Shown: one piece after another, positions 1 through 64,000 of the stretch | Position numbering within the stretch: position 1 is the stretch's first letter | Layout: every line of letters starts with the position of its first letter | NCBI GenBank assembly: GCA_964036195.1 | Contig: OZ038457.1 | Coordinates: 24,686,787 to 24,750,786 of the forward strand | DNA from: Sphaerolaimus hirsutus | Taxonomy: Eukaryota; Nematoda; Chromadorea; Monhysterida; Sphaerolaimidae | DNA: 64,000 bases | Reading direction: 5' to 3' | Position numbers and translations under genes: made by a program | Notes under the pieces: model-generated | Told to the model about the DNA's origin: nothing | Seen by the model: only the letters and a program-made list of their open reading frames with translations | Database searches by the model: none

Positions 1-129
1 TCTCAGCGCCAGCGGAACCAATAGAATCGCCCCCCGCGCCCATCCGATTTACACCATTCGGTGCTGATGCATCTAAAGACGATAAGTAATACGATGGGAC
101 ACAAATGTGGTTGTTCACGCCAATGGGCC

Positions 130-352
130 CCCCACACACTGGATGTCAACTGAATTCGAGTCAACTAAATGTCAACTGAATTTAAGTGATACTGTGATTT
201 CACTTATCTATCTGATAGAGCATAGTTGATTTTACGTCATGACACTTCACTTACATTGTTCCTGTTAAGTGTGATGCTTTTTACAAACTTCTTGTTTTAT
301 TCAATTGACACTGAGTTGACGCGAATTTGCGATGTCAACTAGTGTGTGTGGG
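130..352. repeat. Inverted-repeat element, 'GTCAACTAGTGTG' family
   Basis: The ends are inverted copies: CCCACACACTGGATGTCAAC on the left and GATGTCAACTAGTGTGTGTG on the right, with further GTCAACT/AGTTGAC motifs inside. The same motif recurs near 51245-51295, 56280-56320 and in the large element at 57567-59263. No coding potential is seen. It is a non-autonomous MITE-like insertion by inference. Confidence 0.6.
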
Positions 353-374
353 CTCAATTTAGTGGAGAAATGTC

Positions 375-2050
375 GGCAAGTCTGTTTAACACACATTCTA
401 GTTCACCAGCATCAGGGGTCTCCCATGGGGGGGGGGGGTCAACACCCCAAACCGCCCAGCTATCTATATATCCCGGAGGCAAAATTTTGGGCTTCTACCC
501 ACTGTAGGGGTGAGTGTTGCCAAGATACCCCTAAAATTTTAGCTTTCTAACACCTTCGCAACTGGAGATACAGCCCCTTTAGTGTAGCTAATCAAGTGGG
601 TGGTGTACTTGTTTGGGACACTGAAAACTCCGCAAAAAATTGTTGCATATGGGGCGACCCACCCTGTAGATAGTCGCCATGCCGCCCCCCATTGATGCAG
701 AGTAGAGGGATGTTACAACTATATGTTCACAAAGTTTCAGATCTATAACCCCACCATAGCCCGAGATATAGCCCCGAAGTCAAATAAAAAAATGGGTGGC
801 TTACTTGACCGGGAAGGTGTTTATTTACCTATTTTCACATATTGTTAGTACTACCGTATATCCTCGAATAAGTCTTCAGGGGAGTTATTTTTTCATCAGA
901 TGTTTTTGAGGCTGGAGTTATTTTTTCCTTACATTCACAAGAGGGGGGACTTATTCGGGAGGGGATAGTTATTCGAGGGGGATCTTATTTGAGGATATAT
1001 TGTATTGTTATATGCTCTTGTATACCAATTGTGAGCTATTTTACACCTACTTTTAGCGATTTTTCACCGTTTTCTTCCTTATAAGCCTATATATCAAACC
1101 CCCGCAATCCCACCCCCCCAAAAAAAAATTTGTTTCAGCTATCTATCTATCCTGGAGGCCGCTCAGCCATCTATCCAAACCCCCGGAGGGTCAAAATCTA
1201 GGAGACACCTGACCAGAATGAATTATTTTCGATCACCGTCAGCACTAAATAGTTGATGAATTCCGTATTTTCGAAATTTCGACCTCAAACCAATGTATTC
1301 ACGCGTGACGGCCAAGACACACTGCATGCACGAAAGTGCCTACACACAATAGTTTTTCACTGTGACTTCGGTGAAACCTAATTTTTTTCTTCAAATTATT
1401 CAACACAGTTGAATGATTTAATTTTTTTAAATTTAAATTTAAATCGATGAAAGTTTAAATTTGAAAATTTTACATCTATTTACAACACATATCATACAAT
1501 AAGAGTAGGCTGGATCAGGGGTCTCCTAGGGGGGGGGGGGCTGGGGGGGGGGCTGCCCCCCCAAATCGGCCAGCTATCTATCTATCCCGGAGGCCGCTCA
1601 GCTATCTATCTATCCCGAGGCAAAATTTTTGGCTACTACCCCCAAAGACCCCCCCCAAATAGCTCAGCTATCTATCTATCTGGAGTGGTTTTTGAGAAAT
1701 TTTGCCCCAATTTTCGCTCAAAATCACCAATTTTCGCACATTTTTATAGTTTTTCACCTTCAAAATCGTGCTTTCCGGCTATAAACATGGTTATATACCT
1801 ATTTTTAGCCATTTTATACCTACTTTTGGCTACTTTTAACTGATTCTTAGCGATTTTTTCCCCATTTCTGCCTTCTTAACCTTGAAAAAGCCTATATATT
1901 GTGCCCCCGCCAGCCCCCCCCCCCCCAGAAATTTTTTTCCAGCTATCTATCCCTCCGGAGGAGCGAGTTGCTATCTATCCAGCCCCCGTGAGGGCCAAAA
2001 TCCTGGAGACCCCTGGGCTGGATGTCGCACAGCAGTCATCGTGAAGACTA
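375..2050. repeat. Repeat mosaic with CTATCTATC and poly-G tracts; no gene
   Basis: This stretch is a patchwork of repeats. Blocks carrying 'CAGCTATCTATCTATCC(C)GGAGGC' next to long G or C tracts occur at about 415-550, 1085-1210 and 1500-2010. The segment 560-835 resembles an arm of the foldback element at 29680-32345 (shared GGCGACCCACCC and GGGAAGGTGTTTA). At 850-1000 there is a piece of the 'CCGTATnTCCTCGAATAA' family. I see no exon here, although the missing 3' exons of NDC1 would be expected in this direction. Confidence 0.6.
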
Positions 2051-2077
2051 GTGTGTAGGGCCAATAGATCACAAAAC

Positions 2078-5000
2078 TGCGAAAAACGGACGCGCGGCGG
2101 CCATGTGCGGCAGGCGGCGAACGGCGCACTGCATGTCGTAGTTGGCCGCGCGGAGGGTGCTCAGCGCCGACTGCACCTGCCGCAGACACGCCGCGCACGC
2201 AGACGACCAGTTGCGGCCGTGCCCGCCTGCGTGTCGCAGTAGAGATGCATATAATGGAGGCACGGCCGTATCCAGTGGGGGGGGGGTTGCTCCAGCCCCC
2301 CCCCCCGTTCCCGGGGTGAGACCAGAAATATCGACGAAAACGCAACTTTCACTACGAATTTCTCTACGTTTGTGTAAAAAATTTGCGCTCAAAAATCCTG
2401 GAACGTCCCTGCATGCAGGAGTAGGCTAGATTTTGACCCTCAGGGGGGTTGGTTAGATAGCAAATCGCTCCTCCGGAGGGATAGATAGCTGAACAAAATT
2501 TTGGGGGTGGGGGTGTTGCGGGGGTTGAATATATAGGCTTTTTCATGGTGTGGAAGGAAGAAAAGTGAGAAAAATCGCTAAAAGTAGGCAGGGATGTATA
2601 CAGGATTTTTGAGCGGGGGCGGTTTGTTTACGGGGACCCGCGAACGGGGGGGGGGGGTCAGCCCCCCCCCCTAAAATTTCACCTATAAAGTGACGGAATG
2701 GCGCCATCGCGCTGGCGCCATTTGGCGTTGGCGTCAGCGTCATGAAACGCTGTATATGTATGCAAATATACATACAAATACAGCAAAAAACACGCCGTCG
2801 AGTGTATTTAACTGGATTTGGTGAAATTTTATTTATCACTAATCAGGACATATAGTTAGGGTGGCAGACGGTACGGCCTTGCGGTAAACCGTACGGTATG
2901 GTAAATTTTCTCTTTTGCGGTAAACGGTACGGTACGGTAAATCTTCAATTTTGCGGTAAACGGTACAGTAGGGTAAATCTGAAAAGTGCGGTTCGCGGTG
3001 CGGTACGGTACGGTAAATTTTCGCTATTTTCGGTACGGTAAGTGGGTGAAAATGGTAAAAAGTATATAAGTGCATGCATATGTACCTACAACAAATAAGC
3101 TCAAAACATTGAGGATGATGTAAAACAACTACAGTGCGATTTGAAGCAGATGGCTTGATTTTAAAAACACATTATACTAATGTAAATGAAGAGTTACAGC
3201 AATATTGCATGTGGAAATGGAAGGGTTTCAAATCAGTCTAAACAATGTTGTCAAATTTGCGCGCTTGCGCGCAAAAAAATTGCAAAACACCACATCTTAA
3301 AGTCAATTTTAAGGTGAATTTTTAAGGTCAATCTGAGTCAAATTTACCGTATTTTCTGCGGTAAATGAGTGCGGTACGCGGTACGGTACGGTAAATTTTA
3401 AAAAATGCAGTACGCGGTTCGGTACGGTAAATTTCTAAAAGTGCGGTAAACGGTACGGTACGGTAACTTTTCAAAAAATGCGGTACGGTACGGTAAATTC
3501 TGCCACCCTACATATAGTCAGGGACGTATCCAGAATTTTTGAACGGGGGGGGGGGGCTGCTTGTTTACGGAGGCCGGCAAACGGGGCCTAGGCCTAAGCC
3601 TAAGCCTAAGAATTTTGCCTATACGGTGACGGAATGGTGCCATGGTGCTTGCGCGCAAAAAAATTGCAAAACACCACATCTTAAAGTCAATTTTAAGGTG
3701 AATTTTTAAGGTCAATCTGAGTCAAATTTACCGTATTTTCTGCGGTAAATGAGTGCGGTACGCGGTACGGTACGGTAAATTTTAAAAAATGCGGTACGCG
3801 GTTCGGTACGGTAAATTTCTAAAAGTGCGGTAAATGGTACGGTACGGTAACTTTTCAAAAAATGCGGTACGGTATGGTAAATTCTGCCACCCTACATATA
3901 GTCAGGGACGTATCCAGAATTTTTGAACGGGGGGGGGCTGCTTGTTTACGGAGGCCGGCGAACGGGGCCTAGGCCTAAGCCTAAGCCTAAGAATTTTGCC
4001 TATACGGTGACGGAATGGTGCCATGGCGCTGGCGCCATTGGCGCCGGCGCCAGTGCCAGCAACCAGTATATTTATGTAAATACACGTACATATACAGCGA
4101 CGGGTACAGTTTTGAGAGCAATTTCAGCGATTTGTGCCTATGGGGACCCATCCACTGATAATTATACGTTTGAGGGGTGTGAATGCGCGCTTGCGCGCAA
4201 AATTTTTGCACAAACGTTGAAAAACGTATAGCAAAAATTGCATTTCCCGGGGGTTTTTGGTCTCACCCCGGGAACGGGGGGGGGGCTGCAGCCCCCCCCC
4301 GCCCCCTCCCTGGATACGTCCTTGCATATAGTACTAAACATAGTTGATAATAGGCACATGAACTAGTGATTTTGGAGGTGAAAATCTATAAAAAGGTACG
4401 GAGACTCACGGTTTCAGCAAAAAGTCGAGAGTAATGTCTCAAAAATCGTCCCAGATAGGTAGATAGCCGGCCGATTTTGGGGAGGGGGTTTCAAGGGGTA
4501 GTAGCCAAAAAAATTGCCTCCGGGATAGATAGATAGCTGGGCAGTTTGTAGGGGTGGTAACCCTCCCAACCCCCATTTCCTACCCCTGATATCATGGCAT
4601 TTAAATACTAGAGTAGTCAGGGTTTATATTTAAGACTAGGGGTTAATTTTGATAAGGGTGAAGAAAAAACGTTCACAACGCTTGCGTCTAAAAAGGGTTG
4701 CAAAAAAATTCCAGGCATCTCCAATATAAACTCACAAATACAAACAATCATATAAATCTAACCAGGTACGCTCAAAATGAACAACTGTCTACGGCGATGG
4801 GGCAGCGACAGGGCGAGGCGATGCAAATCGATCAGCGCAAAGTGCTTCAACAGCTCGTCGGACGCGTTCAGGGCGTCCGTCAAGTACAGCTTGTCGTCCC
4901 GCTCGGTCACCGGGCGCATCGCCGGCGGAATCTCAAACTCGTACAGCTGCAAAATGGATTTGGTTTACTTTTTTTAATTAAACCTACATATTAAAAACAA

Positions 5001-7033
5001 TCACCTGGGCTTTGACAATGTGGATGAGATTGAGCGGCAGCTCCAATACTACCAAAACGGTAAATGCGCACATGCTGGCAGCGATCCAAATTTGTGGCGG
5101 CCAGCAGTAAGAGAGTAATGTTGGCGCGTGTACAGAACCAGTTGCATACAGCACCGCAATCAATTCTGAGAAGATATTACAATATTACACTGACTGATCA
5201 CCCAAAACGGATTATTTATAGATTTTTTTAGATTTGCTTGCTTTATGCTGTTTATTTATTGCTTTTTATTTTTTTAACATTGTTTATTTTTTTAAACGGG
5301 GTCGTTGAAAAAACGTGTTTTTCCATCCCTTTTGCCGAGGCAAGATACAATCTTCTATTCTACCCCAAACAGCCTCATATTGAGCACAAACCAACCGAGA
5401 ATCATGAGCACGGGCAGTGAAAGTAGACACGCTAAAACAACTGGCCATAAACGACGCATGGCCACAGTCCAGGCCACATTTGAAGCATATTGAAGGCGGA
5501 CACACTCGCGCCAAGGCACCTGTTTGGGGCAATAATTATTTAGCTTCAGAATTCAGCTTTTATTCTACATATTTAGGGCGGCCCATATTTAGGGATACTG
5601 TAAAGTTAGGCGTCGGGTTGGAAAAACGTTTTTTTCAAAGAACGCTTTTCAAAACATGGTTTTTAAAACTGTTGTTTTTAAAATAAAATGTTTTTTTAGT
5701 CTAATGAATTCAAGCTTTTGTAAAAACGGTATCGATTTATCGAAACGGTATTGAAATTTTGTACAAAAACTCACTCAGAAATTTTGTACAAAACACCATC
5801 ACTAGTGATTACTTTACGCCACTGTTTTTATTATTTATTTATAAACGTTATAGCAACGGCGCCAAAAACTTCGAGAAAACTGCAGCGTCAAAATAGGGAA
5901 AAATAAAATAAGGCCAAGCGCAGAGCTAACCGTAACAAGCTTCAATTGAAGCGTGTGCCGTTGTTCACTGAAAATTGTCCAAGTAAATCGGAAGGCAGCC
6001 AGAAGCGACAGCAACGAGCTAAGGGTCGCGCATTCACTCGACCTGCAAAATTTACTTGGCATTCAACGGCTCAACCTGTCATAATCACAGTCTAAAAACC
6101 AACCAAATCCACTCAGTGTTGAAAAGTAGATAGCTGACCACAACGGACGAGACACTGGAGGACAAGGCGGCCGCGCACGCCCAATACGCGATGCGCTGCG
6201 AGCCCACCGGCGCACACGCCTCAACTGTGAGAAGAAATTGACCAGATTTAGACATGGTTGAGAAATGATATTTACAAGAAGTAGAAGGGAGTAATTCGCT
6301 ATTTGTGGGGACCCTCGGACACGTGTGGTCGATATGTACTTTCTATGTCGATATTTAAATTGGTTATTTTATTTTTCAAATCATTAAGTTACCAAAAGAT
6401 CTGTGATAATATAGTCGATATAAAATATCCTATATTAACACGGTCTGAACTTAAACTTCAGCTAAACTGACCAGTAACGCATGGAAAAATCGCATAACTG
6501 ATAATTCCGACAATAGCGCCCAAACACAGAGATTGCAGCCAGAACCATATCGAAGTTATGCACGATAATAGAGCTAAAATGAAAAGTCCATTATTTTAAT
6601 TTTCCAAGATATTTCATTTAAAAAACGAACCATAAAATGACGCAATCGGTTTGATCGGGTCGGCAATGAGTAAAAACGCTGCAGCCACGACAATAAAGTG
6701 ACAAAGTAAGCCAGACAACACACTCGTTCGAAGCTGTCTTTCCGAAATCTGTAAAAGGGTTGCGGAGATTTGAGCGCTTTTTCGAGCGTGTGGCATAATT
6801 TTATTTCTCAGTCACATTATAGATTTGACTATTTCATTTAGGCATAACGTCAAATATCCACACAAAAAAAACATTTCAGAGAGCAGGATTTAATTACAGT
6901 GACATGTTTTATTCAGGCAGCCATACTCTATGCGACAATCACACGCAATTGTACGGTTAAAATAAACATTTTACAAAGAAAATGTACTCACATCGCTGGT
7001 AAACTTGGAAGCATCCGCTTTCCCGGCCGACAT
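2078..7033 (-). CDS. NDC1: Nucleoporin NDC1 (TMEM48 family), 5' nine coding exons
   Basis: NDC1 is a multipass membrane nucleoporin that anchors nuclear pore complexes. Exons, in minus order: 7033-6992, 6748-6631, 6573-6472, 6224-6113, 6042-5937, 5519-5396, 5165-5005, 4946-4763, 2226-2078. All junction phases agree (366 residues). Start is ATG 7033 followed by SAGKADASKF. Hydrophobic segments lie at residues about 23-47, 58-83, 100-120, 130-148, 180-202 and 228-250. The cytoplasmic part carries ELLKHFALIDLHRLA, RRRQLFILSVPGG and GRNWSSACAACL, matching the family pattern 'LAxLDL...RRQExFxLSxPGGHPxNW...CL'. The last exon either uses a weak donor at 2077 or stops at 2069-2071. The family is much longer, so the C-terminal exons are missing or unrecognised. 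The donors of exons 4 and 6 were chosen by phase and are less certain. Confidence 0.85.
2240..2710. repeat. G/C-tract elements in NDC1 intron 8
   Basis: Three blocks adjoin. About 2270-2420 and 2585-2700 belong to the family with 'GGGACGTATCCAG..TTTTTGA' ends and flanking G9-C9 tracts, also at 3525, 3905-4325 and 17525-17990. About 2430-2600 is a CTATCTATC-type block. No coding sequence is seen. Confidence 0.5.
2855..4010. repeat. CGGTACGGTAAAT-rich repeat with a ~385-bp direct duplication
   Basis: From 2865 to 3510 the motif CGGTACGGTAAA(T) and variants recur many times. A block from about 3260 to 3640 (TTGCGCGCAAAAAAATTGC, AAAACACCACATC, TGCGGTAAATGAGTGCGGT, CATATAGTCAGGGACGTATC, CTAGGCCTAAGCCTAAG) is repeated almost unchanged at about 3645-4010. 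The spacing is about 385 bp. It lies inside NDC1 intron 8. Confidence 0.75.
3905..4325. repeat. Inverted-repeat element with GGACGTATCC ends
   Basis: The left end reads GGGACGTATCCAGAATTTT followed by a G tract. The right end reads CCCCTCCCTGGATACGTCC after a C tract. Inside are the palindromic GGCGCTGGCGCCATTGGCGCC and GCGCGCTTGCGCGC motifs. Related copies are at about 2270-2700 and 17525-17990. It is non-coding and sits in NDC1 intron 8. Confidence 0.6.
4430..4605. repeat. CTATCTATC/poly-G block
   Basis: This is an antisense copy (GATAGATAGCTGGGCAGTTT) of the family seen at 415-550, 1500-2010, 37240-37380 and 41880-42060. It lies in NDC1 intron 8 just 3' of exon 8 and holds no gene. Confidence 0.5.
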
Positions 7034-10000
7034 TCTTCCGGAGCGTTAGCGTTAACCAACCCTTACGAATTTTGAACGTTTTTATTTTTTCGAAAAATTG
7101 TTTTGGATACAACGTTTATGAGTTTCGCTTGTGGAACAACGTGACCCCGATGCCCAACAGGCTATGAACTCATTACATTTCGAAGGCAGTTGATAAAATA
7201 AAAGTATATTGTTAGTTTGACACGGAAAAATCTACACAAGTGGGGCGTCCACGCATTCATTTTCGCAGAGTCAGAACCGAACAGAGTGAACACGATGTAT
7301 CCAAAACTGTTTTTGTCCCTGCATTCAATTTTAATAACCACCGAAATTAAACTGGATGCAGTTGAAATCCCGAAGTCTGTGTTTCGCTTTATACGGATGG
7401 CCAGAACACCACCAACAGGGGGGGGGGGGTCTGAAATTTTTGAGTGAATGGGGTATATCACCCCACCATTTCAGACATCTGCCCCCCCGACCACCGTAGC
7501 TGGAATTATGCTGTCAGTGTAAAATAAAACACTGACTGCAGGAGTTTGATTGCATCCTATTTTCATTGCTCGCTATCGCATCAATGATGCATGCTCAGTG
7601 TGTCCCGCTTATTTCGCTTGATAATTTTTTAAATATTATGCAGTGTTTTATTACAGCCGTTTCATATTCGAATCAGATGCCCCTGTGTCTAGAGTAGTGC
7701 GTACGTCATTTGGAACATTGCCAATATATTCATTGCCGATAAATTCAACATTCATCTAACTGGCCGTGTTTAACCGGGGTTTGACGTAAATTATCAGACT
7801 TAGCTCAATCATCGATCACTTTGCTGAACAATGACAATCTGTTGTATGATGCGATATCAACTGATTGCACATAATCTTCCAAATCCTCAATTTCATCTGT
7901 CAGATGCTCGATGCTAACTTTGCCTTCCTCTAAAACAGACATAATCTGCAGTTTCTGTATACCATAAGCTATTGAAACAAGCCTGGCTGCAAATGGATAG
8001 AATAACTTCCTTTTTACAATGAAATATGAACTGAAGCAAGTGTGTGCTGGCCAAAAAACTATTGATGACAATCAGATAAATTTCTAATCATTGTTTAGTA
8101 GTTGATTCACTCAAGTTCAAGTTTTGTAGTACGTTCAATCAACTTCACCTTGCCAAATTTGTTTTTGGATTTTCAGACAGCCTAAGCAATATTGTTTGGT
8201 CATCACCTGCTCTAAAATTCAAGGTTGTTCAAACCCTGTCAAATCACAGTTCAGAAACACATTGAATTAAGCAGTAGGTTATGATCAGTAGATTCAAAAA
8301 GTGCCCTGACTCTGTAAAGTATTCTGACTAAACAGATTGATTAGCCATAGGATGTATTTTGCTTTGAATGTCATAACAAGCACTTTATACACATGCCATA
8401 TTTTCTTGAATGAATCTCCTCCAAATAATTCACCCACAGTATGGCAAGCACAGAGACTTATTTAAGAATATACAATACCTTCCCCCCAGAGCAGTCCATC
8501 TCTTTTTATTTGTCTAATTCTAGCCTCCATTGCCTCCAAGTCTGTCTCATCATCCCAAGGTTTGATGTCCAAAACAAGGCACCATTTTTGGATTTGTTCA
8601 GATTGTGAAGTTTCACTGCTTTTCTGTGCATCACTTTCCATGCCTTCCCAATGGAACTGGAATTATTATGTAAAATGAAGAGATTTGTATGGAAGTTTGT
8701 GCTGTTGTAAATATGACAGGCACACTGTAAAAGTGGCACATGGTGTTCTATAAAACATGTTTAATCACATTTATCTTGCAATAGATTGCTCCAGAAAGTG
8801 ATCATTCTGACACATGGTCTACTCTGCCATTATGTGAAAATGACATGCTGCACAATGCACTCTAGCATAATGTGAAACTGACATGCTGCACATTGCACTC
8901 TGGCATAATGTGAAACTGACATACTGCACATTGCACTCTGGCATAATGTGAAACTGATATGCATATGTACATGATCTATAATTCATGAAAAATTCTCCAA
9001 ACTATCTACTGTAGTTCTCTCTGACCCAGGGAGTAATTCAAGAGAGTGTTAATTTGGGAAATATGTAATATCAGCATCACAAAGTCGTAAAAGTCATTTC
9101 CTGCTTCACATTTTTACCTGATGGTTTTTGCTCTACAACAAGATATAGTTCCAAAAATAACGCTGTATGCCACACATAAATTTCATGCTGTGCATGACAA
9201 TTTCCCTTTTTGGCATGTCAAGCTCTCAGAGTGCCGTGCACCACATGAAAGTTTCACTTTATGTCAGAGTAGAATGTATGTTAAAGTGGATTCACCCACC
9301 GCGCCATAATGTGCTTGCATTGTTAGTGTAATTGAAAGAACCCAAGTTACTTCTTCAGCCGCACTTGTATTTAGAATAAAGTTAATTACCCGAGTTACCC
9401 GATTACAAAATATGAACATCAAGGCGATATCGATTTTCTGTGCCAGATAATCAAAAAATGAACAAATTGCATTGATTGTATTGTATGTAATACATCCACG
9501 GGTGTTTTAAATAAAGTACAAGCGAAAAGATATTTAAATAAATACATTAATATAATGTAGTGTTACATGAATATACCTAGCGTAGTATTACATCAGTTCA
9601 CAGTATTACATCATTACATCAGTATAACAGTTAAGACCTCTACTTGTGAAGGTCGATAAACTGTAAATTTCGAAGCTCGCGTTAAGCACGGAAACGGCAT
9701 CTAGAATATTTTCCCGCTCATTTTTCACCATTTTCCATTTTTCACCTGTTTTAAGTGTCACATTTTGATACTTTTCGAACAATTAGGTATTAAACAATTT
9801 TCAAACTAATCTCCAGCAAGAAGTCGGTAACTCCAACACTATGCCGTATACGACAACAAGTTTTTAATCTTTAAACTCCCGTTTTTAATCTATGTTTTTT
9901 TATGACAGAAAGTAAGAATGCGGTAATTAGGTACATTGATTTCTAAAAGTCGATAAGTGCATAAATAGCCAATATTTCAAACTTAAGTCACCGCGAACAA

Positions 10001-10157
10001 ATTTTTTACTCCTTTTACAATTTTTTTACAAATTCTTTCAAATCTAATCTCTCAACGGAATTTCATCACAACATCATTCATCATAACAATTTCAACCTAG
10101 GTATTTATACAAAAGTTACATAGTTAGGTATATCTATAACCATCCAAAAAAACAAAT
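7034..10157. other. Intergenic stretch between NDC1 and the A1CF-like gene
   Basis: No convincing exon is seen. Two minus-strand open frames at 7805-8071 and 8506-8739 have fairly normal composition. The first contains a charged segment, EHLTDEIEDLEDYVQSV. Neither has a start context or splice partner, and they may be remnants of a decayed element. The region also holds a 38-bp tandem repeat (8828-8960) and AT-rich sequence at 9340-10150. Confidence 0.4.
8828..8960. repeat. 38-bp tandem repeat, about 3.5 units
   Basis: The unit starts CATAATGTGAAACTGACATG and continues CTGCACATTGCACTCTGG. It repeats head to tail with a few substitutions. It is a short minisatellite with no coding content. 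Confidence 0.8.
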
Positions 10158-10405
10158 GTACCGTATTTCCTCGAATTAACCCCGGGGGGTTATTTTTTTC
10201 AGAGTGAAAATTTTGAGAGAAAAACGTGAAAAATGCAACAATAACCACCATTTATAAGTTTTTACAGCCTTATATAAGGATGTAGATGGTATAAACGATG
10301 TTCTAACGTAACACAGTAAGTGTTTTGAACGTCTGTTATGCATTTCCCGGACCACAAATTCATAGTGCCCGTTTTGAGGGGGGTATTTCGAGGAAACACG
10401 GTATG
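10158..10405. repeat. MITE of the ACCGTATTTCCTCGAA family
   Basis: The left end ACCGTATTTCCTCGAATTAAC and the right end GGTATTTCGAGGAAACACGGT are inverted copies. The element ends about 10 bp before the predicted stop codon of the A1CF-like gene on the minus strand, so it would lie in that 3' untranslated region. About a dozen relatives occur in the window. Confidence 0.75.
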
Positions 10406-10415
10406 CAAACATCCC

Positions 10416-13400
10416 TCATGTCAATTGGGCATTCACTCTGCTCAAGATCTGTTCCTGCCGCGGTTGATTGTCGATTGTCACGGGTGTGACAAAGTTTTGG
10501 TGCAGTTGAAACGGTGCAGGGTGCCGCTGCTGCAGCAGACCAAAGTGTGGCGCAAATGCGGTTGTTTGATGAGGCAACGTCACGCTTGGAACTAGCTGCC
10601 AAGTTGGATTGAGATCATAGGGGATTTTCTGGGTAGCATTTTGGGGGGGGGGTCCGCCAAAGTTCGCATGGCTATAACTTTGCAACCACGTGGCGAAATT
10701 TGACGAAAATTTTACATAATGAGGTTTCAGGTCGGGGCGGTATTGAAAATCGAAATCGACTTTATACGACCCCCCTGACCCGAGATAGGGGGGGTCTATA
10801 AAAAGACCCATTTTTCGATTTTTTTCGCTGTCGCCCCGAACACGCGAACTTTGAATGTCAATAACTCCGTCATTTCACGGCCGATTTTGTTCATTTAACT
10901 TCTAAAATGAAGAAAAATAGTTGGGAGATTCCATTTTTGAAGTCATTTTGGTGATGTACAGTTGCGGTCATATCGATTTGACCCAATTTCTGAATGCCAA
11001 ATTTTGAGCAAAATTTTTTTTGAACATGCTATCATATACTCTTGGTCGAGAGAAACAACATAAAAAAAAATAAAGTTGATATCTCTTTCCGATCAAAAGT
11101 TATGGCGCTTCAAACTTTTCCCTCCCATCCACAAAATAACCACATGCATGCAAATTCAAAACTCCATATCTTGGCCATTTCTCAGCTGATTTTCACTGAT
11201 GAACACTTAAAATGATCAGAATAACATGTAGATATCATTTTTAGGACCAGATTATCCGTATATTTCAGCAGATTTCCAATACAAGAAAATAATGCGAACT
11301 CTTGAATTAAATTGCCATAATGAAAATGCATACAAATAAACTGTAGATAAAAATTATATCTACATGTTATTCTGATCATTTTAAGTGTTCATCAGTGAAA
11401 ATCGGCTGAGAAATGGCCAAGATATGGAGTTTTGAATTTGCATGCATGTGGTTATTATGTGGATGGGAGGGAAAAGTTTGAAGCGCCATAACTTTTGATC
11501 GGAAAGAGATATCGACTTAATTTTTTTATGTTGTTTCTCTCGACCAAGAGTATATGATAGCATGTTCAAAAAAAATTTTGCTCAAAATTTAGCATTCAGA
11601 AATTGTGTCAAATCGATATGACCGCAACTGTACATCACCAAAATGACTTCAAAAATAGAATCTCCAACGATTTTTCTTCATTTAAGAAGTTAAATGAACA
11701 AAATCGGCCGTGAAATGACGGAGTTATTGACATTCAAAGTTCGTGTGTTTGGGGCGACGGCGAAAAAAATCGAAAAATGGGTGGTTTTATAGACCCCCCC
11801 TATCTCGGGTCAGGGGGGTCGTATAATCTTGATTTCAATTTTCAATACCGCCCCAACCTGAAACCTCACTATGTTAAATTTTCATCAAATTTCGCTAAGT
11901 GGTTGCAAAGTTATAGCCATGCGAACTTTGACGGACCCCCCCCCCCCCAAAATGCTACCCAGAAAATCCCCTATGATTGAGATGTGAAGCAGAGTTGTTA
12001 AAAGTACCCAACTTTTTTCAAAGTATACGTAAATGTAAACTATTTCTTTTTTACTCACCCCCTGAGTACAGAAAACGTAAAGTAAATTTTTTTACATTTA
12101 CTCATGAGTAAACATGAGTAAAATATTTTTTCCCCTAGAAAATGTAAAAGTGAGTATTTTTTCAGAATTTTGCCTTAAGTTTCACTCAAAATCACTAATT
12201 TTTGTACGTTTTTGACAATTTTTTACCTTAAAATTCACTAGCTCGTGTGTTATGTGCCTATTCTCAGTAATTTGTTCCCCATTTTTCGCTTTTTTTCTCG
12301 TTTCTTCCCCATCTATGCCTTGAAAAAGCCTATAACAAAGCCTATCTGAAATACGTTTTCTGTACTCCAGTACTTTTAAAAAGAATTCATAAAAGTGAGT
12401 ACATGTACACGTAAATGTATACGTAAATGTATTTACTCAGTACTCGAGTATACGTACTTTTTGAGTAAACGTATATACGTATTAACAACTATGATGTGAA
12501 GTTGACGAAATGTTCATTGTCTGATTTTTGGACCTACCTACACACTACGTATTTATGTAGTTACTTTGACTTTTGGACGTATTTGAGTTTACCGGAATGA
12601 GGAGTCGAATCAGTTCGTCAACTGCTGTAGAACGAGAACGAAAATGATTCATTCTGGTGAACTTCAAATGTGTTGAAAACAGATTTATCAGATTCGGAAA
12701 ATTTGGCTGTAAACTAATCTGTCTGACCACTGACCGCTATGTGCGAATCGATCGACTGAACTTGTCTACCAGCTACAATATAAAGTTATAATAAATTCAG
12801 TCAACTTCTAACCACAGTTGTTAAAATGTACGTACATTTACTCGAAAAATACGCGTACGCGAGTACGCGGTAAATACATTTACATATACTTTTTCAAAAA
12901 GTAATGTACTTTCTTTTACGCGTACATTTTAAAAGTACACGCGTACAGAGAAAATGTATTTTTGTTGCTAAAATCACAATTTTCTGTTGCTAAAATAAGA
13001 CAGTTTTGAAGAAATCATATCATTTTTCTAAAAAAATACTAAATAATCACTAAAACATGACATATATAGTGTCTTTCAGTGTAAACCTCACTCACATGTA
13101 AAAAATAGTGTAAAAATATGTTTTCCAGGGGAAAAGTACTCGCTTTTACATTTTCCTGGGAAAAAAGTATTTAACTCACATTTACGCACAAGTATGAGTA
13201 AAAAAAAGTATTTTACATTTTCTATACTTTGTGGTGAGTAATAATAAAATACTTACATTTACATATACTTTTGAAAAAAGTTCAGTAATTCTAACAACTC
13301 TGCTTCTAACAAAACGCCAGTGTATCGCTTTCTATTAATCTACCAATTATCACCCCCAACGGACATTAGCCATCTGGTAGGGCGTGAGCAGGGCCGTAGC

Positions 13401-16400
13401 CACGGGCACCGGTAACGCCCCCTGGCCCGCTATCAACGGCTGCAGGAATGTCGGCCCGCCGGGGCCCTACGCAGTTTATTATTGATCTATTGTAGGGCTG
13501 GTTGTAGGGTCACAATAAAAAATGAGTAGAAAACCGACGTAAGAAACAGCCGCGATGGCCCGTTTCCGCTGCCCGCTGCCCTGTTCGCGGCCGGTGCGGC
13601 AGGCGGACCTCTTGCTCCCAGCCACGCTTCTATAATCCGCGCGGCGCATTTAACTCGTGCTCGTTTTTTATCGACCTTCATTTTCAACCCGGGTCGACTC
13701 ACCTAGTCGACGTGGTCGAGTGCCTGGAGTCGACGGCGGTGTCGTCGCTGTCGGGCAGCTCGATCAGCGGCACGCCGCAGTACGCCCACAGCATGGCCGC
13801 CTCAGACTCGGCGCCCTGGGAATGGTCTTGTGTTTTGGTGCTTATTTGCGTTGGAGGGGTCGAGTTATCAGGTGGTTAATTCACGAGAGAATCGTAAGTG
13901 GTGGGTAGATAAGTACAGTTAGTACAAAGACTTGTATTTAAGTGACAAATTTGTAGACAAAAATATCAATCCACTTCATAAATACTTCATGTGTAAGATA
14001 ATATACCACCCACAGCAGTTCTTACCTCGTATAATCCCCGGACCGCATTTTTCTGAATGAAACACTCCATCGTCATCGCTAAGTAAATGAAAAAAATTTC
14101 AAAAAAGAAATATTATTTCAGGCATGAAGCATACATTGTTTCTACTCGACTTCGCCTTTTTCTTTTTGAAATATTTTTTTTTGTTTAAGTATCCAGCTGT
14201 TCAAGTATCCAGCTCTAGTGATGGAATGACGCCATGGCGCTGGCGCCATTTGAGGGCGCCATGGCGCCATTGGCGCTTGGCGCCCTTTTTCTGTGGCGCC
14301 CTTGGCTCCTGGCGAGTCTGCACCGCTCGGCATCTCACCCTGCATGGCATCTGGACCCGCGTGGCATCTATCGTCCTAGTGGCTACATGCCGGCACATGC
14401 CATTCGGTCTCCATGCCGGCACATGCCATTCGGTCTCCATGCCGTGTGGGTGTAGATGCCAAGCGGGCTGACCCCCCCCCCACACACACACCCACGAGAC
14501 GGCCCACGGTTTACTTGCACAGCAGAAATATTACTAGCTGAACCTGTCACCCTGCAACTTATTTTTATAGGAGTACATTTGCAATTGCACAATTAACAAT
14601 TGCATTTTGGGACACCATGCATGTAAAAAGCCTCAGTGTTAAGGGGCAACACTCAAATTGATCTGGGTAGTGTGGTGAGATATGCATTGAATATTGTGTA
14701 CATGGTGGCTTGGAAATAGATGGTCAAATTAGATATTTTTAACAGATTTTCTGGGATCATATTTAATTTAATTTTCTCAAAATCAGCCAATTTGAAATGT
14801 GAAATAAAATATTGATCAATATATTTGATGTTGTGTTCATCCAAATACTGTGTTTGATTGAAATTTAGCCATATGCACTAAACTAGGAAACTAGGAATCC
14901 ACTTATGTAGGCCACCCTGTAAATGAGTTTAAATTCCATGTGAACACTGCTGGAACTCAATGTTGAAATCCACTTGAACAGGGTGGCCCAAAACACATGG
15001 AAGTTTACAAAGCTGTTTCCTAAAATGATCAATCAATTTGAGTGTTGCCCCTTAACACTGATGCTTTTTACATGCATGGTGTCCCAAAATGCAATTCCCA
15101 CAAAAAAATGGCTTGATAAAAATTTATTCTAATAGCCACTCTTACAGGGTTACTAAAGAATTGTATTTATGAATTTACATGGGCATGCATGTATCTACCC
15201 TTCTTCCCCATTTCAAACGGTACTCATATTTGCATTCAAATAATAAAATTCAGAGACACTTGACATCTGAAAATAAAAATTGGGAAAAACATTGAAATTT
15301 TCCACATTTTGAATTCATATTTTTTGTGCACATGCTACACTGGACATGTAGACCCCCCCTGCCCGCTTGGCATCTGGCCCTACCCGCCCGTTTGGCATGT
15401 ATGCCACAGTCCGCTTGGCATCCAGCATTGGATAGATGCCAAGCAGGTCTAGATGCCAAGCAGGCAGAAATCCATGATATCCGGGTCCAGATGCCAAGCG
15501 GATTAAATGCCATTTAGGCCTGACCCCTCCTGGCGCCCACATTCTGAAATGCGCCTTGGCGCCCTTGGCGCTTGGCGCCCTTTTTCTGTGGCGCGCTTGG
15601 CGCCTGGCGCCCTTTTTTCTGGCGCTTTTCCATCACTATCCAGCTCACGCGTTATATGTAGACTAAGACATAAGTAATTTTGGGCGCATATTTTGCGGTC
15701 CGGTGAGTATACCATTCTTATTGTCACTTGACCACTAGGGGAAATCGTCATTTGCAACTCGCGTTCACCATGCGCTGAAATCGACAGCAAAAGCAGAAGC
15801 CAAAGCTCACCGCAGCGCTGTGCATCATGTGCCTCTGATGGTCGAGCAGCGCGGCGGCTGTTGCCGCCGGCGCCGCCTGCTTATTATGCTGGTGCGTGGC
15901 GGCGGCAGCTGCAGCCAGCACGATGCTCTGGGGCAGTCCCGCACCCTGTCAAGTGCCCTGGGCAATATCGAATGTCATGCATTTCGGTTGCAACTCGGTT
16001 GCCATTTTGCAGGGCATTTTACATGTCTTTTGACTAGTGATGTGAAAGCGCCATGGCGCTGGCGCCTGGCGCTAGCGCCAAAGCAAAAAGCGCCATGGCG
16101 CTTTTGGCGCTTGGCGCTAAAATGCTGTGGCGCCATTGGCGCTTGGCGCCGTGTTTCCGAAAAGCGCCATGGCGCTTTTGGCGCTTGGCGCTACTTTCCA
16201 GTGGCGCCATTGGCGCTTGGTGCTACCATTTTTTAAAGCGCCAAAAAAGCGCCAGAGAATGATAATTGCGCCGCGGTGTTCATGTGCCTTATTGCCTATT
16301 TTCAGCAATTTTTGGCCTTGTATGTGATTATTTTACATAGATATTTTACTCAGATACTGATTTTCCTTGAAATCCCCCCACTCGAAATACCCCCCCCCCC

Positions 16401-19400
16401 TCAAAATGGACACTATGAAATAATTACCCACCCCCTAGAAATACCCCCCCCAAATTGAGTGTACAGAGAACATACATGACAAAACTTCAGTTTGTGATTC
16501 GGGCAATGCAAAACACACGTTTCAAACAATGAATTGTTACGTTCGAACAGTGTTACACACTTAAATAAGTCAATAGACTCTTATACCTAAATATATAGCG
16601 GTTATTGTTGTATTTTTCTACGTCTGCGTACGACAATTTAGTACTGGAATTTCAAAAAAAATTTCTGGCGAAATAATAAGCCTCCCTCGAAATACCCCCC
16701 CTCGTTTAACCCCCCTCAAAATTCTCACTCTGAAACAATCACCCCCGGGGGAATATTTCGAGGAAATACAGTATGTAATTTAGCTATTTTTACCCTGTTA
16801 TCTCACAGTTTGCACTTTAAATCTTGAAATATCCAATAGATTGAAACGCTGCAACCCCCAACCCCCAGACAATCTTCCAGCTTCTACCACGTCAGAGAGG
16901 CAATTTGCTATTTATCTATTTGAACCAGTCTTAGTTACACTTGTGTGTTGAGCAAGAAAATTGATTTCCATTATTTGACCATTTTTGTCTTTTTGGAGGC
17001 AATACAAGTTATTGAAAGTTAAGAAAATAGTACTTTGTCTCACCTGTATCATTAAAGGCAGTATCATTTTGGCGCTGGCGCCATTGGCGCTTGGCGCCAT
17101 GGCCCCCTGGCGCCTTTGGCGCTTGGCGCTAATGCCCAGAAAAGCGCCATGGCGCTTTTGGCGCTTGGCGCCATTTTGCTGTGGCGCCATTGGCGCTTGG
17201 CGCTAGTTCCGGAAAAGCGCCATGGCGCTTTTGGCGCTTGGCGCCAAAAGTCTGGCGCTTTTTACATCACTACTTTTGACACTTTGCATGACATTTTACA
17301 TGACTTTTGACACTTTTCATGACACTTGACATTCCCCAGGGCATGTGACAGGGTCCGGAATTGGCACCTGGTGGATGTTGCTGGCGACGGGCAGGACGGC
17401 CTGCTTGCCGGAGGCGGAGCGCATGGTGTCGCGCACGTGCCGCATGAAACTGCGGTCGGGCGGGCGCGCCCACATCACCTCGGGCGAGGCCGTGTCGATT
17501 TCCATGCCTGCTCAATAACTTTGTAGCAGGGACGTAGCCAGGATTTTTGAGCGGGGGGGGGCGAATTGTATACGGAGCCAGGCGAACGGGGGGGGACGGC
17601 GCCCCCCCCCTCAAATTTTACCCCTGTAGTAGAGGAATGGCGCCATGGCGCTGGCGCCATTCGTAGGCGCCACGCCATGGCGCCACTGGCGTTGGCATTG
17701 GCGCCAAAGCAGCAGTATACGTCTGTATTTTACAGGCATATTGTGCGACATGGATTGTAATTGAGTCCATTTTCACTGGCTTTGAGGCCGCAGAGAACGG
17801 TCAGCCAAAATATATGTTGTGAAGTGAACATGCGCGCTTGCGCGCAAATTTTTTTCAAACTGTCGACAAAATCGTTCTCTGAAAGTGCCATTTTTGGCAC
17901 ATTTTTTGGTCCGGCCCGGGAAGGGGGGGGGGCGGCCGCCCCCCCCCCCGCCCCCCCCTGGCTACGTCCTTGCTTTGTAGTGATGTAGATTTTTGGATAA
18001 TTACAGGGAAACACAGCTCTTCGAGAACTGGCTTCCAACTAGCTGATAATTGTTTGTTTACACTTGGCAACGAGTTGTCAGTGTGAGCAGCGAGTAGTGC
18101 CAAAAAGTGACTGGATTTTGTATCTGAAGTGCTTGAATTATGCACAAAAATTGCTCGGATTCTGCCTGATTGGGTTATGCACACTTGATATTCAGCTTTC
18201 CCTGTATCATTCCCCCATTGAAGTACCTAAGTTGAAGTGAGGAGCCAACAAATCTTTTTAGAACTCTCCCAAATTGAGAGTGAAACAGATTACAAACATT
18301 ACAAAATGGTGGAGTTTAAGTAGTTGAGTCCTAGTTATAGTTGTCTGCAAAAATTCTGCAGAAATTTTTTTCCGTAATCAACCCCCCCCCTCAAATAATT
18401 CCTCTTATATTAAAAAAAAAACGTTTTACCTACCCTGTGCCTTTTGCAGCGCCGTTTCGGCGGCCTCGCGCGTCTGGAAGTGCACGAATGCGAAATCCTT
18501 GATCTTCTTGATGCGTTCCACGGTGCCGGGTGCGAAACTGTCGAACAAGTGCCACAGGGTCTCTTCCGTGGTGCTCAACATCAAGTTCCGCAGGTAGAGT
18601 ATGCGCACCTGCGATTTAGGTTTATAGATGTTAGATGTATCGTATTTGCTTGAATAACCCCCCCCCCCCCTTGAATGATTCCTCCTGTTAGACGAGTGAG
18701 GAAATAATAAATCTCGCTCTTGAATAATCAATTTTGATAATTATTTCTAGAAATTAAGTAATTTTGGACGCTTTAAATTCCAATCTGCTGACTATAACTA
18801 TTTACCTATTTTGGCCGCGTGAACGATTTTTTTTGTAAATAGCGGACCCTGTCATTCACAAACCAACCTGCTTCATAGTATCCTCATCGACATCCAGCTC
18901 AGGCTCGGCCCAATCGACGCAAATCGCCTGTCCGAACAAAGTTAGCCTATCGCGCGTCAACTTTTGCCTGGCCAGGGGGCACTCACAGACCCTGTAAAAT
19001 GCCCTGTGAAATGTAAAATGTCATGCAAAGTGACTAAAGTTATGTAAAATGTAAAATGTCATACAAAGTGTCAAAAGTCATGTGAAATACCCTCAAAGAT
19101 AGAAAACGTCATGTAAAATGCCCTGGAAAAAGCAAACTTACTCCTGTCATTATGAAGCGCATTTTCCATGACTTTTGTCTCTTTGCATGACATTTGACAT
19201 TATTCATGACTTTAGACACTTTGCGTGACACTTGACATTTTACAGGGCATTTCACAGTGTCCGCGAGTGGCACCAGCGCCGCAGCCCTGTGACTGGGCAG
19301 CTCTATGAACGCGAAGCCCCTGTTCTTGGACTTGTCGTGCGCCGACGGGTACATGATCACGTCGACCAGGGGGAAGTCCCAGACCCTGTAAAATGCCCTG

Positions 19401-22246
19401 TAAAATGTCAAATGTCACGCAAAGTGTCAAAAGTCATGTAAAATGCCCGGTAAAATGGCAAACGTACGTTTGCCATTTTACCGGGCATTTTCCATGACTT
19501 TAGACACTTTGCATGACATTAGACATTCTACCGGGCATTTTACAGAGTCTGGGACTGGCACCAGGTCGGGCAGGGCGGCGCGCAGCTCTAGCAGCACGTC
19601 TGAGCGGTTCTTGTCGCGCGGCAGGCCGCCCACGAACAGCCGCCGGTTGTCCACGCTGATGGTGGCGCCGATACGCTGGCCGCGCACGCACTCGTTGTGC
19701 AGCTGCTGCACGGCCGCCTGCGTTGGGGTGGGCTGGTGATGATAGATTGTGCATGTGACATATGGGGGTTGTGACACACCGGGCTGGCGTTAGGTGATGG
19801 TGGTATGCAAAGTATGCGTCCAAATTATTAGTTATGTCTTAGTCAGGGTTGGCAAAATCTCAGAAAAAAATAAAAATAAAATTCAAAATAAAATAGAAAA
19901 TTAAAGAATAAAATAAAAATAAAATGTAAAATTGAAGAATAAAATAAAAATAAAATACAATTTTAATAAAAATAAAATACAATTTTAGTAAAAAGAATTT
20001 TACTTAAATCAATCCTGGTCACGAACTAAAACAAAATATAAAAATAAAATACAATTTTAGTAAAAAGAATTTTACTTAAATCAATCCTGGTCACGAACTA
20101 AAAAAAAAATAAAAATAAAATAAAAATAAAATGAAAAATTGAAGAATAAAATAAAAATAAAATGAAAAATTGAAGAATAAAATAAAAATAAAATGGAAAA
20201 TTGAAGAATAAAATAAAAATCAAATACAATTTTAGTAAAAAGAATTTTACTAAAACCAACCCTGTTCTTAGTTGATAACGTGCGATCAGGATACTTATTT
20301 TTATAAAGTAAAAGGCATGGCATGGTAAAAGGATAATTTCTTCATGAAACGTTTTTGGAACGGTTGTTTTAAATTCATTATACCGTAATGATGGAGAGTT
20401 TACTTTCTTCTTCTTCAGAATTTGGCTCTATATCGACTCATCGAATTGCACTTGTTAAACTATCTCATCGTTAAATTTTTCAAAAAATCGAAATTGAGAC
20501 TAGGTAATTCCCAACAACACTGTGCACCCAAGCAGCCACCTTAGCAGTGTATTTGTCGGCGTACACGACGAAGGCGTAGCCGCGGTTCCTGCCGCCCGGC
20601 TCGGTCATGACGCGCATCTCGTACACGCTGCCCACGCGCCGCACCAGCTGCCACACTTCCGCGTCGCTCGTGTCGCGCATCAGCTTGGCTGAGTGCCAGG
20701 GGCAGTAACGATGGCATAAAAAATTCGAAAATTCGAAAATGCAGGTATTGATGCAACAAAATTCGAAAAGTAACAAAAAAAATCGAAATATCGAAAAGTG
20801 ATTTTAAAAAATCGAAAATTCGAAAACTATTTTCGGAAAAATGTCGAAAATTTGAAAAGTCGTTTTGGAAAAAAATATTTAAAAAACTTAAATACTTTTT
20901 TTCCAAAGGGTTTGCCATCGTTAAGGGGCAGTGATTGGGGGTGTGGAGAAGGGGCACTGTTTGACCCGACTCGACTGCTGGGTCGGGTCGGGTTTGAGTG
21001 TCGGGTTTTCCATTTGGTCGGGCTTGAGTGTCGGGGACACAGGATCGATAACGCAAATTATAAGTTAAGAGAACAATAATAATAAAAATATATATAAGCG
21101 TCATGTAAATCCATTAGTGATCAGATCATAGCGATTCGTTATTAATTCACTTTCACTTATCACTTTCTCTTGTCTACCTGTAAAGTTTTAAAATTTTCAA
21201 CTGCTGTGCCCTGCAATTGTGATGCCGAAATACGTGCGATGCACCTACAAACATTTGCAGGGCCTTATCAAGGGGGGCGGGGGGGGGGGGTATTTTGAGG
21301 AAATACGGTAAATCACCTGGGTGTATTCAGAGAAAATCCAGTAATAGATACAAAAATTTACCTTCCAAAATTTACGATAAATCGGGCTGCCCGAAAACTC
21401 GTACCGGTTCAATCAAACCTCGGCTTTTCCTTACCTATGAAAATTTCGCATCCTTTGCCTGGAACGTCTCCTTCCCAGTCAGCTGGAGGGCCGTATTTTC
21501 TGTTGAGATTTTGTTATACTTTCACTACTTTTACTAACGCTATGTGCACACTAGTTTACTGCCAGTATACTCAAAATTAAGTAAACTAAAATCAATATAT
21601 TTTGAATGGCATTTGAGTTGACTGGAATCGGGTGTTCATCAACAATAACTTTGAGTTGACGGAGTGTAAATAGGGTTCAAACGGGATTGACTTTTCGGGA
21701 TCGGGATCGGGATTGGTTTTTTGGGATTTCGGGATCGGGATCGGGATTGGCCGGGATTGGGGTCACGGGATCGGGATCGGGATTGGCATTTTTTCGGGAT
21801 CGGGATTGGGGTCTTGGGATAGAGATTTTGGCCAATGTTTTGGCATCCACAGATGTTCATAAAGGTCTAAAAACACTGTTGGATGCCAGAAACGTGGCAT
21901 AAAATGAACGCTGGGGGTTTGCGTTCACATTTTTGCATGCAAAAACGTCGTTTTTTCACGTTTGATAATTACCACTAATTTTTCCGGGATCGGGATCCCG
22001 GACTTTGGAGTTTCTCGGGATCGGGATCGGAATTTGAAAAGTTTCGGGATCGGGATCGGGACTGCTAAATCCCGGAATTTCACGGGATCCGGGATCGGGA
22101 TCGGGATCCCGTTTGAACCCTAAGTGTAAAATAACTCATTCCAGTCAACTCAGCTACATTCAAGTCTGAAGGACATACCTCTGACCGCTTTCTATCGCGA
22201 GACTCTTCAAAAAACTATCGCTAATTGACTCTGGGTTATTTTCCAT
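10416..22246 (-). CDS. A1CF/RBM47/RBM46-like protein with three RRMs
   Basis: It is an RNA-binding protein of the APOBEC1-complementation-factor group. Exons: 22246-22179, 21499-21435, 20688-20540, 19717-19562, 19366-19274, 18972-18868, 18608-18434, 17507-17368, 15927-15811, 13815-13703, then probable 13466-13365 and 10595-10416. Phases agree through exon 10. The exon 10-11 link does not (phase 2 to 0), so a microexon or another donor is needed. Start [12 protein letters not shown] is followed by [10 protein letters not shown], the family hallmark. RRM1 has IFIAKL and NRGYAFVVY (79-87), RRM2 RLFVGGL and NRGFAFIEL (161-169), RRM3 ILYLRNL and KDFAFVHF (249-256). [20 protein letters not shown] and [11 protein letters not shown] match A1CF closely. 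The C-terminal exons are Ala/Pro/Gln-rich. Exon 10 (YCGVPLIEL) faintly recalls the family's dsRBD. Introns 4, 5 and 8 are introner-like. The last two exons are the least sure. Confidence 0.88.
10616..11975. mobile_element. 1.36-kb foldback element with 8-bp target duplication
   Basis: The whole unit is one large inverted repeat. The left end CATAGGGGATTTTCTGGG is mirrored by CCCAGAAAATCCCCTATG on the right, and the arms stay complementary to a centre near 11290. Direct repeats ATTGAGAT flank it at 10608-10615 and 11976-11983, so this is a clean insertion with an 8-bp duplication, as hAT-type transposases make. It lies in the last intron of the A1CF-like gene, 20 bp upstream of the predicted final exon. 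No transposase is seen. Confidence 0.9.
11990..12493. mobile_element. hAT-like MITE, CAGAGTTGTTAA family, with 8-bp duplication
   Basis: Terminal repeats CAGAGTTGTTAAAAG and TTAACAACTATG are flanked by ATGTGAAG at 11982-11989 and 12494-12501. The interior is AT-rich with repeated GTAAATGTA/GAGTAAA motifs. TIRs of the form CAGAG and an 8-bp duplication fit the hAT superfamily. Confidence 0.85.
12813..13302. mobile_element. hAT-like MITE, CAGAGTTGTTAA family, with 8-bp duplication
   Basis: Terminal repeats CACAGTTGTTAAAA and TAACAACTCTG are flanked by CTTCTAAC at 12805-12812 and 13303-13310. It is the second copy of this family in the same A1CF-like intron, with the same GAGTAAA/TTTACAT interior. 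Confidence 0.85.
13816..15810. repeat. Repeat-filled intron 9 of the A1CF-like gene
   Basis: It contains GGCGC palindromic blocks at about 14225-14320 and 15535-15640. Between them are inverted 'GGCATCTAGACC/GATGCCAAGCGG' motifs at about 14330-14480 and 15345-15520 that embrace the foldback element 14597-15096. These look like halves of one element split by a later insertion. No exon is seen. Confidence 0.55.
14597..15096. mobile_element. 0.5-kb foldback element
   Basis: The left arm has GCATTTTGGGACACCATGC, then CCTCAGTGTTAAGGGGCAAC. The right arm carries the reverse complement: GTTGCCCCTTAACACTGATG and then GCATGGTGTCCCAAAATGC. The arms are at least 60 bp. It is nested in older repeats of intron 9 of the A1CF-like gene. 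Confidence 0.8.
16040..16255. repeat. GGCGC palindromic repeat block
   Basis: It is a dense array of TTGGCGCTTGGCGC and GCGCCATGGCGC motifs on both strands. An inverted partner is at 17065-17268; the two enclose 16260-17060. Other copies are at about 14225-14320, 15535-15640, 17635-17710 and 56340-56490. It is non-coding. Confidence 0.7.
16360..16780. repeat. Element of the CCGTATTTCCTCGAAATAC family
   Basis: Blocks of CGAAATACCCCCCCC and CCCTCAAAATGGACACTATG lead to the right end GGAATATTTCGAGGAAATACAGTA. It is nested between the two GGCGC arms inside A1CF-like intron 8. Confidence 0.6.
17065..17268. repeat. GGCGC palindromic repeat block, second arm
   Basis: It is the inverted partner of 16040-16255, with TTGGCGCTTGGCGCC and AAAAGCGCCATGGCGC motifs. 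It lies in A1CF-like intron 8. Confidence 0.7.
17525..17990. repeat. Inverted-repeat element with GGACGTAGCC ends
   Basis: The left end GGGACGTAGCCAGGATTTTTG is followed by a G tract and the right end is CCCCCTGGCTACGTCC. Inside are TGGCGCCATGGCGCTGGCGC and GCGCGCTTGCGCGC, as in 3905-4325. It fills most of A1CF-like intron 7 (17508-18433). Confidence 0.65.
18973..19273 (-). mobile_element. Introner-like intron 5 of the A1CF-like gene (301 bp)
   Basis: In transcript sense the upstream exon ends GCG-CTG and the intron begins GTGCCACTCGCGGACAC. It ends CAGGGTCTGTGAGTGCCCCCTG, and the next exon starts GCC-AGG. The ends are inverted repeats and CTG is present on both sides. Exact removal gives SHRAAAL-ARQKL, which aligns without a gap to the A1CF sequence SHRAAAMARRKL. 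The intron therefore seems to end in TG, unless the AG nine bases upstream is used, which adds three codons in frame. Confidence 0.8.
19367..19561 (-). mobile_element. Introner-like hairpin intron 4 of the A1CF-like gene (195 bp)
   Basis: The intron runs from GTGCCAGTCCCAGACTCTG to CAGGGTCTGGGACTTCCCCCTG and is an almost perfect inverted repeat around GGCAAACGTACGTTTGCC. CTG flanks both sides. Exact removal gives [13 protein letters not shown], collinear with A1CF VVDVIVYPSA. The internal GAG seen in sister copies is mutated to GAC here. The nearest upstream AG would add 19 bases and break the frame. Confidence 0.85.
19845..20278. repeat. AAAATAAAATAAA element with CAGGGTTGG ends
   Basis: The left end CAGGGTTGGCAAAATCTCAG and the right end ACTAAAACCAACCCTG are partly inverted. 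The interior is a run of AAATAAAATAAAAAT with TTTTAGTAAAAAGAATTTTA repeated four times. Relatives lie at 26820-27855 and 36075-36220. It is in A1CF-like intron 3. Confidence 0.65.
20715..20935. repeat. AACGATGGCA inverted-repeat element
   Basis: The left end GTAACGATGGCATAAAAAATTCG and the right end GGGTTTGCCATCGTTAA enclose repeated TCGAAAATTCGAAAA. A related copy is at about 51540-51760 inside GPCR intron 4. It is in A1CF-like intron 2, next to a GGGTCGGGTCGGG stretch at about 20970-21040. Confidence 0.6.
21660..22128. repeat. GGGATCGGGATCGG repeat element
   Basis: It begins AGGGTTCAAACGGGATTGAC and ends GGATCCCGTTTGAACCCTAA, so the ends are inverted. Between are many CGGGATCGGGAT units and a unique core (GGATGCCAGAAACGTGGCAT). 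A second copy with the same core is at 49436-49890. It is inserted in a GTCAACT-type element within A1CF-like intron 1. Confidence 0.75.
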
Positions 22247-22774
22247 GATTCGGAAGGGTGAAATTTGGGATTTTTTTCAGTAGCTGACAATAAAATGCAA
22301 AATTGAAAACAGACGGGTACTTTTCTTTCAGCAGAAACAACACGTAGCTCGGTAAGAACCAAAAGTAGGTGAGCAGAGATAAGATTGCAGAAATGACCCT
22401 TCGAAATACACTGATAAGGTATGCATGTGCCTACTTTATTTGCTCGTTCCCGTTGTCTCTACCTAACTAAAATCAAGTGCCACTTTATTTAGTGTGTGTA
22501 CTTATTTGCTTAGATATTTATATTTAACGTTTATTTACGTCTACGGCGGACAGTCGGCGACAATTTGAACACTGTCTGTGAAACAAAAGAACAATAAAAA
22601 ATTGGAAATTCGAAAACTCTAAACGTGAAAATTCATTTGGATGATTTATTTTTCAATAAATGTTTTTGTTATTGACTTTTTGTTGATTTATATTTATTTG
22701 CAGAAATTCCCCGTCTTATCTCGGTTGGTCAGCACTCTGCAATTTGAGCACTAGTTACTTTCATTCATGATACG
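22247..22774. other. Sequence upstream of the A1CF-like start codon
   Basis: It is AT-rich and free of the G/C-tract repeats. It may hold the 5' untranslated region and promoter. I cannot point to a specific element. Confidence 0.3.
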
Positions 22775-23940
22775 TACTGTATTCCATCGAAATACCCCCC
22801 GGGGGTGATTGTTTCAGATTGAGAATTTTAAGGGGGGGGGGGTTAAACGAAGGGGGGCTTATTATTTCGCCAGAAATTTTTTGAACCCCCAGTACTAAAA
22901 TGTTGGTTGTAACGTACGCAGACGTCGAAAAATGCGACAATAAGCACCATGTATAAGGGTCTATACACTTATTTTAGTATGTAGATGGTGTAAACCCTGT
23001 TCTGACGTGACACAGTCATTGTTTTAACATATATTCCTCATTGCCAGATCACAAACCGCAGTTTTGGCATGTACTTAGTCCGGCTGAAAAGTCCCCGGGC
23101 AGTGCTCGCCATTCGCGCTAGGGGTAAGCTATAGTAAAAAATTTTGATAATTGGAATAATGTGATAATGAAACTTTGGCTAGTGTAAGCCACCAGTGTTG
23201 GCAATGTGCCAGCACTAACCAACATTAGTTATGATATCCTAAGCCTAGTCCATATTGTCATTTCTGTCACTAATCTCACTACCAAATTCATCATTCTGCC
23301 TATCCTTCTCAAAATAGTCCCCTTGGAGTCTATGCACCTCTGCACCTGACTACCACTTCCTCCATGATCTTCTTAAAAATGTTGGTCAAGCAGAATGGCA
23401 CCAGCTCACTATCTTCTTCTGCAACATGATCTCAGATGATCAACAAAAACATCCATCACAGTCTCCACGTTTCTTGCACATCACCCTGATCTGCATATTC
23501 AGTTTACCTTCATAGAAATGATGTTGATGGAAGTGTTGAATACTGTCAGCACATTGCCAACACATTTGGCTTACACTAGCCAAAGTTTCATGATCACAAC
23601 TTAAAGCAGCATTGAGCTGGAGCACCATTTGTACATCAGTACAAAATGACCGAAATTGTAACCCCCACAGTTCCGCAGTGGGTGGAGCTAGGGGGGTAAA
23701 ATTTTAGGTGAAAACTCAAAACACCTGATATCTTAATCTGTCAAAATTTTATGACCGTAGCTTACCCCTAGCGCGAATGGCGAGCACTGCCCGGGGACTT
23801 TTCGGCCGGACCAAGTACATTCTCTGTACACGCATTTGGGGGGGGGGGTATTTCGAGGGGGTGGGTAATTATTTCATAGTCGCCATTTTGAGGGGGGTAT
23901 TTCGAGACGGGGGTATTTCGAGGAAATACGGTAAATATAT
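22775..23940. repeat. CCGTATTTCCTCGAAATAC-family element, split by a mariner-like insert
   Basis: The ends are inverted: the left reads CGAAATACCCCCCGGGGG near a degenerate CCGTATTTCC, and the right reads GGGTATTTCGAGGAAATACGGTA. The 22980-23070 portion (TATAAGGGTCTATACACTTA, GTAGATGGTGTAAACC) also appears at 10260 and 37545. A mariner-like element (23074-23815) interrupts it. Confidence 0.7.
23074..23815. mobile_element. Degraded Tc1/mariner-like element, 742 bp, TA duplication
   Basis: Terminal inverted repeats of about 50 bp start CTTAGTCCGGCTGAAAAGTC and its mirror GACTTTTCGGCCGGACCAAG. TA flanks each side (23072-23073, 23816-23817). Read on the minus strand, the interior has stop-broken fragments resembling a mariner transposase C-terminus (an HRLQGDYFEKD-like stretch near 23290-23345). 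It is inactive as seen. It sits inside a CCGTATTTCC-family element, so the order of insertion is clear. Confidence 0.75.
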
Positions 23941-24284
23941 TTATCTGATACGCGTTTTCACATGGAATCGGCCATACCTTTCAGTGTGATTTCCTTTAGC
24001 TGAAAAATAAATGTCAGGCGTTTTCAATCTACTGTCTCTAACTGACAGTTCTGAATACATCTAATATTTGTAACAAATACGGTGCATTAGGCAAACCTGC
24101 TGCAGATTGACAAATTATCTTGTCCCCATAACGTCATTCGTACAGTGAATCCATGGAAATACGGATGCAAGTTCTGACAAAAAAAGATTGTGAAAAGTGC
24201 CTGTCTGACGACCTCTGAAAGTGTTTGACGAGAAATCGATTCCACTGGGAACTAGGTATTCAATGATTTAATGTACCTACCGTA

Positions 24285-24672
24285 TTACCTCAAATACCCC
24301 CCATGGGGGTTTATTATTTCGCCAGCAAAATTTGTGGGGGTGTTAATTCGATGGGGGGGGGTTATTCGAGGGGGGTTTATTTTTTTGTCAGAAATTTTCG
24401 TAAGGATCGTAAAATAGTAAATAGTAGGCCTTTGCGTACCCAAATCAGGTAATAAATGTATCCAAACAGGTTACCTATATTTGGACATAAGAACATAGAT
24501 AGCTACACGAACTAGTTTACCTATGTGTAGCTGCAATACAAATTAGCAGTAATAAATACATCATGTACATTGCATATACATTCCGGGGGGTATTTCGAGG
24601 GGGGCTATTTTTACCCCAGCCCATTTTGAGGGGGGTATTCAGGGGGGGGCAATTCGAGGTAATACGGTATTC
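24285..24672. repeat. MITE of the CCGTATTACCTCAAATACCCCC family
   Basis: ACCGTATTACCTCAAATACC on the left and CAATTCGAGGTAATACGGTA on the right are inverted. Runs of GGGGGGTATTTCGAGG lie between. Non-coding, intergenic. Confidence 0.75.
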
Positions 24673-25185
24673 ATATTTTCCTCGCAATGCTTTGTCTTCA
24701 CCGTGGTGTCATCAGGTATATTTACACAGAATTGGTCACATGACTCCATTCATCAAATTATGGTAAAATCCATGCAAAGCATGGATTCCGGTCAGCGAAA
24801 GTAAGTTTACCTACTTTTAATAAAAGGAAATTAAACCACTGTTTAATCACCGCGGGTAACCTGTCCAAGCATTCAGTGAAAGAAATGGGTAAACAGGCGC
24901 TATTATTATCTTTGTAAGGCTCATATTACAGCCTACTTTTATAACTTTTATAGCTGGCGAACGGGTTTATCGCGCGAAACGCCAAAAACCGTAATGGCGC
25001 CATAATGACTATCCTGGCGCCATTTTAAGATAAAATTTCTGATATCACGCTGAATTTTGGAAATTCTTTTATTCTCCGTTTGGTTTCGAACTCAGCATAA
25101 GAAGCAATCATTTCTGGGTCCTTTGAAACGCTTTTGGATCGCTCCGAAATGTGGGCGAATGCGTCAGTAATTCAACTGATTAACG

Positions 25186-25980
25186 CAGAGTTGCGAAAGT
25201 GTATTTACACTTACCCAAAATACCCGGGTAAATGGGTATTTGTATTTACACTTACACTTACACTTTCATAAAATACCCATACACTTTTTCACACTTTCCT
25301 GAGAAAAATACCCAGGTACAGAAAGTGTATTTTTTTCTTTCCGATGGCCCTGTTTTATGCTTTTGAGAAAGCATAAAATAGGGTCATGTACAAAAAATAA
25401 CTGCACAGTGCACACATGCAGTTAAATATGCATTGAATGTAGAAAATATGGCAAATGTACAAACTGGCATTTGATCTCCAACCTTTGATCAGTACTCATG
25501 GTATTCTACAGTTTCATCATACTTTTGTAAAAAGGACAAGATCAATGGAAATTCACCAGCTGGACACAAAGTCAACTGGCTTTTGCATTGACATTTGCTG
25601 CATGTCCAATCTTGCATTTAAGCAGTGTGTATAGCATTGCTTAATCAGTAAATATCAACACTGAAAAAGTGCCATTATAAGTGAACTTCATACCACTACA
25701 GTATTTGCTACAGTCTGAAATGTTTCATAAAAGGCAGTAAAATGTGAAATGATGCATAAAAATGACAAAAATATTGATCTAAAGGTGAAAACTGTGGTGT
25801 ATTCTAATGCTCAACAGTGAGAGCTCTTTCTAAAAAAAATTTTTACACTTACACTTTTTTTACACTTACCTAGGTATTTTTAAAATACCTTACACTTTTG
25901 GTATCCATACTCAAAATTTGGAAAGTGTATTTACACTTACACTTACACTTTCCAAAAATACCGGTATTTTAACAACTCTG
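25186..25980. mobile_element. hAT-like MITE, CAGAGTTG family, with 8-bp duplication
   Basis: Terminal CAGAGTTGCGAAAG and TTTTAACAACTCTG are flanked by GATTAACG at 25178-25185 and 25981-25988. The interior has repeated TTACACTTACACTT near both ends and about 500 bp of unique AT-rich DNA. Confidence 0.88.
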
Positions 25981-26278
25981 GATTAACGCAGGCATTCAAT
26001 TTCATTTTGTGCTGGATGCATTTCATTCACGTTTTTTGATGTGATGCAAAAGAATTCGTTTGAATTTCAAGATTCAACACTTTTTTTGTGTGTTTCTTAA
26101 CGAAAGTTGTAAATATTTACCTACACCGTGCTACCGTGCTACACATTTTTCTGAAGGAAACCGTCCATAATGACGTCATCGTTGATAAAATCAAAATTGT
26201 TCAAAAAAGAAGAAAAAACGCTTCAGGTTTCCACATCCGCCAATCATCTACTTAATTTATAAACGTACGTGACTTAAC

Positions 26279-26822
26279 TACTTACACTCCGGGAAATCTG
26301 TCTTTATGTTCCTGGCCAGGAACAAAAGAATAAATGTGTCCCCAATTAACATGCGACCTGTATCGGGATATAAATGGGATGAATTTTCGTAGATTAGGGT
26401 GCCTTTATGCCACATGTCGAGTTTTAGCTTTCTAGGTGCTTTGCTGCTCGTTTGACGGCCATCCAAAGTCAAATTTCCGGTAGATAAAAAGTCTTCTCTG
26501 TGAAAACATTATAACAAAGTAAAAACATATTAAATCAATGAAATAGAGTTGAGTGCAGGTCTTATTCATCATTTTAACACATTTTTTTCTTTATTATAAT
26601 GTTTTCACAAAAACGATGGAGAGTTTTTACTACCGGAAATTTGACTTTGGATGGCCGTCGAACGAGCAGCAAAGCACCTTGAAAGCACATGTGGCATAAA
26701 GACACCCTAATCTACGAGAATTCATCCCATTTATATCCCGACACAGTTCGCATGTTAATTGGGGAGACATTGTTTTTTTTGTTCCTGGCCAGGAACATAA
26801 AGACATATTTCCCTGAGTGCGG
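26279..26822. mobile_element. Foldback element with ~190-bp arms
   Basis: The left arm (26280-26475) includes ATGTTCCTGGCCAGGAACAA and CCATCCAAAGTCAAATTTCC. The right arm (26625-26820) is its reverse complement. The open frame in the left arm is mirrored in the right arm and is not treated as a gene. Confidence 0.75.
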
Positions 26823-27855
26823 GGTTGGCAAAATCTCAGAAAAGAATAATAAAAAAATATAAATAAAATGGAAAATTGAAGAATAAAATAAAATAAAATA
26901 AAACGGAAAATTTCAAAATAAAAATAAAAATTGTATAAAAATTCGAATTTTTGTAAAATTTTTGTAAAATTGTATACAAATTCATATTTTTGTAAAATTT
27001 GTATAAAAATTCATATTTTTTGTAAAAATTTTTTCTGTTGTTTATAGTTCAACCTGTTCATTCGCGGAGCTGGGGCAGTCCCAAGCCATGTAAAGTGTCA
27101 AAATGTCATATGAAATGGAATGGAAAGTGTCAATTTTCATGAAAATGTTAAGTAAAGTGTCAATTGTCATGACAAATATAAATTAAAGTGGAAACTGTAA
27201 AGCAAATTGTATCCAAATCTTATCTTTTGTATCCAAATCTTGTTGTTTTTGTAAGCAAATCTTATGTGAACATTTGGAAACAAAAACATAAGATTTGGAT
27301 ACCAAAAAATAAGGTTTGGATACCAAAACATAAGATTCAGATACACAATTTACACTCTGCATGACATTTGTCATGACAATTATACTTTGCTTGACATTTG
27401 AGATGCCAATTGACTCTTTACTACATTTGTCATGACAATTGACACTTTGCACAATGTTTTACAAATGCGCCCAGCACACTCCAGTAATCCTTCTACTGAA
27501 AATGCAAACCATTCTTATCAATAATTGTAACTTAACACTTGCAACTAGCTAACAATACATACTGCATGCAACTTTTGCAAAGTAATGGAAAAATTTGTCA
27601 CACGTTTTTCATGTTTAGGTCTAATTATCAAATTTTTCTGACCTTGCATGCAAGATTCTGATTTTTTGTAAAATTTCTGTAAAAATTTTGTAAAATTTTT
27701 GTAAAATGGTCCATTTTATTATTTTATTATTATTTTGGAATAAAATAATCTAAAATAAAATGAAACAAGAATAAAATAAGAATAAAATACATTTTTATAC
27801 AATTTTTATACAATTTGTATACAAATGATTTTTATAAAACCAAACCTGCCTGAGT
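26822..27855. repeat. AATAAAATAAA element with AAACCAAACCTG end and nested insert
   Basis: The left part GGGGTTGGCAAAATCTCAG matches the family at 19845. The right part ATTTTTATAAAACCAAACCTG is its inverted end. At about 27070-27460 it holds an introner-like unit with GGGGCAGTCCCAAGCC and GTAAAGTGTCAAAATGTCAT motifs. Confidence 0.55.
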
Positions 27856-28094
27856 GTACATAAATGAACTATGTTAAGTGAAAACGTTTTTTTGAAATTT
27901 TTTTGCGACATGAATCATTAGTATATGCCCGTGACTTGTAGAGCCAGTAGCGGTATGAGTGTTAAATAATAAATAAAATAAAATTAGGATAAATCTCGCT
28001 ATAGGTCACAGGGAAAGATCTTCAGATAAAATTGAAAGTGAAACGCTAACAGTGCCCGCAGAGTTGATTTAAGCTGAAATGGCGCCTTTGCACC

Positions 28095-29184
28095 TAGCAT
28101 TGGAAAAATCTCTGTGAGATTTATATTAAAAAAATCTCAGAAAATCTCAGAAAATATAAGATTTTCTGAGATTTATATTTTTTCCATGATTTTCCAGAGA
28201 GATTTTATTATATTTTCTCCTGATTGAGAAAATCTCTCGAGAAAATCTCTCTATATTTTCCCATTTTCACATTCACTAGTTTGCAATTCACTAGTTCATG
28301 TGTTTTTTTACCAAGTTTCATCTATTTTAAGCATATATTTGCTTATATACCCATTTTTGGCTATTTTGCCCCTATTTGTAGTTTTCCCTCCCCTTTTTCT
28401 GTTCTCTGTTCCAGCCAATAAAAAGTTATCTGAAATGCATTTTCTGTACTCAAGTACTTTCAAGAAGTATACATAGAGTACTGGTACTTTTTCAGCGGAA
28501 ATTTAGATGTATTTACTTAGTACTCAAGTATATGTATTTTTGCGTAAATGAAAATAAGTTTTAACCCCTGAACCATACTGAAGCCCTGCAGTCCCATGAA
28601 GACCCAGTGCTTAGTATGGGGCTGTACCTAAGCACCGGGTCTACATTGGCACTGGATTTTGCTACTTGTACAATGGGTAAACTTATGCACTGGGTTCTAG
28701 CCGTTTTAACAACCAAAGAGTTGACAGCCTGCTTTGGAAATATAGTTACCAAATTTTGGTGAAAAAGTCTGTGGGGATCTTCACACGTGAAAGTAATGTA
28801 TTCTACTATGAGAAAAATGTGCCTAAACCATATTTTTGTTCATTATTCAGATACTAAATACATGGTAGTACAAAGTGTGCCATCAGTAGACAATATGCTG
28901 TTATCATATGAAATTGTGAATGAAAAGGTTAACGTTAAACAACACATAATGTGCTTTGTATCTACTCTCAAACTCAATGGTTCAAACACCTTGAAATGTC
29001 AATTTAATCATACTTTAAGCGGAGAGATTTTATGAGATTTTTTTGAATTGCAAGAGATTTTCTCAGATGTTTAATTATATTTTCGAAAATGACCCAAGAG
29101 ATTTAATTATTTTTTTTCTTGAGAGATTTTCTGAGATAATATTTAATTATATTTTCTCAAAATCAGTCGTTTTTTTCAATGCTA
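28095..29184. mobile_element. TAGCATTGGAAAAA-family element, 1.09 kb, with 8-bp duplication
   Basis: Inverted ends TAGCATTGGAAAAA and TTTTTTCAATGCTA are flanked by TTTGCACC at 28087-28094 and 29185-29192. The flanks of the interior are rich in AGATTTTCTGAGATTT. A relative with the same TAGCATT ends and its own 8-bp duplication is at 30574-32095. The 8-bp duplication suggests a hAT-type transposase. Confidence 0.88.
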
Positions 29185-29522
29185 TTTGCACCACATTATA
29201 TTTTACACCTCAATATAATTAATACCTAACTTGTACTTACATTGCGTGATAGTTCTGAAAACATGAAACGAGACATCGCGTGCCGTCGCTCACTTAAACC
29301 GGAATGTTTCTCATAGAAGGATTTACCTAAATCGCTGCGTCAGAATCACTTCCCGAAATAGCCGCAATTCGATTAGACAAAATTCAAAATTCTCTTCATA
29401 TTTGAGATGTTTTAATTAATTTTTGCGAGTAATAAAAATGATAAATATTATCGCAATTAATTGAAACATTGCCAATTAATATTTTCATTATCACATTTAT
29501 GATATTAGACAAACAATCAATA

Positions 29523-32500
29523 ATGGATTATTCGCGGTCATTCACAATCATGAACGATGCCGTCAACGTGCTGGTGCAGTGCGACGACGGGTTCTACAGT
29601 GAAGGTAAATTGGCAAAACGTCCTGGGCCGAGATACAATTTGCAGTGCCATTTTTTTGCCGGGCAGCCCGACTCATTGTAAACACCTTCCCGGTCACGTC
29701 CGGCAGCCATTTTTTGATTTTACTTCTTATATCCTATCCCCAGTTCTAGAGCGCCCCCGAGGCTGAAACTTGGGGGAGATATTGTCGCAACCCCCCTCTA
29801 CTTCGCAAGAATTTTGGGGGTCGCGGCGACCCCTCTCAGGGTGGGTCGCCCTAAGTGCAAAATTATTTTTGGCTTTTTTGGTGTCCCATGGTAGGTCCGG
29901 CACCCGCTGATTTCTGAGCTGTGGGAGGGGTATGAGTCTAAAATTTTGGGGATGTGTTACCAACACCACTCCCCTACTATACACTATTCAAAAAATGTGA
30001 GATTTATGTGAAAAATTTCTCAAAAATTCGCTTATTCTCTAAAAAACACCACTCCCCAATAGATGGATGACAAAAAATTCACTTTCTGGAACTTTTTTAT
30101 TAGACACTCGAAGAGCTGGTTTACAATACTTAAAAGGGAATGGTTTGATGTTTAAAGTTATGTAAAGAACCATACCTCTAAAATGCCTGCATTGCAAAAT
30201 TTACTTGGGGGGAATTTCAAAGTGTAAATTTTGTAAATTTTTGTTCCTGCGATGATGTCATTATGATGTCATAAAATTCACCCTCAGTAAATTTTGCAAT
30301 ACAGGCATTTTAGAGGTATGGTTCTTTACATAACTTTAAACATTAAACCGTTCCCTTTAAAGTATTGTAAACCAGCTCTTCAAGTGTCCAATAAAAAAGT
30401 TCCAAAAAGTGAATTTTTTGTCATCCATCTATTGGGGAGTGGTGTTTTTTTAGAGAATAAGCGAATTTTTGAGAAATTTTTCACATTAATCTCACATTAT
30501 TGAATAGTGTATAGTAGGGGAATGGTGTTAATAACACATCCTTAAAATTTAAGATTTATACCCCTCCCACAGCTAGCATTCGAAAAATAACCCGTGATTT
30601 ATATTTTCGAAAATCACAATAAATATAAATAACCCGTGATTTATATATATTTATATTTTTTCCAAATTCTGAGTGATATATTTATATATATTTCTTAAAT
30701 TTGAAAAAAATCACTGAGAAAATCACTCATACTTGATACATTGTGGTGCAATGCTTGTGCTTCTTGGTAATTATTATGACGAATGGTGACATCACCATCA
30801 ATTAGTTTTCATTTTGTATGTGACATATCATTTTTGAAAACTGACAATGCTTTGTGACTTGCACCAATGTCAGCTGTTTTCAAATACCGTATTTCCTTGA
30901 AATACCCCCCGGGGGTGATTGTTTCATAGTGGTCTCGAGAGGGGGGGGGTCAAACGAGGGGGGGGGGGTATTTCGAGGAAATATGGTATGGGGAAAACTG
31001 TTACCATGGTGTCACCAGTGCCACTACCATATTTCTCCAATCAAAGCACCCCTGGTGCTTTACAAAATTGGAGCACTTTTCAAACTACTTTTCAAGTTCC
31101 GTTTATAACACCCTGGTGCAATGCAAATCACCGGGTGCTATACTATGTTTTGTTTGACAGCAATAGGTACTCAACTAATGATACTGACGGATCAACTTTT
31201 ATATGATTTAAGGTTGAATGCTTTTTCAATAATGCCACGACCCACAAATCTTTGAACACACGCACCATTCAAGTTTCCCTGGTGAAGTACACCAGAAGTG
31301 TTTGATTTCGCCGCAGCACGCAAATGAAAGCCGTGCACCATGCTAAATATGCATTTCGATAGGCATAATCTGTGCGAAAAGAACGCTGCATGAGCAACAG
31401 ATGGCTTTCCTTGCTGCAATATTATTTACGTTTACAGATGACCACCAAAATTTTTTTGGATGAGAAGTAAAGCACCCAGGTGCTTTACACGGAACATATT
31501 GCACAGCATAGCACCCCAGGAGCTTTGAACAGGGGGGGGGTGCTTTGATCGGAGAAATACAGTAGTGTCATCACAATGTTGCCAAGATGTAGCCATGTGC
31601 CAAAAAATGAGTTTTCACAGCACATCACCATTGAAAAAGTGCTGAGCATGAGCGCCTATTTAGTCAAACGTCCATTGCCACAACCAGGCACTATAGGTTG
31701 AGTGCTAAATGTTTGCAGTGCAAAATATTTTTGAAGTTTTCATTGAGGTTGAACTGAAGGTTGAATTTTTCTGTGATATTTGCTTGAGGTTTTCACTTGT
31801 AAAATATTGTATAAATGAATACTGATTGTGGAATGGTAATATATGGACTGTGGTATATTAGAGTAAATTTTTTGTGCTTGCAAATGGTAAATAAAGCCCA
31901 GAATATTGCTTGAAATTGAAATAAAGCGCAAGTGATTTTTTGAGATTTTTTTCGAGCTTAGAGTTATTTTTTTCAGTAATTTAATTATATTTTCTGGAGA
32001 CCTAGAGTGATTTATATATATTTATATTTTTTCCAATATTGGAGTGATATATTTATATATATTTTCCAAAAAATCGGTGATTTTTTCGAATGCTACCCAC
32101 AGCTCAGAAATCAGCGGGTGCCGGACCTACCATGGGACACCAAAAAAAGCCAAAAATAATTTTGCACTTAGGGCGACCCACCCAGAGAGGGGTCGCCGCG
32201 ACCCCCCCAATTCATGCGAAGTAGAGGGGGGTTGCGACAATATATCCCCCAAGTTTCAGCCTCGGGGGCGCCCTAGAACTGGGGATAGGATATAAGAAGT
32301 AAAATCACAAAATGGCTGCCGGACGTGACAGGGAAGGTGTTTATTTATAAAAGATTGCATGGTGTCGATTCTATCAGGTATTACTCCGAAACCCTGTAAA
32401 ATGTCTTGTAAAATTTCATGCAAAGCGTCAAAAGTCATGTAAAATGTCATGTAAAAGTTCAAACGACCGGTAAGTATTTAAGTATGAGCTATGAGCTGTA

Positions 32501-35500
32501 TGAGCATGAGTATGAGCTATTTTACATGACTTTTAACAATTTGCATGAAATTTTACATGGCATTTTACAGGGTCTGGGATTGAAACCTGATTTTGGTCGC
32601 CAATAACGATCAACTTATACAATTGAATTTCATGCACCCGGACTGTAGTGCACTGCCCCCTCTCAAATCAGTGAAAAATAAATTGCCCAAAAATTACCCA
32701 TTTTTGGAGCGCTTCTCGCAACCCGCAGCCGTACTGTTAGCCGACGCCAAGGGTGGAGATTTCGACGAGAATGTGAACGCGCGCCGCTGCTGCATTCACC
32801 TGGACGGGCTGGGCGGCAAGGCCATTCCCATGGAGGTCGACTACGCCAGACTCGTCTTTCCGAGCAGCGACGCTATGACTTCCCTGGTCGCCGTCGGTTT
32901 TGTTCATTCTAAATTTTGTCGCAAAATTCTGAAACAGCCACCCGGGTATAGCTACTTGGCGGGCCGAAATTTATGTGCAGAATTCTACCATAATTAAATG
33001 AATAGAATATAAATTTCGTAATTAATTATTCCATAGTAAAAACGAAATACCGTATTTCCTCGAAATACCCCCCTTAAAATACCTCCACTCGAAATAACCT
33101 CCCACAAAATGGACAATATGAAATAACAACCCCCCTCGAAAGGGGCAGGCCTGATACGCACATATGCCCGTTTTTTTTCACTTGACACTTTTTCAAGTTA
33201 TTTTCAGATATGAGTAAAGTGAAAAAAAGTTGCGCAATGACATGAGTGAACTTTTTTCACTTCACTCATATCTGAAAATCACTTGAAAATGTGTCAAGTG
33301 AAAAAAAAACAGTGAAAAATAGCCATTTTTCACTGTTTTTCATTTGACACATTTTCAAGTGATTTTCAGATATGAGTGAAGTGAAAAAGTTTACTAATGT
33401 CATTGCGCAACTTTTTTTCACTTTACTCATATCTGAAAATCACTTGAAAAAGTGTCAAACGAAAAAAACGGGCATATGTGCGTATCGGGCACGTGTGCGT
33501 ATCAGTGCACGCCCCCCTCGAAATACCCCCCCAATTTAGTGTAAAAAGAACGTATTCATTCATTCATTTCATGTAAAGATAATCATGCAGTATTCAGTAG
33601 AACTGTCTATTTTATCATTATTGCGTCGCAGCCGGGCGACTATTGCATGACGATGTGCGACCAGACGTTGCGCAACTGCGCGCCCGCTGTGGTCGCGTCC
33701 ATCCACACCGACCCCCGACTCGGCAGAGGCTACTTTTTACACATACTCGGCTGTCGCACGGCGGTGAATTTATTTTGAAAGTTTAAAATTTTTTTTAAAG
33801 TTTCTTTAAATTCTAATTTTAAACGAAACCTAGAAAATTTCGCAGGAATGGCGCGCGGCCGACCAGTGCCACATGATCACGCGCAACCAATTCAGACAGC
33901 TCTCCGACAACATCAACGACGGCATCAAATCCACGTACAGGTGCCGCTCCCAGACCCTGTAAAATGCCCTGGAAAATGTATAATGTCATGCAAAGTGACT
34001 AAAGTCATGTAAAATGAAAATGTCATGCAAAGTTTCAAAAGGCATTTAAAATGCCGTGTAAAATGTAAAGTGTCACGCAAAGCGTCAAAAGTCATGTAAA
34101 ATGTGATGCAAAGTGGCAAATGTCATGTAAAATGTGATGCAAAGTGTCAAAAGTCATGTACAATGTTATGCAAAGTGGCAAAAGTCATGTAAAATGTGAT
34201 GCACAGTGTCAAAAGTCATGTAAAATGTGATGCAAAGTGTGTCATGTAAAATGTTATGCAAAGTGTCAAAAGTCATGTAAAATGTCATGTGAGAGGTGAC
34301 AAATGTAATGCAAAGTGTCAAAAGTTCGTTTCCCATTTTCCAGGCCATTTCCCATGACTTTTACACTTTGCATGACATTTTACATTTTCCATGGCATTTT
34401 ACAGGGTCTGTGAGTGCCGCCAGGTGCCGCGTGCTCGCTTATCACATGAAGGCGGCCTGTTTCAAACCGGCCCACGTGCTCGGCCTGGCGGATGAGAGCC
34501 GCAGCAATGCCGCTTCTATGTGTAATTTTAATGTGTGGTGGCCCGATGGCACTCAGTCGACTATAAGGTGCGTTTTTGAGAGGTTTCTTTTTGGAATTTG
34601 TTGTATGAGGAGTGTTGTATGTGACACCCTGTGTATGTGAAGCGAGCATCTGAGGATGTAGAATTGCCAAGAATTGATGTAAAGCAATCTGGGGTCTATG
34701 TTTTGACCAGCCGAGTGAAAACCGAGCTATGTCATTGTAAAAGTACAGCTGTCAATATCTTTACAATGTCTACCCACAGCTCTTCTAACGATAAGTTGTG
34801 CAAATTTTTCAGACCAAACGCTCCATGTAACATCACACAGGGCATTTATTTGTTGGATTACGGTAATCACCATGAGACACTACATAAATACATGCATGCC
34901 CACCCAGCCGAGCAATGTTCTTCACGAACAGCGAGCAGCGGCTGGCGTCGGACGTGTGCAGGGGCGACGCCGTGCTGGCGCCCTGGCCCGACTCGAAGCC
35001 GCTGTGCTATTTCGTGTCGCGCGTGTACGACGCCGCCCAGGGCCAGCTCACTGTTATTTTGGATGGCAATGTGCAGTCGGTTCGACTTGACTATTAAAAA
35101 ATCATTGAATTAAGATACCTAATTAGGAATTGAGTATTAAACTTGAATTTTGAATAAAAACTTGAAAACGTGAAAATAATGCATTTTTCGGCAACTTTTA
35201 TTTGTCGTATGACTTTTTAAATATTTGTCATTACGCTGTAACTCCACATTAATAGCAAAACACTCACGCGCTCGTTCATCTATTTACCTACCGTATTTCC
35301 TCGAAATACCTCCCTCAAAATGGACACTATGAAATAATAATAACGTTACACATAAACAACGTATTACTACTGGGAGTTAAACAAATTCTGGCGAAATATT
35401 AACCCCCCTCGAAATACTCCCGCCCCTCCAAATACCCCCCGGCCCTCGTTTAACCCCCTCAAGATTTCCACTCTGAAGAACTAAACCCCCCGGGGGATAA

Positions 35501-35673
35501 TTCGAGGAAATACGGTAGTTGACAATGAAACCCTTTGCAGGACGCACGTTTCAGCGGCCGAATGTATCCATCTGGATGAGCGCCGTTATCGCCAGGTGGC
35601 GCTGCTCATCGCTCGCGCAAAGGGCAAGACTTATTTGGACATTCCACAATTGAATAGGGATACTAAATTGTGA
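29523..35673 (+). CDS. Protein with Tudor-like (DUF4537-like) segments; unnamed
   Basis: Exons: 29523-29604, about 32596 to about 32892, 33632-33763, 33846-33940, 34424-34567, 34908-35075, 35541-35673. Phases agree from 33632 to the stop. The first two junctions are unresolved. The N-terminus VLVQCDDGFYSEG resembles the start of a Tudor-like barrel (VLxxxxDGxY). The C-terminus has GDAVLAPWPDSKPLCYFVSRV, then QLTVILDGNVQTHVSAAE and DERRYRQVALLI, the layout of the DUF4537/Tudor-like module of vertebrate C11orf16 and VWA3-type proteins. The middle (CMTMCDQTLRNCAPAVV, QFRQLSDNINDG) is not recognised. The 34424 exon is preceded by an introner-like intron. A foldback element fills most of intron 1. 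Chromatin or cilia roles known for related modules cannot be assigned. Confidence 0.6.
29680..32345. mobile_element. Foldback element of ~560-bp arms, split by nested insertion
   Basis: The left arm (about 29680-30240) starts TAAACACCTTCCC. Its reverse complement runs 30285-30573 and resumes at 32096-32345, ending GGGAAGGTGTTTA. The gap is the nested element 30574-32095. Arm landmarks are CCTATCCCCAGTTCTAG/CTAGAACTGGGGATAGG and GTATAGTAGGGGAATGGTG. A related arm is at 560-835. It occupies intron 1 of the Tudor-like gene. Confidence 0.85.
30574..32095. mobile_element. Nested TAGCATTCGAAAAA-family element, 1.52 kb, with 8-bp duplication
   Basis: Inverted ends TAGCATTCGAAAAATAAC and TTTTTTCGAATGCTA are flanked by CCCACAGC at 30566-30573 and 32096-32103. 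It carries a CCGTATTTCCTTGAAATAC-family MITE at about 30885-30985 and another inverted block 31015-31555 (TGGTGTCACCAGTGC). Three levels of nesting are therefore visible. Confidence 0.88.
32385..32595 (+). mobile_element. Diverged introner-like element at the start of a coding exon
   Basis: The left end GTATTACTCCGAAACCCTG and the right end CAGGGTCTGGGATTGAAACCTG match the introner TIRs loosely. The body shows GTCATGTAAAATGTC and GACTTTTAACAATTTGC. Coding (VANNDQLIQLNF) begins just after it, at GTC 32596, with no AG before it in frame. The upstream side ends TTCTATCAG, so a small exon there is possible. Confidence 0.55.
33045..33545. repeat. CCGTATTTCCTCGAAATAC element with nested palindrome
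   Basis: The outer part has ACCGTATTTCCTCGAAATAC and later CCCCTCGAAATACCCCCCC. From 33150 to 33515 a nested palindromic unit starts GATACGCACATATGCCCG and ends CGGGCATATGTGCGTATC, with TTTCACTTGACACTTTTTCA repeated in both directions. It lies in an intron of the Tudor-like gene. Confidence 0.75.
33941..34423 (+). mobile_element. Introner-like intron of the Tudor-like gene (483 bp)
   Basis: The upstream exon ends ACG-TAC-AG. The intron starts GTGCCGCTCCCAGACCCTG and ends CAGGGTCTGTGAGTGCCGCCAG. CAG occurs at both edges, so this copy is a canonical GT-AG intron, phase 2. The interior is expanded by tandem GTCATGTAAAATGTGATGCA units of about 40 bp. Confidence 0.8.
35285..35520. repeat. MITE of the CCGTATTTCCTCGAAATAC family
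   Basis: ACCGTATTTCCTCGAAATACC and GGATAATTCGAGGAAATACGGTA are inverted ends. It is located in the last intron of the Tudor-like gene, ending about 20 bp before the final exon. Confidence 0.8.
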
Positions 35674-37230
35674 ATGCGGTTCATTACATTGATGTCGTTT
35701 TTCAGTGAAATATCGACTTTTGCGGTGCTTTTTTATTTGGATTGTTCGTGGTGAACTGAACACGAATGGTATGGGTCAGTCCCGCACTTGTGTCAAATGT
35801 CAAATGAAATTTAAAAATAAAATATTTCCGATAATTTGACAATTTAGGACTTTATCTCAAATTTAACTCTTTCGTGATGTTTACAGGATTTGCAGGACTC
35901 GCCCAGATTTTGATTTCACACTTGTAAATAACTGTACATACGTAAATCTTTACATGTAATTACATGAAATGAAACAATTTGAAGTCGATACGTGAATATA
36001 CGCAACGTTTTGCTCTTCACTGGTGATCATACATTTTAGACACGAAAACATTTGAGGCGTCGACTTCTAGAGCAGGGATGGTTTTAGTAAAATTGTTTAA
36101 AAGTTGTATTTTATTTTAATTTTTTTCATGTTTTACTTTATTTTATTCTTCAATTTTCCATTTAATTTTAATTTTATTTTTATTCTTTTTCTGAGATTTT
36201 GCTGACCCTGTTCTAGAGGTTGACAAATCTAGAAATGTCAACATTGACTCAGGCCCGTAATATTCACGGGTCCCCATCTTCACCTAGGAATGATCCTGCT
36301 CAATTTTGATCATTTTCAACAATTTGTCTAAATCCGCTGGCAATATGCCAACAATGAGTGCCACAATGAAACAATAATTGGTTCAAACATTGCCATGGCA
36401 CCATCAATCAACAAATGTTAGGTATATTGTTTATTGTGTGCATGATAGACTTATTTACGTTTGTCATAGGCAGATAACTCAGTTTTTGTCATATTTAGGT
36501 AACGAGGCCGACTACACAACACACGTCAAAAACTGTCCAAAATCTGTTGTCATCACAAAAATGTGGGTGACGAGATGAAGGTCGAGATGAAATCATTTGA
36601 GTCGACAGAGAAATGAGTCGACGTTTTATTTAGAATGCATAAGTTTATTTGTTTGGTGTATGAGTAATATATTAAATATGCATGCCTATATTCTCAAATA
36701 CGGTTCCGGCCCTAACATACCGTTTTTATTTAAAGTCGGTCCAATGGTTTGTGGTCGATGTCGAATATTTATCTCCTGATGAATTGCGGTCCTTCGAGAG
36801 CGGCGGAGACAAATGACAAAGGAAAAAATGGTTATTTATTGCGTGAAACGATTGGAGTGGCAGAAGGCAACAAGTGGCCATGGTAAAGCGCAAGAACTCT
36901 GGCGCCATCGGCAAATAGTAGTAAATACCACGTAGTTGTGCAAATATTTATGTTTGCGTTACGTTTCGAGTACTGAGTGAATACATATACGTCGTCTCCA
37001 TAAAAAGACCTGTTCTCACATTTATGTGTACTTTTTGAAAGTATCCGAGTATGAAAAGCGTATTTTTATACTGATTCACCAGATATTTTGAGCAAACTTT
37101 ATGGACTTCCAGTGTTTTTTTAAATATTTTGTGGACCTACTACAGCAACTCTGCCTGCCTGCAGTACCAGTGCCATGCGGTGTGGTTAAAACGGGTCAGG
37201 CGTATTACGCATGTAAACCCATTACGCATG
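35674..37230. other. Intergenic, no gene recognised
   Basis: An AATAAA near 35816 could serve the Tudor-like gene. At 36075-36220 there is a copy of the AATAAAATAAA family (GGATGGTTTTAGTAAAATTG to TCTGAGATTTTGCTGACCCTG). The rest is AT-rich with no coding frame I would support. Confidence 0.4.
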
Positions 37231-37239
37231 TAGACCCAT

Positions 37240-37915
37240 TATAGACACATTATACCCTCAGGGGTAAGAAAGGGGGCGAACAGCCCAGCGATCTATTTTT
37301 CCCACAGGCAATTTTTTTGGCTACTATACCCTGAGCAGCCCCCTCCCCTCCACAATTTCCTAGCTATCTACCATAATTCCTTGAAATACACCCAGGGGGT
37401 TTATTTTTTTCAGAGTGATAATTTTGATGGGGGGATTTCGAGGGGGGTAATTTGAGGGGGGGGGGGGTTATTATTTCACCAGAAATTTTTTGAACTCCCA
37501 GTACTAATAATGCAGACATAGACAAATGCAACAAAAACCACCATGTATAAGAGTCTACAGCCATATAAAAGTATGTAGATGGTATAAACCATATTCTAAC
37601 ATAACACAATCATTGTTTTTAACATGTGTTATGCATTGCCCAGGTCACAAACTGCAGTTTTTGTCATTGACATTATCTTTACACCCAATTGGGGGGGTAT
37701 TTCGAGGGGGGTTTATTAATTCATAGTGCCCATTTTGAGGGGGGTATTTCAAGGGGGGAGTATTTTTAGGGGGGTATTTCGAGGGGCGGGGGTATTTCGG
37801 GGGAGGGGGTATTTCAAGGGGGGTTTATTAATTCATAGTGCCCATTTTGAGGGGGTATTTCGAGGGGGGTATTTCAAGGGGGAGAGGTATTTCGTGGAAA
37901 TACCGTAGCCATCTG
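37240..37915. repeat. CTATCTA block and CCGTATTTCC-type MITE cluster
   Basis: At 37240-37375 there is a diverged CTATCTATC-type block. From 37370 to 37910 a MITE has many GGGGGGTATTTCGAGGGG units, two of which repeat TTTATTAATTCATAGTGCCC (37708 and 37826). The right end is GGTATTTCGTGGAAATACCGTA. Confidence 0.65.
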
Positions 37916-39156
37916 GAGTGCTTTTGGGCAAGTTTACCCTAATTTAGTAATTAGTTTCTAGTTTCTAATTTTCATACTTTTTATAGATTTTTACCTTTTA
38001 AATTGCTAGGTCATGGGTTTCATAGCATATTTTCAGCGTGTAGGGTATAGTTAAATGCGTGCCGGATCTACATGCGTGATGGGTTTACATGCGTACTGGC
38101 ACAGGGCCGTTGAAACACGTGCAGATTGCTGAGCGTGTTCCATCACGCCAAATTTTTTCATCCAAATTTAGATGCAGCACATGGCTGTTTTCCACCACTA
38201 ATACCTACATTAGATTCGTTGCGGTTCCTTGTTTACCCGGGAAAATTCAATCCCGAATCCATTGTGCACTTTTGAAAACTGCACATACGTAGATTTGTAG
38301 ACGAGCAGAGCGGTGTTCCAATGTGCAATTCAGGCAGACAATCGTAATCAAATCTGCGAGCAGGACAGTGTTTTCGACAAGAAACACCATCTTAAACAGT
38401 TCTGAATCGTTTATGATCTAGCCAGCGTTATTTTAGGTAGGTAATCCGAAATGATTGTATTTAAATGTTGTTAAAACTGTATTTAAATATACTCGGTGTA
38501 CATCACACTTAGTATGGAACCCTACCATAACCCATCTGAATAATAAGCCAAAAATTTTACAGTTTTTTTTCATCATAATATTTCGTTTTGTTAATGGAAT
38601 AATTAATTACGAAATTTATCACAAGATATTATTCTTTTAATTATGGTAGGATTCTGCGCAAAGTTTGCGCTCCACTCGGTATAACCATTGTTTCAAAATG
38701 TCAAATTGAAAATGCAGTGAGACAACTTCGATCTGAAACCTAACACCTGTACAATTTGAACGCTTCTAAGAACTCCTTTATCTGTTTCGATTGGATAGAC
38801 TCTATTCAATTTTATAATCTACGAATTCACTAGACTGTGCAAGTCAAATCGAAACGTAAATAACACACCTGCCTAGAAAACGTAAATACAACACCAGCCT
38901 AGAAAATTTGTGGTCTCTAATATCGAGAGTTGTTGAACATCAAGCAGAATGTTTCATAGGAGCAGATGTAAATGAACGTAGAGTATATCGAATTTGTTCA
39001 CTGGTCTGTCAACTGGTCTGTCAACTCAGATTTCGGCTTCACGTGTCGCAGAGCGATATCCAAATGCACACGTGCCGTATATTTTTAAACATGGCCGCGT
39101 GTTCATTTGGAGATCGCTGTGCGACACATGAAGCCGAAATCTGAGTTGACACAGAC

Positions 39157-39358
39157 CTGGTGGCAATCCCAAGCCCTGTAAAGTGTAAAGTAAAGTGTCA
39201 AATGTAAAGTCAAATGCAAAGTAAACTGTCAATTGTCATGCAAAGTTCAGTAATAAAATCTTTTCTTTTTTTGTTTTGATTGACACTTTACTTTGCATTT
39301 GACTTTACATTTGACACTTTACTTTACACTTTACAGGGCTTGGGACTGCCCCCAGTTG
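39157..39358 (+). mobile_element. Introner-like hairpin element outside any recognised gene
   Basis: It runs from CTGGTGGCAATCCCAAGCCCTG to CAGGGCTTGGGACTGCCCCCAG. The inverted arms (AAAGTGTCAAATGTAAAGTC and its complement) are close to perfect. It has the same asymmetric ends as the intronic copies. No exon is visible on either side. Confidence 0.7.
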
Positions 39359-39624
39359 ACAACCATTTGTCAAGTAGTGCGCGGGCCGCTAATTAGTTTC
39401 CTTTCGTTCCGAAAACCATCGATGGACTGCAAAAGTACCAAAATTCGAGCCGTCAAAATCGCGGAAGATTGAACATGATTTTTGTAAGATCTCCCTCCCA
39501 CATTGATGACCGACCGATCAAAAAGCCTTTTAAAACAACGGAAAAGATATACGCCCAAACACAAGTATTTAACAATTCATTTAGGTAAACCACCGAGCCT
39601 GGCAATGTTACAGCTAGGCACAAA

Positions 39625-40008
39625 TAAATACCATATTTCCTGGAATTACCCCCCCCCTTGAATTGACCACCCGTCGAAATTCCGTACCCCCCAAAACATA
39701 CACCCTCGAAATACCCCCCTCTGTAATATTGTACATCATGTATGCAATGTTCATGATGTAAATATTAATTGCTGCCAATTTTCATCGCACCTACACATAT
39801 ATTTATTTACTAGTATATAGGTAGGCGATATATTCCAAATAGGTATACCTGTCCTTTTTGTCACAATTGTTACCAGTTTTGAGTAGGTAAAAGCTTTATA
39901 TACATAAAAGGTTTATATAAGAGCCTATTCTTTACTATGATCCTTCATGAAAATTTCTGATGAAATAATAAACACCCTCGGCTATTTCGAGGAAATACGG
40001 TAGCTATA
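39625..40008. repeat. MITE of the CCGTATTTCCTCGAAATAC family
   Basis: ATACCATATTTCCTGGAATTACC on the left and CTATTTCGAGGAAATACGGTA on the right. The interior has ACCCTCGAAATACCCCCCTC. Intergenic. Confidence 0.7.
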
Positions 40009-41415
40009 AAATGCGTCATTAAAATTTTCTCCCAAAGGATTACAAATGCATATGCATAAACAGCTTATTTGCCTAAGTGACATTCTGTAATTTCTTTCTT
40101 AAAAATGAGATGGAAATTAAATTTTTGTGTACATGAAGCTAGTCGGAAAACTAGGTAGGTATTCTATTCTTCCAAGTTGGAACTGGGCCCAACAACAAGC
40201 GCGCTGGCGTAGGAAATACTGTCGCCGGTTGAAAAGTTCATCAGTCGAAGTCAGCAATTTGATTCCAACAATAATTTGTGCGCAAATATACTCTGCCGAC
40301 CGCATGCTATGCATTTTCCCGAAGGAAACACTCCATCATGAAGTCATTGTAAATAAACTCTGGGGAGATGATACTCTGCCCCCGCACTCATTTATGCCTC
40401 AGGTTGGAAGCGTGCCAATGATCATTAAGCATGCGAATTTTGTATAAAAGATGGAATAATCTTTGTGGTGAATAAGTTAACATTTAGCTTTGTAACAACG
40501 ATTACTTTTTCCAACGTTTTACAAAAATTGCATGCATAAAAAATCGTTGGCACGCTTCCAGTGGGAACCGCATGTGCAGGGTGTCAAGTAACTGGAGTAT
40601 AACATCATTGTCATTGGAAAAAAAAACATTCGTGGTTGTACGCGAACTCCACCTTTTTATTTAAAAAGTATTTTTTTTTGTGAAAGTAAATACATAAGTA
40701 TCCTGGTCGCGCGTTATCGACCATGACATGATGAATTTTGGTCGCATACTTTGCGGTCCGCCGAGTTGATTTTATTTTGATTACTTTATGGTTTTTATGA
40801 TCTGTGCAATAACATTGGATATGCAGATATACAGCTGGTGCGGTATACATTTCCAGGGTTCGTCTCGAAATGGGTAGTGGGAATCCTTTGTTTAAAGTGC
40901 TACTTCGAATTTTTATTAAAGAATGACCAGATTTTGCAACATATCGAAGTTTGGAAAAAATATAGGCAAAACTATAGATGATACAACGCTAGAACTTTTA
41001 TTGAACTGCGGAAAAACCCTGGTCGAAAAGTGTAAATCCCGTTGTCGAATCCCAGCCCAAGCCTTTGTAATTTCGAGACAGACCGACCACAATTATCAAG
41101 GTCTTAATTGCATTTTTCCGGATCACTTCGCCCCCACCAACTAGGTATGTATGAATTTCATGACTACAAATTGTGACTTAAATTGCTCTAGCCGAAGTAA
41201 GGAAGTGCATTTACACCCACTTTCATTTGCACTCCCCGGTCGAGAAGCCCGCCGCCGCTAGCACAACTTTAGGATAAGAAATCAAACTTCATTCATTCAT
41301 CCGTCATTCATTTGTTTGCTCTGAATTTTAACACCATAAAAAGCTCCCCCAACCCAACCTTCCATTCACAGAACGCTTGGAAGCATTTCGCTATTTCACG
41401 GCAACGTTAATAAAA

Positions 41416-43027
41416 ATGGCTCTTTCCAATAACCTCTTCATTTCCCTGGCGTGAGTTTACGGTGTATCCAAATTTGTATCCAAAACTGCATTCCGTATTC
41501 ACTTGTATCCAAAATGCCTAAAAAGGGTGTCGTGCGCGTGCGTCGCGCTAGCGGCCGCGGCTGCAATAGACGTGCAGTCGGACCCGGCCGCGACTGCGAA
41601 ACGCGCCTTCGTGCTGCAGCAGCAAATGTTCCGTCAGCCCTGGCGGCAGCAGGTTGGGTGATGGGTACTGCTAGAGTTGGGAAATTGGGTACCTGGGGGC
41701 TCTGTGCCATTACGCATGTAAACCCATCACGCATGTAGACTGGGGATGCGTCAACTTATACCAGGCATGCTGAAAAAAAACAATAAAACACTTGACCTAA
41801 TGATTTTGAAAGTGAAAACCTATAAAAAGTATGAAAATTAGCGATTTTGGGTAAAACTTAGGGTAAAATTGCTCAAAAGTGCTCCAGATAGTTAGATAGC
41901 TAGGCAATTTGCAGGGGGAAGTGTTCTGGGGAAAGTGGCCATAAAAATTTGCCTCTGGGATAGACAGATAGCTGGGCAGTTTGGGATGGGGTTACCCCCC
42001 CCCTTTTCTTACCCCTGTGGGTAAAATGTGTCTATAATGGCTCGGCTCTACATGCATAAAGGGTTTACGAGCATAATAGGCTTGATCCAGACCAGGGTAT
42101 TCCGGATATTTATAGGTACTGATATTTATATTTACTCAGGTCGAAAATATTATTTTCATGTTCACATTTTCATTTTTCTGGTTTTCTTTGAGTAATAACT
42201 CTAGGTTTTAACAACTCTAGGTTCTGCAGACTGCTGGTTTTTTGGCCTTTTAAACTCTAGCAGTGTGAAACTCACTCTCACATGTAAAATGTAGTGGCTT
42301 TTTTATGTTTTTCAGGGGATAAGTACTCGCTTTTACGTTTTCCTGTGAAAAAAGTATTTTACTCACATTTACGCATGAGTATGAGAAAAAAAGTGTTTTA
42401 CATTTTCTATACTTTGTGGTGAGTAAAACATAAATACTTACATTTACACATACTTTTGAAAAAAGTTTAGTAATTCTAACAACTCTGGTCCCAGGTATAA
42501 ATTTTTTTTGAATAAACAGTCAAAATGGAGAAAGCGTTACATTTACATTTTCCAAAAAAAAACAGAAATTTAACAACTCTGGCTTGAATCTTTTTTTTAG
42601 CTGACAGTTGACAGCGTAAATACATTTGCTTCCAGATAAAACCAATCCAGAGAAAACGTGTCCGTTTACAAAAGTTAGTCACAATCTGAAACGTAAACGT
42701 CACATTTAAAAATGACGATAAATCCAATGGGCGCATGCGGAAAATCGCAGATGACACGTCCACACTTCGAGAACGGCGGCGTCGACAGCGTGTGGGACTT
42801 TTCGCGCAGCGGCATGAAACCCGTGGCAATCTACAGAAAACGGTCGATCCCTGTCGATCAAGGTAAATACGATCCTGTTTTGTGTTTTCAACTGCTCATT
42901 GTAAAAATGTGCGCACTTTTCAGCACTATTGGTCAAAAGGGATTTCAAAAACTGCTTCTTCTCGCCCGTTCAGTGCCTCCGAAGGGAGGGTAAAAGCGGT
43001 GACAGACCATTTTCTGATCTTTTTTAG
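41416..43027 (+). CDS. Secreted neuropeptide-like precursor with a CX6C peptide (allatostatin-C-like)
   Basis: Exons 41416-41450, 41526-41652, 42751-42862 and 42924-43027 join in frame to 125 residues. MALSNNLFISLA joined to VSCACVALAAAAA makes a signal peptide. Near the C-terminus VKR precedes DFKNCFFSPVQCL and RR follows it, so prohormone convertase would release a 13-residue peptide with one disulfide. Cys-[FY]-F-x-P-[VI]-x-Cys matches the spacing of allatostatin-C (CYFNPISC), whose receptors are somatostatin-type GPCRs. Other basic sites are at AKR and RKR. Exon 4 may run to TAG 43025, or splice at GTAAAA (42990) to a 3' exon near 44283, ahead of an AATAAA. Assignment to allatostatin-C is inference, since the usual C-terminal Phe is Leu and the N-flank differs. 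Confidence 0.65.
41653..42750. other. Intron 2 of the neuropeptide-like gene, repeat-filled
   Basis: It holds inverted 'ACGCATGTAAACCCATCACGC' motifs near 41710-41750 and 42050-42085. A CTATCTATC-type block is at 41880-42060. A CAACTCT/GAGTAAA hAT-like fragment is at about 42180-42590, ending TCTAACAACTCTGG. Confidence 0.5.
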
Positions 43028-43790
43028 AACTTTTTTTAAAATACTTGGCGGACCGCAAAATATGCGCCCAAAATTACTGATGTCTTAGTCGATAACGCGT
43101 GAGCTGGGTACTATCACATAAAAAAGTTGGGTGAAAGCATACATACTTTAACAAAAAAAAATAATAAAAATTTTAAAATGAAAAAGGCGGAGTCGAGTAA
43201 AACCAACACAATAATGTCGCCTGACTGAAATCATTTTTTCCTATTTTCGAAGAAAAAAAATTATTTTACTTGTGATGACGTCATGATGGAGTGTTTCATT
43301 CAGAAAAATGCATAGCATGCGGTCCGCCGATTAAAGCATAACAATAAGAACCAGATGGACACTGGCGAATGGTCATTGATATGATTCGTGATCAACTATT
43401 AGTTTCATTGCCATTATTTTATTATTTGTTACTCGTTTTGTTTTCTTTTTTTAACAAAACGGCCGATACTTCAGTGTTTTCTCCCGCAAAACTCCTTTCT
43501 TCAATACTTCACTAAATGCAGCCGCACTATTTGGCTTCTAAACATTTTATGCGTGGCGTTATAAATTTGCAAAATATTTCGTGGCTCAGCTCCTGGAAAT
43601 GAACAGAGCGCCCCTCCCCCGGAAAAAAAACAACGAAAAATGATTTTGTGGGAAAATGTAAAGATTGCTATTGTATGACAATATAAAAAAACTACAGGGA
43701 TAGATACGACCGTGGAACCCAAAACTCTGTTGATCCCGTTCAACATGATATGGTTTGAAAAATTTCACTTTTAAATCAACCAAATGAAGT

Positions 43791-44224
43791 ACCGTATTTC
43801 TTCTAAAAGAACGGCATACCTTCAATAGAACGGCACCACCAATAGAACTTCAGATTTTGGCACGTTTTTACACTCACGAAAACAATAGAACGGCAGCCTC
43901 CAGTAGAGCGGCACCTCCAATAGAACGGCGGGTAGAAATTATATTGGAGGAGTGCTAAAAAACAAACAAATTGAAAAATGGGCGGTGATAACTATTGTAT
44001 TTATGATGCACAGATGCAGGGTTGATTCCACATTCGTTTTGTATTGTTTGAATTGCTGCTCTGATATTTAAATGTTGTTAATGTTTCATTAAAAACAGCT
44101 GTGTACAAATTAAAAATTTGTGAGAAAGATTGGTGAAAAAATAGAACGGCAGCCTCCAATAGAAAGGCAGGTAAAAAGTTGACAAAGAATAGAACGGCGC
44201 TCTTCTATTAGAAGAAATACGGTA
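43791..44224. repeat. Inverted-repeat element with ACCGTATTTCTTCTAAAAGAACGGC end
   Basis: The left end TACCGTATTTCTTCTAAAAG is mirrored by CTATTAGAAGAAATACGGTAA. The interior repeats CAATAGAACGGCA at least eight times. It is a variant of the CCGTATTTCC superfamily with a different internal repeat. Confidence 0.8.
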
Positions 44225-44435
44225 ACTATATTTTTTTAATTACCCATTTTGGAATGCTAATTCGTTTCCTTCTCCCTGTAGAACTGCGTTTTTGATATGC
44301 CGTACAGCGGGCGGCTATCTTCATAAGTTATGCAAAGATATTGTCTGACGGGCGCTCAAATATGTCTGTCGCACAACTGCCTGCTATACTCCAGCGACAT
44401 TACACCTCACAATGAAATCTACCATATCCAATCTG

Positions 44436-44441
44436 AATAAA
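44436..44441 (+). promoter_or_regulatory. Possible polyadenylation signal AATAAA
   Basis: AATAAA lies in an otherwise non-repeat stretch (44240-44460) downstream of the neuropeptide-like gene. It follows a possible 3' splice acceptor (CTCCCTGTAG at 44282). It may close that gene's transcript. Confidence 0.35.
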
Positions 44442-45059
44442 AGAACAAACTTAAAAATTTTCTCGTCATATTTATCACCTTGCTTTCATATTGGGTGAAT
44501 TTGGTGGAGTTTTTCACGTGACCTTATTCATCAAATTATGGTATCATTCATTGTAGGGCGATCTGTCTGTCCAGTTTACCATTGGTGCGGACGCGATATC
44601 AGACTCGTTTGCACCTGAATTCTCGTAGGGCCCTCGATAACCACCCCCCCTGGGAGAAATTAAAAACGTTCGTTGCAACGTGTCGCCGACGTTTTTCAAG
44701 CGTGTCTACGTGTCATAATTTTCGCTGGTGTTCAATGTTTGAAAATATTGTCTAGTGCGTTTTGTAGCCGGTGTCAGGTAAAAACTGCAGGTGTATGCAA
44801 GTTATTACGGTATGTTTACGTTTGAATTTTCAAATAAAAATGGGCACAGCTTCAAGGAAAACATGCTTTCATCTTATTACAACTTTCGGTTCAAATTGAT
44901 CGCGTTCTCGTTTCCCGACAACGATTTTCATGCAGTACGGTGATTATTCTTATAAAGGGCTTGTGCGTAACGATGGCAAACAAATTTAAAAAAAATTCAA
45001 ATACCTATTCAAATTTTCTGAACTGGGAAAAAATGTGCAAATATGTAGCTTGGACGGGG

Positions 45060-45475
45060 GTACACTGTCACGCACATCTGCCCGTTACGCACATTTGCCC
45101 GTTTTTTTTCACTTGACACTTTTCCAAGTGATTTTCAGATATGAGTGAAGTGAAAAACGCTGCGCAATGACATGAGTGAACTTTTTTCACTTCACTCAAA
45201 TCTGAAAATCACTTGAAAATGTGTCAAGTGAAAAAAAGTGATAAATGGCTATTAGCAAATTAGAAAATAGCCATTTTTCACTTTTTTCACTTGACACATT
45301 TTCAAGTGATTTTCAGATATGAGTGAAGTGAAAAAGTTCACAAATGTTCGCAACTTTTTTCACTTTACTCATATCTGAAAATCACTTGAAAAAGTGTCAA
45401 GTGAAAAAACGGGCAAATGTGCGTAACGGGCAAATGTGCGTAACGGGCAGATGTGCGTATCAGGCCTGCCCCGCT
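45060..45475. repeat. Palindromic element with GGGCAGATGTGCG ends
   Basis: The left end CGCACATCTGCCCGTTACGC and the right end GCGTAACGGGCAGATGTGCG are inverted. Inside, TTTCACTTGACAC and CAGATATGAGTGAAGTGAAA recur in both directions, giving nested hairpins. The same element is at 33150-33515. Confidence 0.8.
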
Positions 45476-45734
45476 TGGACAGCCGAAAAACACAGCTATT
45501 GCAAATTGACAAAAAAAAACCCCACGTAAACACCTTTTCCAAAGAGTTTGCCAGCGTTACTTGAGTTGGCTGTGTGAGCTAATTTATGCCTTCCTTATTT
45601 TCGATAGAAAAACGAAGACTGGAGAAAAGTGGTGATAAATTAATGAGCGGTGCAAACGTCATCCCCGGAACAAGACATTCACGAGATGAGGTTGCATCAG
45701 AATCCAAATACGCAGAATCCAAGCAGCATAATCC

Positions 45735-46057
45735 AAACAGCATACCGTATTAACGGAAAATTTTCTCCCCCCCCCCTTGAAATGCCCCCACCCGAAATGG
45801 GTGTAAAGAGAATGAAATAGCCAAAAACTGCAGAATGCACATTAAAAACTGTGGCTGAGTTACCTTAAGACAGGGCTTATAACATCTACATATCCATATC
45901 TGGATACTTACCTACCGTACTTCCTCGAAATACCCCGTTCGAAATACCCCCTCAAAATGGCCACTATGAATTTATAATGCCCCTCGTCTAACCCCCTCAA
46001 ATATCTCACTCTGAAAACTTAAACCCCTTGGTGTATTTCGAGGAAATACGGTATATA
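45735..46057. repeat. CCGTATTTCC-type MITE pair
   Basis: ACCGTACTTCCTCGAAATACC at 45915 and GGTGTATTTCGAGGAAATACGGTA ending 46054 bracket one short copy. A fragment (TACCGTATTAACGG) lies at 45743. Confidence 0.65.
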
Positions 46058-46797
46058 AGTCTATGGACGCTTAAAATCTCGGTTATTGTTGCATTTTTCT
46101 ACTTCTGCGTATGTTACGCAATTTTTGTTTGGATTATGCTACAAAAGTGTCAGAATTATACCTGTTATATGGTTATGCATGCTTGGATTCATGTTTTCCC
46201 CCTCACAAGATTACCCCTCACATGATTTTCGGATTACAGCCCCAATTCTAATTGTCTGCCCCACAACACGGCACTGCAAAGAAAACAAATTGCCGGCGGC
46301 GCATGTGTTACCACTGCACACTACTAGTTTACGACCGAAATTTTGGAAACTGATAAAAACTAAAAAACGCAATTGAGTTATCCGAATTAAAGAGTCAGTC
46401 AACTGCTGTTGACGTAAACGATTCATTCTTGTCAACTCAAATCTGTTCAACGCAAATTTATCAGTTTCCGAAAATTCTATAGTAAACTGGTGTGCGGAGC
46501 TTCATTTGTACAGCTCCCGTGTGCGGATCAGCCGCAACACGCACTAAACGGGTTGCTAAAAAATGCGCCTGCCGCGGCGGCAGGGCGACAATGAATCAAA
46601 AGAGAGTAAACTGGCGCGGCGGCGCGGCCGCGACAAGGGAGTAGTGCAAAATGCACATTTCCGGCCGGCCGCACATAAATATTAGTTGGTGCTTAGTGCC
46701 GCCAGTGGTGGATATCACGCGCCAAGTGAGCACGCGCCGCATGCAATCAGATAGGGAAATGTACGCCGCCGCGCCGCACTGCAATCCCGCATGGATA

Positions 46798-47205
46798 TAC
46801 CGTATTTACTAGAATAATCCCCCCGCTTGAATAATCCCCCCACTTGAATAATTCCCCAATCTTAGACGAGTGAGGGGAAAAAATTCCCCCTCTCCAATGC
46901 ACAAATCATATCTTTAAAAAAACAATCGACAAAGAAAAAGTGGTTTCTGGTTTGATTCATCGAATGCAGATGGAGCACGTCAGATGGAGCACATGCACTG
47001 TTCACATGGAATCTTCACTACCAACGGAGACAGGACAAAAATATTTACATGTGTATGTAGTGTGATAGATAAATACATGCTTGAAACATTTGAAAAAATT
47101 ATAATTCCCCACTTGAATAATCCCCCCTAGTTTCCCCTCTCTGATGAAACTCTGACGAAAAAAAATTTACCCCGGGGGTATTATTCGAGTAAATACGATA
47201 CATAC
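46798..47205. repeat. CCGTATTTACTAGAATAATCC-type MITE
   Basis: ACCGTATTTACTAGAATAATC on the left and GGTATTATTCGAGTAAATACG on the right. This is the 'GAATAATCCCC' subfamily, also at 18640-18730, 53100-53205 and 60604-60925. Non-coding. Confidence 0.75.
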
Positions 47206-47844
47206 AGAGCGGTTGTGTCGGTTATGTCCATGGAGCCGCGGAAATTACTCGCACGCTCCATCTATTTACGATATGGAATACAATAACCGATGTAATAATT
47301 ACTTTTCACAGGTGAAGCTGAAATCTCATTATGCGGATAGCCTGCAAAACTTGCACAAGGCATTGCATTTTATATGGATATAATTAGGTAAATATAAAGT
47401 TGTATAAACTTTTTTAGCAGCGTTAAGTTCACAGATGACTGATTTTCCAGTCGAAACACATGGACTTTGGTTAATTTATTACTTTTTCATGCCTTTTGTC
47501 TATCTCATATCATGCATAAATAAATATAACGTCTTTGTTCCCTAGTTCGCTCAAACATGCACTCGCTCCATGAGCATCAGACAGTAAAAACAGGTGTACA
47601 TTATATACGGTGGTTTATTTATGTTGGTAACAAAGCAAGTTATGCGGTTACCACGGTGGCACCTTTTTTGCTGCGTCAAACCTCTGACTGCGGCCATTTT
47701 GAGAATATTACTTGCGCCAGCTCTGATGTTTTAATAATAATAATAAAAAGTATTTTTCCAGTCTGAAGGACCGTCCCAACTCCTCGGCCTATCCAATGTC
47801 AGAAACACGTACAGTATCCAAATTTACGGCAGTTTTCGAGAGCC

Positions 47845-48546
47845 GCTAATCAAAATTGACCAGCGGCGAAATTCGCGTGCGGCGGGAAAATTTGTCGCGG
47901 CCGCGCGGCGACAAGAAACTTGCCACGGGCGGGAATTTCAAGCCCGGCTTAATGCATTCATGATTGAGCCCGGTGTGCGGATAAGCGGTCCAGCCGGCAC
48001 CTCGGCAACTGGCAGCCAAACAAAAAGCCATAAATTTTTTATCGCTCCCGTCGATCGCGGTGCTAAAAGGCGGGGCGGCCCAGCTCGAAGTACCCATAGA
48101 AATGCGCGGCAAGTAGCCCGCTAGCCGAGGCGACCGCCGCTGCCCCGGCTCCAATTGATACCGGGGGATGAGCGCTGGCCGCGCGGCCGACGCGAATGGA
48201 TACGGGCGGCCGCGGCGGCAAACGCGCGGCGTCGGAAGCGGGCCGCGGCTGCAGCTAGCTAGCCGGCTTCTAGCATCCGCGCGCGCGCATTAGCGGATTG
48301 GTGGCGATGGTAATGAATGGTGGGCGCGCCTCACGCAGCCACCGCGGCCGGCTACCTGGCACAGCCGAGCGGCGGCCATTGGGCGGATACCAACGCCCCA
48401 GCGGCCGGGCGCCCCTTGACGTCATAGCTGCGGCGGCGCCGGGTGCGAAAATGTGACCGCTAACGACCGATCGAGCCGGCTACCGGCCGCTGACTCATAG
48501 CCACGAGCAAACGCTCGAATACATTAGACGCGCGCACGCGGCTAGC
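47845..48546 (+). promoter_or_regulatory. GC-rich, CpG-dense region upstream of the GPCR start
   Basis: About 700 bp is strikingly rich in CG dinucleotides (GCGCGC, GGCCGCGGC, CGGCCG) and free of the window's repeats. It ends at the GPCR ATG. It is plausibly the promoter and 5' untranslated region. The minus-strand open frame across it reflects base composition. Confidence 0.5.
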
Positions 48547-51500
48547 ATGGACCCGGCCGGCGTGGGAGAGTACGGCGGTGTGGACGCGACGCCCTGGTCG
48601 AGCACGGGCAATGGGTCGGGCGTGGGAGACCACTACGACGTGGAGCCGTTCGCCGTGCCCGGCAACGACCTGCTCGCGTTGGACTCGCCCTGCGACGACG
48701 CTGACTTTGTGGAGCCGCACCACCACTGGCTGCTGTTGAGATTCGTTCTGGTCACGGTGTTGGGTTGGTGCTAAATATTTACGTATGCGATTTTGGGGTT
48801 TTGATAAAAACGACTTTACTACTGAAGTTTTATGCACAATGACTAAGCCATATTTGCAAAGTCTGCATAATGTCGCTTTTTATATTTGAGAGATAAACTT
48901 CGTAGGAGTTCGTAAGAATCATAATGATCAACATAAACTTCGTAAGAATCATAACGATCAATTTAATTACCGAATTTTAAGTTAAATGAAACTAAACTAG
49001 TGAGCATAATTATTAAAACGTATTCACATTTATCGAAAAATACCTACACTTGAGTACTGAGTAAATACGTTCACGTTTCCTCTGAAAAAATACTGGTACT
49101 CATCTTTATGCATACACTTAGAAAGTACGCGAGTACAGAAAACGTATTTCGAGCAGCATTTACAAGCACTCCCTTTAACTCAAAAATAAAACACCCTTTA
49201 TAGTAACATATAATACTTATCAAGGAAAAAACATCTTCGATGTTTTTCAGGGTAAAAAATTGAAAAATAATCACTTTTACAGTTACTGTGAGAAAAATAC
49301 TCGCTTTTAGTTTCCTGTGAGAAAAATTCTAGCTTTTACGGTTTCCCTGAACGCTTTAAAGTACCTAATTTACCTAGTCACCTTTTGAGCAGTGTAAATG
49401 TAAAAATTTAATTTACGTTTTCTGTTCTCAGCGCTAGGGTTCAAACGGGATTGACTTTTCGGGATCGGGATCGGGATTCACTTTTTGAGATTTCGGGATC
49501 GGGATCGGGATTGTGGTTTCGGGATCGGGATTGGTTTTTTGAGATTTCGGGATCGGGATTGGCCGGGATTGGGGTCAGGGGGTCGGGATCGGGATTGACA
49601 TTTTTTCGGGATCGGGATTGGGGTCAAGGGATAGAGATTTTGGCCAATTTTGTGGCATTCACAGTTGTTCATAAAGGTCTCAAAACACTGTTAGATGCCA
49701 GAAAAGTGGCATAAAATGGATGCTGGGGGTTTGTGTTCACATTTTTGCATGCAAAAACATCATTTTTTACTTATTATATTTCCCATTAATTTTTCCGGGA
49801 TCGGGATCCCGGACTTTGGAGTTTCTCGGGATCGGAATCGGGATTTGAAAATTTTTGGGATCGGGATCGGCAAAATCGGGGAGCGAAAATTGTGGCAAAA
49901 TTTCTCAAAAATACCCACTTTAAAGTTTCCTGTGGACAAAAGTAATTTACTCACGTTTACTCATCATGAGTAAAAGTAAAAAATAAATACTTTACGTTTT
50001 CTGTACTCACCTGTGAGTAGAAAATAAATATTTTACGTTCAAGTTTATTTTCGAAAAAGTTCAGTACTTTTAACAACTCTATTCAACATAACGATCCAAG
50101 TGGATACACCAGCACTGAATCCAGTTCTGCAAAATGAGAAGTGAAATGGCAAAGGCGAAGTAACAGCGCAAAAGCGAAATGAAATGGCAAAAGCGAAGTA
50201 ACAGCGCAAAAGCGAAATGAAATGGCAAAAGCGAAGTAAAAACAGAAGTAATTTCTATCCGCTTTTGCCATTTCACTTGCCAATTCACTCACCATTTCAC
50301 CTCGCCTTTGCGCTTTCACTTCGCATTTGCCATTTCACTTCCCACTTCTCATTTTGCGGAACTGGCCCCAGATGTGCCCACCACCCACCGCAGGCACTCT
50401 GCTGGCGCTGGTGGGCCTGTCCGAGAACGCGCTGCTGTGCTGGCTGCTGGCGTCGCGCGAACGCTTTCGCTGCTCGCCGCTGTTCTTCCTGGCCGGCGTG
50501 GCCGCCTTCGACTGCCTCTTGGACGGCTTCTATCTGGTGCCAATCCCAGACCCTGCGAAATGCTGTGTAAGGTGGAAAATGTCTTGCGAAGTGTCTAAAG
50601 TCATGGAAAATGTCCTGCAAAATGGCAAAAAGTTTTTTGCTATTCTGAGACAGTTTCGCAAGTGGAGAAGTAAGAAGTAAAATGGTAAAAGCTAAGAGAA
50701 ATTACTTTTTTTACTTCACTTTTGCCAATTTAATAGCCATTTCACTTCGCTTTTGCCATTTTACTTCCCACTCCTCCACTGCGGAACTGGCACCTGAAGT
50801 GCACGTGCCATGACTTTTGACACTTTGCATGACACTTGACACTTTACAGGGCATTTTCCAGGGTCTGGGAGTGCCCCCCGGTGTGCACGTCTGCGCTGAT
50901 AGCTGCCCGTGCGGCGCCGCACCCGGTCGCGGACGCGTGGGCCAACTTTGCAGCCCCGGCGCTGGCGGCCGGCCACGCGGCTAAAGTGGCCAGCACTTTC
51001 TGTTTGATCGCAGCGTCGGTGGAAAGGTCGCTTTTTCTATATATTGTTCAGTGCAATTTGCTTAGAAAATTGCGTCATTTTGAGAAAATATACCTTATAA
51101 AATCTCCCTGAAAATGATATACCTAATACCTATGTATTTTTCCATTTTTCTCCATAATAAAATCTGTCTGGAAAAACCTGGGAAGAAAATAAAAATAAAT
51201 GAGATAATTTTGTATTTTCTGATATTTAAAAATATAAATCTCCCGAATCTGAGTTGACACTGACAAGTTGACACGTGTGTCAACTAGTGTGCGGGCCACC
51301 GACGTGGAAACACGGCGCAGGTACAGAGCGGCGTGTCACTGGTCGTTCAGCGGGTACAGCACGCCGCACAGGTACCTCATTTTCGTTGCAGTCACTGCAA
51401 TGGCGGCGCTGATCAGGGGCTTGAGCCATTGGCAGCAATCACTCGTCATGGACCACTGCAGACTCTCAGGTGAATGATGACACACTCGCATGATTACATC

Positions 51501-54500
51501 CTCGTTTTTTATACCACCGTACGAAAAAAACCCCACTTAAAATTGATTGTTTTTTTGTTGAAAAATTCGAGATTTTGAAAATTCGGCAATTCGAAAAGTG
51601 TTAGAAGCTTGGAAGCCTGCAAAACATAAGGATTAATTTAAAATTAACACACAAAAAATCGAAAATGTATTTTCAGTCATTTTTGTCATTTTAGAGAGAA
51701 AAAAATCAAAAATTTTATCTTTTTTCCCAGATGGTTTGCCATCGTTAATCATCAAAAAACCTGTATATTTCGAACCATACCAAGCCACGCCCCCTCAGGC
51801 GATACGAGCGCGCCTGGCGGCAGCACGAAGGTCTACTGGGCGGTGGTCGCCCTGGTGCCACTCCCAGACCCTGTAAAAAGCCCTGTAAAATGTCAAATGT
51901 CACGCAAAGTGTCAAAAGTCATGTAAAATGCCCTGCAAAATGGCAACCGAGTTGCCATTTTGCAGGGCATTTTACATGACTTTTGACACTTTGCGTGACA
52001 TTTGACATTTTACAGGGCTTTTTACAGGGTCCGGTAGTGCCCCCTGGGCGTGGTGGTGCCGTTCGTGCTGCTCATCGTGATCAACCTGGGCATCGTGCTG
52101 CGGCTGCACTACCGCCGGGTGCAGGAGATGCGCTCGCTGGTGCTCAAACTGGCTGTGGGCGACGTGCGCATAGCGCAGCACACGGAGCGGGTCCGCCGCG
52201 CCGCCATGACGCTCGTGTGCATCGTGTGCGCCTTCCTGGTGGCCGCTCGCCGACGTTGTGAAGGGCTCTGGGAATGGAGAATGTCGTGTGGAGTGGGAAT
52301 AGTCGTGGAAAATGCACTGGAAAATGGCAAATGAACGTTTGCCATTCTCCGGCAGAGTTGTTAAAAGTACCAAACTTTTAACAAATTATATGTAAACGTA
52401 AAGTATTTTTTTAGTCACCCACTGAATACAGAAGACTTACCTAATGTATTTTTTTACTTTTACACATCATAACTCATGACTAAACAGTAGTAAACGACCT
52501 TTTCTCTGGAAAACGTAAAAGTGAATATTTTTTAAACATTTTGCCCCAATAATCAGTAATTTTAATTTTTTTGCACATTTTGACCTTGAAATTCACTAGT
52601 TCATATTCTTCCTTGACTATTTTCAGCTATTTTGTATACCTATATAAATATGAGTTAATATTTATACCCATTTTTTACTTTTTTCCTTATTTTTAGCTTT
52701 TTTCTCCCATCTAGGTAGACCTTGAAAATGCCTATATGTAGGCCCATCTGAAATACGTTTTCTGTACTCGAGTACTTCCCAAAGTTGGCCACTATGCATG
52801 ACATTTTCCATGCCCCAGCGCACTTGCCAGTGTCCTCGAGTGGCCAGGCGAGCAACGTGCTGAACGTGTGCCTGACCATGTGGGAGGGGCTGGACGCGGC
52901 GGACTTCCACAGCGCCGACAACCGCTGGCTGACGCTGTGCCTCGAGGACGCGGCCGCCATGTGCGCCGTCGCCGGCAACGTGTGCAGGCTGCCCATCTAC
53001 GCCGCCTGCGACTTGGAGATACGGTCGGCGCTTGGAATGGCCATTCGAAATTGGTAGCTGTTTGGGCACGCAGGGTAAACACAAAGGAGAAATAAATTAC
53101 TGTGTTCACTCGAATAATTCTACTAGGGAATTTTTTGTTTCGTCGAACGGCTAACAGGGGGAATTTAAGGGGTAGGAATTATTTATTCAAGCAAATACGG
53201 TACAAATAAATACATATTAGAAAAAATGTTTTGGAAATCTTCGTTCCTGTGGTATAATACCATTTACCTACTTGCCGCCTCCAAGCTGTATTTAACTAGA
53301 ATTGAATCGATCAGAAAAGCCGTGCACAACTTGCCTCTCATCAGTATAAAAAAATACATTCAAAATTTCTCACTATTTACCAATCGCAGCGCGGCGATCT
53401 TGGGAGCGTTGTACGAGATGGAACACTGGCTGAGATTAAGATTCGGCTTGTGCAATCGGTGCTGCTCGGAGGGCTGCGTGCCGCCGGTGCCCCTGCCCGA
53501 CATTCTCATCACCGAGGCGGCCGTCAAGCCAAAAATCATGAGAGGTCAGATTATAGGTGGCTTATTTTGACATATTTGGGCAGTTTTGATTATTTAGGCA
53601 GTTTCGGTGCAATTTTGGAGGGTGTATTTTGAAGCGAGTCGATTTTTTTTTGCAAAACTCAAAAGCGAGTAGATTTTTTGCAAAACTCACTGAGACCGGC
53701 GGGTTTAATCGTAGATATACAGTAGACATACAAAACATTAGTAGACATGACCCTCTTTGCAAAAGAAGTAAACGAAATACCGTATTTCCTTGAAATACCC
53801 CCGGGGGAAAATTACATCACAAGCAAATTTTGAGGGTGGGGGCGGGTATTACGAGAAGGGTCTATTTTTCACAAGAAATCTGATTAAATTCCAAAACAAC
53901 ACCAACCATGCAGAACGTGCATCGACCATCCGACGGGGCGAGACGTGCTCGAGTGCGGGCGGCGGCGGCGCAACTTCAGAGTGGAGCCGCGCCGACGACG
54001 ACACCAACAACAACGAGCGGCGCGACGGCGGCAACTGCCTGCTGGCGGCGGACGGGGGCGACGCGGCTGCAGCGCAGCGCAGACACACCGGCGGCCCGTT
54101 CCCGCTGGACCCCGACTGCACTTACAGCCGCCTGCAGAGGTTCTGCAACGCGTTACAGAGGCGAGTGAGGGTTGGATTTGAGGGTTATTTACCGTATTTC
54201 CTCGAAATACCCCCCAGGGAGTTTATTATTTCGCCGGCAAATTTTGAGGGGGTTAATTCGAGGGGGTTTATTATTTCGCAGGAAATTTTTTCGAAGAGAT
54301 CGTAGTGAAGAATAGGCTTTTACAAACACGAAACTGGTAAAGTAACAAATATCACCCAACGTAAATACCAACGTAGATAGCTAAACAAACTTACTCCTCC
54401 CCTTGAGTAACTCCCCAGAAATGAAATCTAACGAAAAATAACTCCCCTGAAGGCTTATTCGAGGATTATGGTATTTTATCAATACCGATATACCACAATA

Positions 54501-56272
54501 AATAAAAGCCTCATTCTTTTAAAGGCCCGCTGGCCCGGCGCCGCGCGGCCAGACCATCTACACAATCAGTGCGCACAATCAAATGAGAAATCTGTCCACT
54601 GGCAGGGATGAGGAAGCCAGCAAAATACGCTACTCGTCGTTGAGACACATCGCCACGCCGCAGCCTTGTGAGTCATTCTGGGGCTGAATGTGAATTGCAT
54701 TTAGTCCACTGAAACTGACGGACTCACAGTGAACTCTAAGGTAGCCCATAAAAAGATACCTAGAACCAATCTTTTATTTTATTCCGATCACATCACTGTT
54801 TTCATGACTGAAGCTTATTATACATCTAAACCCATCACACATCTAGACCTGGCACAAATCTAATTCTACCCATCACACATCTAAGCCCGTCACACGTCTA
54901 AACCCTAATAGATGTGTGATGGGTCTAGATGTGTGATGGGCAGGGGATTAGTATTCAAATATTTCAAATTTCATTTTTTTCTAAAAACAGTTTTTGAATT
55001 TTCATTTTTTTTGGAAATTCGAAATTTGAATCTTTTTTTGACACTTTTCGATCACTGCCCATCACACATCTATGCCCATCGCACATCTATTGGTGTTTAG
55101 ATGTGTGACGGGATTAGATGTGTGATGGGTAGAATTATATGTGTGCCTGGTCTAGATATGTGTGGGTTTAGATATGGGCTGGCACAGGGTCGTTTTCACT
55201 ACATAATTGGTTAATTTGGAGCATATTAAATCACGTGACTTGATTCGCAGGCCCTGTAAAATGCCCTGTAAATCACGCAAAGTGTCAAAACTCATGTAAA
55301 ATGCACTGCAAAATGTCAAATGTAAGCAAAGTGTTTAAAGTCATGTAAAATACCTTGGCACTTCTCATGACATCTTACAGGGCATTTTAAAGGGTCTGGG
55401 ACAGCCCCTTGCACTTAACTTTCGCAACGCGTTCAAACTTTTCAGTGTTTTCAATATTTTATTCCGTCAAATACGAAAGTTTCCGACTACGAAAGAAATA
55501 CGAAAGCATCAAATTGTCGTGAATCACCCTTCAAGACTTCTACTCACTCCCATACAACCCCCAACCCCCTTGACAGGCGAGATGCGTTCTGGCGGGCGGA
55601 CGCCGCTCCTGTCGCACTACGAACTGCTGAACAACACCACGCCCGCCACGCCCATGTGCCACGGGGACCTGCCCATGTTCGCCCTGCCGCTGATCGTGTG
55701 CGGCCGCGGCGGCAAGTGGCCCTCCATCGACGTGCACATACATCGGTGAGCGGCCTGGCAGCAGTTTTAACCGAGCCCTGTAAAGTGTGAAGTTAGGTGT
55801 CAAATGTCATGTAAAGTGTCATACAAATGTGTCACTTTTCATGCAAAGTGTGAGGCAGTGTCAATTGTCATGCAAAGTTCAAAACGTCAACGGACTCAGT
55901 GAATGATTTTGAGAAAAATCGAGTTTAGAACATGAATTTTGAATAAAAACCTTTAAAAAAATAAATAGGTGGTAGATTCAAGTGACTCTTTCTCACAATT
56001 CACCTTTTATTCTCCCCTTAAACAAAACAGCACCACTGTCAACTTGCAGCAGCAGCGGGTCCGGTCCGCCGGTGCGGAGCCCCTCCAACGACACTCACGC
56101 GGGCGGCGAGCTGCCGCTCATCGCCGAGCCCAGCCGCTCGCCGCGGCGCGAGCACAAAATGAGCGTGGGCAGCGCGGGCGCCGCCCACCCCAAGAACGAT
56201 AGACTTCTGCAGCAGTTCAGGGAGCCCACGTCCGCGTCAGACATGTTCCTGTTTCACAATGGCAAAGTTTGA
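48547..56272 (+). CDS. Orphan class-A G-protein-coupled receptor, 671 residues
   Basis: Exons: 48547-48763, 50394-50536, 50881-51026, 51321-51469, 51799-51854, 52047-52238, 52848-53023, 53390-53544, 53914-54160, 54525-54667, 55577-55745, 56050-56272. The sum is 2016 bases and every phase agrees. A Cys/Asp-rich N-terminus with one NGS glycosylation site precedes TM1 (about 62-88). TM1 has SEN where GN is usual. TM3 ends with ERY (168-170), ECL2 has DHC, TM5 is VVVPFVLLIVINLGIV, TM6 CIVCAFLASNVLNVCLTMWE, TM7 ends NVCRLPIY. The tail of about 310 residues is low-complexity. SxxFCLIAASVERY and NxxRLPIY recall the invertebrate orphan group named after C. elegans B0563.6, related to FMRFamide-type receptors; that likeness is from memory. 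Introns 2, 5 and 6 are introner-like; intron 9 has a GC donor. Confidence 0.85.
49020..50095. repeat. GAGTAAA hAT-like element with nested GGGATCGGGATC element
   Basis: An AT-rich GTAAATACG/GAGTAAA element ends AGTACTTTTAACAACTCT at about 50085. At 49436-49890 a GGGATCGGGATCGG repeat is nested in it, with the same core as 21660-22128. It lies in GPCR intron 1. Confidence 0.65.
50105..50393 (+). mobile_element. Second introner-like family at the 3' end of GPCR intron 1
   Basis: It starts CCAGTTCTGCAAAATGAGAAG and is mirrored by CTTCTCATTTTGCGGAACTGG near 50360. Between are repeated AAATGGCAAAAGCGAAGT(A) units on both strands. The canonical acceptor CACCCACCGCAG follows 30 bp later. Related units are nested at 50640-50790 and in homeobox intron 5 (about 61915-62240). 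Confidence 0.55.
50537..50880 (+). mobile_element. Introner-like GPCR intron 2 (344 bp) with nested insert
   Basis: The exon ends TAT-CTG. The intron starts GTGCCAATCCCAGACCCTG and ends CAGGGTCTGGGAGTGCCCCCCG before GTG-TGC. The ends are inverted copies. The flanking triplets are CTG and CCG, so one copy may have mutated. An AAGTAAAATGGTAAAAGC/GCTTTTGCCATTTTAC hairpin of the second family is nested inside. Exact removal gives GFYL-VCTSA across TM2. Confidence 0.75.
51855..52046 (+). mobile_element. Introner-like hairpin GPCR intron 5 (192 bp)
   Basis: It runs from GTGCCACTCCCAGACCCTG to CAGGGTCCGGTAGTGCCCCCTG. Nearly the whole intron folds on itself around GGCAACCGAGTTGCC. CTG flanks at 51852-51854 and 52044-52046. 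Exact removal gives VVAL-GVVVPFVLL inside TM5. It is close in sequence to A1CF-like intron 4 although the genes are unrelated. Confidence 0.85.
52239..52847 (+). mobile_element. Diverged introner-like GPCR intron 6, interrupted by a hAT-like fragment
   Basis: The intron starts GTGGCCGCTCGCCGACGTTG and ends CACTTGCCAGTGTCCTCGAGTGGCCAG, inverted to each other with drift. GTGGAAAATGCACTGG and CATGACATTTTCCATGCCC are the inner arms. A CAGAGTTGTTAAAAGTACC element (about 52352-52785) is nested. The acceptor is a canonical AG. The junction gives CAFL-ASNVLN across TM6. Confidence 0.65.
53105..53210. repeat. Short GAATAATTC-type MITE
   Basis: CACTCGAATAATTCTAC on the left and GGAATTATTTATTCAAGCAAATACGGTA on the right. 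It is a small member of the 46798-47205 subfamily, in GPCR intron 7. Confidence 0.55.
54161..54166 (+). promoter_or_regulatory. GC-type 5' splice site of GPCR intron 9
   Basis: The exon ends TTA-CAG-AG and the intron starts GCGAGT. Only this GC donor gives phase 2, which the next exon (acceptor TTTTAAAG at 54524) needs to read PAGPAPRGQTIY. Nearby GT dinucleotides give the wrong phase. Confidence 0.6.
54188..54480. repeat. CCGTATTTCCTCGAAATAC-type MITE
   Basis: The left end ACCGTATTTCCTCGAAATACC and the right end CTTATTCGAGGATTATGGTA are inverted copies. It fills GPCR intron 9. Confidence 0.7.
54819..55200. repeat. Palindromic element of CATCACACATCTA units
   Basis: Units such as CCATCACACATCTAAACC on the left are mirrored by GGGTTTAGATATG and GATGTGTGATGGG on the right and in the middle. 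It resembles the 'ACGCATGTAAACCCATCACGC' element at 37190-37260/38040-38100 and 41705-41750. It lies in GPCR intron 10. Confidence 0.65.
55248..55412 (+). mobile_element. Introner-like element inside GPCR intron 10
   Basis: GCCCTGTAAAATGCCCTGTAA on the left and TTACAGGGCATTTTAAAGGGTCTGGGACAGCCCC on the right. It is not at the exon edges, so here the element sits in a pre-existing intron. A further fragment is at 55775-55880 in intron 11. Confidence 0.65.
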
Positions 56273-57560
56273 CTGACGCTCGCAGTTGACGGAAATGAGC
56301 TCATTTACACACTGTCAACTAGTGATGGAAAAATGAGGAAAGATGATACCAAGCGCCAGGGGCACAATGGCGCTCTTTGATAAACGGCCGCAGGCGCCAA
56401 GGACGCCAAAAATAATTGGTGCCGTTGATTACATTACTGTGGCGCCAACGCCTTTCACCACGCCGGCGCCATGGCGCTATTTCATCATTGCTGCGAAGGT
56501 GACATTCCGAAAAATCTCAGGCTATCGCTGTGTAGTGTATTTACTTGATGCATTCCCAGAGTAGTGTACACTGCAACTTGCTAAAAACAAAACTATTAAT
56601 TATTTAGATAAATATACTGAGGCATGCACAACGATGGCAAAAACACACATATTAAATACGGAAACTCATTGAGTTTCCGTGTTTTTGTTTAACACAGAAA
56701 CACGGAAACTCAACAATTTTGAAAAACACGGAAACTCAAATGAGTTCTTTTTTGGAGAACACGGAAACACGGAAACACAGAAAATACGGAAATGTTTTTT
56801 GAGTTTTTTTTATCCAAGCAATTTGTAGTATTTGATTGAATTGAAGACACAAGATTTGAGCTGAACAATGTGTGTATGTGCATACATAAGGTATGCATGT
56901 ATGTATAGTGTGTAAATGTGTACATACCTGGTATCCAGGTTTAACGATGAAATAAGTATCCAAAAAATAATGGTGTCCGCATCTCCTGGTGGTTTCGACA
57001 ATTTTGGGGACTGTGATCAAAGTGTTGAGGAGTGTCCACCAGGGTCTGCTAGCTCACACAATTGAGCTGAGGGCTCCTCACCTCCCAAGCTGTCAAAGGT
57101 ATTGGTCACCCATTTGGAACTACCTCCAGTGAACTAATGAAAATTTTTCCAATACACGACCAAAACGTATGCAAAACCAATATTTGATAAGAAAACAACT
57201 GTTTCAACAGTAAAATGTTGTAAAATGCAACTTTTTGTAAAACAACTCGAGTTTTTACCAAAAAACTTGAGTTTTCATAAAAAAAACTTGAGTTTTTACT
57301 AAAAAACTTGAGTTTTTATCAAAAAACTTGAGTTTTTACCAAAAAACTCAAGTTTAAAAAAAAAACACAGAAATAAAACACAGAAACTCAAGTTTTTTTC
57401 ATGAAAAAAACTCAAAACACAGATATTCATTTTTGAAAAACTCAAAATACAGAAAGTGTTTTTATTTTGAGAACTCACCCATCGTTGGGCATGCATGCTT
57501 TGCACGGAATACTACCATACCTTGATGAATAAATTTGTAAAACTTTGTGCTCAATTTGTT
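56273..57560. other. Intergenic repeats after the GPCR gene
   Basis: It starts with a GTCAACTAGTGATGG fragment, then a GGCGC-rich block (56340-56490). From 56630 to 57485 there is an ACGATGGCAAAAACAC... element with many CACGGAAACTCA and AAAAACTTGAGTTTTT units. No gene is seen. Confidence 0.5.
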
Positions 57561-57566
57561 CCATAG

Positions 57567-59265
57567 GCGCTCCACACGGTGGTTGACGCTACTTTTTAGA
57601 AGTCGATTGAGTCAACTCAGAGTCAACTGTTTTTTTTTAGTTGACCCCAGAACCTATTTAGTTGAAAACATGCACACTTTTTTTGTGTCAACTGAAAAAT
57701 TTGGACAGTTGACAATTTTGAGAAAGTGACAAGTCAATTAAAATAACACGCGTGCGCTAAAAAGTGTATGTTTTTCATTCAGTTGACATTTCTTGATGAT
57801 TACCTTTGTCAATTGGGTGATTTTATTAGGCAAAAATCAACTTTAGTTGACATTTTTGCTGCACTCAAATAACAGATTTTTATAGTGAAAATGTCAACTA
57901 GTGAAAAGTGTGTATGTAGTGCATGCAAGTGTACGTTTTTAGTTGACATTTTCATTTTACAGAAATTCAATTGACACAAGTAGTCGCTCTTCATTGTCAA
58001 CTGCCCAAAATAGTGCAAAAAAGTACGTTTTTTCGCTAGTTGACACAGCACTCGCCGACTTTCTAAAAGTACCTTTATTAATTCATTTTTAATTGAAAAT
58101 GTATGAAATTTGAGACTCTGATAGAGAAAAATTTACTCAATCTTTCATAGAAGAACTTTTTGCATGAAAAATTTTAATAAAGTTTTGAAAAACATTTTTG
58201 TCCAAATTTTTTGCTTGAGTTGACATCAGGTTTTTGTACTGATCGTACGCGCACGCTCACTTGACAACCATGAATTTTAAACTTTGTCAACTTCAAAAAA
58301 AGTTTTATCACAAAACTTACTAAAAATGTAATTTGATGCTGTAGTAGTGAGGGAAAAAGTGAAAAAGTGGATAAAGACTGGTGAATGCAGACTGTCATAA
58401 ATAAAATGACCAAATTGCTCAATTGACATATCATGTGATTGTATTTGTCAAATTCATGAATTCATGCTCAACTCAGCAATTTTTCACTCATTTTCAAAAA
58501 TCATTTTTGAAAGTCAAAATGTTTCCATTCTTAACAATTAAAAAATATATGTTTGAAATTTTTTCCTCTATCAAATGACATGTATTACACAATTTAAATT
58601 GCAGTAAAAACATAACTTTGAAATATTTATACATAGAATTTTCTAAAAATCATATATTTTGTTTCCTGTATGCATTTCTTTTTGTTCACTGATCACTATG
58701 TTCCAAATTTTTTTATCTTTCTGCTGGTACTGTTTGCAATATGATATACATTTGTTGTGTTAAATGAAAAATAAATTTTGGTTTGATACAAAATAATTTT
58801 TTCATCTATCATTAAGGCATCATTTAAACATGTTGATATATCAAAAAATTGCCCTATATTAATACTACATGAATCACCAAAACAATTTTCACACAATTAC
58901 ACCTGTCACAAATTAAAAATTTTTCAATGTGAAACAAGAAAATAAATTTTAAAATTATCATACTTTACTTTAACATGAATAATCAAGTGTCGCAATATCA
59001 AATGGCTTTTGCTTAACAACATAGGAACATTTAAATCACACAAATAGCATCAAAGAAGGCTGGGTCAACTCATTTCTGAAAATGTATTTTTCGCAGTTGA
59101 CAATATCGTTTAACAATCAGACCTAACTACCCAAAAAATAACAAAAAACAGGTTAACACATACGCAGTTGCGTAAATGTCTACTAAGAAATAGGTTGTGT
59201 CAACTAAATGGAGTTGACTCTGAGTTGACGCTGGAATCTATGTCAACTAGCGTGTGCAGCGCCAT
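57567..59265. mobile_element. 1.7-kb GTCAACT element with inverted ends
   Basis: The left end GCGCTCCACACGGTGGTTGACGC is mirrored by GCGTGTGCAGCGC, and AGTCAACTCAGAGTCAACT by AGTTGACTCTGAGTTGAC. CATAG flanks both sides. AGTTGACAT-type motifs recur inside. The open frames across it are short and antisense to one another; no transposase is recognised. It is the longest member of the family seen at 130-352. Confidence 0.75.
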
Positions 59266-59629
59266 AGTGACGGTAGCAATGTATCCTAAACACTATCTTG
59301 GTCGTGAAGAAGTTAAGAAAATATAAAAAGTGTTTGCTTATTATTCATATCTGATACGGTACACTTCAGCGCATATATGTGCAGTAGGTAGACAAAATGA
59401 TTACGACTTGTGCCAATTCATAAAAGTGGACAAGTGACAAGAAAAGTTGCAACTTGCAAGTAAGGTTGTGTTGAATCAAAGTTACAAGTAATGTTAGGTA
59501 AAATATTTATAAATTTTCTTGCAACTTACCTAGTTCATTAGTCATTCGATTGAGCAGTTTTCTTGTCAGGAATATTAATCACTCGATCAGCGGAATATTT
59601 TGCGACCATATTTTTATTGTCATATTATA

Positions 59630-60335
59630 ATTGAGGCGTCTAATTCTAAAAGTCGACAAGTCGACTTTTGAAGTCCGAGTCGAGTAAACTTTATTTGATT
59701 GATTTGATCGACAAGTCTTCAAAATGCGATTATGAGTAAATAAGTTTCAGACCCAATTCCAGGCCCGTGGTGCGTGTCCAATTTGGCTCTCTCATGCTTT
59801 CCATAAGTTCCATGTTGTCAATAGTGTCATATTTTCAACCCCTGCTCTCAACCTACATGTGAAAAATGGGGTGTCCATAAAATTTCATTCGGTCAGAGCA
59901 AAACTGTTTCGGGGAGGGAAATGGACTTGTCGACTACTTGCACGCGAGAACATTTTTGTTCCCGGTGACGACGAGGCTGCCTTATGGTAAATTTATGGAC
60001 TTGTCGACTTTTAGAAATCGGTGTCCACAGTGGACTTATCACATTTCTTGCGTTTTTCCCCATAAAAAAGGATGCGGAGGATGGACTTGTCGACTTTTAG
60101 CCCAAAACTATGTGGACTTGTCGATTTCTTGCCCAAATTTTTTTGCATTTTCCCCCCAAAATGTCAAATTTGGCACTATGCCATATGGGCATGTGAGATC
60201 AAAAAATTCATGGAAATTTATGAAAAAATTTGCGGGAGTAGCCCCAGATGACGTTTCAGGGCCTCACTCGAAAATTTCATGTTTTGGACTTGTCGACTTT
60301 TAGAATAATTCTAATTTTTGGACGCCTCAATTATT
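59630..60335. repeat. 0.7-kb inverted-repeat element with GAGGCGTC ends
   Basis: The left end TTGAGGCGTCTAATTCTAAAAG and the right end CTAATTTTTGGACGCCTCAA are inverted. GACTTGTCGACTTTTAG recurs at least five times. The 121-codon open frame at 59938 is made of this repeat and is not called a gene. A truncated relative is at about 36045-36075. Confidence 0.75.
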
Positions 60336-60603
60336 TATGCGTTCCAAGCCCTAGCTGCCTGGTAAACCTACCTATATCTAAATGCATACATCACCTGCGG
60401 AAGTATTGATAAGAGATCACAACAGTTAGCGAGATCAAATAGCGAAAATTTCACGCAATAAATATTTAGAAATTTACTTGCCACTATTACATAGCAATCT
60501 TACATTAACCTGTTTGTTTATCCCAGCGCTTTTTACCTGTTTGTTATGTTTATATTTATGTATAAAACAGAGGAAAGAATATTTTTCCAATATTATTTTA
60601 TCA

Positions 60604-60926
60604 TACCGTGTTTGCTCGAATAATCCCCCCGGGAAAAATTTTTCGTCAAATTTTTATTCGTCATTTATTTTTATTAGTCAAATTCAAATTCGAAATATTC
60701 AAAAGGGGGATTTTTCAAACGGATATTATATTTTCGTCGAAATTTTCAAGCATGTTTCTGTCAACTCATTTCATGAAATAGGCTTTATTTACAACATAAG
60801 ATGCCGTTTTTATTCAAATTCTGCACAACAAATTTATTATACGCCTTAAGGGGGATTATTCGAGGGGATATTATTTTCTCATCGCTCATCTAACAGGGGG
60901 GAATTATTCAAGCAAATATGGTACAT
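60604..60926. repeat. CCGTGTTTGCTCGAATAATCC-type MITE
   Basis: ACCGTGTTTGCTCGAATAATC on the left and GAATTATTCAAGCAAATATGGTA on the right. It belongs to the same subfamily as 46798-47205. Intergenic, between the GPCR and homeobox genes. Confidence 0.75.
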
Positions 60927-61250
60927 ATTTTAGTGTGCTGAGATATTCATGATATTATCGCATTCGAATACAGATCATATTTGAGGAGCGAATGTGTTCT
61001 AACTACGGGTGGCGTGATAACTTCCTATTCAAACTAATTTACTATGTATTAATTACAAAAATATTTTGATATAAATCTGTGTTTGTCGCTCGACCGTGTT
61101 GTAATGCATCGTATAAAAATGTAGTAGTTTAATAAACAGGTAGGTGTAATATAAATATTATACTTACGGTGAGAAGTGACCAGTGAATCACGAGCACACG
61201 CAAAACAGACAAATAAAACACTCTCAAATAAACACCACAGAACTCGAAAA

Positions 61251-63859
61251 TCACTGATCATGCCTGGCATGCATGCGACTCTCCCCAAAATAACCCATTT
61301 CCAAGCCAACGCGTGGAACGGCCGAACTTGGCTGACACACCATGCCGCCTGCAGCTGCAGCCAGCGCGAGCACGTTGTGGGCGGGCGGCCAGAAACCTGC
61401 CGTCGATTCATATTTAGTTGTTAGAACGTATTTACGTTTACTCGACACTCGAGTACTGCGTAAATATGTTTAAGTTTCCTCCCGGGAAAAATACCGGTAC
61501 TTACTTACTCGCGTACTTTTTGAAAGTACGCGAGTACAGAAAACGTATTTAAAACAGGCTTTTTAATAGGCTTTTCAAGGCATAAATGAAAACAAGAGAA
61601 AAAAGCTAAACATGGGGACAAAATATCCAAAAAAGCGTAAAAATAGGCAAAAACACATTAACTAGTGAATTTGATGGTGAAAAAGCTCGAATCTTAGTGA
61701 TTTTGAGCGAAAATTTGCGCAAACTTTCTCAAAAATATTAACTTTAACGTTTTCCGGGGACAAAAGTAATTTACTCACGTTTACTCATGAGTAAAAGTAA
61801 AAAAAAATACTTGACGCTTTCTGTATTCACCTATGAGTAAAAAATAAATACTTTACGTTTACGTTTACTATCAAAAAAGTTCAGTACTTTTAACAACTCT
61901 GGGTCGATTAAGCAAGTTGAGAAGTGAAAATTATTTGAGAAGTGAGTAGTTAAGAGGGAAGTGAAAAACCATTTTAGAAGTGCGGAGTTAAGTGAGAAGT
62001 GAAATGGCACGTAAAAAGTTAAATCAAACCAAAGTGAGAGTGAAATGGCACGTTAAAAGTGAAACGCGAAGTAAAATGAGAAGTTGAAAGTTAGGTAAAA
62101 CTTTTTAGATCTCATTTTACTCTGCTTCTAGATTTTTACGTCACAGTTCACTTCTCATTTTATTTCTCATTTCACTCTGCTTTTAACTTGTCACTTCTTA
62201 TTCCACTTGTCACTTCTCAAACCCTTCTTCACTTGTCCCCTATCGACATGATCACCTGCAGTCGCTGCACTATTCGTGCCGCCGCAGCTATTCGCGACCA
62301 GAGTGGAATCTGTCGCCGCGGCGGCGGGCGTTTGATGGCACAGCATTCGTAGACTGGAAGCCAGCTGTTTTTTCCATTTCGTGCTGCCCATGGGGGGGGG
62401 GTTCGTGTTTCAGTTGAATTTGGTTGAAAAGTGAGATGAGTGAAGATTGAATGATGATTTTACCGGCGATTTTGAAACCAAGTTTTGATTTGCGTCTCGG
62501 TTAGATGCAGCTCCTTGGACAGCTCCATGCGCTTGTTGACGCTCAGGTACTTGTCGCTCTGGAGAAACGAAATAAATAGTTAAATATTGAATTTCACTGG
62601 TAATTTTCGATTTCACTCCCAGACCGTGTAAAACGCCCTGTAAAATATGAACTATCATGCAAAGTGTCAAACGTAATGTAAAATGGCAAACGAACTTTAG
62701 CCATTTTCCAGTGCATTTGACATGACTTTATAACCTTTGCATGACATTTGACATTTAAATTGCATTTTACAGGGTCTGAGAAAGCATTTCACCTTAAATT
62801 CATTTTCCAGCATCTCTAACTGTTGATTGGAGTAAGCTTGCCGCGGCCGCCGTTCAGATGCCGCCTTGCGCGCGCGCTTGTATTTGTGTTTCCGCGCTGA
62901 AATGGGCACCACAGACACATTAGCAAATTGGGGGCCACTCCCCCAGACCCTGTAAAATGCTTTGTAAAGTGGCAAATTCAAAACCATGCAAAGTATCGAA
63001 AGTCATGTATTTAAGATGCAATGTAAAATGGCAAATGACCGGTAAAAAGGAAACTTGACTTTTTTCATGACATTCTACATAAACTTAGACACTTTGCATG
63101 AAATTTAACATTTAACAGGGCATTTTACACGGACTGTGACAACGTTACACGAGCGGGCGGTCACCTCCAATGCCGAGCAGCATCTGCAGTTCGGACAGGG
63201 AGGGCGTGCCGGACACGAGCGAACGCTGCCGCTCGAACAACAGCGCCGGCAGTTGCCCACCTGTGGGAGGAGTCAAGGCACACGTGGAGGTTTTTTAAAA
63301 CTCACTTTTAACCGCCGTTAGCCTTCTGTTTATAGATGCGTGAGATTTTGATTATGTGTGATTTATTATCTAAACTCAGAAAATCTATCAGAGAAAGGGT
63401 AATAAAATTTGAGGTAAATATAAATAGGTAAATATGAATGCTTATGCAATAAGTATATTTTATTTTCTCCTGAAAAAGAAAATGATAATAAAATGTATCC
63501 GTGAAAACACCCTGGAGAAAATACAAAAAATCAAGATTTTTTATGTTTTCAAAAAGCAATTTTCAATTTTCATATATTTTTTAATTTATTTTCAAAATCT
63601 CACGAGCTGTTCGCAATGCTAACCACCATACAATCAACCGAGACAAACCAAAATAATGAGCAGCGGGCAGCGGGTTACCCGACGGCAGCATGGGCACGAT
63701 GCCAGAATGCTGCCCATCCGTGGACAAGTTCACAGGCGTCACCGAGTTGCAGCTGTGTCCGGCACTGTCCCCTTGTTCGTCCTCGTCGAGCTCGGCCACG
63801 GCCCCACCGACGTCATTGTCAGCGCAGCCGTGCAGCAGCGCCTCTATGTTGAATGCCAT
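61251..63859 (-). CDS. ANTP-class homeodomain transcription factor (Nedx/CG34031-like?)
   Basis: Exons: 63859-63679, 63260-63165, 62896-62793, 62558-62464, 62383-62256, 61396-61251. They sum to 750 bases and all phases agree (249 residues). The N-terminus MAFNIEALL is followed by an acidic segment. The homeodomain spans residues 107-166: [33 protein letters not shown], then [19 protein letters not shown], with W48, F49, N51 and R53 present. Introns fall after homeodomain positions 21 and 52. An Ala-rich tail (LALAAAAGG) ends the protein. YLSV-RMELS, LTETQ and RTKWKKQ place it with NK/Bar-like ANTP genes. The closest I recall is insect CG34031/nedx, stated with caution. It should bind TAAT-type sites in the nucleus. 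Introns 2, 3 and 5 contain introner-like elements away from the splice sites. Confidence 0.9.
61411..61904. mobile_element. hAT-like MITE in homeobox intron 5
   Basis: It begins ..AGTTGTTAGAACG and ends ACTTTTAACAACTCTG. GTCGATT occurs on both outer sides (61402-61408 and about 61906-61912), consistent with an 8-bp duplication that has one change. The interior is of the GAGTAAA/GTAAA type. Confidence 0.7.
61915..62250. repeat. GAAGTGAAATGG hairpin element in homeobox intron 5
   Basis: AGTTGAGAAGTGAAAATT on the left and CTTGTCACTTCTCAAACCC on the right enclose a hairpin of AAGTGAAATGGCACG units. It reaches to within a few bases of the donor GCAG/GTGATC on the minus strand. It belongs to the second introner-like family (50105-50365). 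Confidence 0.55.
62595..62792 (-). mobile_element. Introner-family element inside homeobox intron 3
   Basis: In transcript sense the canonical donor AAG/GTGAAATGC is followed at once by TTTCTCAGACCCTGTAAAATG. The other end is GGTCTGGGAGTGAAATCG. GTGAAAT is present on both sides of the element, so it may have duplicated the donor itself. A normal acceptor (GTTTCTCCAG) lies 40 bp further on. Confidence 0.65.
62930..63164 (-). mobile_element. Introner-family element inside homeobox intron 2
   Basis: It is bounded by CACAGTCCGTGTAAAATG and CAGGGTCTGGGGGAGTGGCCCCC (minus sense), with AAGTTTCCTTTTTACCGG and TGACATTCTACATAAAC arms. The canonical donor GGAG/GTGACC and acceptor CCCATTTCAG lie outside it. 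Confidence 0.6.
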
Positions 63860-64000
63860 TGTTCACTTTGACATTTGCGACCGTTGTTTTCAGTAAGTTT
63901 TAGATGTTTTATTTAGGTACTATCCGTTTTTGAAACGGACTGGAACAAAATGACCAGGAGCGAACGATACTAAAGTATCATTTCGCGCGGCCGGCGAGCA
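63860..64000 (-). promoter_or_regulatory. Upstream flank of the homeobox start codon
   Basis: There are 141 bases 5' of the ATG on the minus strand, ending at the window edge. The sequence is non-repetitive. No TATA box or initiator can be named with confidence. It is probably 5' untranslated region. Confidence 0.3.

Follow-up and report, generated by a model that had tools for sequence, protein, structure and literature searches.

A palindromic MITE family as a probable introner in the nematode Sphaerolaimus hirsutus, with many copies apparently lacking a 3'-terminal AG

Introduction

Introners are a leading explanation of mass intron gain, yet they are seldom reported in animals. Introners with target site duplications (TSDs) and terminal inverted repeats (TIRs) have been described (Gozashti et al. 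2022, PMC9860276); across animals and land plants, that account lists them from just two groups, each of them animal. A 64-kb stretch of the S. hirsutus genome, referred to here as the window, poses two questions. Seven introns had been predicted there, in three unrelated genes, to start and stop at the ends of one inverted-repeat element that duplicates a 3-bp CWG target; are these introns indeed made by a transposon, and how would such an intron be completed at its 3' end? A GT-AG intron results only if the right-hand triplet is CAG, and a CTG in the same place gives a GT-TG intron or calls for another acceptor. Insertions of the same element in the same genome at CAG and CTG sites therefore constitute a natural experiment in which the acceptor differs by a single base.

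Results

One element family with a CWG target

All seven predicted introns turned out to be copies of one palindromic MITE, each beginning and ending at the element termini at the coordinates originally given (Table 1). The copies have 19-bp ends, which begin GTGCCA on the left and GGGGCA on the right, and CWG-type flanking triplets. Aligned to the copy at 51855, each of the other six listed elements beats the maximum of 100 shuffles, down to the lowest-scoring piece, the right part of 52239 (20 vs 15; left part, 41 vs 14.5). The paired copies at 32378-32586 and 39160-39352 lie beyond these seven; the plus strand reads CAG at 19367-19369 and 19562-19564, around the copy at 19370; and the name Tudor-like, given earlier to the gene at 33941, lacks Pfam support.

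Table 1. Element copies and an intervening exon in the window, with flanking triplets given left/right, in gene sense for the seven predicted introns
Feature	Position	Strand	Triplets	Context
Element	15931-17367	-	CAG/CAG (gene sense)	Diverged, enlarged; near 3' part of A1CF-like gene
Element	18976-19273	-	CTG/CTG	A1CF-like gene, between RRM2 codons L and A; internal AG present
RRM2 exon	19274-19366	-		A1CF-like gene; between two CTG/CTG copies
Element	19370-19561	-	CTG/CTG (gene sense)	A1CF-like exon, between RRM2 codons L and V
Element	32378-32586	+	CAG/CTG	Does not score as coding
Element	33941-34420	+	CAG/CAG	Gene labelled Tudor-like in the original prediction
Element	39160-39352	+	CTG/CAG	Related TIR subfamily (GTGGCAATCCCAAGCCCTG); does not score as coding
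Element	50537-50877	+	CTG/CCG	GPCR-like gene
Element	51855-52043	+	CTG/CTG	GPCR-like gene; near-perfect palindrome
Element	52239-52844	+	CTG/CAG	GPCR-like gene; diverged

A search of the 348-Mb genome for the right end, allowing up to two mismatches, returned 11,763 matches (5,895 + 5,868), and the reversed-pattern control returned 0, so the copy number is not due to chance. Among the 60 copies first paired, 38 carry CAG or CTG on both flanks, and these define an insertion-site consensus of A-C-CWG-G-T/C; the triplets are identical in 32, which agrees with the claimed duplication, although just 32 of 60 also counts against the account that we favor below. Mismatched flanks are skewed, with 11 CTG..CAG versus 1 CAG..CTG in 68 copies (p 0.006), and right ends have a lower share of CTG (327/789) than left ends (519/1,124; p 0.044). 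Exact place lists on C1 yield CAG..CAG 9, CTG..CTG 7, CTG..CAG 4, and CAG..CTG 1, the last joining the ends of two separate copies in L053. We do not count the CTG..CAG excess as evidence of selection for AG because it recurs in copies outside apparently coding sequence (L071 and L073 by eye; L012_3371, L055_3555, and the window copy at 39160 by low scores) and because the pattern is identical from either strand.

The CWG duplication and the GGG terminus fit the NuwaI transposons (PHIS, PIF/Harbinger), described as having a CWG TSD and TIRs of 12-61 bp that usually start with GGG (PMC4482050). The 19-bp TIR falls inside this range and its right end starts with GGG; unlike in NuwaI, the left end starts with GTG, and this GT would serve as the donor. 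From these features the MITE family is probably of NuwaI type, which suggests both its likely parent group and the change, GGG to GTG, by which the donor would have arisen. Matches to DDE_Tnp_4 numbered 163, and the element's TIR was absent from the one 1.2-kb stretch read; an autonomous partner of NuwaI type would carry GGGGCACTCCC at each terminus and contain a DDE transposase plus a Myb/SANT ORF.

Copies in coding sequence and their orientation

Of 71 copies, 25 have insertion sites with coding scores to the left and to the right, compared with 5.6% of 1,500 random CWG sites and 13% of 69 ACCWGGT-like sites, by a coding model partly trained on loci later scored. Exact removal of the element leaves ten junctions spanned by Pfam domains. 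Junction proteins with a Pfam match number 10 of 27 when read GT-first and 0 of 29 when read GG-first, so gene sense tracks the GT end of the element. On the GT-first strand, at a threshold of 8, coding calls fall from 21/71 upon exact removal to 13 and 10 upon one- and two-base shifts, a modest separation. The prediction of a MITE family with CWG duplications in exons of unrelated genes is supported, as are its enrichment at coding sites and an orientation that puts the GT end on the donor side. The further argument, that removing the element and one triplet restores the frame, stands for exonic insertion but not by itself for splicing: any exact exon insertion would give the same result, and we no longer take a restored frame to prove that a copy functions as an intron. 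We infer that exonic copies are removed from mRNA by splicing, with the orientation bias as indirect support, and consider introner-type intron gain in this animal genome highly probable.

Exact removal whatever the W base could also be explained by somatic DNA elimination that leaves one CWG, in the manner of ciliate internal eliminated sequences. We judge this very improbable, since elimination predicts no orientation bias, against the one-sided Pfam matches above, and since the assembly, if mainly from somatic tissue, should contain empty sites.

Two classes of 3' end

Four of the seven listed introns would finish in TG or CG rather than AG, and at 50537 the right-hand CCG means that even TG is lost. 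The original proposal that element ends are splice sites is not supported as worded: it is canonical only where the right triplet is CAG and, where it is CTG, implies GT-TG or some other acceptor. The list of coding copies, which is partly our judgment, comes mostly from one contig, and includes the near-duplicate loci L028/L029 and L051/L053, has CAG on the right in 15 of 29 cases and CTG or CCG in 14 of 29; CTG/CTG pairs (12) are as frequent as CAG/CAG pairs (10) and no younger, with median arm identities of 0.905 (n=11) and 0.897 (n=8), respectively. Many copies, then, seem to be without a normal intron-ending signal.

Alternatively, the copies in exons, or just those of the CTG class, could be unspliced and disruptive, sitting in rare alleles or in genes that are dying. 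Frame restoration is equally expected of these, our case for splicing is read from sequence, and the two arms of the 51855 copy are almost identical; nonetheless, coding enrichment and orientation bias, insertions into essential genes such as that for the primase large subunit, old diverged copies within intact reading frames, and the similar ages of the two classes all speak against disruption, which we consider improbable.

If the CTG copies are spliced, either (i) their 3' end is recognized without AG, aided by the element's RNA hairpin, or (ii) an internal AG is used, adding three residues. In the second scenario, CTG copies would pair the GT donor with an AG in the right TIR (GGGAG, followed by TGCCCCCTG), leaving nine extra bases in the mRNA that encode Cys-Pro-Leu in phase 0. 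Of six informative coding copies, three (18976, 50537, and 51855) have this AG, and their frame remains open; the CCG at 50537, which does not keep TG, also favors it, and the addition of four residues by Aureococcus introners is described in PMC9860276. The AG is absent from 19370, whose right TIR lacks it, and from L013_3082 and L023_510, and for this reason we disfavor it as the general acceptor of CTG copies. Three extra residues would also interrupt RRM2 of the A1CF-like protein, which with the elements removed aligns to 2dis over 93 residues without a gap across both CTG copies. They lower the RRM_1 score from 27.2 to 21.6 bits and abolish the GPCR match, weak evidence because any insertion should lower a Pfam score. 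A convincing canonical alternative was sought for the 19370 copy in the A1CF-like gene and none was found. At L013_3082 and L023_510, canonical length-neutral alternatives exist, within less conserved sequence, and they weigh against hairpin-aided joining at the duplication. Overall, we think general use of the internal AG rather unlikely.

Discussion

We posit that a non-autonomous transposon, probably of NuwaI type (PIF/Harbinger superfamily), has turned into an introner. It would insert at ACCWGGT-like sites, duplicating CWG; in a sense-oriented element the left end, GTGCCA, would supply the 5' splice site, and the intron would comprise the element and the right-hand CWG copy, so that splicing would give back the original coding sequence. 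Most CTG copies would still be joined at the duplication by the spliceosome, aided by a long RNA hairpin (z -21.6 and -18.3 for two copies) that could draw both element ends together and hide internal AGs. We favor this account as a whole with moderate confidence; whether the CTG class is joined independently of AG we regard as evenly balanced. The broadest reading, in which thousands of animal introns derive from one transposon family, bound by rule only at the 5' end, with the 3' end set by the W of the CWG target, and roughly half of them GT-TG introns joined exactly by an otherwise ordinary spliceosome via the hairpin, is offered tentatively and falls short of what we would call likely. 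Should the CTG copies prove to be joined exactly, large numbers of introns could escape the AG rule, and a role of the hairpin versus altered acceptor recognition would be directly testable.

Known systems share parts of this picture. Like the introners of PMC9860276, the family is MITE-like, with a TSD, TIRs, and an element-borne donor, and, as in one family described there, the acceptor would come from the duplicated target; unlike in those introners, in about half of the coding copies the TSD would supply a 3' end other than AG, and splicing is deduced from sequence. The introner elements of the dinoflagellate parasite Amoebophrya (PMC7789003) similarly have short direct repeats over their borders, inverted repeats, a predicted hairpin, and non-canonical ends but are described without family-specific inverted repeats, whereas here there is one TIR family and the 5' GT is kept. 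The tunicate Fritillaria borealis (PMC13326754) provides non-AG 3' ends in bulk in an animal; there, both intron ends are reported to be free and U2AF to be duplicated, whereas the S. hirsutus copies retain GT, and a search for a comparable U2AF2 duplication gave strong matches confined to one gene-like C6 cluster, the rest scoring 43 bits or less. Human GT-TG introns (PMC2374985) show that TG can be an acceptor of U2-type introns; they are reported as very rare and solely as alternatives within 28 nt of an AG, which counts against the favored account.

Comparisons among related genes bear on the age of individual copies. Among five copies compared for the L051 gene, none has a clear empty site. 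L070, a paralogue of the A1CF-like gene, is contiguous through the 18976 site and so is without that intron. An intron border placed by eye in L070 counts against the favored account: it lies upstream of the 19370 site by about 8 nt, so an older intron may have been nearby.

Element structure and copy number

Judged by sequence, the element represents a MITE family of introner type that probably descends from NuwaI. The original prediction that seven putative introns in the window derive from one element is borne out: all are copies of it. Its termini measure 19 bp (left GTGCCACTCCCAGACCCTG, right CAGGGTCTGGGAGTGCCCC) and form inverted repeats save for outer bases 2 and 4, and the six remaining copies each align to the 51855 copy better than shuffled controls do. 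The two copies folded, 51855 (with flanks) and 19370, form long hairpins (-180.7 kcal/mol, z -21.6, and -158.2 kcal/mol, z -18.3, respectively). The genome-wide terminal-repeat search proposed earlier, run over 348 Mb with at most two mismatches, returned 11,763 right ends against 0 for the control. A first sample of 68 loci on contig C1 was chosen by exact right end, and a left end could be paired at 60 of them, some long pairs being doubtful. The same DNA, together with the window, was then searched on other terms: CAG or CTG had to flank one side or both, and the two triplets could differ by no more than one base. This second search yielded 68 copies, 25 chosen independently of the exact right end; after one merged window copy was split and two more from the window were added, the set numbered 71.

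Junction-spanning domains, related elements and repeats
Feature	Location	Remark
RRM2	A1CF-like gene (-)	two junctions
Acid lipase		one junction
Thioredoxin domain		one junction; protein presumably PDI-like
CHGN		two junctions, single gene
Primase large subunit		one junction
COMM domain		one junction
7tm_1	GPCR-like gene (+)	two junctions; match under its gathering score
Related TIR subfamily	window 39160-39352; sampled loci L022 3011, L031 123, L055 3555	GTGGCA(G/A)TCCCAAGCCCTG ... CAGGGCTTGGGA(C/T)TGCCCC, or near variant
Dense short repeats	window 16045-17270, 17640-17720	GGCGCC/GGCGCT-rich; within the 15931 element and close by
Array of exact right ends	C4:881755-982294	ten, with CTG, one strand, spaced about 7-15 kb; the probable source is a gene or block in tandem repeat that carries one element copy

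Insertion in coding sequence and orientation

Copies lying exactly between coding parts, a check suggested with the original prediction, were counted in this sample: a codon model scores 25 of the 71 as having coding sequence in one frame on both sides. The figure is 5.6% for 1,500 random CWG sites lying no closer than 700 bp, and 13% for 69 ACCWGGT-like sites. Exact removal of the elements leaves Pfam domains continuous across ten junctions. The predicted restoration of conserved protein blocks holds for RRM2 of the gene called A1CF-like in the original prediction, and, with a match under the gathering score, for the GPCR-like gene. RRM2 aligns to solved structure 2dis over 93 ungapped residues (E 7e-32), and the gene has another intact RRM-like exon; solved structures also back CHGN as chondroitin sulfate synthase 2 and the primase and lipase identities. 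Support for a transporter-like protein at L030 is weak, and in L023 (KH) and L054 (PHR) the domain adjoins the junction without crossing it.

Candidate junction proteins numbered 36 on each strand. Where the candidate's strand reads into the element's GT end, 10 of 27 tested proteins matched Pfam (two from one gene); where it reads into the opposite GG end, none of 29 distinct proteins did (one tested at two lengths). These 29 cover all GG-first candidates but seven, a remainder that includes the opposite strands of three A1CF-like and GPCR copies. Removal of elements at the DNA level and passive disruption of genes would each predict no such bias.

The 3' end of the putative introns

The proposal that element ends are splice sites would, judging by sequence, give GT...AG introns only where the right triplet is CAG. 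The 29 copies listed as coding (12 with domain support, the others by score and appearance) comprise CTG/CTG 12, CAG/CAG 10, CTG/CAG 5, CTG/CCG 1 and CGG/CTG 1; the 42 other copies include CAG/CAG 20 and CTG/CTG 9. Near-duplicate loci (L028/L029, L051/L053) swell both coding classes, which without them number 11 (CTG/CTG) and 8 (CAG/CAG); by either count, therefore, coding sequence shows no deficit of CTG. Median arm identity in coding copies under 420 bp is 0.905 for CTG/CTG (n=11) and 0.897 for CAG/CAG (n=8).

Putative introns of the CTG class could be joined (i) at TG or (ii) at an AG within the right TIR (GGGAG|TGCCCC), a route that would add three residues. Among six coding copies with right CTG or CCG, chosen independently of the exact right end, this AG is present in 18976, 50537 and 51855 and absent from 19370 and from two loci elsewhere, L013_3082 and L023_510. 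For 19370, the best eight of 32 in-frame options, judged against the donor consensus, use either GC donors of poor consensus, with residues replaced, or a GT-AG pair that would replace the conserved start of the following RRM2 strand. L013_3082 and L023_510 have canonical length-neutral options in less conserved sequence, and 51855 has a length-neutral GT-AG option that turns VAL into CPL. The case for AG-independent joining therefore consists of a single strong site together with the class counts and the continuity of domains. The paralogue L070 is contiguous across the 18976 site, while inspection by eye places one of its intron borders some 8 nt from the 19370 site. The family's 3' splice-site problem is directly testable.

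A literature search by titles and abstract openings, with most subscription journals outside it, found no description of this MITE family; a 2025 study reportedly concerns introner transfer. Introners that bring their own donor and draw the acceptor from the target site duplication are on record, as is one family that adds residues (PMC9860276); in Amoebophrya, introners with non-canonical ends also bear direct repeats, inverted repeats and hairpins (PMC7789003); Fritillaria has GT/AG in <10% of introns and a duplicated U2AF (PMC13326754); and human TG acceptors are described only next to an AG (PMC2374985).

Target site and probable NuwaI origin

Flanking triplets are identical in 32 of the 60 paired copies, and 38 have CAG or CTG on both sides, with the flank preference A, C, CWG, G, T/C and a length of 150-200 bp in 23. 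Over all 60, left triplets include CAG 25 and CTG 20, right triplets CAG 27 and CTG 18; exact genome counts are CAG 605 and CTG 519 5' of the left end, and CAG 462 and CTG 327 3' of the right end. NuwaI transposons generate a CWG duplication and are known only from animals; their TIRs measure 12-61 bp and usually start GGG (PMC4482050). The element's right end agrees (GGGG), whereas its left end differs (GTG), and we infer that the latter may be a NuwaI end turned GT donor. The genome holds 163 DDE_Tnp_4 matches; the one 1.2-kb stretch read lacks the element's TIR, and its introns look GT-AG by eye. Among the places listed, many near-equal scores and an identical 633-bp span suggest that the DDE_Tnp_4 family spread recently. 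Mismatched flanks among the 68 copies of the second search are CTG..CAG in 11 cases versus CAG..CTG in 1 (L071, L073 and window 39160-39352 are examples), a bias also present in copies without coding appearance and perhaps due to hairpin-templated repair extending into the flank.
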